Shown here in pieces: positions 1 to 64,000 of a stretch of 64,000 nucleotides of DNA (within the stretch, counting starts at the first letter, position 1; the number at the start of each line of letters is the position of its first letter). The translations under genes were made by a program, and so were the position numbers. Origin of the DNA: Streptomyces sp. NBC_01142. Lineage in GTDB: Bacteria > Actinomycetota > Actinomycetes > Streptomycetales > Streptomycetaceae. Below the pieces are notes generated by a model, which was not told the DNA's origin, ran no database searches, and saw only the letters and a list, made by a program, of their open reading frames with translations. The stretch is from positions 1,550,001 to 1,614,000 of the forward strand of contig NZ_JAPEOR010000003.1 in assembly GCF_026341125.1 (NCBI RefSeq), written 5' to 3'.

Positions 1-8
1 CGTTTCTC

Positions 9-296
9 GTGGCCGTTCTCGGGAGCGGACTCGAACGCGAGTCAGCAGCCGCTGCAGCTGCACTGTGGCGGCAGACTTCCGAATACGACCTTCCTGCACC
101 GCGGCATGACCCGCACTACTACTGGCGCCTTTGGGAGCTTCTCTGGCGGTATTGGGACCGCGGCACCCCCAGTTGGAGAGGCTTCGCCTGGCCAGGTCCG
201 GGTCCGCTAGACGTCGACCCCGACGATGACGACCTTGAGGTCGTCCCCTGGGACCCGCAGCGGTGGACGGGGATCTACCAGGACGTCATGTCATGA
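9..296 (+). CDS. Hypothetical Trp-rich acidic protein, possibly 5'-partial
   Basis: A 95-residue frame opens with GTG eight bases into the window and stays open to the left edge, so the true start may lie outside. The protein is rich in Trp and Tyr in its middle (YYWRLWELLWRYW) and has an acidic run (DPDDDDLE) before a C-terminal WDPQRW segment. I recognise no family, signal peptide or membrane segment. It ends about 85 bases before the hydrolase-like gene on the same strand. Codon bias is only moderately Streptomyces-like, so it may be a fragment. Confidence 0.45.
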   Translation: MAVLGSGLERESAAAAAALWRQTSEYDLPAPRHDPHYYWRLWELLWRYWDRGTPSWRGFAWPGPGPLDVDPDDDDLEVVPWDPQRWTGIYQDVMS

Positions 297-380
297 ATCG
301 ACGATCCGTACACGCGAATCGCTTTCATCAACTTTCTCGCACAATGGCGCCTCAATGAAGCTCTGCGATCCCCCGATCCC

Positions 381-1019
381 GTGACGCGCTCGCTGGCCAT
401 GACGGCATCTCTGCCAGCCCAACGACCAGACACCGGCGATTTGCCTACTCCTGGCGGAGTCGCGGCTGCACCAGCAGGGGCGGTGGAGGTCTCAACGATG
501 ATTCACGGAACCTGGGGGTGGAAGGGCGACTGGTGGCGTCCACGCGCCGACTTCCACCAGTTCATCCTGACCCAGCACCGCCAGAACCTTTACAACCGCG
601 GCGCTCGGTTCAGCTGGAGCGGCATGTATAGGAAGAGCCACCGCAGGAAGGCGGCGGAGGACTTCCGCGACTGGGCAGACGACGTGGCGCCCTCTGGGCT
701 GCAGACGGTATTCGCCCACAGTTACGGGGGCGAAGTCGCAGCGCGCGCCATCCGGAACGGAACACGGCTGAGGGAACTCGTGCTGCTCAGCGCTCCGGCT
801 ACGCGCCACGTCAAAGCAGCCGCCGCAACGTCAGGCCTTCGCGTGGTCGATGTCCGCTTGCGCTTCGACCCCGTGTTGGTCTTGGCGCGGACTCGACAGA
901 AGATTCAGCACCCCAACGTGACCCCTGTCGTGCTTCGTGACTGGCGCCTTGGTCACAGTGCCACGCACAAGAGGCACGTTTGGCTGAAGGAAGACGTGGC
1001 CAGACTAGGACAGATCTAG
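381..1019 (+). CDS. Alpha/beta-hydrolase-fold protein
   Basis: The protein has a predicted strand ending in IHGTWG (oxyanion region, about residue 41), then a nucleophile elbow FAHSYGGE with Ser at about 114. A late His-rich stretch (LGHSATHKRHVW, about 190-202) could supply the catalytic His. This is the normal order of an alpha/beta hydrolase, although at about 212 residues it is short for the family. An internal ATG at 498 has a good GGAGGT ribosome site 7 bases upstream. Starting there would cut the strand leading into HGTWG, so I keep the longer GTG start with reservation. The substrate is unknown. It stands alone, with no obvious operon partner. Confidence 0.6.
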   Translation: MTRSLAMTASLPAQRPDTGDLPTPGGVAAAPAGAVEVSTMIHGTWGWKGDWWRPRADFHQFILTQHRQNLYNRGARFSWSGMYRKSHRRKAAEDFRDWADDVAPSGLQTVFAHSYGGEVAARAIRNGTRLRELVLLSAPATRHVKAAAATSGLRVVDVRLRFDPVLVLARTRQKIQHPNVTPVVLRDWRLGHSATHKRHVWLKEDVARLGQI

Positions 1020-1097
1020 CTGCGTCCCGGCAGCAGCTGTCGCCGCTCAAGCCGTGGAGGACGACCCACCGCGGATTTCGTCACTCCGCTGGGATCC

Positions 1098-1685
1098 ATG
1101 TCGTCGCTTCCCCACTTCTGGACCCGGTATGCCACGGTCCGCGGTGACACCAACACCTTCAACGCCCACTACATCGCCGACCGCAAGCGCACCGTGCTCC
1201 TGCTGCGCGCGGTCATCGCCGACCTGGTCGCCCTCGCTAACCCGGCCGACTCCCACGCCGCCGCCCAGGCCGCGGGCGCGGCCAACGCCCTGCGCCGCGC
1301 CGACTGGAAGATGTGCCTGCCGGCCGAGGCGGCCCGGGCCTGGCTGCGTGAGCAGTACCTGGAGCACCAGGAAGCCGAGGACCTGCACCCGCCGAACTGC
1401 CCCGGAGGCTGCCGCGGTTCCGGCACCCTCCTCGAGCCGGTGATCTGGCAGAGCGACGGCGTCCCGCTCCACGCCGAGCCCGTCGACTGCCTGCGCGGCG
1501 AGGAAGCAGACCCGCACGCCGCCGACTGCACCGGCTGCCACGGCACCGGCAGGAAGTACGACGCCGAGCACCGCGAATACAAGGCGTGCGGCTACTACCC
1601 CCGACCCCGCGTACGAGCCCGCTCCCCGGCCGGCCGACTTCGGCGGCCCCTGGAGCAGCGGCCCGCAGGGCGGGTACGACGATGA
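1098..1685 (+). CDS. Hypothetical protein with DnaJ-type zinc-binding motifs
   Basis: The N-terminal half (about residues 1-95) is helical and alanine-rich. The second half carries two CxxC-like clusters, CPGGCRGSG (about 101-109) and CTGCHGTG (about 144-151), which match the CxxCxGxG knuckles of DnaJ zinc fingers and probably bind one zinc. There is no J domain, so it is not a DnaJ chaperone. The last 30 residues are Arg/Pro-rich and may be read-through beyond the conserved part. The function is unknown; similar small proteins occur on actinomycete mobile elements. Confidence 0.55.
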   Translation: MSSLPHFWTRYATVRGDTNTFNAHYIADRKRTVLLLRAVIADLVALANPADSHAAAQAAGAANALRRADWKMCLPAEAARAWLREQYLEHQEAEDLHPPNCPGGCRGSGTLLEPVIWQSDGVPLHAEPVDCLRGEEADPHAADCTGCHGTGRKYDAEHREYKACGYYPRPRVRARSPAGRLRRPLEQRPAGRVRR

Positions 1686-1757
1686 ACCGCCTTTCTAGGC
1701 GCCGGCTCGCACCGAGGACCCGCTGCCGGGCCGGCCATGATGGGACTCGTTGAAGTT

Positions 1758-1780
1758 GGCTCTGTCCGCAGTTCCGTGAA
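1758..1780 (+). repeat. 23-bp terminal inverted repeat, left copy
   Basis: This site begins GGCTCTGTCCGCAGTTCCGT and is the exact reverse complement of 4565-4587. The pair brackets an IS110, an ISL3 transposase fragment and the gene at 4054. A near copy lies at 9981-10003, and a related sequence forms the ends of the ISL3 element at 10011-12012. Confidence 0.6.
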
Positions 1781-1789
1781 TCTGCAGGT

Positions 1790-2088
1790 CAGCGATCCAG
1801 CGCACCTTCGGTGCGCGCCGGGGGCGTGGTAAATGCCGTGGCGTGCGCCGGGGGTGCTTCTGTCTGCCCTGACGTGGACTGATGCCGGTTCGGGATCGTG
1901 GTGGGGTTCGTTCCGGCCGAAACCGGTGCCTCTGTGATGCCGGTGAGCTCGCAGGTCAGCGTGGTGCTGGGGGCCGTCCACGGGAACCGTGGAGTGTTGC
2001 TGCGAAGCACGTGCGTCAGAATTCCTGATTCACCCTGGCCCTCCCGGAACGGCGTACCCGGCTGTCCGGAGAGGGAGGGAACAAGGCC
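1790..2088 (+). ncRNA. Candidate IS110 left-end non-coding (bridge-type) RNA region
   Basis: About 300 bases upstream of the IS110 transposase carry no convincing gene but several perfect hairpins. One is GCGCACC-TTC-GGTGCGC (1800-1816) and another is CCACGG-GAA-CCGTGG (1978-1992). IS110-group elements are known to encode a structured bridge RNA from the non-coding end upstream of the transposase. Position and structure fit, but the target- and donor-binding loops were not assigned and the RNA boundaries are a guess. Confidence 0.35.
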
Positions 2089-3333
2089 ATGGACGTGCTC
2101 CACGAACGCTGCGCCGGCCTCGACATCAGCAAGAAGGACGCCAAAGCGTGCGTCCGCACCCCGAGTACGAAGCGGCGGGGGTCCTTCACGACCGAGACCA
2201 CGACGTGGGGATCAACAACGAACGCGGTCCTCGCCCTGCGCGATCACCTGCTCTCCGCACAGGTGACGCTGGTAGTGATCGAGGCGACCAGTGACTACTG
2301 GAAGCCCTTCTACTACGTACTGACCGAGGGCTTGAACGTGATCCTCGTCAACGCGCGGCAGGTCAAGAACCTACCCGGCCGCAAGACGGACGTCTCGGAC
2401 GCGGCCTGGCTGGCCCAGCTCGGCGCCCACGGCCTGGTCAGGCCCTCCTTCGTGCCGCCCGAGCCGGTCCGCGAACTACGGGACCTGACCCGGGCCCGGA
2501 CCACCGCCACCCGTGAACGCGGCCGTGTGGTCCAGCGGCTGGAGAAACTCCTGGAGGACACCGGCATCAAACTCTCCGCGGTCGCCTCCGACATCATGGG
2601 CGTCTCCGGCCGGGCCATGCTCGAAGCCCTCATCCGCGGCGAAGCCGACCCGCGGGTCCTCGCGGACCTGGCCAAACGCAAGCTCCGCAACAAGATCCCC
2701 GAACTCACCGAGGCCCTGACCGGACGGTTCCGCGAGCACCACGCGTTCCTGGCCCGACTGTTTCTGGATCAGTACGACCAGCTCACCACGATGATCGACC
2801 AGCTCACCGGACGCATCGAGGAGGCGATGGCCCCCTTTCGTCCCGCGCTCGACCTCCTCGACACCATCCCCGGCATCAACCAGGCCACCGCCGAAGTGAT
2901 CATCGCGGAGACCGGCGGGGACATGACCCGGTTCACCTCCGCCAAACACCTCGCGTCCTGGGCCGGGGTCTGCCCCGGCCACCACGAGTCCGCCGGCCGT
3001 ACCAAGAACACGAAGGTCCGGCCCGGCAACCCCTATCTCAAAGGCGCCCTCGGCCTCGCGGCATTCGGCGCTGTGAGAACCAAGGACACCTATCTGCAGG
3101 CCCGTTACAAGCGGCTGACTGCCCGCCGCGGCCCGCTCAAAGCCCTGGTCGCCGTCGAGCACTCGATCATCACCGCGATCTGGCACATGCTCACCGACAA
3201 CGTCGCCTACCAGGAACTCGGCGGTACCTACTTCACCCAACGCGACCCCGAACGCACCACCCGCCGGGCCATCAACCAGCTCAACCAGCTCGGCTACACC
3301 GTCACCCTCAACCCGAGGGAGAACGCCGCCTGA
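2089..3333 (+). CDS. IS110-family transposase (DEDD)
   Basis: The 414-residue protein has the two IS110 domains. The first is an N-terminal RuvC-like DEDD domain: GLDISKKD (D12), VVIEATSDYW (E65) and KTDVSDA (D101, D104). The second is a C-terminal transposase_20 domain, with a helix-hairpin-helix-like LLDTIPGINQATA and SWAGVCPG, which carries the likely nucleophilic Ser. A strong ribosome site (GAGGGAGGG) precedes the ATG. It would catalyse RNA-guided insertion and excision of its element. The length is normal and no frameshift is seen, so the element may be active. It lies inside a larger region bounded by 23-bp inverted repeats, upstream of an ISL3 remnant that lacks its 5' two-thirds. Confidence 0.93.
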   Translation: MDVLHERCAGLDISKKDAKACVRTPSTKRRGSFTTETTTWGSTTNAVLALRDHLLSAQVTLVVIEATSDYWKPFYYVLTEGLNVILVNARQVKNLPGRKTDVSDAAWLAQLGAHGLVRPSFVPPEPVRELRDLTRARTTATRERGRVVQRLEKLLEDTGIKLSAVASDIMGVSGRAMLEALIRGEADPRVLADLAKRKLRNKIPELTEALTGRFREHHAFLARLFLDQYDQLTTMIDQLTGRIEEAMAPFRPALDLLDTIPGINQATAEVIIAETGGDMTRFTSAKHLASWAGVCPGHHESAGRTKNTKVRPGNPYLKGALGLAAFGAVRTKDTYLQARYKRLTARRGPLKALVAVEHSIITAIWHMLTDNVAYQELGGTYFTQRDPERTTRRAINQLNQLGYTVTLNPRENAA

Positions 3334-3475
3334 CCGGCAAACCCGGACACCCGGAGGCCCACCGCGACCACCGGGCACCCAACCCTGCCCACACCCACCC
3401 TGACCAGGCTCTATTTACGCGTCAGGGGCGGGAACGGGGGAACGTTTCGGCAAGGGCCAGGCCAGCGGCACCCGC

Positions 3476-3976
3476 TTGTTCCAGGAGATCCACGAACGCG
3501 GCTACCGCGGCAGCCGTCCGGTGGTCCGCCAGCACCTCGCCGCACTGCGGGCGGGCAGCGCCGAACCGGTCCGGGCCGACCTCCCCAGCCCCCGCAAGAT
3601 CACCTCATGGATCATGCGGCCCCGCGACACCCTCACCGAGAGCCAGGACCGGAGACTGCTGGAGGTCCGGCTCGCCTGCCCGGACATCACCCGGGCCTGC
3701 GACCTCGCCCGCACGTTCGCAGACCTCGTCCGTCACCGGCGCGGATACCTGCTGCTGGAGTGGATCCGCCAGGCCGAGCAGGATGCCCCCAAGCCACTGC
3801 AGGGCCTCGCCGGTTTTCTCCGCCAGGACCTCGACGCCGTCACCGCCGGCCTCACCCTCTCGTGGAGTTCAGGCGTCGTCGAGGGGCACGTGAACCGGGT
3901 GAAAACTCTCAAGAGGGCCATGTATGGTCGAGCGTCCTTCGAACTCCTCCGCACTCGCATCCTCACCCAGCCATGA
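3476..3976 (+). pseudogene. ISL3-family transposase, C-terminal fragment
   Basis: About 166 residues match the C-terminal third of the ISL3 transposase at 10036-11624. They share TSWIMR, the CPDI.RA.D block, AGLTL.SSGVVEGHVNR and KR.MYGRASF. The zinc finger, HTH and the start of the DDE domain are missing, and the IS110 lies immediately upstream. This is therefore a broken ISL3 copy, probably interrupted by the IS110 insertion with loss of the 5' part. It cannot transpose by itself. Confidence 0.85.
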
Positions 3977-4053
3977 TCGTCACGGACCTTTGTGGCATCG
4001 GTTGTTCAAGAACTGCCACCGCGGCACGGCAGTCATCTACCAGGCTGTACGTC

Positions 4054-4518
4054 ATGGATGGAGTAACTGGGGGTACTGTCTTCGCCCTGATCGGTGTCCT
4101 TCTCGGGACCGTGGGAGCTCTCGTCGGGCAGCATCTGGCAACCCGCGTCGAGGTGCAACGCGATCGGCAGCACCGCACGGATGCGGTACGTACTGAGCGC
4201 AAAGAGGCCATCCTGGGCTTCCTGGCTGCCGCGCAACGGGTCGAGTTGATACTCGATCGTAGAGAGCTTGGCCTGCCGGCTCCTGAAGACCCTCAAGACG
4301 AGAAACTGCATGACCTGTGGCTGGCGAAGAAGGCCGTCGAGTTGGCCTGCTCTCACGACACGGGCCAGGCTGCCCATGACTACACCAAGGCGCTACACGC
4401 ACACATGCGCAACACGGTTGTGCCTGAGCAGGCTCCCAGAACGCGTGACTATCGCTACGCCTTCATGGAAGCGGCACGCGGCGCCTTGGAGAGCGGCCGC
4501 CCGAAGATCCAGCGATGA
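4054..4518 (+). CDS. Membrane-anchored hypothetical protein
   Basis: The 154-residue protein starts at an ATG followed by a single hydrophobic helix (GTVFALIGVLLGTVGALVG, about residues 7-25). A charged, mainly helical cytoplasmic part follows (RVEVQRDRQHRTDAVRTERKE and onward). Small Streptomyces proteins of this plan (one N-terminal membrane helix plus a helical domain) are common. The gene on the minus strand ending at 19838 has the same plan but little sequence identity. The function is unknown. It sits between an ISL3 remnant and a 23-bp inverted repeat, so it may have travelled as a passenger. Confidence 0.65.
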   Translation: MDGVTGGTVFALIGVLLGTVGALVGQHLATRVEVQRDRQHRTDAVRTERKEAILGFLAAAQRVELILDRRELGLPAPEDPQDEKLHDLWLAKKAVELACSHDTGQAAHDYTKALHAHMRNTVVPEQAPRTRDYRYAFMEAARGALESGRPKIQR

Positions 4519-4564
4519 TGCCCAACCGACCCCTCAGCCTCTCCTGCCTACTACGATCGCGATC

Positions 4565-4587
4565 TTCACGGAACTGCGGACAGAGCC
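4565..4587 (-). repeat. 23-bp terminal inverted repeat, right copy
   Basis: This is the perfect reverse complement of 1758-1780. The bases flanking the pair do not form an obvious target duplication, so the 2.83-kb interval looks like a rearranged rather than a freshly inserted element. A short coding-like tail (ending LLLNMLKSVGL, stop at 4740-4742) follows and belongs to an unidentified truncated gene. Confidence 0.6.
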
Positions 4588-4770
4588 GTTCTTCAAGGTT
4601 CCTCATCGCCGTTGGAGAGATGGGAACCAGTCACAGGCACGGACGTTGCCCTTTGGCTTCGGAAGGTCCAGACGAGGCGCTTCAGAACGCGATGGACAAC
4701 ACCGGCCTGCTGCTGAACATGCTCAAGTCGGTCGGCCTGTAGGGCGCCCCAGGCTCTACGCTGAGCGGAG

Positions 4771-4804
4771 CCGTCCCGGTGGCTTCCCCGTGCCACCGGG
4801 ACGG
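4771..4804 (+). terminator. Strong hairpin terminator
   Basis: A perfect 13-bp stem (CCGTCCCGGTGGC, 8-base loop, GCCACCGGGACGG) is followed by CTTTCG. It can stop transcription from the left and from the convergent STAND-side strand. Confidence 0.75.
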
Positions 4805-4821
4805 CTTTCGTACGTTCTCGC

Positions 4822-4930
4822 TCAGGCCGTCCCGTCGACCTCGGCGAGGAGGCGGTAGACGGTGGCGACCGATGGGTGCTCTCCCTTGTTCTTGCCCGAG
4901 GAGATGACGATCTTCTTCGCGGGTGGTTTG
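4822..4930 (-). pseudogene. C-terminal remnant of a recombinase-like protein
   Basis: The minus strand encodes a short coding-like tail, KKIVISSGKNKGEHPSV followed by ATVYRLLAEV and a stop. It resembles the DNA-binding end of a resolvase/invertase-type recombinase. No start or catalytic domain is present, because the STAND gene stop is directly upstream. I read it as a remnant; the family assignment is tentative. Confidence 0.35.
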
Positions 4931-4952
4931 CGAGAGGTTATGAGAACAGAGA

Positions 4953-7900
4953 TCAGGGGCAAACCGGACACGGGTTCGCTGCGAGCCAGGTCCGGATGTC
5001 TCTCGCCTCTCGCACACGCCCGAGCCTGAGGAGTAGGTCCGCCTGCAAGCCCAGCACAGAGCGGAGCGGTGAAAGGAACTGCGCAGGTGCGGCTGTCACG
5101 AGCCTGCGGTAGATCTCGACCGCTTCCCCTGTAGCTCGCAGCGCTCCAGATGGGTCCTGCTTTGCTTCATAGCGCACCCATGCCCAGACAGTCAGCGAGC
5201 GCGCGAGGTCGGGTTCGTTGGCGGCCGGGTTGTCCGCCGCCAGCCGACGGTAGACGTCGACCGCCTCCTGGGCCGCGGTGAGGGCCTCCTTGCACCGCTC
5301 CACCGCCGACAGGAGGGCTCCGAGGTTGGACAGCGAGCCGGCGAGGTCGGGTTCGTTGGCGGCCGGGTTGCCCGCCGCCAGCCGACGCCGAATCTCCACG
5401 GCCTCCTGGGCCGCGGTGAGGGCCTCCTCCCGCCGCCCCACCTCCGACAGCCGGATGCCGAGGTTGGACAGTGAGGTGGCGAGGTTGGGTTCGTAGGCGG
5501 CCGGGTTGTCCGCCGCCAGCCGACGGTAGACGTCGACCGCCTCCTCGGTGGCGGTGAGGGCTTTCTCCCGCCGCCCCACCGCCGACAGGTCAGCGCCGAG
5601 GTTGGTCAGCGAGCCGGCGAGGTCGGGTTCGTTGGCGGCCGGGTTGCCCGCCACCAGCCGACGCCGAATCTCCACGGCCTCCTGGGCCGCGGTGAGGGCC
5701 TCCTCCCGTCGCCCCACCGCCGACAGGTCAGCGCCGAGGTTGGACAGCGAGGTGGCGAGGTTGGGTTCGTAGGCGGCCGGGTTGTCCGCCGCCAGCCGAC
5801 GGTAGACGTCGACTGCCTCCTGGGCCGCGGTGAGGGCCTCCTCCCGCCGCCCCACCTCTGACAGCCGGACGCCGAGGTTGGTCAGCGAGCCGGCGAGGTC
5901 GGGTTCGTAGGCGGCCGGGTTGCCCGCCGCCAGCCGACGCCGAATCTCCACGGCCTCCTGGGTCGTAGTGAGGGCTTTCTCCCGCCGCCCCACCGCCGAC
6001 AGGTCAGCGCCGAGGTTGGACAGCGAGGTGGCGAGGTTGGGTTCGTAGGCGGCCGGGTTGTCCGCCGCCAGCCGACGGTAGACGTCGACTGCCTCCTGGG
6101 CCGCGGTGAGGGCCTCCTCCCGCCGCCCCACCTCCGACAGCCGGACGCCGAGGTTGGTCAGCGAGGTGGCGAGGTCGGGTTCGTAGGCGGCCGGGTTGCC
6201 CGCCGCCAGCCGACGGGAGACGTCGACCGCCTCCTCGGTGGCGGTGAGGGCTTTCTCCCGCCGCCCCACCGCCGACAGGTCAGCGCCGAGGTTGGACAGT
6301 GAGGTGGCGAGGTTGGGTTCGTAGGCGGCCGGGTTGTCCGCCGCCAGCCGACGGTAGACGTCGACTGCCTCCTGGGCCGCGGTGAGGGCCTCCTCCCGCC
6401 GCCCCACCGCCGACAGCGTGACGCCGAGGTTGGACAGCGAGGCGGCGAGGTCGGGCTGGTGTGCGGGGTTGGTGCGAGTGAGGTCGCGCCAGGCTTGCAG
6501 GGCGTCTTGGCCGACGGGGAGGGCTTCATTGCGAAGTCCGGCGTAGGACTGGCGTACAGCGAGGGTCTCGAGGATGCGGGCACGCGTAGCGGGGTCGTAG
6601 GTGGTGGCCAGGCGGTGGCGGGCCAGGCGGGAGGCGATGGCGGCGACGCCGACGTCGAGATCGGTGTGCCGGCCGATGGGGAGATGGGGCTCGATGGCTT
6701 CCAGGACCGTGAGGTCGATGGTGTCGAGGCCGGCCAGGGTGGCGAGGGCTGTGCCGCCCGCGTGCAGGGAGAGCTCGGGGTGATTCTTGAGCAGGGGGTA
6801 GAGCTGGCGCGTGGCGATGTGGGGCCAGCGTTCTGCGGTGTTGATCAGGATGGTGAGGGTGTCGCGGGTCCAGGGCAGGGCCGGGGCGGGATCTGCTGTG
6901 GCGGCTGCCAGAAGGTGGGCGGGGGCCTTGTCGGCCCAGCCGGTGGACAGGTGCTGGCGGGGTGGGTAGCCGGGGGTGGTCAGGGCGAGGAAGTCTTCGC
7001 CGAGCCGGTCGGGGTACAGCGGTTCCAGGTAGGTGGCCGGGGCGTCGAAGGCATTCGGGGCGAGGGGTGGGTAGCACACGGCGTGGTCGCTCAGGACCCG
7101 CCCGGTGGTGAGGGTGGCCGGGGTATCGACTCTGGCGTGGGTGAGGGCTTCCAGGGCGGTGTCGTAGTCCACGGGGCGGGTCAGAGTCGCGGTGTAGACG
7201 GCCTGGGCCATGACCTCCGGCCCGATCTCGACGTCCGCGCTGTGGTCGTGGAGTTTGTCCCAGTAGTCACGTTCGCGCTCCAGCAGGTACTGCGAAAGGC
7301 TCACCGGGTCGTTGGGGGGTGCGGCGCCGCGCAGGTGGGCGTCGACGGCGACCAGGGCGGCCATGTGGATGGTCAGGGTGAGGCTGAAGGCTTCATCCGC
7401 GAGGTTGCCGGGACAAGGAACGGTCTCGGGGTCGGTCAGTCCCAGGGCGGCGGCGAAGCGGTCCCGGGCGGCGATAAACGCCTCCTTTCGCGCGGCCATG
7501 CGCCGGCCTGACAGGGGCAGCAACTCGACCGTGCTGGGGAGATAGTTCAACTTGCGCAGGTCGTGCTGCCGGCTGGTCCACCAGGTGCCCCCGGAACGGG
7601 CGAGCAGCAGGACGCGCAGCCTCTCACCAGGGCGGGCCGCCAGCGTCTGCAGCAGCGTTTGCAGGTCCTGCTTGGGCCAGCGTTCCGCGTAGTCGATCAC
7701 CAGCAGGGCCCGCCTGCCCAGGGCGGGAAGCGTCCGTGCGGCGGTACCCGCTGTGCTCGTGCTGCCGCGTACAGCCTGCCAGACCTTCCACCCGGTCCCC
7801 GTGGTCTCGGCCAGGCGGGCGGCCAGCCGGGTCTTCCCCCGCCCGCCGGGGGCGTACAACAGGGTCACGGCGGCCACCGGCCCGTCGCCGTCCCGCCAGT

Positions 7901-8375
7901 CCTCCAGGCGCGCCAGGTCGCCTTCGCGTCCGATAAAGGGCACCACCTGGTGCTGGGCCGACAGCAGCTGGCTGGGCTGGTCCCGCCACGCCGGCGCCGC
8001 CTGCCTGCTCGGCCGGGGGAACGGTTCGACCACGAACGCCGCAGGCGCCGCTGCGGCTTGTTCTTCCCCCAGAAGTTCCAGCACGCCGGTCAGGACCGTA
8101 TGACGCCTTCCCCACAGTTCCCGGTCGTACAACGCCCTGCTCAGGGCGATGCGGTTGTCCTTGGCGTACTGGTCGCAGGCGGTCAGGAAGGCGTCGATGA
8201 ACTCCCACGCGACCGGCTTCGTGAACTCGGCGTTCAGCACATTGCCGATCCGCGTGGTGCTCAGCTTGCGGCCGCTGTGCCGTACTAGGGCCTCGTAGGA
8301 AGGACTTCCGGCATCCCGGAGCACCCCCTTCAGTTGGGCGGCGAAGTTTTCCCGCGCCTGCTGCGCTGCTGTCAT
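4953..8375 (-). CDS. HTH-NTPase-TPR STAND protein (nSTAND-type, candidate conflict/defence or regulatory)
   Basis: The protein is about 1140 residues. Residues 1-105 form an N-terminal helical, XRE-like domain. Next comes a P-loop NTPase: Walker A YAPGGRGKTRLA with Lys181, and Walker B RRALLVIDYAE near residue 230. A helical linker leads to a C-terminal array of tetratricopeptide repeats. Nine consecutive 46-residue repeats (GVRLSEVGRREEALTAAQEA type) are nearly identical, with degenerate units at both ends. This is the plan of signal-transduction NTPases whose superstructure senses a ligand and whose NTPase oligomerises. Some relatives are anti-phage proteins, others are regulators. No enzymatic effector domain is evident, so the N-terminal domain may act on DNA or a partner. 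A divergent 40-residue membrane-like peptide gene starts about 195 bases upstream. Confidence 0.85.
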   Translation of the reverse strand: MTAAQQARENFAAQLKGVLRDAGSPSYEALVRHSGRKLSTTRIGNVLNAEFTKPVAWEFIDAFLTACDQYAKDNRIALSRALYDRELWGRRHTVLTGVLELLGEEQAAAAPAAFVVEPFPRPSRQAAPAWRDQPSQLLSAQHQVVPFIGREGDLARLEDWRDGDGPVAAVTLLYAPGGRGKTRLAARLAETTGTGWKVWQAVRGSTSTAGTAARTLPALGRRALLVIDYAERWPKQDLQTLLQTLAARPGERLRVLLLARSGGTWWTSRQHDLRKLNYLPSTVELLPLSGRRMAARKEAFIAARDRFAAALGLTDPETVPCPGNLADEAFSLTLTIHMAALVAVDAHLRGAAPPNDPVSLSQYLLERERDYWDKLHDHSADVEIGPEVMAQAVYTATLTRPVDYDTALEALTHARVDTPATLTTGRVLSDHAVCYPPLAPNAFDAPATYLEPLYPDRLGEDFLALTTPGYPPRQHLSTGWADKAPAHLLAAATADPAPALPWTRDTLTILINTAERWPHIATRQLYPLLKNHPELSLHAGGTALATLAGLDTIDLTVLEAIEPHLPIGRHTDLDVGVAAIASRLARHRLATTYDPATRARILETLAVRQSYAGLRNEALPVGQDALQAWRDLTRTNPAHQPDLAASLSNLGVTLSAVGRREEALTAAQEAVDVYRRLAADNPAAYEPNLATSLSNLGADLSAVGRREKALTATEEAVDVSRRLAAGNPAAYEPDLATSLTNLGVRLSEVGRREEALTAAQEAVDVYRRLAADNPAAYEPNLATSLSNLGADLSAVGRREKALTTTQEAVEIRRRLAAGNPAAYEPDLAGSLTNLGVRLSEVGRREEALTAAQEAVDVYRRLAADNPAAYEPNLATSLSNLGADLSAVGRREEALTAAQEAVEIRRRLVAGNPAANEPDLAGSLTNLGADLSAVGRREKALTATEEAVDVYRRLAADNPAAYEPNLATSLSNLGIRLSEVGRREEALTAAQEAVEIRRRLAAGNPAANEPDLAGSLSNLGALLSAVERCKEALTAAQEAVDVYRRLAADNPAANEPDLARSLTVWAWVRYEAKQDPSGALRATGEAVEIYRRLVTAAPAQFLSPLRSVLGLQADLLLRLGRVREARDIRTWLAANPCPVCP
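5186..6427 (-). repeat. Nine tandem 138-bp repeats encoding TPR units
   Basis: Nine in-frame units of 138 bp (46 residues) alternate between a VDVYRRLAADNPAAYEPN form and a VEIRRRLAAGNPAANEPD form. Near-identity at DNA level implies recent duplication or gene conversion. The copy number can easily vary between strains or be mis-assembled. Confidence 0.85.
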
Positions 8376-8570
8376 CTACGTCGTTCCCGCCTCGTGTGCT
8401 GTCCTCGATCGTCCCGGGCCGACCCACGCCGTGTCAGTGGTGACCAGGGCAGACGGGGGCGGATTCCTGTCTCGTCCCCGATCGGGGTGGCCCACCCGCC
8501 ACCGCCTTGAGGATCGTTCCTGTCGGCCGACACCACCGCCCCAACGGCCCTGTGAAGGGAAGAGATCGCC

Positions 8571-8693
8571 ATGCCCCGCACCCGTCTGACCCGCCGTGAA
8601 CGGCTGGCCCTGGCCGCCGCCGCGCTGGGGGCCGTCGTCAGCGACGCCATCCGCGCACTGATCGCCTGGCTGCTGAACCAGATTCTCGGCTGA
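8571..8693 (+). CDS. Small cationic/hydrophobic peptide (40 aa)
   Basis: A 41-codon frame starts with ATG behind AAGGGAAGAG and ends at a TGA 23 bases before a strong hairpin. The peptide has a basic N-terminus (MPRTRLTRRERLA) followed by an apolar stretch (AAAALGAVVSDAIRALIAWL) that could form one amphipathic or membrane helix. It is transcribed divergently from the STAND gene. It might be a small membrane toxin, a partner of the STAND protein, or an unrelated peptide. I know no homologue. The good ribosome site and terminator are the main support. Confidence 0.5.
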   Translation: MPRTRLTRRERLALAAAALGAVVSDAIRALIAWLLNQILG

Positions 8694-8715
8694 AGCCCCA
8701 TCACCACGCCCGGAC

Positions 8716-8756
8716 GCACAGCCGGTGGTGCCTTCACAGGGCATCACCGGCTGTGC
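8716..8756 (+). terminator. Hairpin terminator after the 40-aa peptide gene
   Basis: A 17-bp stem with one mismatch (GCACAGCCGGTGGTGCC / GGCATCACCGGCTGTGC) lies around a 7-base loop, 23 bases after the stop of the small gene. Confidence 0.7.
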
Positions 8757-8761
8757 CCGGG

Positions 8762-9566
8762 CTCTGATCGACGCATTCGGGACACCGGCTTTGTCCGGCG
8801 CTCTCACCCAGCCCGCCGCGTCATGACCTCCGGCCGCTGCCGCCCTTGCGCGGCCGCAGCACTGGCCGGGCCCGGCGGAAGGGCTCTTCTCCTCCATTGG
8901 TTCCGCCGCCTGTGCCCCCGCAGGGGAGTGCTGCGGGGGCGCCGCCACTATCCCTTGTCTTCCCCCGCTCCTGCGCTGGTCGGTCTGAGACCGTAGCGCG
9001 CCATCGGCGCATGCACAGTGTCTTTGGCCGATTGCGCTCAGCCACGGCCGTCGGGTTCCCGTCCAGTGCCTGCACGCACCGGCGGATACCCCCCTTACCG
9101 GGAACGCGGGGAATCCCCCGCCCTTACGGCGGGCAGCTCCAGCGCCGCTCATGCGGCCGAGCCGAAGCCAGATGGGCAGCCGCCTCCAGCTCGCCGCCCC
9201 CACCGACCCCGAGCCGGAACCGGAGCCAGCCGTGGCCTGAACACCAGCACACACCGCTCGGCCCCTTCGCCACGTCCAGGCGAGGGGGCCGATCTTCCAT
9301 CTGAAAGCTACTCGCGGGTTACTTGTCACCTGGTTCGCCGCTCGTTAACGGCACGACGGACGTGAGTTCAGCGTGACTGAGGGGCTTTCACCGGGAACCC
9401 ACGGCGTCCTCGGCAGGCAGGCTCGAGAGTGCGGTGGGTTCGTCTAGTCATTCGCTCTCGGCGGTCTGCTCATCTGATGCCGATCTCCGAGACGGATCCT
9501 CACCAGCCATGACCTGGGCCACGAAAACCATCTCGCCAGCGCCACACTGCCGGGTACGTTCATCTC
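8762..9566. other. Non-coding or unassigned stretch
   Basis: About 800 bases without a supportable gene. Overlapping frames on both strands lack ribosome sites and recognisable protein features. Short G/C-rich hairpins occur (for example around 9095-9140). I see no tRNA or riboswitch-like element. Confidence 0.5.
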
Positions 9567-9929
9567 GTGTGCTACTACGCCGAAAAGCCCTACAAGCTGC
9601 ATTACGCGTGCGTGCTCTGCCGCGTCGCGTTCAAGCGGCATCCCAGTCCCGGCGAGCACCGATGCCCTCGATGCTCAGAACCAATGGTTTGTGCCGGCCA
9701 CGACTTCGCGGCACCGCGGCGTCGGGACACCAAGGCGTGGACCGTCGTGGCCGCGGTTCTCAACGCCGGACTGCGTTACGAGGGCCGAGAACCGTGCGGC
9801 TGCGGCAAGGAACCCAAGTTCCGTCCCCGCACCAGAGCTCAGCTGCGCGCCCGCCGAATCGCAGCAACACGAACCGGCGTTCCCCTCGCCGACAAGCTGG
9901 GAAGAGCAGAGCTACAGGCATCCGACTGA
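9567..9929 (+). CDS. Small zinc-ribbon protein
   Basis: The 120-residue protein has two CxxC knuckles near the N-terminus, CVLC (about residues 15-18) and CPRC (about 33-36). A conserved DFAAPRRRDTKAW block follows, then a CGCG cluster and an Arg-rich tail with RTGVPLADKL. Proteins of this build are widespread in Streptomyces and often wrongly labelled as deoxyxylulose-phosphate synthase. The sequence shows only a structural zinc ribbon and no enzyme signature. It starts at GTG and is followed within about 50 bases by IS-type inverted repeats. Confidence 0.7.
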   Translation: MCYYAEKPYKLHYACVLCRVAFKRHPSPGEHRCPRCSEPMVCAGHDFAAPRRRDTKAWTVVAAVLNAGLRYEGREPCGCGKEPKFRPRTRAQLRARRIAATRTGVPLADKLGRAELQASD

Positions 9930-9980
9930 TTCGAGAAGCGATGCAGAGACGGCAGCACACGATCCGCCTCCATAAGATCA

Positions 9981-10003
9981 TTCACGGAACTGCGGTCAGA
10001 GCC
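9981..10003 (-). repeat. Orphan IS-type terminal repeat
   Basis: This site differs by one base from the inverted repeat at 4565-4587 (TTCACGGAACTGCGGTCAGA...). It ends 8 bases before the left end of the ISL3 element at 10011. No partner in inverted orientation was found to the left. Confidence 0.5.
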
Positions 10004-10035
10004 ATCGGCAGGCTGTGACCGCGCTTCCGTGATGC

Positions 10036-11624
10036 CTACGGCTGGATGAGGATTCGGGCTCTCAGCACGTGGAATGAGGCTCGGCCGTACATCTGTCGCT
10101 TGATCGTCTTGATGCGGTTGACGTGGCCTTCTACGACGCCGGAGCTGTATTGCAAGGTCAGGCCGGCGGTGACGGCGTCGATGTCGAACTTCATGAACCG
10201 GGCGAACCCGCGGATCGGCTGAGGTGCGTCACGCTCCACTTCGCTGATCCAGTCGGGCAGCAGCTGTCCTGTGCGGTCGCGGACCAGGGTGGTGAACCGC
10301 TGCGCGATGTCGCGGGCGCGGGCGATGTCTGGGCAGGCCAGGCAGACGTCGTTGAGCCGGACCTCGTCGTCTTCGTTCAACGACTCACGGCGACGCATGA
10401 TCCAGGACGTGATCGCGCGGGGGCTCGGAATCGGCGCCGGTGCGGGTATGGCAGTGCCGTCTCGAAGAGTCGCGACGTATCGGCGGACCGTCTGAACCGT
10501 GCCCCCGAATCCGCGCTCGCGAACTCGCGGAAGAGCCGGCTGGCGTCCGTGCAGCCGTTGAAGAATCGGGCTTGCAAGTAGGAGTGAAAGGGTGCGAGGA
10601 GCCCTGTTCGACGATGCCGGGCGGATTCGATGAGTACGGCGAGATCGGTGTCCCGGAAGTGCCGCACTGTCTTGCGGTCCATGCCCAAGCGGCGCGCGAT
10701 CGCGCTGATCGTCCATCCTTTGTCCGACAGATCGAGGATGTCGGCGTGCCGGTGGAGGGTCCGCTCGACGATGGCGCTCTTCGGGAGCGCGGCCGGCTGA
10801 TCCGGCACCCAGGTGTCAGGGACCGGCGCGTCAGGTTGAGCCCGCTCTTGGGCATGTTTCCGCAGGCAGCTGCGGTGCTGGTGACATGTCTTCTCCACCA
10901 CAGCGGACAGGTTTTGCAACAGATGCCACCGATCGGCCACTTCGATCGCCCCGGTGGCGGCCTGTTTGATCGCGCGGGTGTAGCCGGTGGCCCGGTCCCG
11001 GCAGATGACCTCCGCTCCGGGGTGGGCCTCCAGCCAGGCAAGGAGGGTTTCCGAGCTGCGGTCGGGCAGAACATCGAACGGCTTGCCCTGTTCAACGTCC
11101 ACGAGCACCGTTCCGTATGTGTGGCCACGCCGGAAGGCGAAGTCATCCACCCCCAGGATCCGCGGAGCCCGGGCCGGGACCACCGGCGCCGACAGCAGGC
11201 GGATGAGTGACGTCCGCCGTCCGGCCAACGCCAGCCGTCGGCAGAGGCGTTCTCCCGGGCGGCCCCCGAGCTCCACGGCCACGAAGCGGACAAGGTCACG
11301 CATGGCCACCGACGACTGACTGTGAGACCTCGTGAAACCTTCGATCTGCTCAACGAATGTCCGTCGGCGGCACATCGATATGTCACAGAGGAACCGCCTC
11401 ACCCGTAGTCGGACGAGCACCTCTCGACCGCCGACAGGCCGATCGGCCAGCCGCCGCCAGTACCGGCTGTGGACCCTTCGTGCAGCGTTGCCACAGTCCG
11501 GACAACGGCCAGGAGGACCAGTACCAACCGCGTCCACGAACAGGGTGCGGCCCGCGACATGCAACCGCGCGATCCTCAGCTCGATCCCCGGAAACAGGAC
11601 GTCCGACAGCTCACGCAACCCCAT
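10036..11624 (-). pseudogene. ISL3-family transposase with frameshift
   Basis: The first frame (from 11624) holds the ISL3 zinc finger (CPDCGNAARRVHSRYWR), the DDE domain (ILGVDDFAFRRGHTYGTVLVD; EVICRDRATGYTRAIKQA; VADRWHLLQNL) and an HTH (GWTISAIARRLGMDRKTV). Homology then leaves this frame near 10520-10530. It continues in another frame with VQTVRRYVATLRDG, TSWIMRRR, AGLTLQYSSGVVEGHVNR and RQMYGRASF to the stop at 10036. The total length is normal for an ISL3 transposase. One indel, real or from sequencing, therefore separates the two parts. As written the gene cannot give a full transposase. Confidence 0.88.
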
Positions 11625-11678
11625 ACAGAAGTTGTGCCGCGACGAAACGATCCGGCATGCCAGCCGCTGCGGTCGCGA

Positions 11679-11957
11679 TCAGTACGGGCGCTGGATGCCG
11701 TGAGCCTCCAACGCGCTCTCGTAGCGGCCCAGCAGTTCGTCGAAGTTTGCCAGGAGGATGGTGGCAGCCTCGTGGGCGTCATTGACGTCGCCCTCGGCGC
11801 AGGCCTCCACGATTTCGGCAACGTCGCCGCGGATGATCGACAGCGAGTCACCCTGGATCAGCACCCCCGGGAAGTGACGTGGGGGCAGGCGGACAACCGC
11901 GTCGTTGCCTGGATCCGTGAACAGCTCAGCCTCAATGCGTTCCATCGGGATATCCAA
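11679..11957 (-). CDS. DUF6959-like small protein carried inside the ISL3 element
   Basis: The 92-residue acidic protein begins MDIPMERIEAELFTDPGNDAVVRL and carries PPRHFPGVLIQGDSLSIIRGDV and a helical C-terminus. This resembles the small Streptomyces family DUF6959 from memory. It lies between the transposase start and the right inverted repeat, so it moves with the IS. The distance to the transposase is about 55 bases on the same strand, so both may share a transcript starting in the right end. The function is unknown. Antitoxin-like or transposition-modulating roles are possible but not shown. Confidence 0.65.
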   Translation of the reverse strand: MDIPMERIEAELFTDPGNDAVVRLPPRHFPGVLIQGDSLSIIRGDVAEIVEACAEGDVNDAHEAATILLANFDELLGRYESALEAHGIQRPY

Positions 11958-12060
11958 CAGCAGACGCCATACCTCATCCAGCCGTAGTCATCACGGAAGC
12001 GCGGTCACAGCCAATCGGCATCAGCATCGCGCCGGCCCGGCCCCCGACCCGGAGAGAGCA

Positions 12061-12416
12061 ATGGCCCTTCTGCCCCGCACCGTGTACGTCGCCAGCTGCG
12101 ACGGCTGCGGCGTCACCTACTACGCCGCCAGCCCCGAAGACGAAGACGACTACGAACTCACCCTGCCCAGCAGCGAACTCGACCCCGCCTGGGCCCGGCA
12201 GATCACGGGGACCAGAGCTGGATCGCCAGCGCCCGGCACCTGTGCCCCGCATGCGTGACAGCGCGGGGCGACGCCGTCATCGAACGGCTCGAGCTGGAGC
12301 GCATCCGCCTCCCGCTCTTCGACCTCCCCATCGAACGACCCCGCCCCCCGGGCGGAGAAAACGGACCCCGACATGACCGAGCAGCGCCTGCGCGAACTGC
12401 ACGCCGCCGCCCTTGA
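12061..12416 (+). pseudogene. Frameshifted CxxC-containing hypothetical protein
   Basis: The gene starts MALLPRTVYVASCDGCGVTY, with a CxxC knuckle and an acidic EDEDDYEL segment. In this frame it runs into non-homologous sequence after about residue 48. The other frame continues with coding character from about 12205: GDQSWIASARHLCPACVTARG with a second CxxC, then IERLELERIRLPLFDLP. Together they give a plausible zinc-ribbon protein of about 105-118 residues, so one indel near 12200-12210 breaks it. The end overlaps the next gene start at 12373. Confidence 0.55.
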
Positions 12417-12732
12417 AGCCCACACCGACCGCATCACCGACGGTGCCAGCGCGGCCGCCGTCCTGCGCTCACTGCCCCCGCAAGCCGCCGGACCGAACCG
12501 GCCCAAGACTGTATGCCTGTGCGGCTCCACCCGCTTCTGGGCCGAGCTCGCCGAGGCCAACCTGCGCGAGACCGCGGCCGGTCACATGGTCCTCGCCCCC
12601 GGCTGCGACATGAAGCATCCGCTGCCGAACGCTGGTCAGATGGAGAGGTCCGCACCGGCTACGCAGGCGAGGTGGCCAGCCGGTCATGACCCTCCCTCTT
12701 CAGGCTTGTTGGCGCGTGAATGCTCGGCGTAA
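12373..12732 (+). CDS. Truncated nucleoside 2-deoxyribosyltransferase-like protein
   Basis: The first 80 residues end in KTVCLCGSTRFWAELAEANLRE, followed by GHMVLAPGCDMKHP. This is the nucleotide-binding start (CGSTRF, VLAPG) of Streptomyces nucleoside 2-deoxyribosyltransferase-like proteins. After HP the expected sequence stops and an unrelated Pro/Arg/Ala-rich tail follows, so the C-terminal half, with its catalytic Glu/Asp region, appears deleted. It probably is not an active enzyme. The start ATG lies just after GGAGAAAACGGACCCCGAC. Confidence 0.5.
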   Translation: MTEQRLRELHAAALEAHTDRITDGASAAAVLRSLPPQAAGPNRPKTVCLCGSTRFWAELAEANLRETAAGHMVLAPGCDMKHPLPNAGQMERSAPATQARWPAGHDPPSSGLLARECSA

Positions 12733-12782
12733 TCAGGAGGCGATATGGGCGGGGGATGCGGAACACTTCCCAGGTGATCGTG

Positions 12783-13415
12783 ATGCAGCCCGTCCTGGAG
12801 ATCTACCCCCCTGGTGGCTTTGCCCTCTGGCCCGTCGCCGAGATCGAGTCGTTCAGCTACCTGCCACTCAGCGGTGAGCTCGCCCCCGCCGAGGTCGGGA
12901 CAGCGGTGATGCGCATCGCCGGTTGCAACGACATCGACCCTGAACATGACGACCGGCCGCCTCGGCCCGCCGACCCGCTCGGGTCCTTCCTGCACGGACT
13001 GCTGACCTTCGACAACCTCTTCGCTGCCGGTGGCATGCGGGTCACGGACAGCGCCACCGGCATCACCTTCCTACCCGGCTGCTGCAATGGGCTGGAGGAC
13101 TGGCGTGACTGGCGCGAGGTCGTCGCCGGTAGCGGCCGAGCCTCCTTCGGCCACGACCCCGATCCATTCGCCGAGCGCCTCGCCGACACCGTCCGGTTGA
13201 CCGTCGACGCCGAGCAGAGCGACAGTCCGGTGATCGAGCTGTCCGTCACCGAGCTCCGCCACCTGCTCGACGGCGCCGAGCATGACCTGACCAACTTCCT
13301 TGCAGTGGCCGCTGACTGGGCGTCTCAGTACCTGCCCGACCAGTTCACCGCTGTCACCACCGCCCTCGCGCGCGTCCTCGCCCTGCCCGCGTCGGCCGTA
13401 CCGTCAAAACCGTAG
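12783..13415 (+). CDS. Conserved hypothetical protein
   Basis: This is a protein of about 210 residues starting MQPVLEIYPPGGFALWPVAE. AGGTGA lies 4 bases before the chosen ATG; alternatives are ATG at 12756 or 12720. It is acidic and well-folded in composition, with no membrane segment. Notable blocks are GITFLPGCCNGLEDWRDWRE and a helical C-terminus (VTELRHLLDGAEHDLTNFLA). The N-terminal half looks like a beta-rich domain. I do not recognise the family. The next 235 bases are intergenic. Confidence 0.6.
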   Translation: MQPVLEIYPPGGFALWPVAEIESFSYLPLSGELAPAEVGTAVMRIAGCNDIDPEHDDRPPRPADPLGSFLHGLLTFDNLFAAGGMRVTDSATGITFLPGCCNGLEDWRDWREVVAGSGRASFGHDPDPFAERLADTVRLTVDAEQSDSPVIELSVTELRHLLDGAEHDLTNFLAVAADWASQYLPDQFTAVTTALARVLALPASAVPSKP

Positions 13416-13652
13416 GTTGACGGCCCTGCTCTGCCGATCAACTGATGGCCGTGACCCGGGCATAGTCGTCGTGTACGACGTAGTAAGCATGTTCGCGTAC
13501 CGTGCTGGGCATTTCGCCGAGTACGCCGACACACGCTCTCGGGACCGGCGGCAAAGCACTTCGTGGTGGGCGATGAACGCCGGCAGTCCGTCCTCAGCCA
13601 TCACCATCCTCAACTCCTCCACGCAGTCCCCACTGATCAAGGCCCGAGTAGA

Positions 13653-14259
13653 TCAACGCAGTGCGGCCTTTGGGAAAGGCGGACTCTCGGCCTCTCCTGA
13701 ATAGATCGCCACCAACGAGTCAGTTCCTCGCCACCAGGCGTCCGCCAGCCCCATCACCTCTCGTACCGGCTTGAAGGCGTCCAGCGCGATGCCGTCGACG
13801 GCGTCGCCGGTGATCTTGGTTTGCTTCGCCCACATGGACGCGTGGTGGGTGAGTGCGAGCGCCTCCACCCATCCCTCAACGGTCTTATGCAGAGGTGTCC
13901 ATTGACCCGCATGGATGCCGAACTCACCAGCAGGTCCGATCACGAAAAAACTGGGGACCGCTGTCCGCTGCATCCCTGCCTCGAACCACCATCCATCGGT
14001 GGATGAGCCTTCCGGCGAGTCAGGATCGAGGTACTTGGGACCTCCGTCGTACTGCGACGAGGGTGGCAAGAGCAGCACCCCATCGCTCCTGATACTCCGC
14101 CATCCGGTCGATCACCGCCGCCGGGATCCCCCGCTCAAGCCACCACTGCCGGTGTTGCTCGACTGGCTTGGTGTCGACCTTGACGCCGTGTGCGCTGACA
14201 AAGGACCGGGCCCTTCGAGTCAGCCCGTCGGGTACATCGTTGATGAGGTGAAGGTTCAC
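13653..14259 (-). pseudogene. Frameshifted hypothetical protein (SMI1/immunity-like appearance)
   Basis: The N-terminal part (from 14259) reads MNLHLINDVPDGLTRRARSF and onward to IPAAVIDRMAEYQERWG. From there the coding signal moves to the frame reading LLLPPSSQYDGGPKYLD and onward to FVIGPAGEFGIHAGQWTPLHK, AWWRGTDSLVAIYSGEAE and a stop at 13653. The two joined halves give about 200 residues of coherent sequence, with one base gained or lost near 14078. The LPPS.QYDGGP..L pattern recalls SMI1/KNR4-like (SUKH) immunity proteins, but the similarity is weak. Without a correction it yields only fragments. Confidence 0.5.
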
Positions 14260-14495
14260 CAGGCGGACGGTACCCGGTGCAGCTGGGCGAGAGCGTGCCG
14301 GAGGAGGGCGCCTCTACCCCAGGCAGTCAGTCGTGACCCCAGTGGGGCTGATCTATGAGCTCCCTATTCCGCACGCCTCAACTTGCCGATAAGCGCGTCC
14401 GCCGCTGAGCGCTGGTCGGCAGGGGGCCCCCGTCCCAACCGCCTACGCAGCAGAGATAGACCGCCGATCATGACCTGCGCGCTTCTCTACGGCTA

Positions 14496-15458
14496 TCAGG
14501 CTTCGATACGAAGCCAGGTGTTGCCGGCGCGAAGCCACAGAAAGCCGTCACGCCCCTGACCACAGCGCATGACCACCCGGCCGGGAACTCGTATCTTGCG
14601 CTGGTCGGTCACGCTCCATGTAGCGTCGACCAGCTCGGCGCGAACCACTTCGGTTGCTCGCTGGTTGTGGTCGCGCTTGGTCAGGACTGCTCGATTGCCG
14701 CGTACGGCGAATCCGTCCGGGTCACGTACGGGGCTGGGCCAGCTGGTTACCTCACCCGTGGAGGGGGTGATCCGCGTCAGGAACGTGCCTCCGCGTCGGC
14801 TGCCGGAGTACCAGACCAGCCACACCCGGTCGCCCTCGGTGGCGGCGGTGCAGCCCTCCAAGGGCGCGTCAGGAAGGCGGCCATCCGGGGCCCATATCGC
14901 CTGACCTTCGGTACTCCAGCCGGCAAGCCCGGCTGCCGACTCCGGATGTCCTCCGTAGATGCCTTCATCACCATGGGCCGTCCAGATCGATCCGCCGCAA
15001 TCGGTCACCAACGCTGGGATGTCGTCGCCGATACAGAAGGTGCCCTCCTGCTCGCCGTTTTCCAGAGAGAACACGACGGCGTTCGGCTTCCACGAGCCCG
15101 TGTCCTCCTTGCGCGCGCGACTGCTTGCTATGAGGAGCCGAGAGTCAGGGAGAAGGGCGATGTGACTGGGCCGGACCTGTACATCCTTGATCATTCGGCG
15201 TTGAACTGCACCGTCAGCCTGGCGGATCACCAGAGTTCCATCGAATGGAAACTTCGGGCCCCATCCCACCCAGCCCTTGGTGTAGCGGCTTCGGCGTAGG
15301 TACTTCCGATGGACGAGAAGAACAGCAAGTTCTCCTGTCGGGCCAACGGTCCACCAGAGAGGGCGTTGCCCTGCCCAGAGATCCGTAGGGGGCGGGCTCC
15401 ACACCTTCTGCACTTCACCGACTGCCGGCACCGTATCCCCCGCTCTGAACTGCAGCAC
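14496..15458 (-). CDS. Hypothetical beta-propeller-like protein
   Basis: The 320-residue protein has repeated short beta patterns ending in Trp or Tyr, for example RPLWWTVGPTGELAVLLVH, SHIALLPDSRLLIASS, GDRVWLVWYSG and DGFLWLRAGNTWLRIE. The spacing suggests a six- or seven-bladed propeller. There is no signal peptide or membrane helix and no catalytic motif. The start is a TTG/ATG-type codon with the first residues MLQFRAGDTVPAVGE. It lies alone next to an orphan IS21 end. The function is unknown; propellers of this kind usually bind ligands or proteins. Confidence 0.55.
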   Translation of the reverse strand: MLQFRAGDTVPAVGEVQKVWSPPPTDLWAGQRPLWWTVGPTGELAVLLVHRKYLRRSRYTKGWVGWGPKFPFDGTLVIRQADGAVQRRMIKDVQVRPSHIALLPDSRLLIASSRARKEDTGSWKPNAVVFSLENGEQEGTFCIGDDIPALVTDCGGSIWTAHGDEGIYGGHPESAAGLAGWSTEGQAIWAPDGRLPDAPLEGCTAATEGDRVWLVWYSGSRRGGTFLTRITPSTGEVTSWPSPVRDPDGFAVRGNRAVLTKRDHNQRATEVVRAELVDATWSVTDQRKIRVPGRVVMRCGQGRDGFLWLRAGNTWLRIEA

Positions 15459-15553
15459 CTGAACGTGTGTGCTGGTGAGACGAGTGTATTGATGCTAGAT
15501 CGAGCCGCCGCGTGTGCCGATTCACTGCCCTGTTCAGCACTGAGCGCCGCTTC

Positions 15554-15620
15554 TGTGAGCGGTCACGAAATTCCCCATGTCAGACCGCTTGAGCGTCACG
15601 TAATTCCCCACCCTCGCGGT
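15554..15620. repeat. Orphan IS21-type terminal repeats
   Basis: TGTGAGCGGTCACGAAATTC (15554 on), followed by a second GAGCGTCACGTAATTCCCC unit (15591-15609), matches the multiple terminal repeats of the IS21 at 16540-19148. No transposase adjoins this end. Together with the downstream IS21 it encloses the methyltransferase gene. Confidence 0.6.
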
Positions 15621-15684
15621 CTCGGTCCCCATGGGGGTGGTAGCGAGCGGTAGCCTGGCGAATGCTCCCGACCGAGCATCCGTG

Positions 15685-16467
15685 TTAACTCCTCCGGGCC
15701 TCGATGAGGAAGCGCTGCGCGTAGGCCACGAAGGGGCCGTGGCGCTCGATGAAGTCGTGGAGCTCTGCCAGACGGTCGCGGTACTTGTTCACCGTGAAGC
15801 CCGGGACGATCCAGATGACCTTGCGGAGGAAGTGGACCACCGCCGCAATGTCGTGGAACTCCATCCGGAGCGCTTCCTGGCGCACGGCCACAACATCCAG
15901 ACCCGCCGCTTCCGCGCCAGCCGCGGCCTCCATCGGGCTCGCGCCTGCTGCGGTCGCCAGCGGAGGGAGAGACCAGTCGGCCGCAGCCCGCTGCGGCCCC
16001 ATCATGAAGTCGGTCAGTTCACGCACGCTGCCCGAGCCCACCTGCTGGGAAAGGTACGTGCCGTTGGGGCACAGGACCCGGCGGACCTCGTCCCAGCGGG
16101 TTACCACCGGATGACGGCTGACCACCAGGTCGAAGTGATCCGATGGAAACGGCAGGTCAGCCGTATCGCCAGCCTCAACAACGGTGCCGTTGAACCTGGC
16201 CAGGTTACGCCGGGCGATCTCCAAGTTCGGCCGCCATGACTCCGTTGCCGTCAGGACCGGCGGCGCAACTGGGACCGAGGCCAGAACCTCGCCCCCGCCG
16301 GTTTGGATGTCAAGCGCTGCCTCGGCCTTCGCCATCCGATCCGCGAGGAGTTTCGCATAACCCCAGGACGGACGCTGTTCGGTCGCGCGACCGGCGAACC
16401 AGGAGAAGTCCCAGCCCTCCGTCGGGACGGCTTCACCTTCGGCGACAAGATCTTCGAACCTGGACAT
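15685..16467 (-). CDS. Class I SAM-dependent methyltransferase
   Basis: The 260-residue protein starts at the internal ATG MSRFEDLVAEGEAVP rather than the longer Arg-rich extension. SAM motif I is ALDIQTGGGEVL, the second-strand region carries ARFNGTVVEAGDTADLPF, and motif IV is FDLVVSRHPVVTRW. RRVLCPNGTYLSQQVG follows, as in UbiE/Methyltransf_11 proteins. The N-terminal SWFAGRATEQRPSWGY block is typical of small-molecule or regulatory methyltransferases in actinomycetes. The substrate cannot be told. The IS21 lies directly upstream and may drive or disturb its expression. Confidence 0.8.
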   Translation of the reverse strand: MSRFEDLVAEGEAVPTEGWDFSWFAGRATEQRPSWGYAKLLADRMAKAEAALDIQTGGGEVLASVPVAPPVLTATESWRPNLEIARRNLARFNGTVVEAGDTADLPFPSDHFDLVVSRHPVVTRWDEVRRVLCPNGTYLSQQVGSGSVRELTDFMMGPQRAAADWSLPPLATAAGASPMEAAAGAEAAGLDVVAVRQEALRMEFHDIAAVVHFLRKVIWIVPGFTVNKYRDRLAELHDFIERHGPFVAYAQRFLIEARRS

Positions 16468-16714
16468 GAGGCGAGAATGGCAGACGGCGAAGACGCCCGC
16501 ACCAGGATTACGACGGCGCCGGCGGCAGCACGGCCACACTATGAACGGTCACGATTTTCCCTATCCAGGGTGGTTTGAGCATCACTTGATTTCTCATCCA
16601 GATTTCTCCTAATTGGCCATGGGTACGGAGGCGTTCGGGATCGAGGGACCTGGTCATCGCGGCGACGGTGGTGGGCCTCTGGACCTGCTGGTCGGACAGC
16701 CGATGGACACGCCG

Positions 16715-18334
16715 ATGGCAAGGAGAACGCTGGTCGTGGTCGACATCACCGAGATCTACGTCCACTGGTACGCGGGCCGCTCGAAGAGCGATCTGGCCAG
16801 GTCGCTGGGGGTGGACCGCAAGACGGTCAGGAAGTACCTGGCGCCGGCGGAGGCGTCGGGGATTGCGCCGGGCGGGCCGCCGATGAGCGAGGCGGATTGG
16901 GGGAAGCTGATCAAGGGGTGGTTCCCGGAGCTGGCCGACCGGCGGCTGCGGCAGCTGACCTGGCCGGAGATCGACCTGCACCGCGACTTCATCGAGAGTC
17001 TGCTGGGGAAGGTGACCGTCTCGACGATCCACCAGCGGCTGAGGGACGAGCACAAGCTTGAGGTCTCCCAGTCCTCCCTCCGCCGCTGGATCCGCGACAC
17101 GCTGCCCGACGAGGTGAAGAAGTCGCAGGTCACGGTCCTGCGGGACGAAGTAGAGCCGGGCTCGGAGGCCCAGATCGACTATGGCTTCCTGGGGCAGTGG
17201 ATCAATCCGAGGACGGGCAAGCGGCACCGGATCTGGGCGTTCGTGATGGTGCTGCCCGCTTCACGGCACATGTTCATGCGGCCTGTGGTGCATCTCGATC
17301 AGCACGCCTGGACCGAGGCCCACGTCGCTGCGTTCGAGTACTTCGGCGGCATCCCCCGCCGACTGGTGCCCGACAACCTCAAGACTGGGGTCGACAAGCC
17401 CGATCTCTACGATCCGAAAATCAACAAGGCGTATGCCGAACTCGCCACCCACTACGGGGCGTTGGTAGATCCAGCTCGCGCTTTGAAGCCAAAAGACAAG
17501 CCCAGAGTGGAGCGGCCTATGCCCTATATCAGGGACTCGTTCTGGCGCGGGCGGGAGTTCGTCTCGCTCGAACAGATGCAGAAGGAGGCGGTCATCTGGA
17601 GCCGCGACGTCGCCGGGCGCCGTGACTGCCGGCCGCTGGACGGGGCGGCACCGGCGGCCGTCTTCGCGGCGGTGGAGGCCGAGACACTGCTGCCGCTGCC
17701 GCACACGGCATTCGTTCTGGCCCGCTGGTCGACGGCGACGGTCGGCCCGGACATCCACATCAAGGTCGGCCGCACCCTTTACTCGGTGCCCTGGAAACTG
17801 ATCGGCCGCCGAGTCGACGTCCGTTCCACCGCGACAATGGTCCAGGTCTTCCTCGACGGTGAACTGGTCAAGACTCACGCGGCACTTGAGCAGGGAAAAC
17901 GCACCGACCGGGGCGACTACCCACCGGAGAAGATCGCCTTCCAGATGCGGACGCCGGTCTGGTGCCGCACCCAGGCATCGGAGGTCGGGGACGCCTGCCG
18001 CACGGTCATCGACCTGCTGCTGGAGATCAACGCGCTCTACCGGCTCCGCGCCGCCCAGGGGATTCTCGGACTGCGTAAGAAGTACGGCGAGACGCGGCTC
18101 GAAGCGGCCTGCGCGAAGGCGATCGCGGTCGGCGACCCTTCCTATCGCACCATCAAGGGCATCCTGGTCGCCGGCACCGAGACCGACCCCGAGCCCGAGA
18201 CCAGCGGCGATGCCGGAGCGGCCGCCTTCCTCCACGGACCCCAGCAACTGTTCGCGACCGTCGCACACACCGGGAACGCGGACGGCGATCTCGACGACCA
18301 GGGTCACCACGACGCCGAGGAGGTCCGACGATGA
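16715..18334 (+). CDS. istA: IS21 transposase IstA
   Basis: The N-terminal HTH is SKSDLARSLGVDRKTVRKYL. A DDE integrase core follows, with Asp in EAQIDYGFLGQW, Asp in RRLVPDNLKTGV and Glu in RVERPMPYIRDSFW. A C-terminal beta domain with IKVGRTLYSVPWKLIG completes it. I chose the ATG giving MARRTLVVVDITEIYVHW because this matches family N-termini; ATG at 16703 or TTG at 16613 are possible. The protein cuts and joins the IS ends together with IstB. The last codons overlap the istB start (ATGA). Confidence 0.92.
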   Translation: MARRTLVVVDITEIYVHWYAGRSKSDLARSLGVDRKTVRKYLAPAEASGIAPGGPPMSEADWGKLIKGWFPELADRRLRQLTWPEIDLHRDFIESLLGKVTVSTIHQRLRDEHKLEVSQSSLRRWIRDTLPDEVKKSQVTVLRDEVEPGSEAQIDYGFLGQWINPRTGKRHRIWAFVMVLPASRHMFMRPVVHLDQHAWTEAHVAAFEYFGGIPRRLVPDNLKTGVDKPDLYDPKINKAYAELATHYGALVDPARALKPKDKPRVERPMPYIRDSFWRGREFVSLEQMQKEAVIWSRDVAGRRDCRPLDGAAPAAVFAAVEAETLLPLPHTAFVLARWSTATVGPDIHIKVGRTLYSVPWKLIGRRVDVRSTATMVQVFLDGELVKTHAALEQGKRTDRGDYPPEKIAFQMRTPVWCRTQASEVGDACRTVIDLLLEINALYRLRAAQGILGLRKKYGETRLEAACAKAIAVGDPSYRTIKGILVAGTETDPEPETSGDAGAAAFLHGPQQLFATVAHTGNADGDLDDQGHHDAEEVRR

Positions 18335-19080
18335 ACGTGATGGACACCGCCCTGCGCGAATCGCTGAAGGCCCTGCGGCTCTCGGGAATGCTGGAAACCC
18401 TCGACGCTCGCCTGGCCCAGGCCCACGGCGGAGAACTCGGCCACCTGGACTTCCTCCAGATTCTCTGCCAGGACGAGATCACCCGCCGGGAGACCGTCTC
18501 CTTCCAACGCCGCCTGCACCGGGCGAGGTTCGAGCAGCAGGCCACCTTGGAAGAGTTCGACTTCGCCGCCTCCTCCAAGCTCCCCGCCGCCCAGATCCGA
18601 GACCTCGGAGCCCTGCGATGGCTCCACGCTGGGGAGTCGGTCATTTTGTTCGGCCCGGTCGGGGTCGGGAAGACACACATCGCCCAGGCCCTGGGCCATC
18701 TCGCCATCCGCCAGGGCGCCAACGTCCGTTTCGCCAAGACCAGCCGCATCCTCGCGGACCTGGCCGGCGGCCACGCGGACCGCACCTGGACCAAACGGAT
18801 CCGCGAGTTGGTACGGCCCGACGTCCTCATCCTCGACGACTTCGCCATGCGACAACTCACCGCGGCCCAGGCCGACGACCTCTACGAGCTGGTCAGCGAA
18901 CGACAGGGCCGTTCACTGATCATCACGAGCAACCGGGCGCCCAGCGACTGGTATCCGCTCTTCCCCAACCCCGTCGTCGCCGAGTCGCTCCTGGACCGGC
19001 TCATCAACACCAGCCATCAGGTCATCATGAACGGCCCCAGCTTCCGGCCGAACAAGCGCCCCAAGAAGTCCTCGGACTGA
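18331..19080 (+). CDS. istB: IS21 helper ATPase IstB
   Basis: The 249-residue AAA+ protein has Walker A LFGPVGVGKTHIAQAL, Walker B RPDVLILDDFAMRQL, a sensor region SLIITSNRAPSDWYPLF and an Arg-finger-bearing C-terminus. The ATG overlaps the istA stop by 4 bases, so translation is coupled. IstB binds target DNA as an oligomer and stimulates IstA. All motifs are intact. Confidence 0.93.
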   Translation: MNVMDTALRESLKALRLSGMLETLDARLAQAHGGELGHLDFLQILCQDEITRRETVSFQRRLHRARFEQQATLEEFDFAASSKLPAAQIRDLGALRWLHAGESVILFGPVGVGKTHIAQALGHLAIRQGANVRFAKTSRILADLAGGHADRTWTKRIRELVRPDVLILDDFAMRQLTAAQADDLYELVSERQGRSLIITSNRAPSDWYPLFPNPVVAESLLDRLINTSHQVIMNGPSFRPNKRPKKSSD

Positions 19081-19190
19081 CCCCGAATCATGCGAAGGGC
19101 TGGGGAATAACGTGACCCCAGCCCTGGGGAATAACGTGACCGTTCACAGCTTCGGGTGGCTACGCACGGAGGCGGGCGCTGCACTGGGTC

Positions 19191-19586
19191 CTACCGCTGC
19201 CTGCGCTCATGCTCGGCGAGTTCCTCAGGTGTGCCGTTGAACGCGGGGCCGCAGTTGGACGGCAGCCGCTCAACGACCATCGCAACTGCCTCCTGTGCTG
19301 TGTCAGCCCTACCGATCTTCTGTGTCCGAGAGGGTCCCTCGACGTAGTACGGCCCGGTGTGGTCCGGGCCGGCCGCCGTTGGGCCGATGTACGGCACATC
19401 CCACGTCCAACGGTGCTCTGTACAGCGACTGAAGTGCAGCTCCCACATTCCGATCCAGGGGAAGAGCTGCCGTAGCCGTGGCTCGGCGTATGCCGCCGCG
19501 ACCAGCTCCGCGCTCACTTGGTTGGAACCGAGTAGCTCCTGCCATGCCGCTTCCGCCGTGTCTGTGCCCGGGGCGTTCGTCGTCAT
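19191..19586 (-). CDS. DUF6193-family protein
   Basis: The 131-residue protein has the pattern of the Streptomyces DUF6193 family: AAYAEPRLRQLFPWIGMWEL, HFSRCTEHRWTWDVPYI, then GPSRTQKIGRADTAQEAV and VVERLPSNCGPAFNGTPEEL. The chosen ATG has GGAG 7 bases upstream; two longer starts at 19634 and 19769 are less likely. Members are labelled as natural-product-biosynthesis-associated, but the biochemical role is not known. The right end of the IS21 lies about 40 bases from its stop. Confidence 0.8.
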   Translation of the reverse strand: MTTNAPGTDTAEAAWQELLGSNQVSAELVAAAYAEPRLRQLFPWIGMWELHFSRCTEHRWTWDVPYIGPTAAGPDHTGPYYVEGPSRTQKIGRADTAQEAVAMVVERLPSNCGPAFNGTPEELAEHERRQR

Positions 19587-19659
19587 GTTCGGATTCTCCA
19601 CGGCTGCCCAGTCTGCTGGCTGTGGTGGGGTCATGAGCCCTATTCCGCAGCGTCGAATA

Positions 19660-19832
19660 TCCGAACCCTGCCGATACTCGCCAAGGTCACCGGCAAGGCA
19701 GAGTTCTACCGTCTCGGAACCGACACCGTGCACACCACCACCAGCACTGAAGGCATCACCGGCAAGCACATCGGTACCGGCGCCTACGCGCTCGACCTTC
19801 TCTGCACTAACTCGGGCGGCGCGACCGCATGA
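19660..19832 (+). other. Coding-like remnant of unknown origin
   Basis: The plus strand reads LPILAKVTGKAEFYRLGTDT and continues to a TGA at 19830-19832 with TTSTEGITGKHIGTGAYALD. It has good codon character but no start or ribosome site, so it looks like the 3' end of a lost gene. The family was not recognised. Confidence 0.3.
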
Positions 19833-19837
19833 TTCCG

Positions 19838-20359
19838 TCAGCTATCGACTGTGCCATGTGGTATTGCCACGAGGCCCAATTCCTTACGGGTCGCAACGAG
19901 GAATGCGTTCTGGGCCGACCACAGCCTCTCGAAAGCCTCGGGGGGAAGAGTCGCCTCGGAGCATGTCGCTCGTGCGGCGGCGATCTGCCGAACGCTCCTG
20001 ACGACGTCCCCCGCGGCGTTCAGCGCGTCGGGGGACTCCGACACGAGACGAACAGCCGTGGAGGCTCCCTCAAGCCCTTCCTTGTAGGGGCGCCCTTCCT
20101 GGTCGAAGTAGGGCATCAGTTCGCCCGGAATCCGCGGATGCGGGACAGCAATGATGTTGGCGGTCGGCTCAAGTGCGAACGCCACGTACTGACGGTAGGC
20201 GGCCACGAAGTCTTTGTAGGCAGCCAGACGAATGTCCCTCCACTGACGTGCGTGGTCACGCTGCCACAAACGGTCCTGGTTGCGTATGGACAACCACCCG
20301 CCCAGAACCGCACCAAGCAGCGCAACTACCCCCGTGATCACAGTACTCACAACGTTCAC
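19838..20359 (-). CDS. Membrane-anchored hypothetical protein
   Basis: The protein starts at GTG (MNVVSTVITGVVALLGAVLG) with a GGGGGG ribosome site. One N-terminal membrane helix (about residues 4-22) is followed by a charged helical domain with RNQDRLWQRDHARQWRDIRL and YKDFVAAYRQYVAFA. It has the same overall plan as the gene at 4054-4518. Such Streptomyces proteins have no assigned role. It lies between the IS21/DUF6193 segment and the left direct repeat of the tyrosine-recombinase element. Confidence 0.65.
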   Translation of the reverse strand: MNVVSTVITGVVALLGAVLGGWLSIRNQDRLWQRDHARQWRDIRLAAYKDFVAAYRQYVAFALEPTANIIAVPHPRIPGELMPYFDQEGRPYKEGLEGASTAVRLVSESPDALNAAGDVVRSVRQIAAARATCSEATLPPEAFERLWSAQNAFLVATRKELGLVAIPHGTVDS

Positions 20360-20465
20360 ATGTTCCCCCCGGCCTCGGTGGAGCCTGCCCAGTTTCCAGC
20401 AGGGCGTGGTCACGAGCGAGGGTGCGGAACCATCGGAAGTCCGACACATCGCCGCCAAGTCGAGC

Positions 20466-20490
20466 CGATCACCGAGTCGGTGCAGTCAAT
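20466..20490 (+). repeat. Direct repeat flanking the recombinase pair, left
   Basis: GATCACCGAGT-N2-GTGCAGT followed by CAATTAACC. The same core occurs in the same orientation at 24190-24212. The two copies bracket the two tyrosine recombinase genes and are candidate crossover or element-end sites. Confidence 0.55.
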
Positions 20491-20505
20491 TAACCGCTCT
20501 CTTGA

Positions 20506-22953
20506 TCACCCGTCTGTGAGCGGGGGCCTTTGATGAGGAAGTCCCAGGTCAACGGTCCCACTGCGCTGGAAGCGCTGTGCCTGTCCGCGTTTGCCGCGCA
20601 GGAAGGTGAGGGTCAAGTCGATGCCTTCGATCTCACCCTGCCAGTCCTCGGTGACTGCCCGCTTGCGGCGCTCGACCAGGTCCTGCTCCAGTTCGTCCAG
20701 ACGCGGCAGCATCTTGGGGTTGATGCTCAGCATCGGGCAGCGAATGCAGGCGTGCTCGTGCGCGCAAGAGGTCCCGTAGGGCCTGCCGCAGGAACCCAAC
20801 TCGACCCGACGCTTGTCGAAGTGCTGCTGGAAGTCGCTCCATTCCTCAGTGCTGGGGTCGCGGTACTCGTCCTTGGGCCGCTCGGCTCGGCGCCGGGCGA
20901 GGAACTGCTGGTACTGGCTGATCACATCCTCGTCGAACACGGCGACGTAGCCGCGGGTGGTTCGGATGTCGAGATGCCCGAGCAGAGCGGCGCCGATGTG
21001 GATGGGCAGGCCGTTGTTCACGAGCTCGGTGGCGAACAGCCTTCGGAAGTCGTGGGGAGCGAACTTCACGCCCTGGAACTGCGGGTGCGTCACCGCGAGG
21101 GCGTCGCAGGACCGTTTGATCATGCGCCAGATAGTCGTAGTGGACATGCCCCGCTGGGTGCCGCCGTGGAAGGTCTGGAACAGATAGGGCAGTTCTTCGC
21201 TCCAGACCCTTTCGTGCAGGTCGTAGCGAGTGCAGACCGGGACGGTGCCGTGCTGGTCACGGTGGCGCCGGATGATCTGCGCGATGACGTGGAACAGCTC
21301 GGCCGACATGGGGATGACCCGCTCCCGATCGCTCTTGGATGGGGAGACGACCAGCAGGGCCACGACTTCGCCGCTGGACCGCTGGTATTGCCGGACGCTG
21401 AGGTGGGTCAGCTCGGTCAGCTCCTCGGCCCGCAGCCCGGCCAGCCGCAGGGTCTCAACGACGGCCCACTGCCAGAAGACGGTGTTCTCGTCCCTGGAGA
21501 GGTGAACCAGCTCGCCGGTGGAGCGGTTGACCGCACGGACCGGCGGCCGGTTGTGCCGCTGGTCCTTGGTGGAAACCCGCAGCCAGGTCGTGCCGTCCGC
21601 GACGAATTCCTCACCGTTTTCGACCTGCTGGGCGGCTTCAAGCAGACTCCGCAGGCGGTGCCAGGTGTCATTGACGTGCTGGGACAGGACCGGCAGGAGC
21701 GGCTGCCGGTCGCGGGTGCGGTTGGCCATACGTTCTTGCAGCCGGCGCCGTCGCAGGTGGAACCAGCGCAGGTCAGCGTCACGGACCGGGCAGGGTGCGA
21801 CCCACTTCGTCCAGCGTTCCGGTTCGGCGACGGCCCAGGTGTGAAGGTCCAGATAGAGGGCGCGGACGGCCATCAGCGGTCCGTCGACGTCCAGCCGTGG
21901 GTTGCCGCCTGGCAGGACCAGCAACCATTCCTTCCACTGCGTGAAGGTCTCCTCCGAAAGCCGGAGGTCGGTCTGGTCCGGGTTGATCTCCTCGATCTGC
22001 TTCCAGAACACCTTGATCAGCAGGTTGGTCAGCTGTCGCAGGGTGGAGTAGTCCAGTCCGGCGGAGCGTCGGCGGATGTACTCGACCAGGACGTCACGGA
22101 CCTCGCGGTTGCGCAGGTTGTGGCGGTCGACGGATTCCTCGACGGAGATCTGCCCGCGGGTCACTGCGGCCCGGAAGGTGCGGGGTGCGGAGGCCGGGAA
22201 CTGCCCCATCTCGTGAAGGATCGGCCAGGCCAGGGTTCCCGCGTAGCTGCCCGAGTCCGCCCGCTCACCGGCCAGGCCACGGTTTCGGGACTCGATGGCG
22301 TAGTGCAGCAAGGCTTCTGGCGTCAGGTCCTTCAGGTCGATGCCGAAGACGGTCAGCGCGCAACAGACGTCGAACTTTGTTCTGGTGCGGCGGGCCTGGG
22401 CCATCGGCAGCTGGTCCGCCCGCGCGCAGAATTCCTCCAGCCACGGGTCGTTCGCGACTCCGCAGAACCACGGTGCGTAGTGGAAGAAGCGGTTGCAGCG
22501 GAAGCCCACCAGGGTGGGGCGGACCAGCCGCATGGCGAAGGCGTATCCGGTCGCCCGGTTCAGCCGGTTGCGCAGGTACTTGTCGTCGCCGGCCACGTCC
22601 CCAACAGGATTGCCCTGGTCGTGCCCGGACGCTTCCCACCACTCCTGCCAGGTCGCTCCCGGAAACGTGCCCAGGTGGCCGAGGAAGTCCCGCATGGCAC
22701 CACGCTGTTTGAACTTCAGCTGTTCGGACTGCGAGAAGTGGTCGGCGGTGGCCTTGATGATCTCCTTCGGCGACGCGGTGCTGAAGTCGCCCAGGGAGCG
22801 GGGCGGCCGGATCGGGAGCGGGGGCGGCGCCGGGGTGAGCGCGGTCGGCGCGAAGTTGCCGACCGGGACCGTGCTGTCGTTCTCGTGACGGTGGACCCGG
22901 TTGGTCGTCGGGCCCTTCAGCCGCAGGCTGTTGCCGACCTTACTTCCCGGCAC
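20506..22953 (-). CDS. Large tyrosine recombinase (Tn554 TnpB-like)
   Basis: The 815-residue protein carries a C-terminal tyrosine recombinase domain. The first Arg is in LAGLRAEELTEL, the HxxR box is FAPHDFRRLFATEL, and a His plus catalytic Tyr lie in ALLGHLDIRTTRGYVAV. After it comes a Cys/His cluster (CGRPYGTSCAHEHACIRCPM) that may bind zinc. The long N-terminal half has a SAM-like core-binding region. Its start overlaps the end of the upstream recombinase by 14 bases. Tn554-type elements use two such recombinases plus a small TnpC. The third gene is absent here, but a TnpC-like tail occurs at 37.1-37.7 kb. Confidence 0.85.
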   Translation of the reverse strand: MPGSKVGNSLRLKGPTTNRVHRHENDSTVPVGNFAPTALTPAPPPLPIRPPRSLGDFSTASPKEIIKATADHFSQSEQLKFKQRGAMRDFLGHLGTFPGATWQEWWEASGHDQGNPVGDVAGDDKYLRNRLNRATGYAFAMRLVRPTLVGFRCNRFFHYAPWFCGVANDPWLEEFCARADQLPMAQARRTRTKFDVCCALTVFGIDLKDLTPEALLHYAIESRNRGLAGERADSGSYAGTLAWPILHEMGQFPASAPRTFRAAVTRGQISVEESVDRHNLRNREVRDVLVEYIRRRSAGLDYSTLRQLTNLLIKVFWKQIEEINPDQTDLRLSEETFTQWKEWLLVLPGGNPRLDVDGPLMAVRALYLDLHTWAVAEPERWTKWVAPCPVRDADLRWFHLRRRRLQERMANRTRDRQPLLPVLSQHVNDTWHRLRSLLEAAQQVENGEEFVADGTTWLRVSTKDQRHNRPPVRAVNRSTGELVHLSRDENTVFWQWAVVETLRLAGLRAEELTELTHLSVRQYQRSSGEVVALLVVSPSKSDRERVIPMSAELFHVIAQIIRRHRDQHGTVPVCTRYDLHERVWSEELPYLFQTFHGGTQRGMSTTTIWRMIKRSCDALAVTHPQFQGVKFAPHDFRRLFATELVNNGLPIHIGAALLGHLDIRTTRGYVAVFDEDVISQYQQFLARRRAERPKDEYRDPSTEEWSDFQQHFDKRRVELGSCGRPYGTSCAHEHACIRCPMLSINPKMLPRLDELEQDLVERRKRAVTEDWQGEIEGIDLTLTFLRGKRGQAQRFQRSGTVDLGLPHQRPPLTDG

Positions 22954-24172
22954 CGAACACCGCCTCGATGTCGTCCGCGGCGTACTGAGTGGGCCAGGAC
23001 GTGGGCTGAACGGGCCGGGAGTAGTGGGCGGCGAGCTTGTCGACCAGGTCGTCCAGGCCGACGACCGTGTAGAGCTCGGTGGTGCTGATATGCGCGTGCC
23101 GCAAGATCGTCTGTACTTCCACCAGTGTCAGCTCCGGGTCGCGGGCCATCCGTGTGGCGGCGGTGTGCCGCAGGTCGTGCAGGGTCCAGTTCGAATCGAG
23201 CTTCTCGACCGCCCGCTGAATGATCCGGCGGGCAGCCCAGTAGGTCAGGGGCCGGGGCTCGCCCCGGCGGGTTCGCCAGACCGGGACTCCGTCCGGTGGC
23301 AGGCCGGTCTCGTCCAGGTAGGTGGCGAGGTAGGCCAGGGCCTCCGGGGAGGCCGGGACCGGCTGACGGGCCCGAGTGCCCTTGGTGATCACCCAGAGCT
23401 GGCCCTTGGTCCAGTCGATGTCTCCGAGTTCGATGCCGAGCAGTTCCGAGGCGCGGGCGCCGGAGGAGACGTAGCAGGACATCAGGGCCCGGTCCCGGGC
23501 GCATCCCATCTGCGCGAAGAGCTCTTCCCACTGCTGATCGGACATGGCCCGCGGCTGCCGGACGGTCATCTTCGGCCTCAGCCGGCCCCGCCGATGCTGA
23601 GCCCGGGATTCCAGCGGCGAACGGTGGGCCAGCGCGGCCCGGCGGGCCCGGTTCTCCGGGACGGGGTTGAGCACCGGGCCGCGGCCGAAGTGCATGTGGA
23701 AGGAGTAGAAGCCGTGGACCACGGTCAGGTTGTGGGCGATCGTCGCGGGCGAGTATCCGGCCCGCAGCCTGGGCTTTCCGGTCTTCGGGTTCACCGATCC
23801 GGCCTGGGGACTGCCGGGGCGCCGCTGCCGCTGGGGATTACGGGCGTGGCGGAGCCAGCCCACCAAGGCGACGGCTTCCGCCTCGGTGACCTGTTCCCAT
23901 CCCACGTCCAGGGCCCACAGGACCCGGAACCACCGCAGCAGGTCGTACGCATAGCTCCGGCAGGTCTCGGGACTGGCGTCGCCCAGCATCCGGTCCCGCA
24001 GGTACCGGCTGGCCGGCTCGACCTCGCGGTCGGCGGCATCCACCACGAACCACGGCAGCGACGGCGCTGTACCCGGCACCACCGCCCCCACCCGGGGCAG
24101 CCGTACCCGCCCGTCAATCAGATCGCGATGAAGCGAAGGAGTCTCGTGCATCCCCAAATGCTCACCATTCAC
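22940..24172 (-). CDS. Tyrosine recombinase (Tn554 TnpA-like)
   Basis: The 410-residue protein has a core-binding domain (SYAYDLLRWFRVLWALDVGW, about 75-95) and a catalytic domain. Arg is in VSSGARASELLGIEL, the HxxR box is TLHDLRHTAATRM, and ILRHAHISTTELYTVV supplies His and Tyr. The set of catalytic residues is complete. It is the first gene of the two-recombinase operon, and the promoter should lie around 24173-24290. The likely role is site-specific transposition without terminal inverted repeats. Confidence 0.88.
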   Translation of the reverse strand: MNGEHLGMHETPSLHRDLIDGRVRLPRVGAVVPGTAPSLPWFVVDAADREVEPASRYLRDRMLGDASPETCRSYAYDLLRWFRVLWALDVGWEQVTEAEAVALVGWLRHARNPQRQRRPGSPQAGSVNPKTGKPRLRAGYSPATIAHNLTVVHGFYSFHMHFGRGPVLNPVPENRARRAALAHRSPLESRAQHRRGRLRPKMTVRQPRAMSDQQWEELFAQMGCARDRALMSCYVSSGARASELLGIELGDIDWTKGQLWVITKGTRARQPVPASPEALAYLATYLDETGLPPDGVPVWRTRRGEPRPLTYWAARRIIQRAVEKLDSNWTLHDLRHTAATRMARDPELTLVEVQTILRHAHISTTELYTVVGLDDLVDKLAAHYSRPVQPTSWPTQYAADDIEAVFGAGK

Positions 24173-24189
24173 GGCCCTCGGGGCGAGCA

Positions 24190-24212
24190 GATCACCGAGT
24201 TAGTGCAGTTAA
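24190..24212 (+). repeat. Direct repeat flanking the recombinase pair, right
   Basis: GATCACCGAGT-N2-GTGCAGT followed by TAACAGACC. It matches 20466 onward at about 18 of 21 positions in the same orientation. Confidence 0.55.
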
Positions 24213-24290
24213 CAGACCAGAGTTTCCACGCCCTGTTCCTGTTCTTCGCCGCCCTGATCATCGCCACCGTCTGACAGAAGGGGACCCGCC

Positions 24291-24638
24291 ATGAATGCCG
24301 GGGCGTCGAAGGAACTCGCGACGACCGCCCACGTCACCGCGATCGAGACCACCGCCGACCGTGCGGGCGTCACCGGTGAACTCGCCTTCCTCGCCCCGGC
24401 AGCGTCCGCCGCGCTGCGCCTGCTCGCCGACGCCATCCAGCGCGGCACCGACCACGACTTCGTCGTCCAGGCTCTGAAGGACGCAGGCGTTCACGAAGCG
24501 TTCGCCGATGTTCTGGACGCCGCCTCGACAGCCGTCATGAACGGCGTGGACGACCCGTACGACTTCGACGAGCGCCTGGAGGCCGACAACCTCAGCGGCG
24601 CGGCATCCCAGGTCCGCGACGCCTTCCGTTGGCTGTAA
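24291..24638 (+). CDS. Conserved small hypothetical protein
   Basis: The 115-residue acidic, mostly helical protein (MNAGASKELATTAHVTAIET) has blocks LRLLADAIQRGTDHDFVVQA and FADVLDAASTAVMNGVDDPY. The start is preceded by AGAAGGGGACCCGCC. There is no membrane segment or known motif. It lies just right of the recombinase element, with a second small gene about 90 bases downstream. The family is unknown. Confidence 0.6.
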   Translation: MNAGASKELATTAHVTAIETTADRAGVTGELAFLAPAASAALRLLADAIQRGTDHDFVVQALKDAGVHEAFADVLDAASTAVMNGVDDPYDFDERLEADNLSGAASQVRDAFRWL

Positions 24639-24731
24639 CCGACATCGCTCCGCGAGAAAGGAGAGCCCCCATGGCGCATCGTCTGCCCCCCAGGCGACTG
24701 GCCGCCCCTCCGCGCCGCAGCCGCTCACCCG

Positions 24732-24950
24732 ATGGGCAACATCACCCCGCGCATCGAGATAGCTCCCGGGGTGAAGGCCTGGCTGACGGCCGCAGACGAG
24801 ATCGCCCTCGAAGAGCTCGGCCTCGGCCACTCGATCGACGACTGCGGCCACGTCCAGGGCAGCGCCGACCCCAACGGCGAACACCGCACGCACCCGCACC
24901 TCTTCCGCATCACCACTAACGGCCGCCAGGCCGTCGCGGACGCCACCTGA
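24732..24950 (+). CDS. Small hypothetical protein
   Basis: The 72-residue protein (MGNITPRIEIAPGVKAWLTA) has AADEIALEELGLGHSIDD in the middle and HPHLFRITTNGRQAVADAT at the end. The GTG/ATG start lies close behind the preceding gene, so both may be co-transcribed. No motif is recognised. A 14-bp hairpin follows 60 bases after its stop. Confidence 0.5.
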   Translation: MGNITPRIEIAPGVKAWLTAADEIALEELGLGHSIDDCGHVQGSADPNGEHRTHPHLFRITTNGRQAVADAT

Positions 24951-25008
24951 CACGCAATGCGCTCCACGGCCGCCCAACTGCAGCCTGGTGACCAATGCGA
25001 CCCTGGAC

Positions 25009-25059
25009 GGTGCTGCCCGGCGCGCGCCCGACCTCAAAGCCGGCCCGCCGGGCAGCACC
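25009..25059 (+). terminator. Hairpin terminator
   Basis: A perfect 14-bp stem, GGTGCTGCCCGGCG / CGCCGGGCAGCACC, surrounds a 23-base loop downstream of the gene ending at 24950. Confidence 0.6.
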
Positions 25060-25186
25060 AGCTGTCTGTTCCGGCTGAATCTGCCGAGGGGAGAGGGCCA
25101 GGTGGAGGCATCCGGCGAGGCGGCACACCTGGCCGGGGTGACTCGCTCGCCGGGGTCTGGCCGCGGACCGGGCTGCGTCCGGCCGG

Positions 25187-25570
25187 TCAGCGGGCCCAGG
25201 CGCGCAACTGGGCGGCTACCTCGCGCAGGGCGAGGGTGCCGTTTCGAAGGCCTGTAACCAGTTGGGCCATGCCCCCGGCCGGCGGTTTGACCGGCTCACC
25301 GGACTCACGCAGGTAGCGGATGGCAAGAGCGCTGCCGACAAGACCGTTGTAGTCGGTCAGCGGCGTCGTAGCCACGAACATCTGCAGCAGGACCGCGGCG
25401 CGGACCGGGGTTTCGACGTAGAAGGGTTCGCCGGCGTGCAGCTCGTACGCGTGCCGGTACACGGCAGCGGCGAGAGCGGCCCAGTCGTCGATGCCGACTT
25501 CCCGCCCGGTGTTCTCCTCGAACTGCTGGAGCGATTCCTCGATCCAGCGGGCATCCACACGGAGAATCAA
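25187..25570 (-). CDS. Fic/Doc-type toxin-like protein
   Basis: The protein of about 127 residues follows the pattern of Streptomyces proteins annotated as toxin components of Fic-type systems: WAALAAAVYRHAYELHAGEP, VRAAVLLQMFVATTPLTDYN and GLVGSALAIRYLRESGE. The classical Fic catalytic motif (HPFxxGNGR or a clear variant) is not present, so AMP- or phospho-transfer is doubtful. The start overlaps the stop of the upstream antitoxin-like gene (TTG in TTGA; a GTG lies four codons further on). A pair of this form implies a toxin-antitoxin role, but toxicity is not shown. Confidence 0.6.
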   Translation of the reverse strand: MILRVDARWIEESLQQFEENTGREVGIDDWAALAAAVYRHAYELHAGEPFYVETPVRAAVLLQMFVATTPLTDYNGLVGSALAIRYLRESGEPVKPPAGGMAQLVTGLRNGTLALREVAAQLRAWAR

Positions 25571-25791
25571 CGCTTACCCGCCTCGAAGGTCTCCTCGAAC
25601 TCACCCAGCAGGTCCGTCATGTCATCGACCAGTCCGGACACGAAGGCGTCGCGCTGCGGGTCGACCTCGCTCTCGACGATGCCGGAGACGTACGCCTGGA
25701 TGGTGACGCCGCGGTGCCTGGCCCGCGCGGTGAGGAGCTCGTGCGTGCGGGCCCCGACCCGGACGTTCAACTGCTTCTTCTCGGTCTCCAT
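25567..25791 (-). CDS. Ribbon-helix-helix antitoxin-like protein
   Basis: The 74-residue protein begins METEKKQLNVRVGARTHELL. This is a beta strand with alternating residues followed by helices, as in Arc/MetJ RHH repressors. The C-terminus is acidic (DMTDLLGEFEETFEAG). It is encoded directly upstream of, and overlapping, the toxin-like gene, the usual antitoxin-first order. It probably binds its own promoter just right of 25791, where GCTAGCAATTGCTAGC-like palindromic bases (25799-25815) could be the operator. Confidence 0.7.
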   Translation of the reverse strand: METEKKQLNVRVGARTHELLTARARHRGVTIQAYVSGIVESEVDPQRDAFVSGLVDDMTDLLGEFEETFEAGKR

Positions 25792-25798
25792 ACCCGCA

Positions 25799-25816
25799 GC
25801 CTAGCAATTGCTAGCA
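25799..25816. promoter_or_regulatory. Palindromic operator candidate for the antitoxin
   Basis: The sequence CCTAGCAATTGCTAGCA lies 8-25 bases upstream of the antitoxin start. Its core GCTAGCAATTGCTAG-type dyad (TAGCAATTGCTA) is AT-rich in a GC-rich setting. RHH antitoxins typically bind such dyads and repress their own operon. Confidence 0.45.
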
Positions 25817-25864
25817 CATTGTGGGAGGGGTTCGTATGCCCCTGGGGCCCCAGGATCACGTCGA

Positions 25865-26785
25865 TCACCTCGCGTCCTCGATGCGTTTGGCGCGGGCGCG
25901 CGCGGTCTCGGCGCCGCTTCGTGCTTCGCGGACCTTGCGGACGGAATCCGACAGGCCGCGCCGGGCTTGGTCCAGTGCGCTTCGTGCCTGGCGTCTTTGC
26001 TCCTGGGCGGCTTTCACCTCACCGCGGCCGCGGTCAGCGCCACCGCGCGGACGGCCGCTTTCCCACCCCCAACACGATCCAGCCGCCCGGCCAGTCAGGA
26101 CCAACAGGACGGTGCCGACAGCTCGGTCTGGAGCGTCAAGGAGCAGCGCCGCGAGGCAGAGCGGCAACGGAAGGTCGCCCAGGCCCGCCACGACGCGGAG
26201 AGCGCCGAGCAACAGGCACGCGAGCGGGAGGACGAGCTGCGGCAGGCCGGATCAGCGCAGGAGCAGGCCGAGAAGCAGCTCCAGGCGGCGGAGGCACGGT
26301 CCGCCGCCCTCGCCGAGGAAGCCCACCGGGGGATTGAGCGGCTTGGCGAGTTGGCCGGAGGCCCATTCCTGTGCTGCCTGGGGATCGGCCAGGACCGCGC
26401 GCAGGGTTGCTTCGATCTCGCGCTGTACGTCTTCACTGACCGGATGCCCGGCTTCTGCTGCCAGCTGGCGGGCTTGGCGTGCCAGCACGCCGACCAGGCG
26501 GTGCTGCTGGCTGGACAGTTCGCGCAGCTGCTCATGGTCGAGTTCCTGGTGTGCTTCTCGCAGGCCCTCGCCGAGGCGGAGCAGGCCGGCGACGGCGTCG
26601 GGCTGGGCGCGTACGAGGAGATTGCTGGCCCATGCGGAGAGCGTCGGGCGCCTCAGCGCGCCGATTTTGACGGCCAGCTGTCGGTCGCCTGGTTTGCGGG
26701 CAGCGGCCGCGTGCTGGCTGCGGGCGTCGATGAAGTCTTCGGGCGGCAGCTCGTACAGCTCGTCCGCGATGCTCTCCAGATCCAC
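25865..26785 (-). pseudogene. Coiled-coil hypothetical protein broken by an internal inversion
   Basis: The minus strand encodes the N-terminal domain (MDLESIADELYELPPEDFID, then LRRPTLSAWASNLLVR) down to LNPPVGF near 26315. The C-terminal coiled coil (VKAAQEQRRQARSALDQARR onward, stop at 25865) lies further on. The expected middle, a Pro-rich linker plus KEQRREAERQRKVAQARHD and EKQLQAAEARSAALAEE, is present but reads on the plus strand between about 26040 and 26320. Both outer parts are in the same minus frame. The inverted block has matching codon phase, so re-inverting it restores one continuous protein of about 300 residues. As it stands, the minus frame stops at 26252. Confidence 0.75.
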
Positions 26786-26967
26786 AGCTCACCCAGCACC
26801 CTTCACTCTGACAGGTGCGAATTTGCACTCTTTGCCCGGGTAATTCCTATGTATGAGTCTTGCTCCTCCGGTGGAGCCGATGCTGGCCCGAGCGGTGCCG
26901 CGTCTGCCGGGGCCCGCGGGACGGTCGGGGGAGGCGGAGCCGTGGGGCCGGATCGTACGATGACCGC

Positions 26968-27387
26968 ATGACCAGCACGATGCAGGCGTCGAGCCGTCGC
27001 CCGGCCGGGCGCGGCTTCGTGCTGCTGGTGCTGGCGGTGCTGGCGGTGCTGACCGGTGTGCTGGCGATGCACGGCCTCGGGCCTGGACTGGCGTCCACGA
27101 AGGCGCCGGCAGTTGTCAGTGGCCATGTCATGGCGGTGGTCCACGTAGAGGCCGCCCAGCAGGTGGTGGGCGGCTGCTCGCACACTGATGGCGGAATGGG
27201 CCACTCGGAGCACGCGGATGCCACGTGTGCGGCGGCGGGTGTCGGCGCTGCGTACGCGCCTCCCGTCCTGGCCGCGGCTCTCGATACCGGGCCCGCACCG
27301 GTGGCACTGCCCGGCAGTGCGGCCGGGACCCCGGAAAGCGGGCGGGCGCCACCCGATCTCGCTGAGCTGCAACTCCTGCGGATATAG
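26968..27387 (+). CDS. DUF6153-family secreted/membrane protein
   Basis: The 139-residue protein has a signal-anchor (RGFVLLVLAVLAVLTGVLAM) ending in HGLGPG. A His/Cys-containing middle follows (CSHTDGGMGHSEHADATC), then a C-terminal GRAPPDLAELQLLRI. This matches the DUF6153 proteins that often neighbour DUF305 proteins. The ATG at 26968 was chosen because the longer upstream extension is low-complexity Arg-rich. The His/Met/Cys content fits metal (copper) binding outside the membrane; this is inferred from composition and neighbours. Confidence 0.78.
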   Translation: MTSTMQASSRRPAGRGFVLLVLAVLAVLTGVLAMHGLGPGLASTKAPAVVSGHVMAVVHVEAAQQVVGGCSHTDGGMGHSEHADATCAAAGVGAAYAPPVLAAALDTGPAPVALPGSAAGTPESGRAPPDLAELQLLRI

Positions 27388-27507
27388 GACCGCCCGCACG
27401 GCACCCCCTTGTCCCGGCATGGCCGACGGGGGATGCCGCGCTCCGGCACGTCCCATTCCGCATCGGCGCCTGCCCGCTCGGGCGGCGCATCAAGGAGTCG
27501 CACCACC

Positions 27508-28134
27508 ATGAACAAGAACCTCATCCGCCGGACCGCCCTCGTCGCCGTCGCGGGCGCCGCCTCCCTCGTGCTCGCCGCGTGCGGATCGAGTAACGACACC
27601 TCCGCCGGGCACAACGGTCACACCCCGTCGCCCTCGGCCTCCTCGTCCGCTCCGGCCTCCCAGGGCCAGCACAACGCGGCCGACGTCGCGTTCGCCAAGG
27701 GGATGATCCCCCACCACCGCCAGGCCGTGGAGATGGCCGACCTCGCGCCCACCAGGGCCGAGTCCGCCGAGGTCAAGACGCTCGCCGAAGAAGTCAAGAA
27801 GGCCCAGGACCCGGAGATCAAGACCCTCTCCGGCTGGCTGACCTCCTGGGGTGAGCAGGTTCCCGCCGAGGGCGCCATGGACCACTCCATGCACGGCGCC
27901 GACGGCGGAATGATGACGCCCGAGGAGATGGACAACCTGGAGAAGGCGTCCGGCAAGGCGTTCGACACCGCCTTTATGCAGCTCATGATCAAGCACCACG
28001 AGGGTGCGGTGGCGATGGCGAAGACGGAGAAGGCCGACGGTTCCTTCCCCGAGGCCAAGATGATGGCGGACGCCATCATCACCTCGCAGACCGCCGAGAT
28101 CACCAGGATGAACGACCTGCTCGGCAAGAGCTGA
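27508..28134 (+). CDS. DUF305 lipoprotein
   Basis: The 208-residue protein has a lipoprotein signal (RTALVAVAGAASLVLAAC, lipobox LAAC at about residue 23) and a Ser/Pro-rich linker. The ferritin-like DUF305 domain carries two repeats of the M-I-P/K-HH motif, FAKGMIPHHRQAVEMA and FMQLMIKHHEGAVAMAK, with Met- and His-rich stretches between. The AAGGAG ribosome site supports the ATG. DUF305 proteins are exported and several are linked to copper handling. It lies 120 bases downstream of DUF6153, likely in one unit, and is followed by a clear terminator. Confidence 0.9.
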   Translation: MNKNLIRRTALVAVAGAASLVLAACGSSNDTSAGHNGHTPSPSASSSAPASQGQHNAADVAFAKGMIPHHRQAVEMADLAPTRAESAEVKTLAEEVKKAQDPEIKTLSGWLTSWGEQVPAEGAMDHSMHGADGGMMTPEEMDNLEKASGKAFDTAFMQLMIKHHEGAVAMAKTEKADGSFPEAKMMADAIITSQTAEITRMNDLLGKS

Positions 28135-28142
28135 CCCACCCG

Positions 28143-28193
28143 GGCGGAGGGGTGTGCCGGGGCCGCACGGCCTGGCGCCCCCCTCCGCCTTTT
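28143..28193 (+). terminator. Rho-independent terminator after the DUF305 gene
   Basis: The stem GGCGGAGGGG / CCCCTCCGCC is followed directly by TTTT, 9 bases after the stop codon. Confidence 0.85.
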
Positions 28194-28216
28194 GCTGGGT
28201 TCAGCACCCTCGCGGA

Positions 28217-28233
28217 ATACCCCTGGGGGGTAT
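28217..28233. promoter_or_regulatory. CsoR-type copper operator
   Basis: ATACCCCTGGGGGGTAT is a GC-centred palindrome with TA-containing arms. It matches the established CsoR operator type (ATACCCnnn...GGGTAT) that represses copper-resistance genes in actinobacteria. It lies about 60 bases upstream of the DUF4396 start, where a promoter is expected. No csoR gene is in the window, so regulation would be in trans. Confidence 0.75.
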
Positions 28234-28294
28234 ACGGTTGTGGTGTGGGTCCGCGGGAGCGGGGTCACACTGGACGGGAATGGGGATAACGGTC

Positions 28295-28816
28295 ATGGAC
28301 CACAGCGCACACCACACCAGCACCGCACACGACCACAGCACGCACCAGGCGCACGTGGGTCACGCCGGGCACCAGATGGGCGGGGTGACCTGGGCGGCCG
28401 CGGCGAAGGCGACGCTGCACTGCCTGACCGGATGTGCGATCGGCGAGATCCTCGGCATGGTCATCGGCACCGCCCTGCTGTGGGGCAACGTCCAGACGAT
28501 GATCCTGGCGATCACCCTGGCGTTCCTCTTCGGCTACTCGTTCACCCTGTTCGCGGTCCGCAAGGCCGGTCTGGACTGGAAGAGCGCGATCAAGGTGGCG
28601 CTGGCCGCGGACACCGTTTCGATCGCGGTGATGGAGCTCGTCGACAACGGCATCATCGCCCTGACGCCCGGGGCGATGGACGCGCACCTGTCGGACGCGC
28701 TGTTCTGGACGGCGCTGCTGGGCGGCTTCGCCGTGGCCTTCGTGATCACGACGCCGGTCAACAAGTGGATGATCGGCCGCGGCAAGGGTCATGCCGTCGT
28801 CCACGCCTACCACTGA
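28295..28816 (+). CDS. DUF4396 His-rich membrane protein
   Basis: The 173-residue protein starts MDHSAHHTSTAHDHSTHQAH, a His-rich metal-binding head. Four membrane helices follow: ATLHCLTGCAIGEILGMVIG, TMILAITLAFLFGYSFTLFA, VALAADTVSIAVMEL and LFWTALLGGFAVAFVIT. The pattern is that of DUF4396 proteins of copper-rich loci. The conserved Cys pair in LHCLTGC and the His head suggest copper sensing or transport. It sits behind the CsoR-like operator and in front of a Cys-rich copper-storage-like gene. Confidence 0.85.
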   Translation: MDHSAHHTSTAHDHSTHQAHVGHAGHQMGGVTWAAAAKATLHCLTGCAIGEILGMVIGTALLWGNVQTMILAITLAFLFGYSFTLFAVRKAGLDWKSAIKVALAADTVSIAVMELVDNGIIALTPGAMDAHLSDALFWTALLGGFAVAFVITTPVNKWMIGRGKGHAVVHAYH

Positions 28817-28832
28817 CCCAGCCGTACGGCAC

Positions 28833-28868
28833 CGCGCCCGGCCGACCCTCATGGTGCGGCCGGGCGCG
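28833..28868 (+). terminator. Hairpin terminator after DUF4396
   Basis: A 12-bp perfect stem, CGCGCCCGGCCG / CGGCCGGGCGCG, surrounds a 12-base loop. There is no T-tract, as is common in Streptomyces. Confidence 0.65.
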
Positions 28869-28956
28869 TATGCGTCTGGGGGTGTTGGCTGGAGGTACCG
28901 GGGGCGATGGCGGCCGCCCCGGATCCGCCGGCCTCGCGGGGAACGGAGGCACCCTG

Positions 28957-29364
28957 ATGTCCACCGTCAAGGACATGCTCGCCACCTACCCGGCCGACCT
29001 CGGCGACATCGACCAGGCCAAGCTCACCGCCTGCATCGAGGAGTGCATCGCCTGCGCGCAGGCGTGTACGGCGTGTGCGGACGCCTGCCTGTCCGAGGGC
29101 ATGGTCGGCGATCTGACCAAGTGCATCCGTACCGACATGGACTGCGCCGACATCTGCACCGCCACCGCCGCGGTCCTCTCGCGGCACACCGGCTACGACG
29201 CCAACATCACGGCGGCCATCCTTCGTGCGTGCGCCATGGCCTGCAAGGCTTGCGGCGACGAGTGCGCCAAGCATGCCGACATGCACGAGCACTGCCGCAT
29301 CTGCGCCGAAGCCTGCCGAAGCTGCGAGCAGGCATGCAGCGAACTGTTCTCGGCCCTCGGTTGA
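28957..29364 (+). CDS. Cys-rich four-helix protein (Csp/DUF326-type copper storage)
   Basis: The 135-residue protein contains about 17 Cys arranged as CxxxC along helices: CIEECIACAQACTACADAC, CIRTDMDCADIC, CAMACKACGDEC and CRICAEACRSCEQAC. This is the signature of DUF326 and the Csp copper-storage proteins, which bind many Cu(I) ions inside a four-helix bundle. There is no signal peptide, so it would act in the cytosol. A GGAGGC ribosome site precedes the ATG. Together with DUF305, DUF4396 and the CsoR-like site it defines a copper-response locus. Confidence 0.88.
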   Translation: MSTVKDMLATYPADLGDIDQAKLTACIEECIACAQACTACADACLSEGMVGDLTKCIRTDMDCADICTATAAVLSRHTGYDANITAAILRACAMACKACGDECAKHADMHEHCRICAEACRSCEQACSELFSALG

Positions 29365-29493
29365 CGCTCGCCCCGTCATCCGTCCCGGTCTAGCCGAAAT
29401 CCCGGCCGGCAGGTCGGGAGCCACGGACCCACTCGTCCGAGGGAACACACGCCCCACAGAGGTCGACGGCCGCGTGCCGCTATGCTCCCCGGC

Positions 29494-29945
29494 ATGGTTG
29501 TGGCCCGGGCGACCCGTAGCGCGCCGCGGTCCCGCTCTCGTGCAGCGGGCCCGTGGCGAACGTGGATGCTGGCCGCGCTTCTCCTCACACTGATGTACAG
29601 CCACGGTGTCAGCGCGGGAGCGCCGCAGGCCACGCCCACCTCGGGGCGCCGACCAACGCGGTAGCCCTGAACGTTCAGGACCCGGATCCCGCCGGGCACA
29701 GCCACGAGGCGCCCGACCCGCCCTCCGGCCAGTGGCACACCGACCACCAGGATGCTCCGGAGCCCGATCACGCGGCTCACCAATGTGTGTCCGGCCAGCC
29801 CCAACAGGGCGCTGCGCTACCCCTCCCGTGCGAGGCCCATGCCGTTCATCGGCCTCCGTACGCGTATGCAGCCGGCGCCGCTCGACCTGTCACGGCCCTC
29901 TTGGCATCTGCCCCCGTGCCGGACTCAGCGGTCCTACGGATCTAA
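29494..29945 (+). pseudogene. Frameshifted secreted His-rich protein (DUF6153-like plan)
   Basis: The first frame gives an Arg-rich start and a signal helix (WMLAALLLTLMYSHGVSAG), then soon stops at 29664. The other frame continues from about 29615 with AAGHAHLGAPTNAVALNVQD, GHSHEAPDPPSGQWHTDHQD and QCVSGQPQQGAALPLPC, and ends DSAVLRI. Joined, they form about 150 residues with a signal sequence, a His-rich centre and the VLRI end seen in related small secreted proteins. One indel near 29610-29620 separates the parts. It belongs to the copper-type locus by position and composition. Confidence 0.55.
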
Positions 29946-30167
29946 GCCTTCACGCCCGCCAACCGTCGACGACCGGGCACAACCCCGCGAGCCCATCTCC
30001 GCCAGGGCGGCGGGGCTCGGCCATGCCGTGCGATGCGCCTTGGCTGCCACGCGGTGGCGTGCGACGCGGTTGCGCTGCGCCGGCGAGTCCGATCTTCGGC
30101 CCCGTCCCGCCCGCCTGTCTCGTTGAGAGCCCCAGGCCCCCACTGAACTTCCCCTAAAGGATCCGCT

Positions 30168-30875
30168 TTGTCCTCCTCACCCAGTCTCGCCACGACGACC
30201 CCGCCGCAGCCGACCCGCAGCCAACGCCGCTCCAACAGCAAACGGGAAGGCGCCTCCCTGCCGTGGCGCTATCTCGGCTACGTCGGCTACTACGTGGGGG
30301 CCGGCCTCATCAGCGGAGCCGTCGTCCACCACCCCATGGCCCCCACCCGCTACTCGATGATCGCCGCGTCCGGTGTACTGGTCTTCCTGCTCGCGACCGT
30401 CCTCAACGACATCATCCTGGCGTCCGAGAGGCAGCCCCTGTCCCGCATACTGCGCGTGCTCGGTACCTCGACGATGCTCTCCTTCGGCCTCGGCATGCTC
30501 AGCGGCGGCATGCAGCACTTCGCAGACCTGCCCGAACGCTGTGCCGTGCTGATACCGCTGGGCATCGTCCTGTCCTTCGTCGCCTTCTTCCTGAAGGAGG
30601 CCAAGAGGCCGTGGCGGCGCATCTTCGGCCTTATGGGCCTGGCAATTCTCGTCGTGACGGCCCTTACCTTCCTGGGCCTGCGCCACATCGCTCCCACCAT
30701 GGCCGAGTCCGGAGGACATAGCCACAGCGATGTCGTGCCCGAGAAGGGAAGCGACGAAGGCAAGGAGGGCGGCCACGGCAGCGACAGCACCAATCCGACT
30801 TCCCAGCCCACCGCCTCTCCGAACGCCACCAACCCCAGCAAGGAGCCCGGGCACGACGACGGACACCAGCACTGA
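30168..30875 (+). CDS. Membrane protein with His-rich C-terminal tail
   Basis: The 235-residue protein starts at TTG behind AAAGGATCCGC. A basic N-terminus is followed by five predicted membrane helices (for example VGYYVGAGLISGAVVHH, SMIAASGVLVFLLATVLNDI, LIPLGIVLSFVAFFLKE and IFGLMGLAILVVTALTFLGL). The C-terminal tail is Gly/Ser/His-rich (GGHSHSDVV onward, ending GHDDGHQH). The tail could bind copper or another metal. Its position beside the copper genes supports this, but the family is not recognised. It is the last gene before the Tn7-like element. Confidence 0.65.
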   Translation: MSSSPSLATTTPPQPTRSQRRSNSKREGASLPWRYLGYVGYYVGAGLISGAVVHHPMAPTRYSMIAASGVLVFLLATVLNDIILASERQPLSRILRVLGTSTMLSFGLGMLSGGMQHFADLPERCAVLIPLGIVLSFVAFFLKEAKRPWRRIFGLMGLAILVVTALTFLGLRHIAPTMAESGGHSHSDVVPEKGSDEGKEGGHGSDSTNPTSQPTASPNATNPSKEPGHDDGHQH

Positions 30876-31277
30876 GCCATCCTGCTCCGCCGTCAGAAGA
30901 CAGTCAGAGCGAAATCCGGCAGTCTGAGGCGGCGCGGCCCCAGTGTCTGACCAGCCGGTGAGCGGCCACCTCTTGCCTTACTTGCCTGACAGCGGGCCAT
31001 GCGGCCTGACCTGCGTGAAGTGCCTGCGGACCCTAGACAACAGTCGCCGTCGATGCGATGGACTGGCGAAACGTGGACTGGTGTAGGTTCCGCGTTTCGG
31101 TGTCCAATTCCTGACCGCCATGTCCACGGACTGTCGAATTAGACGAGCCGTTTGGAACCGCTGGTCAGCATGTTCACCCTTTCGTGTTACCTCGTGGTCG
31201 TCGCCGAGACAGGGGCCGTTCCTCGGAGCCACCGTGGGTTTGGCGGTTGAAGGGCAGCAGCAGGGGGCGAGGAACTC
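30876..31277. other. Intergenic region holding the probable left end of the Tn7-like element
   Basis: No gene is supported in these 400 bases, and AT content rises near 31090-31200. TGTCCAATTCC (about 31100), ACTGTCGAATTAGAC (about 31129) and GACAACAGTCG (about 31036) resemble the short TGTC-type end repeats of Tn7/Tn5053 relatives. I could not match a right-end partner, so the exact terminus is unresolved. Confidence 0.35.
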
Positions 31278-32009
31278 GTGTCCGCTGGAAGTGTTGTTTC
31301 GTCAGCAACGTTACGCGCGAGGCGCGTTAGCGGGGACGCGTTCGCGGAGTGCGCTTTCAGCGAGGCGTCGCTGAGCGACCTCTTCGATGCGTCCCCTTGG
31401 CGTACGTTTCGCTGGCACCTGGGTCAGAAGCACTACTCGGGATCCTTCTGGTCGGCGACGGAGCAGGCTCTGGTGATCTACGAGTCGCGGCTGGAGTTGG
31501 CGCGGTTGCTGTTCGCGGATTTCGACCCGGCTGTGTCCCGGATCGTCGCACAGCCGTTCTTGATGACCGCGCACGTCGATGGCGCGGTGCGCAAGCACAT
31601 TCCTGACTTCCTGCTCCGCACCAACGCAGGGCCGCTGGTCGTCGACGTCAAGCCGGCGCACAGGGTGTCGCGCCCGGACGTCGCCTTCACCTTCGGGTGG
31701 AGCCGACGTGTCGTCGAGTCGCGTGGCTGGGGCTACCAAGTGTGGAGCGAGCCACCGGTGGCGCTGTTGGAGAACCTGCGTTTCCTGGCCGGCTACCGCC
31801 GGGCCTGGCTGTTCGATCCAATGCTCCTGGACGCACTTCGGCTGGCCGATCTGGACGGCGCGACCCTGGCCGGGGCGTTCGCCTCAGTCCCGGGCTTCGG
31901 TCCCGATGCGGTGCGCTCGTCGGTGTTCCATCTGCTCTGGTCGGGGTGGCTGACCACGGATCTGGACCGTCCGCTGGGATCTGCGCACGTTCTGCGGCGG
32001 TGCTCGTGA
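31278..32009 (+). CDS. tnsA: TnsA-like endonuclease
   Basis: The 243-residue protein has the PD-(D/E)xK type core of TnsA: Glu in ALVIYESRLELARLLFADFD, Asp in RKHIPDFLLRTNAGP, and Lys in LVVDVKPAHRV. A C-terminal winged-helix-like region (LADLDGATLAGAFASVPGFG) follows. TnsA cuts the 5' ends of the transposon while TnsB cuts the 3' ends, giving cut-and-paste movement. The start is GTG. The stop overlaps the next gene in GTGA, so translation is coupled. Confidence 0.85.
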   Translation: MSAGSVVSSATLRARRVSGDAFAECAFSEASLSDLFDASPWRTFRWHLGQKHYSGSFWSATEQALVIYESRLELARLLFADFDPAVSRIVAQPFLMTAHVDGAVRKHIPDFLLRTNAGPLVVDVKPAHRVSRPDVAFTFGWSRRVVESRGWGYQVWSEPPVALLENLRFLAGYRRAWLFDPMLLDALRLADLDGATLAGAFASVPGFGPDAVRSSVFHLLWSGWLTTDLDRPLGSAHVLRRCS

Positions 32010-34090
32010 ACGCCGGGGCTGTGAGGCTGGGAGTCGGTACTCGGATGCTCTATGACGGCGAGTTGGTCGAGGTTGTCGAGACCGCGGCGACGGCAGCCGG
32101 CAACGAAGTCGTCCTGAAGGACAGACTCAGCCGGTTGCTGCGGGTCTCGGTCAGGGAACTCCTGTTCTCTGACCGGGTGCAGTTCGTGTCCGACGGACCA
32201 GGGTCGTCCTCGGCGGACAACATGGACCTGGCGTCCGTTGTGCTGTCCCAGCTTGGTCTTGAAGAGCGACGGCAGTTGTTGGAAAGGGCTGAGCACGTTC
32301 GAGAGGTTCTCTACGGCTACCGTTCGGGCAGCCGTGAGCTGGCCGGTGAGGGCGAGCCGCGTCCCGGCTACGATCCAGCGTTGCCGAGGATGGTCCGCTA
32401 TCAGACCAAGGCCGACGAGCTCGGCGTCTCGGTACGCACCATCGGGCGCTGGGTAGCGAGGCTGGAAAGCGGCGGCGAAGCCGCTCTGGCGACCTCGATG
32501 TTGACGAAGAGCGTCCTGGATCGGTGTGATCCGCGCTGGGTGGAGGCGGCGATCGAGGTGATGGTCGAGTACGTCGACCAAGCCACGCCGATGCGCAAGA
32601 CCGTGATCGACCGGACCCGGGCCAGGCTGATCGCCCGTTTCGGAGAGGAAGCGGTGACAGTGCCCTCGAAATCCAAGGCTTACGAGGCACTGGCGCTGCT
32701 GGAGAAGCAGCATCCGACGTTCCGGTTGAGTACCAAGCGGAACAGGGACATCGCCGGGCGGCCGAAGGAGGCTTACGGCAGACTGCGTGCGACCCGGCCG
32801 GGTGAGTACGTGCTGATGGACACCACCCGGCTGGACGTGTTCGCGCTGGATCCGCTGACGCTGCGGTGGGTGAACTGCGAGCTGACGGTCGCGATGTGTT
32901 GGTACACGCGCTGCATCGTGGGGATGCGTCTGACGCCGGTCTCCACAAAGGCAGTGGACGCGGCTTCGGTGCTTTACCAGGCATACCGGCCGTTGCCGGT
33001 GCTGCCGAGCTGGCCAGCCGAGGCGGTCTGGCCCGAGCATGGAATCCCACGGTCGGTGCTGGTCGACCCGCGGGCGATCGAGGGGCCGATCGCGCGGGCT
33101 GCCGGGCCCGCGTTGGCGCCAGAGACGATCGTCATCGACCACGGGAAGATCTACGTCTCGGATCACCTGACCAGCGTCTGCGCGCGGATGGGGATCTCCA
33201 TACAGCCGGTCCGGCTTCGTACGGGCCGGGACAAGGGACCGATCGAGAGATTTTTTCGGACCCTGCGTCAGGATCTGCTCTACGGATTGCCCGGCTACAA
33301 GGGCCCTGACATCTTCTCCCGCGGGGTGGATCCGGAGGGTGAGGCGTTCTTCTTCCTCGATGAGCTCGCCAACAAGATCCGGCAGTGGATCGCGGCCTGC
33401 TACCACCACAAGCCGCACCGCAGTCTCGTGGAGCCGGGGGTTCCCGGCCTGCGGATGTCCCCGGCACAGATGTTCGCCCACGGCATGGCCAGGGCCGGCT
33501 ATATCGAGGTGCCGAGGGATCCTCATCTGGGCCTAGAGTTCCTGGAGACCTCCTGGCGGACGATCCAGCCCTACGGGGTGGAGATCGGGGGGTGCCGCTA
33601 CGACGGCGCGGGGCTGCCCAAGGACGGGCGGCCGAGTCCCTACCCGAATGGGCTGTGGCCGTTCCAGGTCAATCCGGACGACATCACCCATGTCTATTTC
33701 CGGGACCAGGACCGGCGCTGGCGCGTCCTGCACTGGGAACACGCCCCGGTCCTGAACATGCCGATGAGCAGGGACGCACTGCGATATGGACGCGCACTGG
33801 CCGCGAAGCAGTACCGGCACCCCAACGACCTCCTGGTGACAGCCGACTTGTTCGAGCGGTGGAATCTGGGCTTCGGCCAGACGCTGGCCGAGCGGCGGAT
33901 GGCGTTGCGCATGGCCCGCGATCAGGCGGCGTTCGTGATCGACATCGAGGACGACAAGCCCGTGGCCGAGGATTCAGGACCACCCGCGCAGGAGATCGGC
34001 GATCACGACGCGGCCGACTTCGAAGACTTCGACGGCGGCACCGACCTCGACGAGGACGCCTTCTACGCCGACGCCTTGGAGGACCTGTGA
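32006..34090 (+). CDS. tnsB: TnsB/TniA-like DDE transposase
   Basis: The 694-residue protein begins with a GTG overlapping the tnsA stop. It has an N-terminal beta domain, a winged HTH (KADELGVSVRTIGRWVARLE) and an rve integrase core. The core residues are Asp in EYVLMDTTRLDVFALDP, Asp in IVIDHGKIYVSDHL and Glu in GRDKGPIERFFRTLRQ. A Mu-type C-terminal beta domain follows (GGCRYDGAGLPKDGR) and then an acidic tail (DFEDFDGGTDLDEDAFY) that may contact TnsC. The length and motifs are normal. Confidence 0.92.
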   Translation: MNAGAVRLGVGTRMLYDGELVEVVETAATAAGNEVVLKDRLSRLLRVSVRELLFSDRVQFVSDGPGSSSADNMDLASVVLSQLGLEERRQLLERAEHVREVLYGYRSGSRELAGEGEPRPGYDPALPRMVRYQTKADELGVSVRTIGRWVARLESGGEAALATSMLTKSVLDRCDPRWVEAAIEVMVEYVDQATPMRKTVIDRTRARLIARFGEEAVTVPSKSKAYEALALLEKQHPTFRLSTKRNRDIAGRPKEAYGRLRATRPGEYVLMDTTRLDVFALDPLTLRWVNCELTVAMCWYTRCIVGMRLTPVSTKAVDAASVLYQAYRPLPVLPSWPAEAVWPEHGIPRSVLVDPRAIEGPIARAAGPALAPETIVIDHGKIYVSDHLTSVCARMGISIQPVRLRTGRDKGPIERFFRTLRQDLLYGLPGYKGPDIFSRGVDPEGEAFFFLDELANKIRQWIAACYHHKPHRSLVEPGVPGLRMSPAQMFAHGMARAGYIEVPRDPHLGLEFLETSWRTIQPYGVEIGGCRYDGAGLPKDGRPSPYPNGLWPFQVNPDDITHVYFRDQDRRWRVLHWEHAPVLNMPMSRDALRYGRALAAKQYRHPNDLLVTADLFERWNLGFGQTLAERRMALRMARDQAAFVIDIEDDKPVAEDSGPPAQEIGDHDAADFEDFDGGTDLDEDAFYADALEDL

Positions 34091-35214
34091 CCACGGCGGA
34101 GGCTGGCCCGGCGGCGTCGGAGGATCCGGCGTGGCGCGCGTTGCCCCTGGACAACCTGACGCTCACCAGGAAGGAAGGCTTCGCGGCGTTCGCCGAGGCG
34201 AGAGAGACACCCGCTCCGCCCATACTGGCCATGGCCGACCTCAAGGCGCTCGATCCGCAAGCGCTCGACCACTACAACGATGACCGTCGCAGGTTCCTCG
34301 CCAACCTGCGGCCGATCAAGACCATGCAGGCTCGGGAGCTCTCCGCGGACCTCACCGACATTTTCGATGCGGGGGTGCACCAGCCCAGCTGGCAGGCCAA
34401 GGGCATGGCCGCGATCGACGCGTTCCCTGGCTTGGGCAAGACCACCGTCGGTCTCTCGTTCGCCAAGAAGGTGCACAACACTCTGATCAGCAAGTACGGG
34501 CGGTTCACCGAGGCCGGGCATGAGCGCTGGCCCGTGATCCGGGTCGGCATGATGGGTGACACCAGGGTCAAGGACTTCAACTGGGCGATGCTGGAGTTCT
34601 TCGCCCACGCCGGGCGCAACAGCGGCAGCGCCAACTCGTTCCTGTCGCGCGCCCTGGACTGCGCCGTGTCCTGTGAGTCACGGCTCTTGCTGGTGGACGA
34701 CCTGCAGTTCCTGCAGTTCCGTTCCCGCCGCGGGACCGAGCTGGCCAACCAGTTCAAGACGATCGCCAATGAGTTCCCGCTGATGATCCTGTTCATCGGC
34801 CACGACCTTGAGGGCAAAGGTCTCTACGACGATCCCCAGCTCGCCCGGCGGATCACGCCGCTCGGACTCCAGGCGTTCAGCATCGAACACGAGGCCGGTC
34901 GAGAGCAGTGGCGGCGCTTCCTGCTCTCCCTTGAGCAGCGCCTGGTCTTGGCCAACAAGTACCCCGGGATGCTCGCCGATGACTTGTCCGACCAGCTCTA
35001 CGGCCGCTGCAGCGGGCACATCGGCTCGCTCATGTCGCTGATCAGGCTCGGCTGCATTCGCGCGATGCGCGCCGGGCAGGAGCGCCTGACCAGGGACGTG
35101 CTCGCCCAGGTCAAGCTCGACTGGGCAGCTCAGCAGCAGCTGGCCGGGTGGGAGACGTTCCTCGCCTCCGGAAAGGCGACCAGCAAACCGGACAAGGGCA
35201 GAAGGCGGCGGTGA
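34087..35214 (+). CDS. tnsC: TnsC/TniB-like AAA+ ATPase
   Basis: The 375-residue protein starts at GTG overlapping the tnsB stop. Walker A is IDAFPGLGKTTVGLSF, Walker B is SRLLLVDDLQFLQFRS, and the sensor-1 region is LMILFIGHDLEG. An Arg-rich C-terminus ends in KPDKGRRRR. It assembles on target DNA and links TniQ target choice to the TnsA/TnsB transposase. All ATPase motifs are intact. Confidence 0.9.
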   Translation: MTTAEAGPAASEDPAWRALPLDNLTLTRKEGFAAFAEARETPAPPILAMADLKALDPQALDHYNDDRRRFLANLRPIKTMQARELSADLTDIFDAGVHQPSWQAKGMAAIDAFPGLGKTTVGLSFAKKVHNTLISKYGRFTEAGHERWPVIRVGMMGDTRVKDFNWAMLEFFAHAGRNSGSANSFLSRALDCAVSCESRLLLVDDLQFLQFRSRRGTELANQFKTIANEFPLMILFIGHDLEGKGLYDDPQLARRITPLGLQAFSIEHEAGREQWRRFLLSLEQRLVLANKYPGMLADDLSDQLYGRCSGHIGSLMSLIRLGCIRAMRAGQERLTRDVLAQVKLDWAAQQQLAGWETFLASGKATSKPDKGRRRR

Positions 35215-37682
35215 CGGCGACGCCCCGGACGTTGCCCATCCGGCTGCCCCCGGTCCCGGGCGAGGCCCTGGACTCGTGGCTGGGCGCCATCATGCTCCGC
35301 AGCAGCATCAACCTGCGTGACCTGCTCATCGCCGCTGGATCGCCGTTCCCCACCCGGACCGACCACACACCGGACTACACCACCTGCCTCACACCCGAGG
35401 AAGCCGACCGGCTCGCCCACATCACCGGCACCGACACGCGGCTCCTGCACGCCATGACACTGCGCCGCTACGACGGCTACGCACTCGCGTTGCACGACAC
35501 CCGCCGGGTGGTACGTCGTGTCAGGCTCTGGGGCCGCGGCATCGGATCCCGATATTGCCCGCAGTGCCTGGCCGAAGGCGCCGGCCGCTGGCCTCTCCGA
35601 TGGCGCCTCACCTGGTCGATCGCCTGCACCCGGCACCGGGTGCTGCTCGCACACACCTGCCCGGTCTGCGGCCGATGGCCGCTCCGCCGCCTCTCCAACA
35701 GCCACCAGGTCCGCCAGCACGAATGTTCGGCACGGGCCCGCGACGGAAGGACATGCCGAACCGACCTGACGCAAAGCGAGGTCATTCCGCTGCCGCCGGA
35801 CAGCCCAGTCCTCGACGCGCAGAAATGGATCAACGGCTTGCTGAGCCGGATTGAGGCCGGCGACGACGATCCCCGCCTGCATGACGCCTTCACCGATGTC
35901 ACCGCCATCGCCGCCCGCAGTCTCCTGCGAGCCGAACCGGGCGACTTCACCGACTACGGCACACAGATTGAGCAGGCACGCCAATGTCACGGGAACAGTG
36001 CCCTCTATGCTCCGGTCGACGCAGCCGTGATCGCCGGCCCCTTCACTGTCGCGGTCGGGATTGTCCGCAGTCCTCTCGCCGAGGCCGCCTTCACTGCCAT
36101 ACACACCCTGGTCGACCGCGAGGTCGCGGTCATGCCGAAGGGACCGACAGAGCAGATACGCCGCGGCATCACACGACTGGCCTCAGTCGATCTGGAACAG
36201 CAGTTCTGGCGAGCCGCCGACCCGCACCTGGCCATAGGACCCCGGCTTCGCTACCGCACCTGCACCGCCCGGCCCCGTGTCCCGAAACACCGCGACCACA
36301 CGGTCATCATGCGGACGCACTCGCTTCCACAGCTGCTCTGGCTGGACTGGGCTCTGCTCCTGTTCCCCCCACAAACCAACCTCACCGGCCGCTACAACTA
36401 CCACTTCTGGCGCGCCGCCCTGTCCGCCGCCGTCATGCTCCCCGGCTGGTGGCAGCAGCACTACGACCTCGCGACCTCGCTCCTGCACGGCAACCGGCCA
36501 ATCCCCCTGGGACAACGCCTCCCCAAAATCGCCCCGGCCGGCACCGACCTTCCCACCGCGATCTGTCTTCTCGCCGAGTACCTCGACCGACACCCAGCAC
36601 CCATCGACTACGCCCGGCGGCGGAAGTTGAAGGGCAGCGACCTGCTGCCCGAGGCCACCTGGATCGGCATCCGCCACCGGACCGGCACTCCGCCTGACGA
36701 CCAGTACCGACTCACAGCGGTGCGCCGATACCTCTACCAGCGCATGACCGGCTCTGACCTCTACTCACCCTCGGGTTCGCTGAATCTGGACTCCACCGAC
36801 AAGACCCGCAACCTGCCGATCATCTTGACACCGTCGCTCCTGGAGGCTCTCGACGAGCACGCCGCGCACTATCTGACCTCGCACGGCATCAGTGAGCCCG
36901 TCACCTGGTCACCGCCTCTGGCGATGGTCGACCACCTCGACCTGCCCGGCCGAGACATGCCCCTGCCCGACACCGAGCACGCAGCCAACTTGATCAGGAG
37001 TCGCCTGTCACCAACAGCCGCTGCCAACGCGCTCGGCACCAGCCCTGAGCACCTCAGGCTCGCCTTCGAGGTCCGGCACCAGGCAGTTGGGGCGCCATTG
37101 CGACAGCATCGACCGGATCGTTGCGAAGGAGTTGAGGAACCTGTGCCCAGGCACATCGATGTCAACTCTTCGGCCGAGGTCCGGGCCAAGCCGTCGAATG
37201 GGACCGCGGCCAAACGGACCCCCTCTCAAGTGCTGCGCGAGGCCAGAGCCCGCGACAGCGAAGCCAAACGAGCCCGGGTACTCAAGACCCTCAACGAGAT
37301 GGCCGCGACTGGAGAGAAGATCACCTTCCTCAGACTCGCTCGCACAGCACAGGTCTCGAACTGGCTGGTATACGCCGAGGGACTGCGCGAGCACATCGAG
37401 GAAGCGATCAAGAAGCAGAACGGGGCTGCACAACGCGAGGCGGAGGTGGGCTCGAACGCCTCGGCCGAATCACTGGCGGCTGACCTGGAACTGGTCATGG
37501 CAGAGCTCAGAATCCTGCGAGCAGAGCAGGACCGGCTCAAGGCGGGCGTGGCCCGGCTGCGGGAGACCGAGGCCGAGCGTGATCGGTTGCGTGAGGCGCT
37601 CAAGGAGACCGAGGAGAAACTGGAGTTCACGCTCAAAGAGAGCCGTTCGTCTTCAAGCCACCGCGCTGATGGCGCTTCTTGA
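35211..37682 (+). CDS. tniQ: TniQ-family target selector fused to a TnpC/DUF6262-like coiled coil
   Basis: The GTG start overlaps the tnsC stop. The N-terminal TniQ domain (LPIRLPPVPGEALDSWLGAI) has a zinc finger made by YCPQCLAEG and HTCPVCGRW and a Cys pair in ECSARARDGRTC. A long TnsD-like helical part ends near SRLSPTAAANALGTSPEHLR (about residue 610). The remaining 200 residues are different: an HTH-like LRLARTAQVSNWLVYAEGLR, then a heptad-rich coiled coil (ADLELVMAELRILRAEQDRL). This is the organisation of the TnpC (DUF6262) proteins of Tn554-like elements. A GTG at 37144 with GAGG upstream could start that part separately. The frame is continuous, so it is a true fusion or a read-through across an element junction. 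Confidence 0.8.
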   Translation: MTATPRTLPIRLPPVPGEALDSWLGAIMLRSSINLRDLLIAAGSPFPTRTDHTPDYTTCLTPEEADRLAHITGTDTRLLHAMTLRRYDGYALALHDTRRVVRRVRLWGRGIGSRYCPQCLAEGAGRWPLRWRLTWSIACTRHRVLLAHTCPVCGRWPLRRLSNSHQVRQHECSARARDGRTCRTDLTQSEVIPLPPDSPVLDAQKWINGLLSRIEAGDDDPRLHDAFTDVTAIAARSLLRAEPGDFTDYGTQIEQARQCHGNSALYAPVDAAVIAGPFTVAVGIVRSPLAEAAFTAIHTLVDREVAVMPKGPTEQIRRGITRLASVDLEQQFWRAADPHLAIGPRLRYRTCTARPRVPKHRDHTVIMRTHSLPQLLWLDWALLLFPPQTNLTGRYNYHFWRAALSAAVMLPGWWQQHYDLATSLLHGNRPIPLGQRLPKIAPAGTDLPTAICLLAEYLDRHPAPIDYARRRKLKGSDLLPEATWIGIRHRTGTPPDDQYRLTAVRRYLYQRMTGSDLYSPSGSLNLDSTDKTRNLPIILTPSLLEALDEHAAHYLTSHGISEPVTWSPPLAMVDHLDLPGRDMPLPDTEHAANLIRSRLSPTAAANALGTSPEHLRLAFEVRHQAVGAPLRQHRPDRCEGVEEPVPRHIDVNSSAEVRAKPSNGTAAKRTPSQVLREARARDSEAKRARVLKTLNEMAATGEKITFLRLARTAQVSNWLVYAEGLREHIEEAIKKQNGAAQREAEVGSNASAESLAADLELVMAELRILRAEQDRLKAGVARLRETEAERDRLREALKETEEKLEFTLKESRSSSSHRADGAS

Positions 37683-37686
37683 ATCT

Positions 37687-37708
37687 GGCTGTGACCCCGC
37701 TTCCGTGA
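37687..37708 (+). repeat. IS-type terminal repeat motif
   Basis: GGCTGTGACCCCGCTTCCGT matches the outer end of the ISL3 element at 10011 with one mismatch and directly follows the TnpC-like stop. No transposase adjoins it. Confidence 0.45.
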
Positions 37709-37763
37709 CAGCCACGTCTGGGTGCCGACTCCCGTGCCGAATCGCGTGCGGCGAGGCAGAGGG

Positions 37764-38714
37764 TCAGGAAATGGGCCGCGGAGGCTCTCCACTCGCCTGG
37801 GTTGGGTCGATGCGGTAGGGCTCGAAAGCGGTGTCAGCGGCCGGAGCGTAGGACTTGGTGGATATACGTGTGACCAGCTGCCACATGCGGCGTTCGTCTT
37901 CCAGGCTCTTGGGGAGGACGAGGCCAAGCCCGTCGGCAAGGGGCTTGCGGCCCAGGTTGACCAGGGCCCGTACGGCTGCGGCCCATTCGTCCGTGGCGGC
38001 CACTGCGCCGTGGTACCAAGCTGGGGTCAGGACGGCCAGGGTCACCCCAGTGATGACGAGCACTGGTCGGTGGGCGTGGGAGGCAGATAGCGAGGCGAAT
38101 GCGGTGACGGCCACGGCCGCGTGCCCGTACAGCAAGGCCACGAAGAAGTCGACGCTCGTGCGGGCGGTGACGACCTGCTTGGTGGTCGGTTCCGGGGCGG
38201 AGCTCGCCAGTTCGTTCCACAGCACCTGAGTGTCAAGGCGGTAGCGGTCGTATCCGTACTCCTCAAAGCGTCGGATGGCGTTGCCGAGCCGGGTCGGGGT
38301 GATCTGTTTGTCGCTCACCGGATAGCGGTTGAATTTCTCCTGGAGGATGGCGCGTCGGATGGGCGAGGTGAAGGTGGGGTCGGCGAGGCGGTCGACTGTC
38401 CTTTGGTGCCGGGATCGCTGCACCCGGCAGCCTCGCTCGTATGCGGCGGTCGGCCACAGGGCGTACCCCTCCAGGACGCGGTATAGGGGTGTTTGCAGGG
38501 CGTTCAGGACGAGTCCGAGCAGGACGGCGGCCACAAGCAGCAGGAGTGCGGTGGGGCCGTTGGATGCCGGCCACAGAGGATCCAGCGCAGTCGGGCGGTG
38601 CAGACTCGGCGCAACGGCGAGGGTAAAGACGGCAACGTTGAGAGCCGTGGGCAGGATCCACCCCACCAACAGTGCCCACCCGCCTCCAAGCACGCCTTTG
38701 GCGATGTCTCCCAT
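37764..38714 (-). CDS. Membrane protein paired with an EACC1-like protein
   Basis: The 316-residue protein has two N-terminal membrane helices (GGWALLVGWILPTALNVAVF, TALLLLVAAVLLGLVLNAL) and two in the middle to late part (FFVALLYGHAAVAVTAFASL, VLVITGVTLAVLTPAWYH). Charged cytoplasmic loops lie between (RSRHQRTVDRLADPTFTSPI). There is no enzymatic motif. It starts 2 bases after the stop of the EACC1-like gene, so the two are translationally linked. In EACC1 systems the constant component is paired with a variable effector. This protein could be a membrane-acting effector, which is an inference. Confidence 0.65.
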   Translation of the reverse strand: MGDIAKGVLGGGWALLVGWILPTALNVAVFTLAVAPSLHRPTALDPLWPASNGPTALLLLVAAVLLGLVLNALQTPLYRVLEGYALWPTAAYERGCRVQRSRHQRTVDRLADPTFTSPIRRAILQEKFNRYPVSDKQITPTRLGNAIRRFEEYGYDRYRLDTQVLWNELASSAPEPTTKQVVTARTSVDFFVALLYGHAAVAVTAFASLSASHAHRPVLVITGVTLAVLTPAWYHGAVAATDEWAAAVRALVNLGRKPLADGLGLVLPKSLEDERRMWQLVTRISTKSYAPAADTAFEPYRIDPTQASGEPPRPIS

Positions 38715-38716
38715 GG

Positions 38717-39136
38717 TTACCGCTCCGGCGTTTCCCGTGGCCAGTCATCATCTGGGTCGAGCGGGGGCCCGGGAGGGGTGTGACCATCTGGTGAGGCGAT
38801 CGATGCGTCCCGCTGCTGGCTCCCAAGTGCCGCCAGGACGCGGCTGAGCTCGACTGCGTCGTCGCGGCTCGCGGCCGTGAGGATCACCGACTGGCCCGAC
38901 GGGCCCTCAATGGTGAGCTGGACGGATGCCCTCCGCGTACGCAGCCAGGCTGTGATCACCACAGCCACCGAGGTGAGCGCCGAGGCCGAAGCAACGGTCA
39001 CCTGGATCTGCGACGTTAGTGTTCCGGGCGTCGGTGGACCTGGAACGACAGTGAAGGGGAACGAGCGTTCCTCCCGGAGCCAGGCGTCCAGTGAAGCCAC
39101 TTCGGACTCGTCAGAAAGATAGATGATGAGGTCCAC
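38717..39136 (-). CDS. EACC1-like (effector-associated constant component) protein
   Basis: The 139-residue protein starts at GTG (MDLIIYLSDESEVASLDAWL), read from GGGCGGGGG. It has an N-terminal beta-alpha unit, a membrane-like or linker helix ALTSVAVVITAWLRTRRASV, and a beta hairpin VQLTIEGPSGQSVILTAASR. This closely follows the EACC1 family from Streptomyces conflict systems described by comparative genomics: small proteins encoded next to diverse effectors. Its gene is upstream of the membrane protein. A biochemical role is not established. Confidence 0.7.
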   Translation of the reverse strand: MDLIIYLSDESEVASLDAWLREERSFPFTVVPGPPTPGTLTSQIQVTVASASALTSVAVVITAWLRTRRASVQLTIEGPSGQSVILTAASRDDAVELSRVLAALGSQQRDASIASPDGHTPPGPPLDPDDDWPRETPER

Positions 39137-39382
39137 GCCGCCCCCGCCCACTGATGACCTGATCGCGCAGCCAGCATAAGGCCGGGGCCGTCGGTGACCC
39201 CGACTCGTACTCGTTGGCCTCAACGACTAAGCGACTTACGCCCGTTCGGCTGCCGCATCACTTGGTGCACGGCCACGAGACGCATCTTCACCTACCCGTC
39301 CGCCAGGGCCTCCACGCCGCCTCCGGCGGCCTCGCTCTGGTCGAAGCCCGTAGCCTCCTCCAAGCGTAGGCGTCACGGAAGC

Positions 39383-39555
39383 GATGCTGTTGGTGATCTT
39401 CGGTGCAAGCGCCGGTGTGGTCTTGCAGTTGATGGTCACTCATCAGCCCGGTGGGCCGGGGCACTGGCCCGAGACAGCACGAGGGACCGGTCGTTGGCTT
39501 CACGGCACGCTGCCCAGGGCGCAGCATGGCCCCAACGAGCGACGGCAAGATCACC
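39383..39555 (+). repeat. MITE-like repeat, copy 1 (right end degenerate)
   Basis: About 173 bases are highly similar, in the same orientation, to 42130-42305. Both begin GATGCTGTTGGTGATCTTCG. In this copy the right inverted repeat breaks off after AAGATCACC. It is preceded by GCGTCACGGAAGC, an ISL3-end-like motif. Confidence 0.7.
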
Positions 39556-39837
39556 GTCTGTATCGCTGTCGTGGCCGGAGATCATCCTGGTGGACCAGTC
39601 GCCCGGTTTGCGGGCCAGCCCACCGCAGGGAGCGTCCTTCGAAGGTTCGTTGTGTCTTGGTCTACTTGACCGGCCAGACCAGTTCCTTGTTCAGGCGGCG
39701 CGGGTCTGGGACTGGCGCTCTTGGCCGCTGGTGTGGTGCTTGTCAGTGCATGGCGGGCGGCGCCGCGCCCGCGGTCGGACAGATGGCCCATTGCCGGGCA
39801 CCTTCCAGATCCGCCAGAGGTGCAGGAAAATTCGGGA

Positions 39838-42033
39838 ATGGGCGAGCGTCTCAAGTGGGTGGGCATTTTCCTTGCAGCTCCGGCTTTCCTGGGCCTCATC
39901 GCCTACTTGGTAGCCGTCGGCCTGGAAGACGCGGACAAGACCGCGAGCGTGATCGGGCTCTTCGTCGGCATGGCCGGACTGGCTCTTGCCCTCCGTGGGA
40001 TCGCTCTGGAACAACGCAACGCACGGATGGAACAGGAGGACCCGCCGATCGACCGTCTCGCCGATGCTGTACGCGATAAGTGGCGTGATGAGCGGAAACT
40101 ACGGAGGGTCACGGCTCCGTTCGAGCTGTCGGTGGCCTGGAAGGCCACCGACCCCCGTCTGGTCGAGCCGTTGCCGGAACTGGAGGCTCTGGCCCGCGGT
40201 TGGGGGGCCGACAACGCCGCAGCTGCTCACTGGGCCAGTGACCCCGCTGCCTTGGCTGGAAGCGGCGGTGAGATCGTGGATGTGTTCACCCATCGAGTGC
40301 CGACATCTCGCCTTGTGGTGTTGGGCGAACCCGGGTCAGGCAAGAGCACTCTGCTCATGCGCCTCCTGCTGGTCCTGCTCGGCCAGCGGGAGGCGGGCGA
40401 CCGGGTACCGGTGATCTTCTCCATCGCCTCTTGGGATCCCAACGCCCAAGGGCTCAAGGCCTGGATGGCTGACCAACTCGTCCGGGACCACACTTTCCTC
40501 GGCCTTCCCGATCAGGCCGAACCCTCCCGGCCCCGGACGCGAGCGAGAGCTCTGTTGGACCGCAATAAGATTCTGCCGATCCTGGACGGCTTCGACGAAC
40601 TCCTCGAGGCACTACAACCTCAGGCCTTGCACGCCATCAGTCAGGAAGTGGAGGATGGGCAGCCTGTTGTCCTATCCAGTCGCACCGCCGAGTACGCGAC
40701 AGCTGTGACATCCTCAACCACTCGCGTCGCCGTTCCGCTGACCGGAGCTGCGGGCATAAGTCTCCTCCCTCTGGACCCGGGGCCCGCAACCGACTACCTG
40801 AAACAGGACCTCGGCGGCGAGCACATTCCAGCTGCTGCGCGCTGGAACGCCGTCCTTCCACTGGCCAGCGGAAGTCCCCTCGAACGAGCCCTCAGCACCC
40901 CGCTGGGGCTGTTCCTGGCCCGTACCATCTACAACCCCCGGCCGCACGAGGCACCCACGTCTCTGCCCAACCCTCGGGAACTCCTCGGCTTCCACAGCCG
41001 CCAGGCCGTCATGGTCCATCTTTTCGATGCCTACGTCCCCGCTGCCTACCGCACGAACAAAGAACAACCGTGCCGCTGGCGCACTGAGAAGGCCCAGCGC
41101 GCGCTCAAGTTCCTGGCTCATCACATCGAACACCACGTCGGCGGTTCTGATATCGCCTGGTGGGAGCTGCGGAAAGCCCTGTCGCCACGCCTGTTGCTCC
41201 TGATGCTCAGCCTCGTGGCCGGCCTCGCCGTCAGCACGGCAGTCACTCTCGTCACATTGCTCGCCTTCGGTCTATGGGCAGCCACGAGCTTCGGGCTGCA
41301 GGCCGGAGTCGAGCTTGGACTCCTCACAGTGTCGTCGGGCATCGGGCTCTTCGCTGGCCTCACTGCGGCAGGGCTGGTCACGGTCGTGGCGGTGCGGGTA
41401 GGGGAAACGGAGCCAAGTGTGGGCATCCGATGGTCCTGGCACCGGTTTGCCGCTGGTAGGAGAGGCCGCCTGCAGTTCGCAATCGCGGGAGGAGTATGCC
41501 TTCTCGCAGTCCAGAACGGGCTCGAATCGGGGTGGTGGGCCGCCGCTGAGGGCGCTCTCACAGCCACGCTGTTCGGAACACTGGCATGGGTCTTGGTCTT
41601 TCTCCTGATGGGCTTTGAAGAAGTGCCCTCAGACCAGAACACAGCAGTCGGCCCCGCCAACGTCCTGGGCAGAGACCGCCGTACCTTCCGCACCGCTTCT
41701 CTCGTATCAATGCTCCTGGGCGGAGGCGCGGTAGGGGTTGGGGTAGGGATTCCCACTGGTCTGAGTGACGGGCTGGGCGCCGGACTGGCCTTCGGGTGCT
41801 GCGTGGGGCTCTGGGCAGGCCTCATGAGCGCATCCACTGTCGGGCTGAACGCCACTGCCTGGGCGCCATTCGCCGTAACCAAAATGCTGCTGGCCGTCAA
41901 AGGAGACGTTCCCCGCGACCTCATGGCGTTCCTGGCCGACGCCCATCAATTCCGAGGGGTGCTGCGTCAGTCCGGGGCGGTATACCAGTTCCGGCACCAA
42001 GACCTGCAACGCCACCTGGCGCGCGACGGGTAA
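39838..42033 (+). CDS. Membrane-associated NACHT-family STAND NTPase
   Basis: The protein is about 731 residues from the ATG MGERLKWVGIFLAAPAFLGL. Two N-terminal membrane helices (8-27, 37-53) come first. The NACHT NTPase follows, with Walker A VVLGEPGSGKST (about 161-171), Walker B KILPILDGFDELLE and a sensor SSRTAEYA. A helical part leads to a C-terminal block of six to eight membrane helices (LLLLMLSLVAGLAVSTAVTL onward). It ends in a soluble YQFRHQDLQRHLARDG. Bacterial NACHT proteins include proven anti-phage NLR-like defenders. Membrane helices on both sides suggest that the output is on the membrane. It is bracketed by two MITE-like repeats. Confidence 0.85.
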   Translation: MGERLKWVGIFLAAPAFLGLIAYLVAVGLEDADKTASVIGLFVGMAGLALALRGIALEQRNARMEQEDPPIDRLADAVRDKWRDERKLRRVTAPFELSVAWKATDPRLVEPLPELEALARGWGADNAAAAHWASDPAALAGSGGEIVDVFTHRVPTSRLVVLGEPGSGKSTLLMRLLLVLLGQREAGDRVPVIFSIASWDPNAQGLKAWMADQLVRDHTFLGLPDQAEPSRPRTRARALLDRNKILPILDGFDELLEALQPQALHAISQEVEDGQPVVLSSRTAEYATAVTSSTTRVAVPLTGAAGISLLPLDPGPATDYLKQDLGGEHIPAAARWNAVLPLASGSPLERALSTPLGLFLARTIYNPRPHEAPTSLPNPRELLGFHSRQAVMVHLFDAYVPAAYRTNKEQPCRWRTEKAQRALKFLAHHIEHHVGGSDIAWWELRKALSPRLLLLMLSLVAGLAVSTAVTLVTLLAFGLWAATSFGLQAGVELGLLTVSSGIGLFAGLTAAGLVTVVAVRVGETEPSVGIRWSWHRFAAGRRGRLQFAIAGGVCLLAVQNGLESGWWAAAEGALTATLFGTLAWVLVFLLMGFEEVPSDQNTAVGPANVLGRDRRTFRTASLVSMLLGGGAVGVGVGIPTGLSDGLGAGLAFGCCVGLWAGLMSASTVGLNATAWAPFAVTKMLLAVKGDVPRDLMAFLADAHQFRGVLRQSGAVYQFRHQDLQRHLARDG

Positions 42034-42127
42034 CCGGCCACCACGTCCAAGCTGTACACGAGGTCCCTGAGCGGCTGTGCGCGGGCCGGTTTCGGCGTAC
42101 ACGAGAACGTGGCTCTGGCACGCCTTT

Positions 42128-42316
42128 CGGATGCTGTTGGTGATCTTCGGCGCAAGCGCCAGTGTGTTCTTGTAGTCGATGGTCACCCATCAGCCCGGCG
42201 GCCCGGGGCACTGGCCCGAGACAGCACGAGGGCCCGATCGCTGGCGTCCCGGCACGCTGCCCAGGGCGCAACAGTAAGGCTCCAACGAGCGACGGCAAGA
42301 TCACCAACAGCATCCG
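42128..42316 (+). repeat. MITE-like element, copy 2 with intact 20-bp inverted repeats
   Basis: The left end CGGATGCTGTTGGTGATCTT (42128-42147) and right end AAGATCACCAACAGCATCCG (42297-42316) are perfect inverted repeats around 149 bases with no gene. The element is a plausible non-autonomous transposon. Confidence 0.75.
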
Positions 42317-42424
42317 GAAGCGCGGCCAGAACCGTTTTCAAGGATCCCTATCAGCGCAGAGAAATGACACAAAAGCCGGAACGATCAAGATGACACGGAG
42401 TGCGGAATCAGACGAAAGCGCAGC

Positions 42425-42706
42425 TCATGGAGCCGCCGTGTGACATCGGAACGCGGAACCTACAGCTGCCATGGGGCTCTGAGCTGCGGTGAAGATGCCG
42501 GAACCCAAGATAGCTATGGTGCGCCACAGGTAGGCGTTGCTGACCTCTCCGCGCCGCACGAGCAGGCCCCAGCCGATGTCATCGGCGCCGAAGTCGCTCC
42601 GGCACATCGGACAGCCGGTGCCGGCGCGGTGCGAGGTGTAGTCCTTCGGCCAGTCGCCGCCGGCCGGCGAAAGCACGGAATGGAGCTGAGGACGGTCGGG
42701 AATCAC
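42425..42706 (-). pseudogene. HIT-family protein, N-terminal fragment
   Basis: The protein starts with an ATG overlapping the stop of the ABC transporter gene. It reads DWPKDYTSHRAGTGCPMCRS, then GWGLLVRRGEVSNAYLWR. This is the beginning of Streptomyces HIT proteins (CPMC; GEVS.AYL.R). After about residue 62 the homology ends, and the HxHxH catalytic region is missing. The gene was thus cut near 42520, close to the MITE-like element. It marks the broken left edge of the biosynthetic cluster. Confidence 0.65.
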
Positions 42707-44757
42707 GCTGCCTCACCGGTGGTGCGCTGCTGGAGTTCCCACAGGGACCGGAACAGTCCCGGTTCCCGGGTGAGTTCCTCGTACGATCCTTCCTGGACGA
42801 TGCGTCCCTGGTCGAGGACGATGATCTTGTCCGCAATGGCGACGTTGGCGAGCCGGTGAGTGATCAGCAGGATCGCCCGGTCCTTGGCCAGGTTCCGCAG
42901 CCCGGTGAAGATGCGATGTTCGGCCCGCGCATCGAGGGCCGCGGTGGGCTCGTCCATCACCAGCAGAGCCGCCTGCCGGTGGAACGCCCTGGTCAGCACC
43001 ACCCTCTGCCACTGGCCCCCGGACAGTTGCTGGCCGCCGAACCACTCCGACGTCAGCAGGGTGTCCAGACCGGACCGGAGGCTGGGCAGCATGTCCGTCG
43101 CCCCGGACGCCTCGCACGCGGCGAGCACAGCGGCGTCTGCTGTATCCCCCTGCCCGAACGTGATGTTGTCCCGCATGCTCAGGGGCAGGTAGGTGTACTT
43201 CTGCGGGACCAGGGCGACATGCTTCCACGCCTCCCAGGGATCCATCTCGGCCGTAGTCGTGTGGTCCCAGGCCACCTCGCCGGCCGTGGGCAGCAGCAGA
43301 CCGCAGATCAGCCGCGACAGCGTGGACTTGCCCGACCCGTTCTCTCCCACCAGCGCCACGATCTCCCCGCGCCGCACCTGGAGGGAGACCCCACTGAGAC
43401 TGTCCTTCGGGGCGCCGTCGTACCGGTAGGTGACGTCGCGAACCTCGAACCGCTCCGGCGGGGCGGACAGCATCTTCGTGCCCCGGGAGGCTGCCATGGC
43501 CTGCCCGTGGGCGTTGTCGAGGAAGTTCTGCCAGTCCTGCACGTACCAGCCGGTACGCACCAATCGGGCCCCGCCGTTGATGATGCCGCGCACGGACCCG
43601 GTCGCCGTCTGCAGGGCAAAAACCGCACCGCCGCCAGCCGCAAGGCCCATGCGGCCGGAGGCCAAGAGCCACAGCAGCGCGGCCCACACTGCGGCCGCCG
43701 CTACTCCGCCGGCAACCGCGCCGGCCAGTCCCATCCACGCGCCGGTGTCCGCGGCCTTGCGCTCGGAGGCGTTGACCGAGGCGGCGAGGCGGCGATACCG
43801 GGCGGTGAGGAAGGGCCCGGCCAGGCAGGCCCTCATCTCCTCGCTGGACTCCATGTAGGCCATGTGCCAGCGGAGCTTGTGCAGCATCCTGCGACGCCCG
43901 GAAGTCTCCAGGCCCGCCAGGTACACCACCCGAGCGGCCCTCACGTACGCGGCTGCCTGTGGCAGACACGCCAGGAGGAGCAGAGGAAGAAGCGCCGGAT
44001 GCAGCACGGCGAGAACGGTCGCGCCGGCGGCGAGCGTAGCCGTGGCGGCCAGCACGTCCTGCGCCTCGTCTACCAGGTCCGGAGTGACTTGGGCGCCGCG
44101 GTCGGCGATGTCGTAGAAGTCGTTGTAGCCGGGCTTGTTGTTCGCCGCCAGCTCCGCGCTGAGCGCGGCCTCGATCATCGTCAGCTCCGCGGCCCGGGCG
44201 AGCACCGGCCGCAGCCTCCCGGTCAGCCACGTCACCGTGATCCCCAGCAATGCCCGCAGCCCGGCGGCCGCGGCGACGACCGCAAGCTGTGGCGCCGCTT
44301 CCCACAGGCGTTCGGTGATGTCGCCCGACGAGATCAGCGCGGTGATCGTCCCCGTGACGGCGAGCAGCCCCAGCGCGGCGAGAACGCCGGTTCCGATCTG
44401 GCACGCCAGCAGTCCGGCCGTCGCGCCCCGGTCTACCTGCCAGGCCATCTTCAACGAGCGCAGAACCAACGCGGGCAGCCGTCGCGCCATGGTGCCGGTG
44501 GTCAGCTGCGCACCAGCCTGATGCCTGGACTCGTCCCGGTACAGGAACTCCTCGTCCTGCGCTCTGCTCGCGTCGCCCGAAGACCCGGCCTCCGACGTGC
44601 TGGCATCCGGCTGGTCCTGTGTGCTGGCCGAGGTCAACGTGGCCCCCTTTGACGGTCGCTGCGGCTGGGTCGTGAAGCTCAACGACCCGGCATGGATTTC
44701 GAACACCTGTGTTTCAGTCGAGCTTGGAACCCCGGAATAGAGCGCACGGCGGAGCAT
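42703..44757 (-). CDS. ABC transporter, fused permease-ATPase (exporter type)
   Basis: The protein is up to 684 residues. Its first ~100 residues are disordered, and the true start may be one of several downstream codons. Six membrane helices follow (for example GLLACQIGTGVLAALGLLAV, ATLAAGATVLAVLHPALLPL). The ATPase has Walker A VALVGENGSGKSTLSRL, Q-loop LVPQKYTYL, signature QLSGGQWQRVVLTRAF, Walker B ALLVMDEPTAALDAR and the H-loop LLITHRLANVA. It is half of a homodimeric exporter. It is the last full gene of the leftward operon and is a good candidate for peptide or product export. There is no N-terminal C39 peptidase domain, so core release would need another protease. Confidence 0.88.
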   Translation of the reverse strand: MLRRALYSGVPSSTETQVFEIHAGSLSFTTQPQRPSKGATLTSASTQDQPDASTSEAGSSGDASRAQDEEFLYRDESRHQAGAQLTTGTMARRLPALVLRSLKMAWQVDRGATAGLLACQIGTGVLAALGLLAVTGTITALISSGDITERLWEAAPQLAVVAAAAGLRALLGITVTWLTGRLRPVLARAAELTMIEAALSAELAANNKPGYNDFYDIADRGAQVTPDLVDEAQDVLAATATLAAGATVLAVLHPALLPLLLLACLPQAAAYVRAARVVYLAGLETSGRRRMLHKLRWHMAYMESSEEMRACLAGPFLTARYRRLAASVNASERKAADTGAWMGLAGAVAGGVAAAAVWAALLWLLASGRMGLAAGGGAVFALQTATGSVRGIINGGARLVRTGWYVQDWQNFLDNAHGQAMAASRGTKMLSAPPERFEVRDVTYRYDGAPKDSLSGVSLQVRRGEIVALVGENGSGKSTLSRLICGLLLPTAGEVAWDHTTTAEMDPWEAWKHVALVPQKYTYLPLSMRDNITFGQGDTADAAVLAACEASGATDMLPSLRSGLDTLLTSEWFGGQQLSGGQWQRVVLTRAFHRQAALLVMDEPTAALDARAEHRIFTGLRNLAKDRAILLITHRLANVAIADKIIVLDQGRIVQEGSYEELTREPGLFRSLWELQQRTTGEAA

Positions 44758-44880
44758 GCGGGATGCACCGACCCTTGGGGTCTACGGGTGGAGCCGCTGA
44801 GTGGAGATGGCCGAAACGCCGAGACTGGTGTTCCGGCCCCTTGCCTCGGGTGGCCCGGCGGCACAGCGGTCGTTCGGCCG

Positions 44881-45720
44881 TCACATGCGGGCGATGTCAA
44901 GGGTGACGATGACCGGGAGATGATCGCTCAGCTGCTGGGTGGTGGCGTCGTCGAGCACCTCGTAGGAGTGCAGAGCCGGGGCGAGTGCGGGGGAGAGCAG
45001 GACATGGTCCGCTCGGTGGTCCCAATTCTGTTCCGGGTTCATGTGCCCCGCTGTGCGGGGGATGGGCTGCTCGAGCTGAACGGGTGGGTCGACGAAGCCG
45101 GCGTGCACGAGCGCGCGGATCGCCCGGCGGTCCGCGCCGCCGTAAGAGCCGTCGGGCAGCATCATGCGGTGCCCGGAGTGCTGGTGCGCGGGGATCAGGC
45201 CCCAGTCCTCCGGCTCTTCGTCGTCGGCACCGGGGGTGTTGAGATCTCCGGCCAGCAGGGTGCGTCCGCCGGCGTACTCGGTCACCCACTGGACTTCCGC
45301 CAGCCGGTCCTGTGGGCTGAACGGGTCGAGATGGGTGTGGACGAGCACGACCGGATCCTGGACCCCGGTGATGTGCAACCGGGTTCGCATGACGGTGTGG
45401 TGGAAGTTGCCGCATGCCACGTCGGGGGAGAACCCCAGGCACCGCACCCGTGGCCACCGGTAGAACGTCACGAGATGACACCCGTGGCTGCGTGACCGCG
45501 CGAGCAGAGGCTGCATCCCCAACCGCTCTGCGGTCGCGTACACGCGTTCGGAATCCTTCTGGTCCCAGTGTTTGGCCTCCTGAACGTTCAGCACGTCCAG
45601 GTTCAGGCCACCCAGAAGGCGAACTTGGTCCTCCCAGCGCTCCTGGCCGCCGTTGAGGAGGGTGTAGCTGCCCACACGCAGCTGCCGGTCCGTCGGTACG
45701 AGGAGTGGTGTGTCAGTCAT
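44881..45720 (-). CDS. Endonuclease/exonuclease/phosphatase (EEP)-fold protein
   Basis: The 279-residue protein carries the EEP motifs in order: VGSYTLLNGG (metal-side Asn), VLNVQEAKHW (Glu), VLVHTHLDPFSPQ (His region), TLLAGDLNTPG (Asp-x-Asn) and QLSDHLPVIVTLD (Asp-His). There is no signal peptide, so it acts in the cytosol. EEP enzymes include AP endonucleases as well as lipid and nucleotide phosphatases. Lying next to an AlkC-type glycosylase on the same strand, it could cut the abasic sites the glycosylase leaves. EEP genes of this kind also occur elsewhere in Streptomyces (see 60269), so the repair role is tentative. Confidence 0.75.
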   Translation of the reverse strand: MTDTPLLVPTDRQLRVGSYTLLNGGQERWEDQVRLLGGLNLDVLNVQEAKHWDQKDSERVYATAERLGMQPLLARSRSHGCHLVTFYRWPRVRCLGFSPDVACGNFHHTVMRTRLHITGVQDPVVLVHTHLDPFSPQDRLAEVQWVTEYAGGRTLLAGDLNTPGADDEEPEDWGLIPAHQHSGHRMMLPDGSYGGADRRAIRALVHAGFVDPPVQLEQPIPRTAGHMNPEQNWDHRADHVLLSPALAPALHSYEVLDDATTQQLSDHLPVIVTLDIARM

Positions 45721-45946
45721 ACGGTTCGCTTCTCACTTTTCGATACACGTTGTTGGATCATGCGGATGCCTTCGGCGGGGGCCAGAGTTCAGGGAAGGGC
45801 TGGGCAGGACAGCCAGCCCACCTGCTGTCCGTACGTGCATTTGTCTCTCGGTCGTCGTGAGCGCATGGCTGGGGTGGCAGCGGCGCTGAGCGCGCTGCCT
45901 TGAACACGGGTCGGGCCGGGTCAGGACGCGGGGCGGTCCCGGTCGG

Positions 45947-47080
45947 TCAGGGGGCTAGGACGGTGAAGGCGACGGAGGGGAAGCGGCGCCCGTTGACCTG
46001 GAGGGCGATCGAGTACGCGCCGGGCGTCAGCTTCGCGTTGGCTGTCGAGCGCAGAACGTGGTCCTTGGCGATCGGCAGCTCGCTTTCGGGTTCGGCGGTG
46101 CCGCGCAGCAGGAAGTACACCTTCTCGCGTGGCTTGCCGGTCGGTGTCATCGACGAGATCACGAACATCACGTGCACCGGGACGGGCGCCGTGGTGGTGA
46201 GCGCGGCGGAGTAGCTGAGCGTGTCGCCGTCGGTGAGTTCGGTGCGCTTCAGGGTGAGGGGCGTGAGCTCGACCGGTGCGTCGTGGGCGTAGCCGAGGAA
46301 GGCGTAGGCGGCCGGCCATCCCTTCTTCAGCCTGCTCCGTAGAGCCTGGCGGGCGATGAAAGTGAAGTGCTTGTCGGCAGCGAGGCCGGAGTCTTTCCAG
46401 CGCTGAAGGGTGCCCAGCACCAAATCCGGCTGCGTAACGGACAGGTCGTGGAGGTGGTTGGCGACCGACGTGCGGACGTAGGTGCTGGAGTCGCCGTAGA
46501 GCTGTTCGAGCACGGGCAGCCCCACGTCAGCCGGCAGGGAGATACGTGGGGCACAGGGCAGCAGCGGACGGGTGGCTTCGCTCGCGAGCCTCCGGGTCCG
46601 ATGGTCGGCGTCGCGGGCCCAGGCCTCGATGGCCTTCATCGTCTCCTCGGGAAAGTCGTTGAGGAAGCCCCGCACGGCGACCTCTGCCGAGAAGTACCGG
46701 GTGAGGCGCGCGAGAGCGGCCAGAGCCTGGTCCAGGTACTCGCCGGTGCGAAGGTAGCGAGCCACGAAGTCGGAGTGGGGCGAGTAGATGTGCAGGCCGA
46801 AGTCGTTCAACACGCCGGCCGCTTCGGGGGTCGGCGGCAGTGAGCGCAGCAGCACATCGAGGGCCTCGGGGCCGGTGACCGGAAGGTAGGTGTGCAGTCC
46901 CTCGCTGGTGCGGGCGATCCGGGCTCCCAACTCCAGCCGAGGAAGGTCGGCCGTCACCGACTGCACGAAGCCGTCAGCGTCGAAGTCGGCGCAGACGCTG
47001 TGGACTTCGCGACCGATGCGGGCGATGCGGTCGGCGTTGAGGGCGGTCTCTTTGAGGGGAACCTTCACGGTCATGGGCAA
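45947..47080 (-). CDS. AlkC-like DNA alkylation repair glycosylase
   Basis: The 377-residue protein has a helical HEAT-like repeat domain: YLRTGEYLDQALAALARLTR, FLNDFPEETMKAIEAWARDA and DHRTRRLASEATRPLLPCAP. Further repeats are YVRTSVANHLHDLSVTQPDL and LVLGTLQRWKD. The C-terminal Ig-like beta domain (TLSYSAALTTTAPVPVHVMF onward, with KLTPGAYSIALQVNGRRFPS) is characteristic of AlkC within the AlkC/AlkD superfamily. AlkC enzymes excise N3-methyladenine and N3-methylcytosine without base flipping. Related AlkD-type genes serve as self-resistance in clusters for DNA-alkylating antibiotics. Here it lies between the TauD-type and EEP genes of the leftward operon. Confidence 0.82.
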   Translation of the reverse strand: MPMTVKVPLKETALNADRIARIGREVHSVCADFDADGFVQSVTADLPRLELGARIARTSEGLHTYLPVTGPEALDVLLRSLPPTPEAAGVLNDFGLHIYSPHSDFVARYLRTGEYLDQALAALARLTRYFSAEVAVRGFLNDFPEETMKAIEAWARDADHRTRRLASEATRPLLPCAPRISLPADVGLPVLEQLYGDSSTYVRTSVANHLHDLSVTQPDLVLGTLQRWKDSGLAADKHFTFIARQALRSRLKKGWPAAYAFLGYAHDAPVELTPLTLKRTELTDGDTLSYSAALTTTAPVPVHVMFVISSMTPTGKPREKVYFLLRGTAEPESELPIAKDHVLRSTANAKLTPGAYSIALQVNGRRFPSVAFTVLAP

Positions 47081-47126
47081 ACCCTAGGGGTGTTGGCAGG
47101 TGCGGACCTCGTGATCTGGCCGCAGG

Positions 47127-47999
47127 TCATCCAGCGGTGTGACGTGGGGCCGCGGGCTGCCGGACAGCGGCGCGGTACAGCAGCCGACGGTGGCGGGAGC
47201 TGTCGCAGGGAGAGGCAGTGTGGAGGGTGGCGAGGTTGTCCCACACGACCAGGTCGCCTTGGCTCCAGCGGTGGCTGTAGACGTACGGCGGGCTGGTCGT
47301 GTGCTCCAGCAGCTCGTCGAGCAGAGCGCGGCTCTCCTTCTCGGCGAGTGTGGTGATGCCGCTGATCACCATGGAGCCGAGCAGCAGCGATTGGGCGCCG
47401 GTGACCGGGTGGGTCAGGACGAGCGGGTGCTCAACCTCCGGGTGGCCGGCCAGGTTCCCGGCCGCGATCGACGACTGGCCGCCGCTGGCCTGGCTCTGCA
47501 GGGCACCGAGTTGCTCGATGGAGTGCACCGCGCGCACCCCCTCGATCCGCTGCCGCATCGCCGGGTGAAGGCCGGCGTAGGCGCGGGTCGCATCGGCGAA
47601 ACGGGTCTCGCCGCCCTGCGCGGGGGTGATGACCGAGTAGAGCATCGTCGCCGACATGAGCTGGGGCTTGAAGCTGTTGTCGGCGTGCCACTCCTCCTCG
47701 TTGTCCCCGTCGTAGATGCCGATGTGCTCGCCGTCCTCGACGATGTTGCTGATGACGGTCAGGCCGGGGAAGCCGCCGACGGCATATCGGCGGTCGACGC
47801 TGGTGTCCACCGTCCCGAAGCAGGAGGCGACGGTCAGGAGATCGGCGTGGGTCAGGTGCTGGCGGGGCACGATCAGCAGCCGGTGCTGGTGAAGGGCCGC
47901 CGCCAGCTGGGGCGCGAGGTTTTCGACGCCAATCGCGAGGTTGCAGTCGACGACGGCACCGAAGCCGCTCTCGTCGAGCGGGCGCAGCGACAGGGACAT
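47127..47999 (-). CDS. TauD/clavaminate-synthase-like Fe(II)/2-oxoglutarate oxygenase
   Basis: The 290-residue protein has the complete facial triad. NEEEWHADNSFKPQL supplies His and Asp (HxD), and VVWDNLATLHTASP supplies the distal His. The 2-oxoglutarate-binding Arg is in RHRRLLYRAAV. The pattern LLIVPRQHLTHADLLTVASC near the start is typical of TauD/TfdA enzymes. It probably hydroxylates or desaturates an amino acid or peptide side chain in this cluster. It lies 33 bases downstream of the LysRS-like gene and is co-directional. Confidence 0.9.
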   Translation of the reverse strand: MSLSLRPLDESGFGAVVDCNLAIGVENLAPQLAAALHQHRLLIVPRQHLTHADLLTVASCFGTVDTSVDRRYAVGGFPGLTVISNIVEDGEHIGIYDGDNEEEWHADNSFKPQLMSATMLYSVITPAQGGETRFADATRAYAGLHPAMRQRIEGVRAVHSIEQLGALQSQASGGQSSIAAGNLAGHPEVEHPLVLTHPVTGAQSLLLGSMVISGITTLAEKESRALLDELLEHTTSPPYVYSHRWSQGDLVVWDNLATLHTASPCDSSRHRRLLYRAAVRQPAAPRHTAG

Positions 48000-48032
48000 C
48001 GCGGCTCCTTTCCGGTCGGTGAATCTCGACGG

Positions 48033-48911
48033 TCAGAACTGGGGCGACTGCTGGAAGACGGTGATGTCCTTGACGTCGGAGGCGGCCATGCACAGCCGCT
48101 CGATGCCGATGCCGAGTCCGACGCTGCCGGCTGGCACGCGCCCGGCGTCGATCGCCTCCCAGGCCAGGGCCTGCTCGTCGTCGTACAGGTCCACCGCGCG
48201 GGCCCGTTCGACGAACGCGGTTCGGTCGGGCTCGTCCTCGTACCCGTGGACGACCTCGATGCCGTCGACCAGGAGCTCGAAGCGGTTGAGGACTGCGGTT
48301 GTGCCGGGCGTGAGGCGGGCGCACGGCTCGTCCCCGCCGACCGGGTACTCGGTCAGGAAGAGCGCTGCGCCGGTGCTCTGGGTCTCCAGTTCGCGCTCCA
48401 CGTACTGCCCGAGCACCGCCTTGAACGGCACGTCCGCGCTCATGCCCAGGTGGGCGGCCATCCGCGTAGGGAGGTCGCCGAGGGGTTCGCGGTGCAGGTC
48501 GATGCCGAACTGGTCGCCGATATGGCCGGCGACGGAGACCCGCTGGGGGGTGTACGGGATGTGCGGGCCGATCAGCTTCTCGGCGAGCGCCAGGAGGAAG
48601 TCGAAGTCCTCGTCGGCGGCGTAGAGGTCGAGCATCTGGAATTCGGTCGCGTGCAGCTCGTCCGGCTTCTCGGGCCGGAAGCACGCGCCGATCTCGAAGA
48701 CCCGCCGGTGGTGTTCCAGGTTCACGCGCAGGGCCGGACCGATCATCGCCCGCAGGAACCGCCCGCCGTCATGGTCCACCGGCAGACGGCGCCCCGGGCC
48801 GAGGTCGGCTCTCCGCATCGTCGGGGTGCTCACCTCGACGAAGGTCTCCGCGCGGAGCGTGTCCCGCAGGCTGAACAGCAGGTTGGACTTCATGACGACG
48901 GGGTTGAGCAC
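48033..48911 (-). CDS. EpmA/LysRS-like class II aminoacyl-tRNA synthetase paralogue without anticodon domain
   Basis: The 292-residue protein equals only the catalytic core of LysRS. Motif 1 region is LRAETFVEVSTPTMRRADLG, motif 2 is RRVFEIGACFRPEKPDELHA (FRxE type), and motif 3 is SVGLGIGIERLCMAAS. The RFELLVDGIEVVHGYEDEPD block corresponds to the amino-acid pocket. There is no OB-fold anticodon-binding domain, as in EpmA (PoxA/GenX), which attaches beta-lysine to EF-P. It could activate an amino acid and transfer it to a protein or peptide, perhaps the Lys- and Asp-containing precursor; that is inference. It is the first gene of the leftward operon. Confidence 0.85.
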   Translation of the reverse strand: MLNPVVMKSNLLFSLRDTLRAETFVEVSTPTMRRADLGPGRRLPVDHDGGRFLRAMIGPALRVNLEHHRRVFEIGACFRPEKPDELHATEFQMLDLYAADEDFDFLLALAEKLIGPHIPYTPQRVSVAGHIGDQFGIDLHREPLGDLPTRMAAHLGMSADVPFKAVLGQYVERELETQSTGAALFLTEYPVGGDEPCARLTPGTTAVLNRFELLVDGIEVVHGYEDEPDRTAFVERARAVDLYDDEQALAWEAIDAGRVPAGSVGLGIGIERLCMAASDVKDITVFQQSPQF

Positions 48912-49416
48912 GGATGCTCCTCAAGGCCGGTGTTTCCGGGTGAAGTTGAAGGGAAGCCGGGTCTACGGCGATCTCATGTGTGGCTTCCTCGGCGGGGCCA
49001 CAAAGTAGCCGCGCCCACACGAGCAGCAGAAGCCCTCCCACCGGCCCCGCCGGGTCCAATGGGCCTGATTTGGCTCCCATTCAGGACCAGACTTCGGCGT
49101 TTTCGCAGCTCAACCAGGGTGTGCGCGCAACGGGCACGCAACGGTCCCGTGCAACCGGCGCAACGCGCAGAGCCGTTGCGGCCCTCTTCGGCCTAGCCCT
49201 AGCGTGACTGGCCAAGCGCCTGGCGTGACCGCGCCACGCAACGCTCCTCCACGGATGGACAGGACGTGCTCCGGCGCGGCCTTCTCCACCGGCGTGCGCC
49301 CGCGCCACGGCGTGCCGAGCCGATGGTTCAGCACCTCACCGGACCCGCGGCCCGGCAGTTCAACAGCCCGATCACCCGGACTCGCGGATCACCCGCGACC
49401 GAAGAGGGAGAACTCG
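48912..49416. promoter_or_regulatory. Divergent promoter region between the two biosynthetic operons
   Basis: About 505 bases separate the LysRS-like gene from the precursor. GCAAC occurs four times in one direction (49127, 49138, 49151, 49160) with 9-13-base spacing. Its reverse, GTTGC, follows at 49175. GCACG...CGTGC around 49135-49151 forms a dyad. Iterated short repeats about one helical turn apart are typical operators. No convincing gene is present, although an open frame continues upstream of the precursor start. Confidence 0.5.
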
Positions 49417-49629
49417 ATGACCGCTACCGCCGGAATGACCCCGGACACCGGCCTGAAGGCCGGCATGCGCCCGGACGCCGCCGACCTGAAGCTCGGGATG
49501 CGCCCCGACGCCCCCAGCCTGAAGGCCGGCATGCGCCCGGACGCCCCCGTGCTGAAGCTCGGGATGCGCCCCGACGCCGCCGACCTGAAGGCCGGCATGC
49601 GCCCGGACAGCGCCCTCGTCGCCGCCTGA
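49417..49629 (+). CDS. Multicore RiPP-like precursor peptide with five GMRPD repeats
   Basis: The 70-residue peptide starts at an ATG with GAGGGAG upstream. After a short leader-like MTATAGMTPDTG, which itself is a degenerate unit, come five 11-residue units: LKAGMRPDAAD, LKLGMRPDAPS, LKAGMRPDAPV, LKLGMRPDAAD and LKAGMRPDSAL, then VAA. The A and L forms alternate, and their codons alternate too, so the unit of duplication is 66 bp. There are no Cys, Ser-rich or aromatic residues. The invariant residues are Leu, Lys, Gly, Met, Arg, Pro and Asp. It is the first gene of an operon of guanidino- and oxygen-modifying enzymes. I know no described family with this repeat. Confidence 0.85.
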   Translation: MTATAGMTPDTGLKAGMRPDAADLKLGMRPDAPSLKAGMRPDAPVLKLGMRPDAADLKAGMRPDSALVAA

Positions 49630-49655
49630 CCTGCGGCTGAACCACCCTGCGTCGT

Positions 49656-49722
49656 GCTCCGGCGCGCCTGCCCAACGGCGGGTCGCCAGTGCTGCTGCCC
49701 GCCCGCGGGGGCGCGCCGGAGC
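49656..49722 (+). terminator. Hairpin attenuator between the precursor and the enzyme genes
   Basis: A perfect 13-bp stem, GCTCCGGCGCGCC / GGCGCGCCGGAGC, flanks a 41-base loop with no T-tract. A partial terminator here would let the precursor be made in excess over the enzymes, as seen in other RiPP operons. Confidence 0.6.
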
Positions 49723-49763
49723 CCGGCCCACTCCCATCCGCACCGCATCGACTGGAGAACCTG

Positions 49764-50807
49764 ATGGGCAGCCCCGCCGTCGGCAGGACCCGCAACGGCA
49801 CCGGAGCCTCCGGCCCTGTGCGCAAGGCCCTCGGGCAGCAGCTCATCGCCGACCTGGAGAAGCTCTGCGGACGCCCGACCATCGGCCTGTGGGACGTCGT
49901 CTGGGACCTCATGGCGATCGCCGCCGCGGCGATCGCTGGCCACCTCATCGGTCACGTCGTCGGCCCTCTGCTCGCCGTCTGCTACATCGGGGTGCGCCAG
50001 CGCCACCTGTCCAACCTCGGGCACGAGTGCGTGCACTCCAAACTCATGGCCACCCGCCGCGCCAACCGGATCATCGGCTACCTCCTGACCGGCCTGCTCG
50101 GCGAGGGCTTCGAGCCCTACCGCAGCAGCCACTACGTCCACCACGCCAAGCTCGGCTGTGACGACGACCCGATGTTCCAGTCCTACCGCGCCGGCAACAT
50201 CCGCGCCGCGGGCCAGGCGCCCAGCCGCCGCTCCTTCGTCCTGCGGGTCATCGTGCGCAACGCCCTGTGGCGACTGCCGAAGACCGCGGTGCTGACCCTG
50301 GTTACCCGCGCACCGGGGGAGACCTGGCGGGCCCTCGCCACCCGGGCCGTGCTGTGGGCGAGCGTTGTCGCCGTGCTGTGGCCCGTGGGCGGCGTGCCGT
50401 ACCTCCTGTTCTACTGGCTGCTCCCCCTCGTCTTGGTGCGGCCCGTCGTCACCTGGATCACCGATCTGGGCAACCACGCCGGATTGATCGAGAACGACGA
50501 CGTCCTCCTCCAGACCCGCGGGTGGACCTCCCACTGGCTCACCCGGCACCTGCTCGGCGGCCACCTCGACGACATGTTCCACCCCGTCCACCACTGGTGC
50601 CCGCAGATCCCCTGGCGGCGCCTGCCCGAGGCCCGCGCCCTCACCGCGCAGCACCTACCGCGCTTCGGTGAAGTTCCCTGGTGCTCCGGCTACTTCTTCC
50701 GCCGGCGCTCCACTGCCGACCAGCCGTGCGTGATCGAGGACATCATCGCCCGGCTCGCCGCCCCCGACGCCGCCCGCACCCCGCACCGGCACGCCTCGGC
50801 CGCCTGA
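49764..50807 (+). CDS. Membrane desaturase-like diiron enzyme
   Basis: The 347-residue protein has the eight-histidine signature of membrane fatty-acid desaturases/hydroxylases: GHECVH, then SHYVHHAKLG, then HPVHHWCPQ. Hydrophobic segments lie around them (DVVWDLMAIAAAAIAGHLIG, LLFYWLLPLVLVRPVVTWIT). ATG with CTGGAGA is preferred over an upstream GTG. Members oxidise C-H bonds of lipids or hydrophobic substrates with O2. In this operon it may act on a peptide-bound or lipid substrate. Its real substrate cannot be inferred from sequence. Confidence 0.85.
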   Translation: MGSPAVGRTRNGTGASGPVRKALGQQLIADLEKLCGRPTIGLWDVVWDLMAIAAAAIAGHLIGHVVGPLLAVCYIGVRQRHLSNLGHECVHSKLMATRRANRIIGYLLTGLLGEGFEPYRSSHYVHHAKLGCDDDPMFQSYRAGNIRAAGQAPSRRSFVLRVIVRNALWRLPKTAVLTLVTRAPGETWRALATRAVLWASVVAVLWPVGGVPYLLFYWLLPLVLVRPVVTWITDLGNHAGLIENDDVLLQTRGWTSHWLTRHLLGGHLDDMFHPVHHWCPQIPWRRLPEARALTAQHLPRFGEVPWCSGYFFRRRSTADQPCVIEDIIARLAAPDAARTPHRHASAA

Positions 50808-50850
50808 CCTCGCCCCGAATCCGCCCACCGAACCCCGTACCGCACCGCCC

Positions 50851-50878
50851 CTCCCGGCGCGCACCCGCGCGCCGGAGG
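50851..50878 (+). terminator. Short GC hairpin between desaturase and amidinotransferase genes
   Basis: A perfect 9-bp stem, CCGGCGCGC / GCGCGCCGG, lies around ACCC (50854-50875). It could be an mRNA-stabilising or attenuating structure within the operon. Confidence 0.4.
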
Positions 50879-50919
50879 CAGGGGCGTGCCGTCGCCCGCC
50901 GCCGAGGAGGCGGCCCACC

Positions 50920-52062
50920 ATGCCCCAGCCCGCGCCTGCCCCGCCGGCCCTGAACAGCTTCGACGAGTTCACCCGGCTCGACGAAGTCGTCCTCGGACGT
51001 GCCGATCACTACGACGCCCACCACACCGATACCTCGTGGCGACTGTTCTTCTACGACAACGTCGCCCCCGTCCTCGGCCGGCACACCAGCCCGTCGGGGG
51101 AGGAGCTCCTGCCGATCCCCGCACAGCTGGTCGACGAGCTCAACGAGGACATCGCCGGCCTGGCCGACGCCCTGACCGGATGCGGGGTGAAGGTCCTGCG
51201 GCCCGCGGCACCGGGCAAGGACGTCGACATCCGCTCCCCGCACTGGGACGCGAGGGCCACCCCGCCGCTCAACGTCCGCGATCAGACCATCATCCTCGGC
51301 AACACCATCGTGGAGACCCCACCCCACGTCCGCGCCCGCATCTTCGAGAACGACCTGCTCAAGCCGGCCTTCTACCGCTACTACGAGGCCGGAGCGAACT
51401 GGCTGAGCATGCCGCGGCCCGCCCTGGCCCGCGAGTCCCTGGACGCCGGCTACTTCACCCGCCAGGACCTGGACGTCAGCCGCGCCACCGACGGTGAGAC
51501 GGCCGGCGTGATCGAGGGCCTGGGGCTGGAGATGGTCTTCGACGGCGCGCAGTGCATGCGCCTGGGCCGCGACGTCCTGGTCAATGTCGCCAACCACAAC
51601 CACGAACTCGCCCTGCGCTGGCTCCGGGACAACCTGCGCGACCTGCGGTTCCACCGCCTGGACGCCATGGCCGACAACCACATCGACAGCGTCCTGGTCC
51701 CGCTGCGGCCCGGCCTGATGCTGCTGCGCTCCCCGGCCTACCTGAAGTACCTGCCCAAGGACATGCAGTCCTGGGACGTGATCTACGCCCCCGAGACCGA
51801 CGACGGCAACTTCCCGGACTACAGCGACCTCGGCTTCGTCATCCCCATCGGCAGCCGGTACATGGACATCAACCTCCTGTCCATCGACGAGAACACCGTC
51901 GTCGTCAACTCTCTCTACCCGGAGTTGATCGAGGTCCTGGAGTCCCGCGGGTTCACCGTCGTCCCGGTCCGCCACCGCCACCGGCGCCTGTTCGGCGGCG
52001 GCTTCCACTGCTTCACCCTCGACACCGTCCGCCGCGGCGGCCCCGAGGACTACCTCAGCTGA
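50920..52062 (+). CDS. Glycine-amidinotransferase-type enzyme
   Basis: The 380-residue protein has the AGAT/StrB1 pattern: NSFDEFTRLDEVVLGR at the start, MPRPALA, Asp in MVFDGAQCMRLGRD, His in MADNHIDSVLVPLRPG, and the nucleophilic Cys in FGGGFHCFTLDTVRRG. These enzymes transfer an amidino group from an arginine to an amine through a Cys-amidino intermediate. In this operon it could convert a core Arg to ornithine, or amidinate another amine such as a core Lys. A GAGGAGG ribosome site precedes the ATG. The length is normal. Confidence 0.88.
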   Translation: MPQPAPAPPALNSFDEFTRLDEVVLGRADHYDAHHTDTSWRLFFYDNVAPVLGRHTSPSGEELLPIPAQLVDELNEDIAGLADALTGCGVKVLRPAAPGKDVDIRSPHWDARATPPLNVRDQTIILGNTIVETPPHVRARIFENDLLKPAFYRYYEAGANWLSMPRPALARESLDAGYFTRQDLDVSRATDGETAGVIEGLGLEMVFDGAQCMRLGRDVLVNVANHNHELALRWLRDNLRDLRFHRLDAMADNHIDSVLVPLRPGLMLLRSPAYLKYLPKDMQSWDVIYAPETDDGNFPDYSDLGFVIPIGSRYMDINLLSIDENTVVVNSLYPELIEVLESRGFTVVPVRHRHRRLFGGGFHCFTLDTVRRGGPEDYLS

Positions 52063-52132
52063 CCCCGGCGCCCCACCACCGCGCCCCGTCTCCCCCGATC
52101 ACGGCAGCCCGACCCGACGTCAGGAGATCTTG

Positions 52133-53455
52133 ATGGACACCGCCTACCCCTGGCCGCCCGACCAGGCCTTCTGGACCGGCACCTTCCCCGGCGACACCAC
52201 CGGGCGGACCACGCCCTTCCTGTTCAAGGGCATCATCCCCGCCACCGCGGCCGGCCCGGACGACGTCCTGGCCGGGTTCGAGGCCATCCGCCGGGCCCAC
52301 AATGCCGGCACCGACATCAAGGCGCACGCGCGCGTCTACGTCGGCGAGGCCCGCCGCGACGACCTCCTGCTCCCGGCGCTGACTGCCCCGTCCTGGAGCG
52401 GGGGTGTGGACGCCTTCGTGCCGTGGATGCAGGATCTCGCGGGCGCCGAGCGGTTTTCCCTGGTCATCAACAACCTGGAGACCGTCAACCCCGCCCTCGC
52501 CGCCGGCCTCGGCACCTTCCTCAAGAGCCTCATCGACGGGTGGGGCCTGCCGCTGGGAGGCGCCGAACAGGTCGCGTTCGCCGGCAACTACAGCGGGACC
52601 GCGTTCGGGATCCACGAGGGCTACGAGGACGCCTTCCTCGTCCACCTCGGCCCCAACGCCAAGAACTTCTACTGCTGGCCCGCTGAGCAGTACGAGAAGC
52701 TCACCGGCGGAAAGCAGCCCACCTACGGCGACTACCGCGCGCTGCTGGAGGAGGCCGAGCACTTCCTGCTGGAGCCGGGCGACGCCCTGTTCCTGCCTCG
52801 CCGGGTCTTCCACGTCGGCACCCAGGACACCTTCTCCGTCTCGGTGGCCATGCCGCTGTACACCTACCCGTACGCGCAGATCCTGCAGAGCCGCATCATC
52901 CCGGACGTCCTCGCCGAACTGGGCGGTGACGGGCCCGACGACCCGCTCAACGAGCCCTCCGCGATGGCAGACGCGGCCGCCGGGCCCGGCGCCGTCGCCG
53001 ACCGGCTGGCCGGCGTCGGCCGCGAACTCCTGACCGTCGCCGCCGACCGCGTCCGCGGCGCGGCCCGCCAGCACGCCGAACAGCGGTGGGCCACGCTCCT
53101 CAGCAACGGCGGCTGGGAACTCGTCGAGGGCGACCTCGCCCGCCAGGAGGCCGCGGACGCCTTCGACCCCGAGCAGGTGACGCCGGGCGCCGAGATCACC
53201 CTGATCGCCCCGTACCAGGTGACCACCCTCAACGGCGACGACGACACCCACCAGGTCCTGCTGCGCGGCCACCAGCCGGGCGTCGCCCTCGACGTCGCGG
53301 CCCTGGACCGGGACACCGTCACCGCCCTCAACGACGGCGACACCATCGTCCTGCCCGACAACCCGGAACTCCTCGCGGCCTTCCGCGCCCTGGGAGCCAC
53401 CGGTGGCCTGCACCTGACCCCCCGCCCCGCCGACACCAAGGACGCCGACGCATGA
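52133..53455 (+). CDS. JmjC/cupin-type oxygenase
   Basis: The 440-residue protein starts at ATG behind CAGGAG. The JmjC-like double-stranded beta-helix holds FGIHEGYEDAFLVHLGPNAK (His161) and later GDALFLPRRVFHVGTQ (His227). A C-terminal helical and winged part follows, as in the ribosomal-protein hydroxylases (YcfD/NO66 group), of which YcfD hydroxylates an arginine. In the usual HxD/E signature the third position would be Gly163, with Glu162 adjacent. The metal site may therefore be altered (His-only, or open as in 2OG halogenases). The stop overlaps the HDO start (ATGA). The substrate may be the arginine of the core; this is inferred. Confidence 0.75.
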   Translation: MDTAYPWPPDQAFWTGTFPGDTTGRTTPFLFKGIIPATAAGPDDVLAGFEAIRRAHNAGTDIKAHARVYVGEARRDDLLLPALTAPSWSGGVDAFVPWMQDLAGAERFSLVINNLETVNPALAAGLGTFLKSLIDGWGLPLGGAEQVAFAGNYSGTAFGIHEGYEDAFLVHLGPNAKNFYCWPAEQYEKLTGGKQPTYGDYRALLEEAEHFLLEPGDALFLPRRVFHVGTQDTFSVSVAMPLYTYPYAQILQSRIIPDVLAELGGDGPDDPLNEPSAMADAAAGPGAVADRLAGVGRELLTVAADRVRGAARQHAEQRWATLLSNGGWELVEGDLARQEAADAFDPEQVTPGAEITLIAPYQVTTLNGDDDTHQVLLRGHQPGVALDVAALDRDTVTALNDGDTIVLPDNPELLAAFRALGATGGLHLTPRPADTKDADA

Positions 53456-54282
53456 CCCCCGACAACAGCCTCATCCAGGCCTACCTGAAGGCCCACCCCG
53501 AGACGCAGAGCGCCGTCAACGGCACCCTGCTGGGCAAGTTCACCTCCGGCAACGCCCTGGTCACCGCGCACCTGGCCCCGATGGTCGACTGGGCGTACGA
53601 GCGGATCGCCGAGAAGGTCGGCGCCGCCGACCTCAACGAGCGCCAGGCCCGGATGTACATCGAGGAGCTCTCGGTGTTCGCCCGCTACAACGCCCAGTTC
53701 CTCAAGGCGGCCGCCACCGGCGTGGAGGGGTTCTGCCCCGAGCTCGCGCACGAGCTGCGTCGCAACCACCTGGAGGAGGGCGGTGAGCGCGGCAAGGTGC
53801 CCGCGCACTACGTCCTCTACACCAACGCGCTCCTGTCCGACCTCGGCCTGCTCGTCAACGGCCACGTGCCCGCCCGCGAGACCGAGACGCTGGTCAACCT
53901 CCACCAGTGGATGGTCGGCTCGCACATGCCCAGCTTCATCGCCGGCGCCTACTACGCGACCGAGGCCGTGGCGATCGCCGAGACCGAGATCCTGCGCGAC
54001 ATCACCAACCGCTACGGCGAGCTGACCATCCAGCGCAGCGGCAGCGAGCTGAAGAACCTGCACTACTACTACGAGCTCCACCTCGACGAGGGGCACGAGG
54101 CCGCCCAGGTCGGCGGCATGAGCGTCGAGGCCGCCCACATCGAGGGCCTGGCCAGGTTCATCAAGGAGAGTGAACTCTTCCACATCGACCTGTCCCAGGC
54201 CCTCGGCGGCTGGCTGACGATCACCGAAGGGATGACACACTGGTGGGCTCAACTCGCCCACCGCGCCTCGGAGATGAACTGA
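53452..54282 (+). CDS. Haem-oxygenase-like diiron oxidase (HDO)
   Basis: The 276-residue protein starts at an ATG overlapping the previous stop. The helices carry the HDO ligand pattern: Glu71/72 in MYIEELSVFARYN, Glu109 and His119 in NHLEEGGERGKVPAHYVLY (spacing 10, as in SznF), Glu171 in AYYATEAVAIAE, and Asp212/His215 in YYELHLDEGHEAAQ. Where SznF has a His four residues before that Asp, this protein has Glu208. HDOs bind two irons and use O2 for N-hydroxylation, decarboxylation or C-C cleavage. SznF N-hydroxylates N-methylarginine. This gene and the adjacent cupin mirror the two SznF domains as separate proteins. Confidence 0.8.
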   Translation: MTPDNSLIQAYLKAHPETQSAVNGTLLGKFTSGNALVTAHLAPMVDWAYERIAEKVGAADLNERQARMYIEELSVFARYNAQFLKAAATGVEGFCPELAHELRRNHLEEGGERGKVPAHYVLYTNALLSDLGLLVNGHVPARETETLVNLHQWMVGSHMPSFIAGAYYATEAVAIAETEILRDITNRYGELTIQRSGSELKNLHYYYELHLDEGHEAAQVGGMSVEAAHIEGLARFIKESELFHIDLSQALGGWLTITEGMTHWWAQLAHRASEMN

Positions 54283-54713
54283 TGAACGCCACCCCCGACA
54301 TCGTCGCCGCAGCCCAGGAGCGCTCCGGTGGATGCCTGTGCGGACAGATCCGCTTCACCGTCAAGGGCGAGGCCGTCTACCCGCACACCTGCAGCTGCCC
54401 GCACTGCAAAAAGCTCGGCGGCGGCCCGATGATGTGGTGGGTCGGCTTCGCCCCCGAGGACGTCACCTGGACCAACGGCGCCGAGCCGAACTGGTTCACC
54501 ACGTTCGAGGGCGAGGCCCAGCGCGGCTTCTGCCCGAACTGCGGCAGCCGCCTCGCGGCGATCGACAAGGACGTCCCCGAACTCGGCATCGTCGTCACGG
54601 CCCTGGACGACACCAGCGGAGCCGACCTCGTCCCCGTCAACCAGTCTTTCCGCGACGACGCCGTGCACTGGCTGCCCCAGGTCCCCGACACCCAGAACAG
54701 CCCCGTCGGCTGA
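54282..54713 (+). CDS. GFA/CENP-V-family zinc protein
   Basis: The 143-residue protein overlaps the HDO stop by one base (TGATG). It has GGCLCGQIRFTV (CxC), TCSCPHCKKLGG (CxCxxC) and GFCPNCGSRL (CxxC), the zinc-binding set of GFA proteins. Family members act on S-hydroxymethyl-glutathione or serve as C-S lyases, and some bind small aldehydes. In a cluster expected to demethylate or oxidise N-methyl groups, handling of formaldehyde would make sense. A structural role is also possible. Confidence 0.85.
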   Translation: MNATPDIVAAAQERSGGCLCGQIRFTVKGEAVYPHTCSCPHCKKLGGGPMMWWVGFAPEDVTWTNGAEPNWFTTFEGEAQRGFCPNCGSRLAAIDKDVPELGIVVTALDDTSGADLVPVNQSFRDDAVHWLPQVPDTQNSPVG

Positions 54714-54843
54714 CACCCGCGAGACCTCCGGGGCCGGCAGCCCTGACCTGCCGGCCCCCGGACCCCGCACCCTCCTGGGACCGTCTGCGCCGCGTCCGGC
54801 TCGCCGTCCGACCCGTCCCGCACCCCGCCCAGGAGAACCCATC

Positions 54844-55710
54844 GTGCTCACCCCGCACGCCACCAGCGAGTACGGCGCCCTGCGCCACGTCGCCATGCGC
54901 TACGCCGGCGACGTCACCCCCGACCTCGACGGCCCCGACATCCACCCCGTCCTGACCCGCCAGAAGAGCACCAGCTCCTGGAAGCCGTACGACCCGTCCA
55001 CCGTCCGCACCCAGCAGGACACCCTGATCGACCTGCTGCGCAGCCGCGGCACCACGGTGACCCTCCTCGACGCCGCGCCGGGCTGTCCGGTCCAGCACTA
55101 CCCCCGCGACATCGCCTTCGTCATCGACCACGTCCTCGTCATGGCGCGCCTGAACTCCGCGCACCGCCTCCCCGAAGCCGACGCGCTCACCCCGCTCCTG
55201 ACCGACGCCCCGCACGTAGCCCACTTGGACGAGGGCACCGCCGAGGGCGGTGACGTCATCCTTCACACCGGCACCGTCCTGGTCGGCCTCGGCGAGGAGA
55301 CGTCCCCCGCGGGCGTGGGGGCGCTGCAGCGGGCGCTGGCTCACCACGGCGTCGACCGCGAGGTCCGCCCGGTCCACTTCGCCGTCGACGGCATCGTTCA
55401 CCTGGACGACCACTTCACGATCGTCGCGCCCGGCACCGCGCTCATCCACCGCGGCGTCTTCCCGCCCGCCGAATTGCGCTGGTTCGAGCGGCACTTCGAC
55501 CTCATCGACGTCACCGACGAGGAGGCGCGGGCTGTCCAGGCCAACGTCCTGGCGATCGCGCCGGACACCGTGATCCTCGCCGCCGGCAGCGACCGCATCG
55601 CCGCACAGCTCGCCGCACGCGGACTCGAGGTCCTCACCGTCGACTACTCCGAGGTCACCCGGATCCCCGGCTCGCTGCGCTGCACCACCCTGCCGCTGAC
55701 CCGCGCCTGA
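54844..55710 (+). CDS. Dimethylarginine dimethylaminohydrolase (DDAH)-type guanidino hydrolase
   Basis: The 288-residue protein belongs to the arginine-deiminase superfamily. QHYPRDIAFVIDHVLV carries the PRD motif, GTAEGGDVILHTG is the EGGD block, IVHLDDHFTIVAPG gives the catalytic His, and the nucleophilic Cys is in GSLRCTTLPLTR at the very C-terminus. The start is GTG after AGGAGAACCCATC. DDAHs turn N-methylated arginines into citrulline plus methylamine. With a PRMT-like methyltransferase in the same operon, it could remove excess methylarginine or make a citrulline on the peptide. Confidence 0.88.
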   Translation: MLTPHATSEYGALRHVAMRYAGDVTPDLDGPDIHPVLTRQKSTSSWKPYDPSTVRTQQDTLIDLLRSRGTTVTLLDAAPGCPVQHYPRDIAFVIDHVLVMARLNSAHRLPEADALTPLLTDAPHVAHLDEGTAEGGDVILHTGTVLVGLGEETSPAGVGALQRALAHHGVDREVRPVHFAVDGIVHLDDHFTIVAPGTALIHRGVFPPAELRWFERHFDLIDVTDEEARAVQANVLAIAPDTVILAAGSDRIAAQLAARGLEVLTVDYSEVTRIPGSLRCTTLPLTRA

Positions 55711-55778
55711 TCCACCCGCGCCCCGCCCGGCCGCCGCGCCGCCGTGTGCTCATCCGCCGCCCGACTCCTGGAGCTGCC

Positions 55779-57056
55779 GTGTCCGACCCGCTGCAGTCCT
55801 TGCTCCTCGCCGTCCCGGTCGTGGTCCTCGCCTGCCAGGCCGGCGGGCGGGCCGTCAGGCTGGTCGGCCAGCCGCCGGTCATCGGCGAGATCCTGGCCGG
55901 GATCCTGCTCGGCCCCTCGCTGCTCGGCTGGCTCGCCCCCGGCATCCAGCACCACCTCCTGCCGCCCTCGGCCCTGCCCATCACCTCCGCCCTGGGCAAC
56001 CTCGGCCTCCTGACGTTCCTCTTCCTGATCGGCCTGGAACTCGACCTCCGCAGCCTGGGCACCACCCGAGGCGCCGTGGCCGCCGTCAGCCTCACCGGAG
56101 TCCTGCTCCCCTTGGCCCTCGGCGCCGCACTGGCCCTCGCCCTCTACCCGCACTTCGCCCCCGACGGCATCGGCCGCCTGCCGTTCACCCTGTTCGTCGC
56201 CGTCGCCCTGAGCATCACCGCCTTCCCGGTCCTCGCACGGATCCTCGCCGACCGCGGCCTGGAGACCACGCCCCTGGGCACCTTCGCCCTGGCCTGCGCC
56301 GCCACCGACGACGCCCTCGCCTGGTGCCTGCTCACCGCCGCCGTCGCCCTGGCCACCTCCGGCACCGCCCTGTCGGCCCTGACCACCCTCGCCCTGACCG
56401 CCGCCTTCGCCGCCTGCCTCACCTTCGTCCTGCGCCCACTGCTCCGCGTCCTGCTCGAGCGCGCCAGCCGAACCTCCGACGACCTCGTCCTGGCCCTCCT
56501 CTTCGCCGGGCTTTGCTTCAGCGCCTACACCACCGACCAGATCGGCGTGCACCCCGCCTTCGGCGCCTTCCTGTTCGGCGCCGCCGCTCCCCGCGGCCTT
56601 CCGGCCGTCGAACGCAGCGCCGCGCGCATCCGCGCCGTCGTCCTGCCGCTCCTGCTGCCGCTGTTCTTCGTCGACACCGGCCTGCACACCGATTTCTCCA
56701 CGCTGCCGGCCGGACAGTGGGGCTGGGGAGCAGCGATCCTGGCCGTCGCCGTCGTCGGCAAGTGGGGCGGCGCGGCCGGCGCAGCCAGGCTCACCGGCTC
56801 CGACTGGCGCTGGTCGGCCGCCGTCGGCACGCTCATGAACTGCCGCGGCCTGACCGAACTCGTCGTCCTCGGCATCGGCCTCCAGACCGGCGTCATCACC
56901 GAGCCCCTGTTCACTCTCCTGGTGGTCATGACCGTCATCACCACCGCGGCCACCGCACCGATACTCAGGCGCGTGGCCGGCGACGACCCAAGGATGACCC
57001 CGCCGGCACCGCACGACGATCCGGAGCGCGATACCGCCCGAGAGGTCACCCGATGA
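55779..57056 (+). CDS. CPA2-type cation/proton antiporter
   Basis: The protein of about 425 residues has 11-12 membrane helices. It starts at the GTG giving MSDPLQSLLLAVPVVVLACQ (GGAG 5 bases upstream), which I prefer to the GTG at 55746. Typical Na+/H+ exchanger blocks are GQPPVIGEILAGILLGPSLL, FLFLIGLELDLRSLGTTRGA and SITAFPVLARILADRG. A C-terminal MNCRGLTELVVLGIGLQTGV follows. Such antiporters recur in Streptomyces secondary-metabolite clusters and may export product or support self-resistance. The stop overlaps the next start (ATGA). Confidence 0.88.
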   Translation: MSDPLQSLLLAVPVVVLACQAGGRAVRLVGQPPVIGEILAGILLGPSLLGWLAPGIQHHLLPPSALPITSALGNLGLLTFLFLIGLELDLRSLGTTRGAVAAVSLTGVLLPLALGAALALALYPHFAPDGIGRLPFTLFVAVALSITAFPVLARILADRGLETTPLGTFALACAATDDALAWCLLTAAVALATSGTALSALTTLALTAAFAACLTFVLRPLLRVLLERASRTSDDLVLALLFAGLCFSAYTTDQIGVHPAFGAFLFGAAAPRGLPAVERSAARIRAVVLPLLLPLFFVDTGLHTDFSTLPAGQWGWGAAILAVAVVGKWGGAAGAARLTGSDWRWSAAVGTLMNCRGLTELVVLGIGLQTGVITEPLFTLLVVMTVITTAATAPILRRVAGDDPRMTPPAPHDDPERDTAREVTR

Positions 57057-57631
57057 CCCCGGCCCCGAACCCGGTTCTGGACGCGGTCCTCAGCCGGCGC
57101 AGCGCCCCCCGCCTGACCGAGCCCGCACCCGGCCGCGAAGAACTGGAGCGCCTCGTCCAAGCCGCGGCCACTGCCCCCGACCATGGACGACTGCGGCCCT
57201 GGCGGCTGGTCGCAGTGTCCGGGGACGAACGGGCCCGACTCGGCGATGTGCTCGGCGAAGCCGCCACCTCGCCGGAGCAGGCCCGGCGCGCCGCCACGAA
57301 GCCCCTGCGCGCCCCGCTGCTCCTGTCGATCGTGCACAGCCCCGTACCCGACCACTCGAAGATTCCCGAGTGGGAGCAACTGGCCGCCACAACCGGCATG
57401 GTCACCACACTCTCCCTGCTCCTGCACAGCCACGGCTGGGCATCGATCTGGCGCACCGGTCAAGCCGTCCAAGCACCCCGAGTACGCAAGTACCTCGGTG
57501 TCGCCGAAAGGGAGCAGCTGCTGGGCTGGCTGTACGTAGGCACTCGTTGCACGTCCAGAACCTCCCCTGAACGGCAGCCGTTCGACACCACCACCAAGAT
57601 CACCTGGCCGCTCGGCGGCGCTGGCGTCTGA
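57053..57631 (+). CDS. Nitroreductase-family flavoprotein
   Basis: The 192-residue protein has the nitroreductase fold pattern: AVLSRRSAPRLTEPAPGREE (FMN phosphate-binding Arg/Ser), AATAPDHGRLRPWRLVAVSG, and TTGMVTTLSLLLHSHGWASI followed by the GWLYVGT strand. FMN-dependent reductases reduce nitro, enone or quinone groups. In a cluster that may form N-oxidised species, it could reduce or detoxify such a group. Its ATG lies within the antiporter stop, so it is part of the operon. Confidence 0.83.
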   Translation: MTPAPNPVLDAVLSRRSAPRLTEPAPGREELERLVQAAATAPDHGRLRPWRLVAVSGDERARLGDVLGEAATSPEQARRAATKPLRAPLLLSIVHSPVPDHSKIPEWEQLAATTGMVTTLSLLLHSHGWASIWRTGQAVQAPRVRKYLGVAEREQLLGWLYVGTRCTSRTSPERQPFDTTTKITWPLGGAGV

Positions 57632-57708
57632 AGCCGCCGCCCGTCCGCAGTCACCCAGAACAGGCCGAACAGCCGACCCACCCCGAGGACCACCGCGAAA
57701 GGCGAGAC

Positions 57709-58815
57709 ATGCGCAGCATCCAGGAGATCGAGACACGCGGGCACTCCCTTCGCGTGTGCGTGGACCCGGAGCCCGAGCAAGAAGGCCGCCCCACCCTGTG
57801 GCCGAGCGTCGGGGAGTACCCCATCTACGACCCGTTCCTCTACACGACCATGACCACCGATGACGAACGCAACAAGCGTTTCCGAGCGGCCCTGTCCCAA
57901 CTGGCGCCGGACAAGCGCATCCTGGACATCGGGACCGGACAAGACCTTCTCTGGGCGCGTGAAGGTCTGCAGGCGGGAGCCCGGCACGCCCTGGCCCTCG
58001 AGGTCATCGAGGACGCGTTCCATAAGGCGGCCGCAAACCTGCCGTCCTTCGACCCACAGGACCGGATCACGCTTCTGCTCGGCCAGTCGACCCACCTTCA
58101 GTTCGCACCCAGAGCCGATGTCTGCGTCGCGGAGATCATCGGATCCCTGGCCGGAGCCGAAGGCGCGGCAGCCGTCCTGACCGACGCACGCAACCGCCAC
58201 CTGGAGCCCGGGGGACTGGTGGTGCCCCACCGTGCGGTGACCCTGGCCGCAGCGGTCCGCCTGGCCGACCTGCTCCCCGAGCAGCCCGTAGCGTTCGCCG
58301 AGGCCTCTGTCCCGTACCTGCGCAGCATCTTCGACTGGCACGGCGCGCCCTTCGACGTGCGACTCCGGGTCGAAAACCCATCCGCCAGCGCGCTGCTCTC
58401 CGAGGGCGCGCCCGTCGAGGTACTCGACTTCAACGGCGATCTGCAGACGGAGCAGCGCACGACAACGCGCATAGCCATCACGCGGCCCGGTCACATGGAC
58501 GGCGTACTCACCTGGCTCAACCTCTGGTGCCTGCCGGACGAAGCGCCACTTGACGCCCTACACATGAAGACGAACTGGGCCACCATCTACCTGCCGCTCT
58601 TCGACAACCCCGTGCCGGTCGCGGCCGGAGACGTCCTGGAGCTCACCTTCGCGGCCACCCTCAGCGACGACGGCGTTCATCCGGACTATCACCTCAGCGC
58701 CGACCTGCACACCGCCGACGGGCAACAGCACCACGCCACCCTGGCATCCCCGCACCACGGTGGCTCCTTTAGGGCCCACCCGATCTACCAGGCCCTCTTC
58801 CCACAAGCTGATTAG
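57709..58815 (+). CDS. Protein-arginine-methyltransferase-like enzyme
   Basis: The 368-residue protein follows the PRMT order. The N-terminal Y-rich helix PIYDPFLYTTMTTDDERNKR comes first, then SAM motif I ILDIGTGQDLLW (about residues 71-82), acidic residue LALEVIEDAF (Glu98), and a double-E-loop equivalent AEIIGSLAGAEG (Glu142, Glu151). A C-terminal beta barrel with TWLNLWCLPDEAP and MKTNWATIYLPLFDNPV is in the place of the THW loop. PRMTs methylate arginine guanidino nitrogens; SznE of streptozotocin biosynthesis is a free-arginine relative. Here the core-peptide Arg is the obvious candidate. It is the last gene of the rightward operon. Confidence 0.82.
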   Translation: MRSIQEIETRGHSLRVCVDPEPEQEGRPTLWPSVGEYPIYDPFLYTTMTTDDERNKRFRAALSQLAPDKRILDIGTGQDLLWAREGLQAGARHALALEVIEDAFHKAAANLPSFDPQDRITLLLGQSTHLQFAPRADVCVAEIIGSLAGAEGAAAVLTDARNRHLEPGGLVVPHRAVTLAAAVRLADLLPEQPVAFAEASVPYLRSIFDWHGAPFDVRLRVENPSASALLSEGAPVEVLDFNGDLQTEQRTTTRIAITRPGHMDGVLTWLNLWCLPDEAPLDALHMKTNWATIYLPLFDNPVPVAAGDVLELTFAATLSDDGVHPDYHLSADLHTADGQQHHATLASPHHGGSFRAHPIYQALFPQAD

Positions 58816-58903
58816 GCGTGTTCCAGGACGGCTTCGGGCCACGACAAGGCGGCCTCTGGCCCTGGCCCGCGGGCGGGTCCCCAGCCGGCGCGTGCCGCGG
58901 GGG

Positions 58904-60226
58904 TCAGAAGCCGCGCAGCGGCTCGCCTGCATTGAGGTGGTCGAGGCGTTCGGAGAGCCGGCGGCTCATCAGGTGCTGGGATGCCTGGGAGGCACGCTTC
59001 GCCACAGCAGCGTGCTCGGCCGAGTCACCGCGCAGCCTCGCCAGTTCGGCCTCGGTGATCAGAAGTTCTACCGTGTCACGCGTTCGGTCCGACGGAAGGG
59101 CTGATGCCTCCTTCAGGGCCTGCGCTCCCTGCTCCGCCAGCCCGGCCACGGCGAACGCCCACGCGGCCTGCCCCTCCAACTCACGGAGGTCGAACCACTC
59201 AAGCCAGGCCGGGCCGGCGCTGCTCTGCGCACGGGCGAAGAACGCGCGGGCCCGCTTCACCGCTGTCATGACCTGGTCCGGCTTTCCGTTCAGCGCCCAT
59301 GATCGAGCTTCGGTCACGCACGCGTAAGCCCTGACGAGGGGAGGTGTCCCCTCGGCCGCCAGCACAGCACTGCGCGCGTGAGCGAGCACATCCGCCCGGC
59401 CGCCCTGCGTCGCCGCCAGTCGGACTTGGTGGATGTGGACCCGGGTGATGCGGGCGCGGTCACCGATCGCCTGGGCCAGCCGCATCGCCTGAAGGTCGTA
59501 GCGCTGTGCCAGGCCAGGGAGCTGGTCGTCGTAAGCCATCGAGGCCATCGCGAGGACCGCGTCCACCACACTGCCGTACAACCGCCGGCCTGTACGGGCG
59601 GAGAACGTGCCGCTCAGCATCGGGGTGGCGTGGGTGTCCATCAGCGAGGCGAAGACGCCACGGTACTTCCCCCCACCGTGCTGGGCGTCCAACCTCCCGT
59701 AGATGCGCGTGTGCTCGTCGATCAGGTCGATGTCGACCGCAGTGACCTTGTAGGGTCCTCCTCTCCCACCGATGTCGGCGTCGGCAGGCATGACGAGCGC
59801 CTCGCGCGAGGCAGGTCCGAACACGCTCGCCGAGAACGCACTCTTGACGACGTCGCGTCGGCGCATGGCGTCCAGCGCCCACAGCCTCGCCAGCATGCGA
59901 ACGGCATGGGCGACATTCCGGTACTCCAGTGACTGCGCGGCCACCTGCGCGGTGTCCGACAACCAGCCCAAGCTCTCGGGCATCACGTGCCGGTGGAGCG
60001 CCGCAGACAGGACGTGGCACGCCGCTGCCGCGAGTTCCGCGCTCGGGACGGCACCCTTGCACCAACGGGAGACGGTGCTGGGGCTGACGGTGTGGGGCAG
60101 ACCCACCGCCTGGCACCGCTCGCCGATCCGGCGGGCGAAGCCACTGATAGACCAGCGCAAGTACTCCAGGTGCTTGCGTAACACCTCGTTGGGACGGTGA
60201 TGCTTCGCCGTCGAGCCCGTCATCAC
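58904..60226 (-). CDS. XRE-HTH/TPR transcriptional regulator
   Basis: The 440-residue protein has an N-terminal helix-turn-helix domain (SISGFARRIGERCQAVGLPH then SPSTVSRWCKGAVPS, about residues 27-62). A long helical, TPR-like part follows (ALDAMRRRDVVKSAFSASVF, YDLQAMRLAQAIGDRARI, GLAEQGAQALKEASALPS). This is the common Streptomyces pathway-regulator plan that senses a ligand through TPRs. The gene is convergent to the biosynthetic operon, and its start region around 60227-60268 is short. It may regulate the cluster; no operator was assigned. Confidence 0.8.
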   Translation of the reverse strand: MMTGSTAKHHRPNEVLRKHLEYLRWSISGFARRIGERCQAVGLPHTVSPSTVSRWCKGAVPSAELAAAACHVLSAALHRHVMPESLGWLSDTAQVAAQSLEYRNVAHAVRMLARLWALDAMRRRDVVKSAFSASVFGPASREALVMPADADIGGRGGPYKVTAVDIDLIDEHTRIYGRLDAQHGGGKYRGVFASLMDTHATPMLSGTFSARTGRRLYGSVVDAVLAMASMAYDDQLPGLAQRYDLQAMRLAQAIGDRARITRVHIHQVRLAATQGGRADVLAHARSAVLAAEGTPPLVRAYACVTEARSWALNGKPDQVMTAVKRARAFFARAQSSAGPAWLEWFDLRELEGQAAWAFAVAGLAEQGAQALKEASALPSDRTRDTVELLITEAELARLRGDSAEHAAVAKRASQASQHLMSRRLSERLDHLNAGEPLRGF

Positions 60227-60268
60227 GCATCACCTCTCATTCGTTCCAGGAGTCGCGGGCAGGCGGCG

Positions 60269-61280
60269 CTAGCCCATGCGCGCGGGCGGCCTCTGGGTGC
60301 GTGGTCGCCGTTGCCACTGCCCGTGCGCAAGGCGTCCGGTGAGCAGAAGCGGGGCGTCCGGACCGTTTGGAAGGCCGGTCTCTCGAGTCACCTCCTTCGG
60401 AAGGCAGGGCCAGGGTGGGCCGACAGCGTCGTAGCTGTCGGCCGCGCCGTGTGCGAGCAGTCCCCCTGGCTCACCGGTGGCGGCCTGTTCGAGGATGGCG
60501 GCGAGTCGGTCTCCGTCGAGGAACAGGCGCAGGATGTGGTGATCGGAGAGGTCTTCATCGACCTCGATCACCTCGAATCCGGTCACAGCGGGGAGTAGCT
60601 CGGGTGTGAGGTACACGCGGTCGATCCGGCTGTCGGGCCCGTGCGTGTCGCAGGCGTTCACGGTGCGGGAGACCGCCGTCGGGTCACCGTTCGGGGCAGC
60701 CGCCCAGTAACGGGCCGCGTCCTCGAGCCCCGCCGTGCGCAGTGCGTCATCGGGGCGGATGTCCGGCACTCGGGCGCCGCCCGGGCCGGGGTAGGAGCGG
60801 TGGAGGCGGTGCGGAACGTTCTTGATGGCCTGCAGTTCCGGCAGCGCCGGGTCCCCGGGCCCTCCCGGCGCCGGGTACGAGTTGTTGTCCCCGGCGAAGA
60901 TCGCGGGAAGCGTGACGCGGGTGCCGTCGGGTGTGGTCCACCCTTTGTCGGCCCAGGTGGTCAGCCACTCGGCTTCCAGCAGACGCTGGGTGGGACTGGC
61001 GTAGTTGAGGTGGTAGGAGACCGCGACGAAGGGAAGTGCGTCGGGGCCGGCTTCCTCGTAGCGAAGAGTGAGGGCGGTGGGCGGCAGCACCCAATGGGGG
61101 CCCCGGCTCTGCGTCCAGTCCCGGACGACGGAGAACCGCTTCGGGTTGATAAACACGGCGGTGCAGGAGTCGGCGCCGAGTTCGCCGTGCTACCGAGCGC
61201 ACGGGCCTGCGCGTTGAAGACTGTGCGGCCGTTGTCGCCGGCGTCCCAGAGTTCCTGGCGGAAGACGAGGTCGGGGTTGA
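60269..61280 (-). pseudogene. Second EEP-fold protein, frameshifted and lacking its N-terminus
   Basis: The main frame reads ELGADSCTAVFINPKRFSVV and continues through FVAVSYHLNYASPTQRLLEA, PAIFAGDNNSYPAPG (DxN), DSRIDRVYLTP and EDLSDHHILRLF (DHH), all EEP motifs. The sequence expected just before it, NPDLVFRQELWDAGDNGRTV then FNAQARALG, lies in another frame from about 61280 to 61190. A one-base indel near 61188 therefore breaks the gene. The first 30-50 residues with the catalytic Asn are missing, because the upstream gene runs directly into it. It probably gives no active enzyme as sequenced. Confidence 0.6.
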
Positions 61281-61691
61281 GCGATTTCCGGGCGTAACCG
61301 TGAGGGCCTCGTCGAGCATCGCCGCATCGGTGTAGCCGGCGCCGGGCGGGGTGTGCCAGTGCAGGTCGGTGCCGACGGTGACATGGGCGGCGGGAATCGT
61401 GAGGCGGGTACCGGGTCGCAGAAGACGTATCCCGTGACGGGCCCACGGCCCGGGCCGGACGGTGTCCGGGTCGAGCAGGATGTGCCAGCTACCGCTGTAC
61501 GGGTCGGCGAGAACCGGTCCTCGCGCGCCGGCGGCCTGCAGTGCGGCGATCAGCGGGGGTGCGAGGGTGGCCGGGAGCCGTACGGCAACGAAGTGCTCGC
61601 CACACCCCCAGGTACGCAGGCCGCCGGACGGCGGGACCCAGGACGGCAGGGTGAGGGACGGCGGTTCGTACGGGGAGGACGTGAGGCGCAT
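61265..61691 (-). CDS. Conserved hypothetical protein, C-terminus probably altered
   Basis: The gene starts MRLTSSPYEPPSLTLPSWVP behind AAGGACACTTCC and continues with GEHFVAVRLPATLAPPLIAA, ADPYSGSWHILLDPDTVRPG and VGTDLHWHTPPGAGYTDAAM. It resembles a Streptomyces family found beside XRE and LuxR regulators and related to the N-terminal part of bifunctional primase/polymerase-like proteins. After DEALTV the frame continues into unrelated sequence that overlaps the broken EEP gene, so the natural end was probably lost by a deletion. The function is unknown. Confidence 0.55.
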
Positions 61692-61832
61692 GGAAGTGTC
61701 CTTGTCGGTTCGGGACGGCAGGAGCGCAACAGCGCAAGGAAGATCTACGACCCCCGTGGTCGAGGAGACCGACAGTGGTGGTCGGCACCCAGGACGCGTG
61801 CTCGGCTGTGGCCGAGACGAGGTGGGGCGTCC

Positions 61833-62468
61833 TCATGGCGCCCTGACCGCTACCGACGCGCCTGCGTACGGATCGGAGATCGCCGCGGACAGCGCGGGCC
61901 TGGCCTCGGCGCGCAGCCGCAGACGGACCCGCTCGCCGGTCGGGCTCAGCCCGACCGGCGAGCGGGTCTCCCACCCGAGGTCGCGCAGGTACTTCAGCAG
62001 CCACTGGCTCGCTTCGTCGACGGGTCCGGCGTTGAACGGCACCTCGCACCAGACCCACATCAGCCGGCTGCTGGCCGCGTGGTCGGCGAGCCACAGGGTG
62101 AGCAGCCGTCCGACCTGGTTCGACCCGACTGTCGAGGGGTCGAGGGAGACCAGAAGTCCCGGATCGCGGCCGTCGGCGCCCCAGTGCCGCATATCCGGAT
62201 CCCTGTGCAGGACGAGAGCGCCGACGAGGATGCCGTCCTCGTACAGCCCCAGGGCACCGGGCTCCCGGAGAAGGTCCCTCGTGCGGTCGGCGGAGACTGC
62301 GATGCCCTGACCAGCGAGCAGGCGGGCGCGGTCTTCCGCCAGGGCCGAGGCTTCGGCGCGAGCGGCGTCGGTGTCGATCGGCAGCATCTCGTACACGGGC
62401 GCGGTCGGCCGGCCGTCCGTCGGCGGCTGCCGCCGGTCGCCGTCGTTGAAGCTGCTCTGACTGCTCAT
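61833..62468 (-). CDS. GNAT-like acetyltransferase-type protein
   Basis: The 211-residue protein starts MSSQSSFNDGDRRQPPTDGR, with ATG overlapping the stop of the LuxR-type gene (ATGA). The middle has LREPGALGLYEDGILVGALV, the typical strand-turn-strand of GNAT proteins. GSNQVGRLLTLWLADHAASS and WLLKYLRDLGWETRSPVGLS follow. The acetyl-CoA-binding R/Q-x-x-G-x-G/A signature is not clear, so enzyme activity is uncertain. Co-translation with the LuxR-type gene suggests a shared regulatory function. Confidence 0.6.
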   Translation of the reverse strand: MSSQSSFNDGDRRQPPTDGRPTAPVYEMLPIDTDAARAEASALAEDRARLLAGQGIAVSADRTRDLLREPGALGLYEDGILVGALVLHRDPDMRHWGADGRDPGLLVSLDPSTVGSNQVGRLLTLWLADHAASSRLMWVWCEVPFNAGPVDEASQWLLKYLRDLGWETRSPVGLSPTGERVRLRLRAEARPALSAAISDPYAGASVAVRAP

Positions 62469-62959
62469 CGGACGGGCTCTGCCGTGGCTGTTGCTGCGGT
62501 CGCGGGCTGAGAGTTCGAGGCGTCGCCAAGGAGGCCCCACGCGTGTGCCAGGCCCACCAAGTGGGCCGCGCTGCGGGCGCTCGCCTTAGCCACGACGGCG
62601 TCTATCTCGGCGCGTACGTCGTCAGCTGGCACACCGATGGCATTCCCGATGTCCGCGTTGCGGGTGTGCTCGGCGATGGCCCGTATGGCGGTCATCTCAT
62701 GGTTGGTGAAGGCCGGAACCGGCCCGCTGCTGGCCGGCGGGGGGACCTCCCGGGCGGTGAGGAGGGTGTGGACGAGGACGGCGCGCGAAGATCCCGGACA
62801 GCCCATCTTCTTGCGGACCGCACTGAGGTGGCTGGCCACGCCGTCCACGGACAGGCAGACCTGGCCGGCGATCGCCTGGTTGGTCACGCCGTAGACGAAT
62901 CGCGCGGCAGCGCGGCGCTGGTCAGCGGTGAGGGTCGTGGTGCGTAGGGCGGTGGTCAT
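62465..62959 (-). CDS. LuxR-type regulator with two HTH segments
   Basis: The 164-residue protein has a first HTH of LuxR type (TADQRRAAARFVYGVTNQAI, then CLSVDGVASHLSAVRKKMG). After a linker it has a second, similar unit (FTNHEMTAIRAIAEHTRNAD, then IGVPADDVRAEIDAVVAKA). There is no receiver or ligand domain. Tandem HTH regulators of this size are found in Streptomyces accessory clusters. It is followed by the overlapping GNAT-like gene. It might control the cluster or the P450 gene upstream. Confidence 0.7.
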   Translation of the reverse strand: MTTALRTTTLTADQRRAAARFVYGVTNQAIAGQVCLSVDGVASHLSAVRKKMGCPGSSRAVLVHTLLTAREVPPPASSGPVPAFTNHEMTAIRAIAEHTRNADIGNAIGVPADDVRAEIDAVVAKASARSAAHLVGLAHAWGLLGDASNSQPATAATATAEPVR

Positions 62960-63064
62960 GTGGAGTCCTGGGTCGGCGATGGTGTGATGAGGTTGCGGGG
63001 TGGTCGAGGTGCGTCGGCAAAGACGGCGGGGGTGCTGTCTCCGCCGACGCGTGAGTGTGCCGCG

Positions 63065-64000
63065 CTACGCGGCGGCGTGCAGCACGACGGGCAGCGTGGT
63101 GACATCGTTGCCGATGAAGGAGTGCTGCGGCTCGAGGTCCTCGCCATTGCGGGCCAGGGAGATCTGGGGGAACCGCTCGAACAGGGCCGGGAGCGCGACT
63201 TCGGCTTCGAGCTTGGCCAGCGGGGCGCCCAGGCAGTAGTGGATGCCGTGGCCGAAGGCCATGTGGTCTTTGTCCTCCCGGTCGATCCGGAAGGCCTCGG
63301 GGTCCTGGTGGGTCCCCGGGTCGCGGCCGTGTGCACCGAAGCCAACGATGATCGCGTCGCCTTCCTTGATGACGACGCCCTCACCGAGGTCGATGTCCTT
63401 CGTGGCGTACCGCAGGGGCAGGTACATGATCGGCGGGTGCAGCCGGAGGGCTTCCTCGATCACGTCGCGCCAGCGCGTCGGGTCGGCCAGTACCGTGGCC
63501 AGCTGGTCAGGGTGGGTGAGGAGTTCGCGGACGGCGGCGTTGATGAGGGCGACGGCGGTTTCGCTGCCGGCGCCGATCATCAGGATCAGGGTGGAGATCA
63601 GCTCGGTGTGGCTGAGCCGGTCGCCGTCTTCCTCGTGGGCGGCCAGCAGCAGGCTGGTCATGTCCTCGCCCGGGGCGGTCCGCTTGACGTCGATGAGCCG
63701 CTGCATCGCCTGGCCGAGGTCGCGCTTGGTGGCTTCGGCCTCCTCCGCGGTGACGTCCGTGGCGAGAACGGAGTCGATCACGCGGAGCATCTCGGGCCGC
63801 TGGTCGGCGGGAACTCCGAACAGGTCGCAGATCAGGCGCGTGGGTACCCGGTAGGAGAAGTGGGCCCGCAGGTCGAGGGGCGCGGTGCGGTCCTGGCGCT
63901 CCATGGCATCCAGGAGGTCGGTGACGATGGCTTGGAGGACCGGGCGCATCGCTTCGACCCGCCCGGGGGTGAAGGCGCGGCTGACCAGCTGGCGCAGGCG
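63065..64000 (-). CDS. Cytochrome P450, N-terminus beyond the window
   Basis: The frame is open to the right edge (RLRQLVSRAFTPGRVEA before MRPVLQAIVTDLL), so roughly the first 100 residues lie outside. The visible part has the I-helix LILMIGAGSETAVALI, the ExxR motif VIEEALRLHPPIMYLPLR and the haem loop MAFGHGIHYCLGAPLAKLE with the thiolate Cys. This is a bacterial CYP105/107-like class I enzyme needing ferredoxin partners. It may hydroxylate a cluster product, or belong to the next locus to the right. Confidence 0.9.
   Translation of the reverse strand, partial: RLRQLVSRAFTPGRVEAMRPVLQAIVTDLLDAMERQDRTAPLDLRAHFSYRVPTRLICDLFGVPADQRPEMLRVIDSVLATDVTAEEAEATKRDLGQAMQRLIDVKRTAPGEDMTSLLLAAHEEDGDRLSHTELISTLILMIGAGSETAVALINAAVRELLTHPDQLATVLADPTRWRDVIEEALRLHPPIMYLPLRYATKDIDLGEGVVIKEGDAIIVGFGAHGRDPGTHQDPEAFRIDREDKDHMAFGHGIHYCLGAPLAKLEAEVALPALFERFPQISLARNGEDLEPQHSFIGNDVTTLPVVLHAAA

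What the first reader, a model, noticed from the sequence alone, without database searches (positions are those of the whole stretch)
42703..58815. Candidate new RiPP class: repeat-core peptide with a guanidino/oxidase enzyme set
Seen: a repeat-rich 70-residue peptide gene opens an operon of desaturase-like, amidinotransferase, JmjC/cupin, HDO, GFA, DDAH-type, antiporter, nitroreductase and PRMT-like genes. The divergent operon has LysRS-like, TauD, AlkC-like, EEP and ABC exporter genes. Known: four of these families act on arginine or its guanidine. Inference: the invariant Arg of each GMRPD repeat is the modified residue. None of the classic RiPP enzymes (lanthionine synthetase, YcaO, radical SAM, B1 leader peptidase) is seen, so this does not fit a class I know.
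Basis: partly seen in the sequence, partly recalled or inferred. Interest (0 to 1): 0.95.

Follow-up and report, generated by a model that had tools for sequence, protein, structure and literature searches.

The report
Repeat-peptide cluster with DNA-repair gene
Scattered actinobacteria share a gene cluster in which a small protein built of Lys-x-Gly-Met-Arg-Pro repeats lies beside oxidising and guanidine-handling enzymes and a relative of a DNA-repair enzyme; the repeats are predicted to be turned into a natural product that likely attacks DNA, with the repair enzyme predicted to protect its maker.

Summary
A 70-residue repeat-peptide gene (49417-49629) opens an enzyme operon, opposite a divergent LysRS-like/TauD/AlkC operon. 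The peptide occurs in all 20 distinct clusters examined (the window and 19 fetched through other genes), including a Nocardia cluster with another gene order. Its unit is K-x-G-M-R-P-[D/G]; in these clusters Lys (rarely Gln) and Arg are kept or lost together, so Lys is as suspect as Arg. The core is peptide, GntB-like desaturase, amidinotransferase, JmjC, HDO, GFA, LysRS-like ligase, TauD and AlkC; PRMT (9 of 20), antiporter, nitroreductase, EEP and ABC genes vary. Best reading: a leaderless, multi-core RiPP family whose Lys/Arg side chains are oxidised to a genotoxin. The chemistry is inferred; no product is shown. Thiovarsolins (repeat core, HDO on Arg) and biphenomycins (JmjC on Arg-derived Orn) are the nearest precedents, so this is a new family of a known kind.

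The parts
49417..49629 (+). Predicted precursor peptide, 70 aa: five K-x-G-M-R-P-D units after one degenerate GMTPD unit
   Evidence: present in 20 of 20 distinct clusters
49764..50807 (+). Membrane desaturase/hydroxylase, nearest to GntB L-arginine gamma-hydroxylase
   Evidence: PF00487 100.8 bits; NF041365 112.5 bits against cut-off 380; 20 of 20 clusters
50920..52062 (+). Amidinotransferase (StrB1/SxtG/AGAT family)
   Evidence: 1bwd E 3.2e-42; C364, H254, D256 invariant in 20 of 20 clusters
52130..53455 (+). JmjC/cupin oxygenase of the ROX (YcfD) type with an HxG metal motif; gene overlaps the next one
53452..54282 (+). HDO-type (DUF3865, CADD-like) oxidase
   Evidence: PF12981 40.8 bits; 3b5o E 5.6e-08; 20 of 20
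54282..54713 (+). GFA family protein
   Evidence: PF04828 69.8 bits; 19 of 20
54844..55710 (+). DDAH/arginine-deiminase family enzyme
   Evidence: PF02274 72.2 bits; C280 in 18 of 18; gene in 18 of 20
55746..57056 (+). Cation:proton antiporter (accessory)
   Evidence: PF00999 191 bits; 14 of 20
57053..57631 (+). Nitroreductase (accessory)
   Evidence: PF00881 74.2 bits; 13 of 20
57709..58815 (+). PRMT-like methyltransferase (accessory)
   Evidence: 4m36 E 9.9e-10; 9 of 20
48033..48911 (-). LysRS/EpmA-like ligase without anticodon domain, altered amino-acid pocket
   Evidence: PF00152 74.2 bits; PDB alignments; intact in 19 of 20
47127..47999 (-). TauD-type Fe/2OG dioxygenase with an HxD motif
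   Evidence: PF02668 176.4 bits; 20 of 20
45947..47080 (-). AlkC-family DNA glycosylase, predicted self-resistance
   Evidence: profile match to 5vi0 over positions 8-374 of 377, E 1.2e-65; 19 of 20
44881..45720 (-). EEP-family protein next to AlkC (accessory, weak ExoIII likeness)
   Evidence: PF03372 just below cut-off; at this place 87% or more identical in 4 of 20 (window, L014-L016), a distant EEP (27-29%) beside AlkC in 2 more, L022 and L023
42703..44757 (-). ABC exporter (variable)
   Evidence: PF00005 99 bits; beyond AlkC in 10 of 20 at about 52% identity or more, three of these cut by the locus end
58904..60226 (-). NsdA-family regulator at the cluster's edge
   Evidence: NF053720 212 bits against cut-off 75; 16 of 20

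Best explanation
The cluster likely makes a ribosomal, multi-core peptide natural product: the translated K-x-G-M-R-P-[D/G] repeats are predicted to be oxidised at their Lys and Arg side chains into a DNA-alkylating compound, and the AlkC-family glycosylase encoded beside the enzymes likely cuts the resulting adducts out of the producer's own DNA. Inferred steps: (1) the ROX-type JmjC enzyme and the HDO, whose genes overlap, act together on the repeat, the HxG site leaving room for a halide or for a hydroxylation of the AspH type; (2) the GntB-like enzyme and TauD add further hydroxyls; (3) the amidinotransferase, helped in most clusters by the DDAH-type enzyme, moves or removes the guanidine; (4) the LysRS-like ligase adenylates a carboxylate other than free lysine; (5) host peptidases free the units, as proposed for thiovarsolins; (6) PRMT, nitroreductase and transporters vary the product. 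Shown: gene content, conservation of peptide and enzymes, predicted fold and motifs.
For: The repeat peptide is in 20 of 20 distinct clusters; the 19 beside the window were fetched through JmjC, HDO or amidinotransferase, not the peptide. In Nocardia L026 the gene order differs and the peptide sits between HDO and desaturase. Unit states: Lys and Arg 119, Gln and Arg 2, neither 11, Lys without Arg 0, Arg without Lys or Gln 0. Synonymous change at fixed residues: Arg CGC 65, CGG 30, CGT 24; Pro CCG 65, CCC 54. JmjC: fold of YcfD, an arginyl hydroxylase of a ribosomal protein; HxG in 20 of 20, against Asp at that place in 18 of 19 alignable JmjC_2 proteins of 20 found in 14 of 21 genomes searched, the window's own included. 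AlkC: E 1.2e-65 to AlkC 5vi0; strongly matching copies in 8 of 249 family genomes, among them all 6 cluster carriers. Precedents: HDO VarO on Arg of a repeat core, HDO MboA on peptide-bound Arg, JmjC BipG in a RiPP, other DNA glycosylases as self-resistance in genotoxin clusters.
Against: No product, mass or activity is known. I saw no published case of AlkC itself in self-resistance (searches; passages concern AlkZ relatives), and the AlkC Trp position (recalled) is Trp in 10, Cys in 8 and Gly in 1 of 19. Two family genomes hold a cluster-type AlkC with no other cluster gene within about 10 kb (G177, and G036 where it is split), and L017 has the cluster without AlkC, though its LysRS-like frame is broken and a transposase-like ORF lies there. 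AlkC distances correlate less with those of the other enzymes (r 0.60-0.88) than six of these do with one another (0.91-0.98). HxG also occurs in the hydroxylase AspH (PMC12816917, passage), so it does not prove halogenation. One usual HDO ligand position is not His. No leader was evident, and no protease family was found among the 16 proteins scanned. Two database peptides keep Lys but not Arg in one unit (P0010 KAGMWPD, P0019 KAGMLPD).
Confidence: 0.5

Rival explanations
1. It is a RiPP, but the product does not damage DNA: AlkC guards against reactive by-products (formaldehyde or oxidised amines from the HDO and oxygenases), or its HEAT-repeat body has been re-used.
For: A GFA-family gene in 19 of 20 clusters would fit formaldehyde release; the AlkC Trp position varies; AlkC family members also occur in 34 family genomes of 249 that lack the cluster.
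Against: The Glu aligned with AlkC's catalytic Glu (residue recalled from the literature) is kept in 19 of 19; the match to AlkC covers nearly the whole protein.
Confidence: 0.25
2. The enzymes act on free Arg or Lys, as in guanitoxin or saxitoxin pathways, and the repeat peptide is a regulator or an unrelated neighbour.
For: GntB and the StrB1/SxtG-type amidinotransferases act on small molecules (matches; roles recalled); the LysRS-like fold suggests a free amino acid.
Against: The peptide is in 20 of 20 clusters and inside the operon in Nocardia; its repeat sequence is under protein-level constraint; the nearest solved relatives of the JmjC enzyme act on ribosomal proteins.
Confidence: 0.15
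3. The peptide is a reusable carrier: units are built up on it, partly by the LysRS-like ligase, and a small amino acid is released, in the manner of pearlins (recalled).
For: Leaderless array, and a ligase with the adenylation arginines kept and a changed amino-acid pocket.
Against: No tRNA-dependent PEARL-type (lantibiotic dehydratase-like) family appeared among the 16 proteins scanned.
Confidence: 0.1

Closest known systems
Thiovarsolins (VarA, TfuA-YcaO RiPPs)
   Same: Repeating core with Arg, HDO gene product (VarO) acting on Arg, an amidinotransferase gene, no dedicated protease (PMC6511847, passages)
   Different: No YcaO, TfuA or ATP-grasp family among the proteins scanned here; core APR against KxGMRP; JmjC, desaturase, TauD, LysRS-like and AlkC genes added
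Biphenomycins
   Same: JmjC oxygenase and a guanidine-removing enzyme act on peptide-bound Arg/Orn (PMC12707348 and PMC12257519, passages)
   Different: Those use MNIO, B12-radical SAM and TldD protease, none seen here; their JmjC is a hydroxylase of Orn
Mangotoxin (MboA/MboE)
   Same: HDO on peptide-bound Arg and an amidinotransferase-like protein acting as a deiminase (PMC13185094, passages)
   Different: Mangotoxin's tripeptide is made by ligases, not the ribosome
Pheganomycin-type clusters
   Same: Related amidinotransferase (45% identity in L033)
   Different: PGM1-type peptide ligase and dpgA-C genes of that locus were not seen here
BesD/BesC lysine halogenase-HDO pair
   Same: 2OG halogenase paired with an HDO (BesC's Lys cleavage with formaldehyde release: PMC13108848, passages; BesD and its HxG motif recalled)
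   Different: The 2OG enzyme here has a JmjC/ROX fold, and its likely substrate is a peptide

Membership tests
RiPP (general) | Short gene-encoded precursor conserved beside the modifying enzymes | tested here: met
   20 of 20 distinct clusters
RiPP (general) | Separate leader and core | tested here: not met
   44-residue precursors start the repeats after about four residues (L011, L023-L025)
RiPP (general) | Mature product contains modified precursor residues | not testable with these tools
   needs mass spectrometry
Thiovarsolin family | YcaO and TfuA genes | tested here: not met
   no such family among the 16 proteins scanned with Pfam and NCBIfam
Thiovarsolin family | Tandem repeated core with Arg | tested here: met
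AlkC DNA glycosylase | Full-length sequence match to AlkC | tested here: met
   5vi0, profile positions 8-374 of 377, E 1.2e-65
AlkC DNA glycosylase | Catalytic Glu and Trp (E156, W164; recalled, paper not held) | tested here: inconclusive
   Glu in 19 of 19; Trp position W 10, C 8, G 1
AlkC DNA glycosylase | Excision of alkylated bases | not testable with these tools
   needs an enzyme assay
ROX/YcfD protein oxygenase | JmjC plus C-terminal domains in the same arrangement | tested here: met
ROX/YcfD protein oxygenase | HxD...H iron ligands | tested here: not met
   HEG...H in 20 of 20
Fe/2OG halogenase | HxG/A...H motif | tested here: met
   JmjC_2 proteins of relatives have HxD (18 of 19)
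Fe/2OG halogenase | Chloride binding and halogenation | not testable with these tools
   AspH shows HxG can hydroxylate
GntB L-arginine gamma-hydroxylase | NCBIfam NF041365 score | tested here: not met
   112.5 bits against cut-off 380
EpmA/LysRS | Lysine pocket (LysU E240, E278, N424, E428; numbers and roles recalled) | tested here: not met
   E278 to Asp, N424 to His, E428 to Asp, no acid in the segment MIGPALRVNL that aligns with E240; motif 2 and 3 Arg kept; EpmA model TIGR00462 73.1 bits against cut-off 286.9
SznF (streptozotocin) | HDO and cupin in one chain | tested here: not met
   separate genes 52130-53455 and 53452-54282; the one-chain layout is from PMC13108848, passage

The most novel reading that the evidence does not exclude
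A ribosomal genotoxin: a ROX-fold JmjC enzyme with an HxG site chlorinates Lys or Arg side chains of each KxGMRP unit, the HDO and guanidine enzymes turn this into an aziridine- or mustard-like warhead on a gene-encoded peptide, and an AlkC glycosylase is the built-in immunity. It would be a peptide-acting halogenase of the JmjC family and base-excision self-resistance in a RiPP pathway.
Probability: 0.2. Interest if true: 0.92.

Novelty: new variant of a known kind. Interest (0 to 1): 0.74.

Why it matters
If right, genomes can encode repeat-templated peptides that are converted to DNA-reactive compounds, and the AlkC gene gives a handle to find them, as AlkZ did for known alkylating genotoxins. 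It would also add a JmjC enzyme with a halogenase-like metal site and an aminoacyl-tRNA-synthetase-like ligase to RiPP chemistry. The clusters found lie in Streptomyces, Kitasatospora, Peterkaempfera, Amycolatopsis and Nocardia, so there are many strains to test.

Tried and rejected
Paper searches (10 of 10 used). GMRPD and GMRPG gave only unrelated texts. DUF3865 gave one paper, unrelated by title and abstract. AlkC with glycosylase or cluster terms listed papers on AlkZ/AlkD-type resistance and others, none on this cluster by title and abstract. RiPP with HDO or amidinotransferase terms listed the mangotoxin paper, an HDO review and the RiPPER paper, among others. Halogenase with JmjC and HxG gave the AspH paper. 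RiPP plus JmjC gave two biphenomycin papers. RiPP plus genotoxin plus glycosylase gave one paper, on AlkZ. The library holds open-licence papers only, so absence from it is weak evidence that the cluster is unpublished. Papers were read as passages, none in full.

Considered and set aside: EEP as the AP-endonuclease partner of AlkC. A close EEP sits beside AlkC in 4 of 20 clusters and a distant one in 2 more; in L018, L019 and L031 the best EEP match lies at the other edge, beyond the regulator, so the count of 7 overstates it. PRMT as a core enzyme (9 of 20). The streptozotocin route (HDO and cupin not fused, PRMT optional). In a phylum-wide sample the HDO turned up in only 2 of 396 genomes, the window's own and G044. 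G086 (L013) matched JmjC at about 30% but carries no cluster, so it was dropped. The first structure job, with 6 sequences, was poor (pLDDT 58) and was not used. HDO metal ligands were only read from the alignment: E108, E109, H119, E171, D212 and H215 are fixed in 20 of 20, but position 208, where I would expect a His ligand (recalled), holds Arg 9, Glu 8, Asp 2, Gln 1, so its metal site stays open. Of 27 plasmid records with the amidinotransferase I opened 3 (H1, H12, H14); only H1 is this cluster.

A gene counts as present if its best single match has at least 40% identity and covers over 75%; contig or locus ends therefore lower some counts (ABC 7 there, 10 after with three cut; L027 cannot be judged for ABC). 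One search missed L021, whose array mixes Lys and Gln, and chose a wrong start for L008; one search includes both arrays. The 11 units with neither Lys nor Arg include the N-terminal GMTPD units (7 Thr-for-Arg units) and may include chance matches upstream of the start. The JmjC_2 control profile was seeded with HxD proteins of the same set.
Full report
Observation. The window lies in a 10.1-Mb genome, probably Streptomyces: the same-genus genome G044 has a contig of 6,902,998 bases, the length listed for Streptomyces sp. WMMB303. It holds two divergent operons around a 70-residue peptide gene at 49417-49629. The peptide reads as five K-x-G-M-R-P-D units behind one degenerate GMTPD unit, with a good ribosome-binding site. 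On the + strand follow a GntB-like membrane desaturase, an amidinotransferase, a JmjC_2 oxygenase, a DUF3865 HDO, a GFA protein, a DDAH/ADI-type enzyme, an antiporter, a nitroreductase and a PRMT-like methyltransferase; on the - strand a LysRS-like ligase, TauD, AlkC, an EEP protein and an ABC exporter. JmjC and HDO, HDO and GFA, and antiporter and nitroreductase overlap at stop and start codons, as translationally coupled genes do.

Conservation. A JmjC search of 249 genomes of the family found the cluster in 6, including the window's own; a seventh match was an approximately 30% relative without a cluster. A scan of genome contigs (one genome for each of 84,980 species) with an HDO alignment gave 15 loci, all of them this cluster, one of them (L014) truncated. 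One plasmid record was added out of 11 whose amidinotransferase is at least 67% identical. After merging two duplicates there are 20 distinct clusters, the window included. The repeat peptide is in 20 of 20. By the criterion (best match at least 40% identical over more than 75%): JmjC, HDO, amidinotransferase, desaturase and TauD 20; LysRS-like, AlkC and GFA 19; DDAH-type 18; NsdA-family regulator 16; antiporter 14; nitroreductase 13; PRMT 9. The ABC exporter follows AlkC in 10 of 20, three of them cut by the locus end; a close EEP sits beside AlkC in 4 of 20 and a distant one in 2 more. The Nocardia cluster L026 has the fewest genes, with the peptide between HDO and desaturase and no match for DDAH, PRMT, nitroreductase or antiporter. 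This fixes the core at nine genes.

The peptide. Arrays have 4 to 10 units. Over all units with the x.x.G.x.x.P.[DG] frame, 119 have Lys and Arg, 2 Gln and Arg, 11 neither, and none has Lys without Arg or Arg without Lys or Gln. Met is replaced by Val, Ile or Thr in six of 124 units and by Gln or Ala in database peptides, so it is not essential. Codons for Gly, Arg and Pro vary while the residues stay, which points to selection on the peptide. The shortest forms (44 residues) have no leader. The database search gave 24 peptides at E up to 1, the last ones doubtful; two of them, P0010 and P0019, keep Lys but not Arg in one unit.

AlkC. A profile of six cluster copies matches the solved AlkC glycosylase 5vi0 over nearly its whole length (E 1.2e-65). 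The Glu that lines up with the catalytic Glu known to me from recall is kept in 19 of 19 copies; the Trp of the same motif is not. Of 249 family genomes, 40 have an AlkC match; 8 have a strongly matching, cluster-type copy, namely the 6 cluster carriers plus G177 and G036, and 32 have only weaker ones. Around the copies of G177 and G036 no other cluster gene was found within about 10 kb. L017, the one cluster without AlkC, has a transposase-like ORF at that place and a broken LysRS-like frame. Other DNA glycosylases in genotoxin clusters are self-resistance factors (PMC9040887 and PMC8934636, passages). So AlkC is read here as immunity; this is inference.

JmjC enzyme. With 84 sequences the model is confident (pLDDT 92.6). 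The best solved relatives are YcfD-type ribosomal oxygenases, described as arginyl hydroxylases of ribosomal protein L16, aligned from residue 6 to 429 of 440. The metal motif is H-E-G...H in 20 of 20 clusters; its two His and the Gly are kept in at least 98% of 116 aligned sequences. Of 20 JmjC_2 proteins found in 14 of 21 genomes (the window's own and relatives), 19 could be aligned there: 18 have Asp and one has Asn, so the Gly is a mark of this family. HxG is typical of 2OG halogenases, but AspH hydroxylates with it (PMC12816917, passage).

Ligase. The LysRS-like protein keeps the motif 2 and motif 3 arginines but has Asp, His and Asp where LysU has E278, N424 and E428, and no acid in the segment that aligns with E240 (the numbers and roles are recalled). 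It should adenylate something other than free lysine. It was found at E up to 1e-40 in 6 of 249 family genomes, the 6 cluster carriers.

Mechanism and comparison. Thiovarsolins give the nearest working parallel: a repeated core with Arg, an HDO that appears to dehydrogenate that Arg, an amidinotransferase gene not needed for the known product, and presumed host peptidases. Mangotoxin shows an HDO and an amidinotransferase-like deiminase acting on peptide-bound Arg. Biphenomycins show a JmjC enzyme in a RiPP. Among the 16 proteins scanned here no YcaO, TfuA, ATP-grasp, radical SAM or MNIO family appeared; a ROX-fold HxG enzyme, a GntB-like enzyme, a LysRS-like ligase and AlkC are added. I therefore read it as a new RiPP family whose product likely alkylates DNA. 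What is shown: the genes, their conservation, the repeat constraint, the predicted fold and motifs. What is inferred: that the peptide is the substrate, which side chains change, halogenation, DNA damage and immunity.

Noticed in passing
39721-42033 (+): A 770-residue NACHT-domain protein lies just outside the cluster; PADLOC gave only short, weak matches at its P-loop.
   Followed up: partly
60269-61156 (-): A second EEP-like protein beyond the regulator; in plasmid L031 three EEP genes and a DUF6302 gene sit beyond the regulator too.
   Followed up: partly
L022 and L023, beside AlkC: A distant EEP-family protein (27-29% identity) directly follows AlkC, as the close one does in the window; possibly a repair partner.
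   Followed up: partly
5203-6455: 138-bp tandem repeats, about 9 copies.
   Followed up: no
11 plasmid records, L031: Amidinotransferases at least 67% identical lie on Streptomyces plasmids of 223-518 kb, so the cluster probably travels on plasmids; only one of the 11 was opened.
   Followed up: partly
L023: AlkC (78%) and TauD (72%) are closer to the window than LysRS-like, desaturase, amidinotransferase, JmjC and HDO (56-69%), which suggests recombination of that part.
   Followed up: no
P0017, P0024: Peptides with GMRPG or KLGMR repeats, one named as Kroppenstedtia, may be distant relatives or chance; their neighbourhoods were not seen.
   Followed up: no
L032, L033: Amidinotransferases at 45-49% identity lie beside a P450 in one case and near a PGM1-related ligase with dpgA-C in the other.
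   Followed up: no
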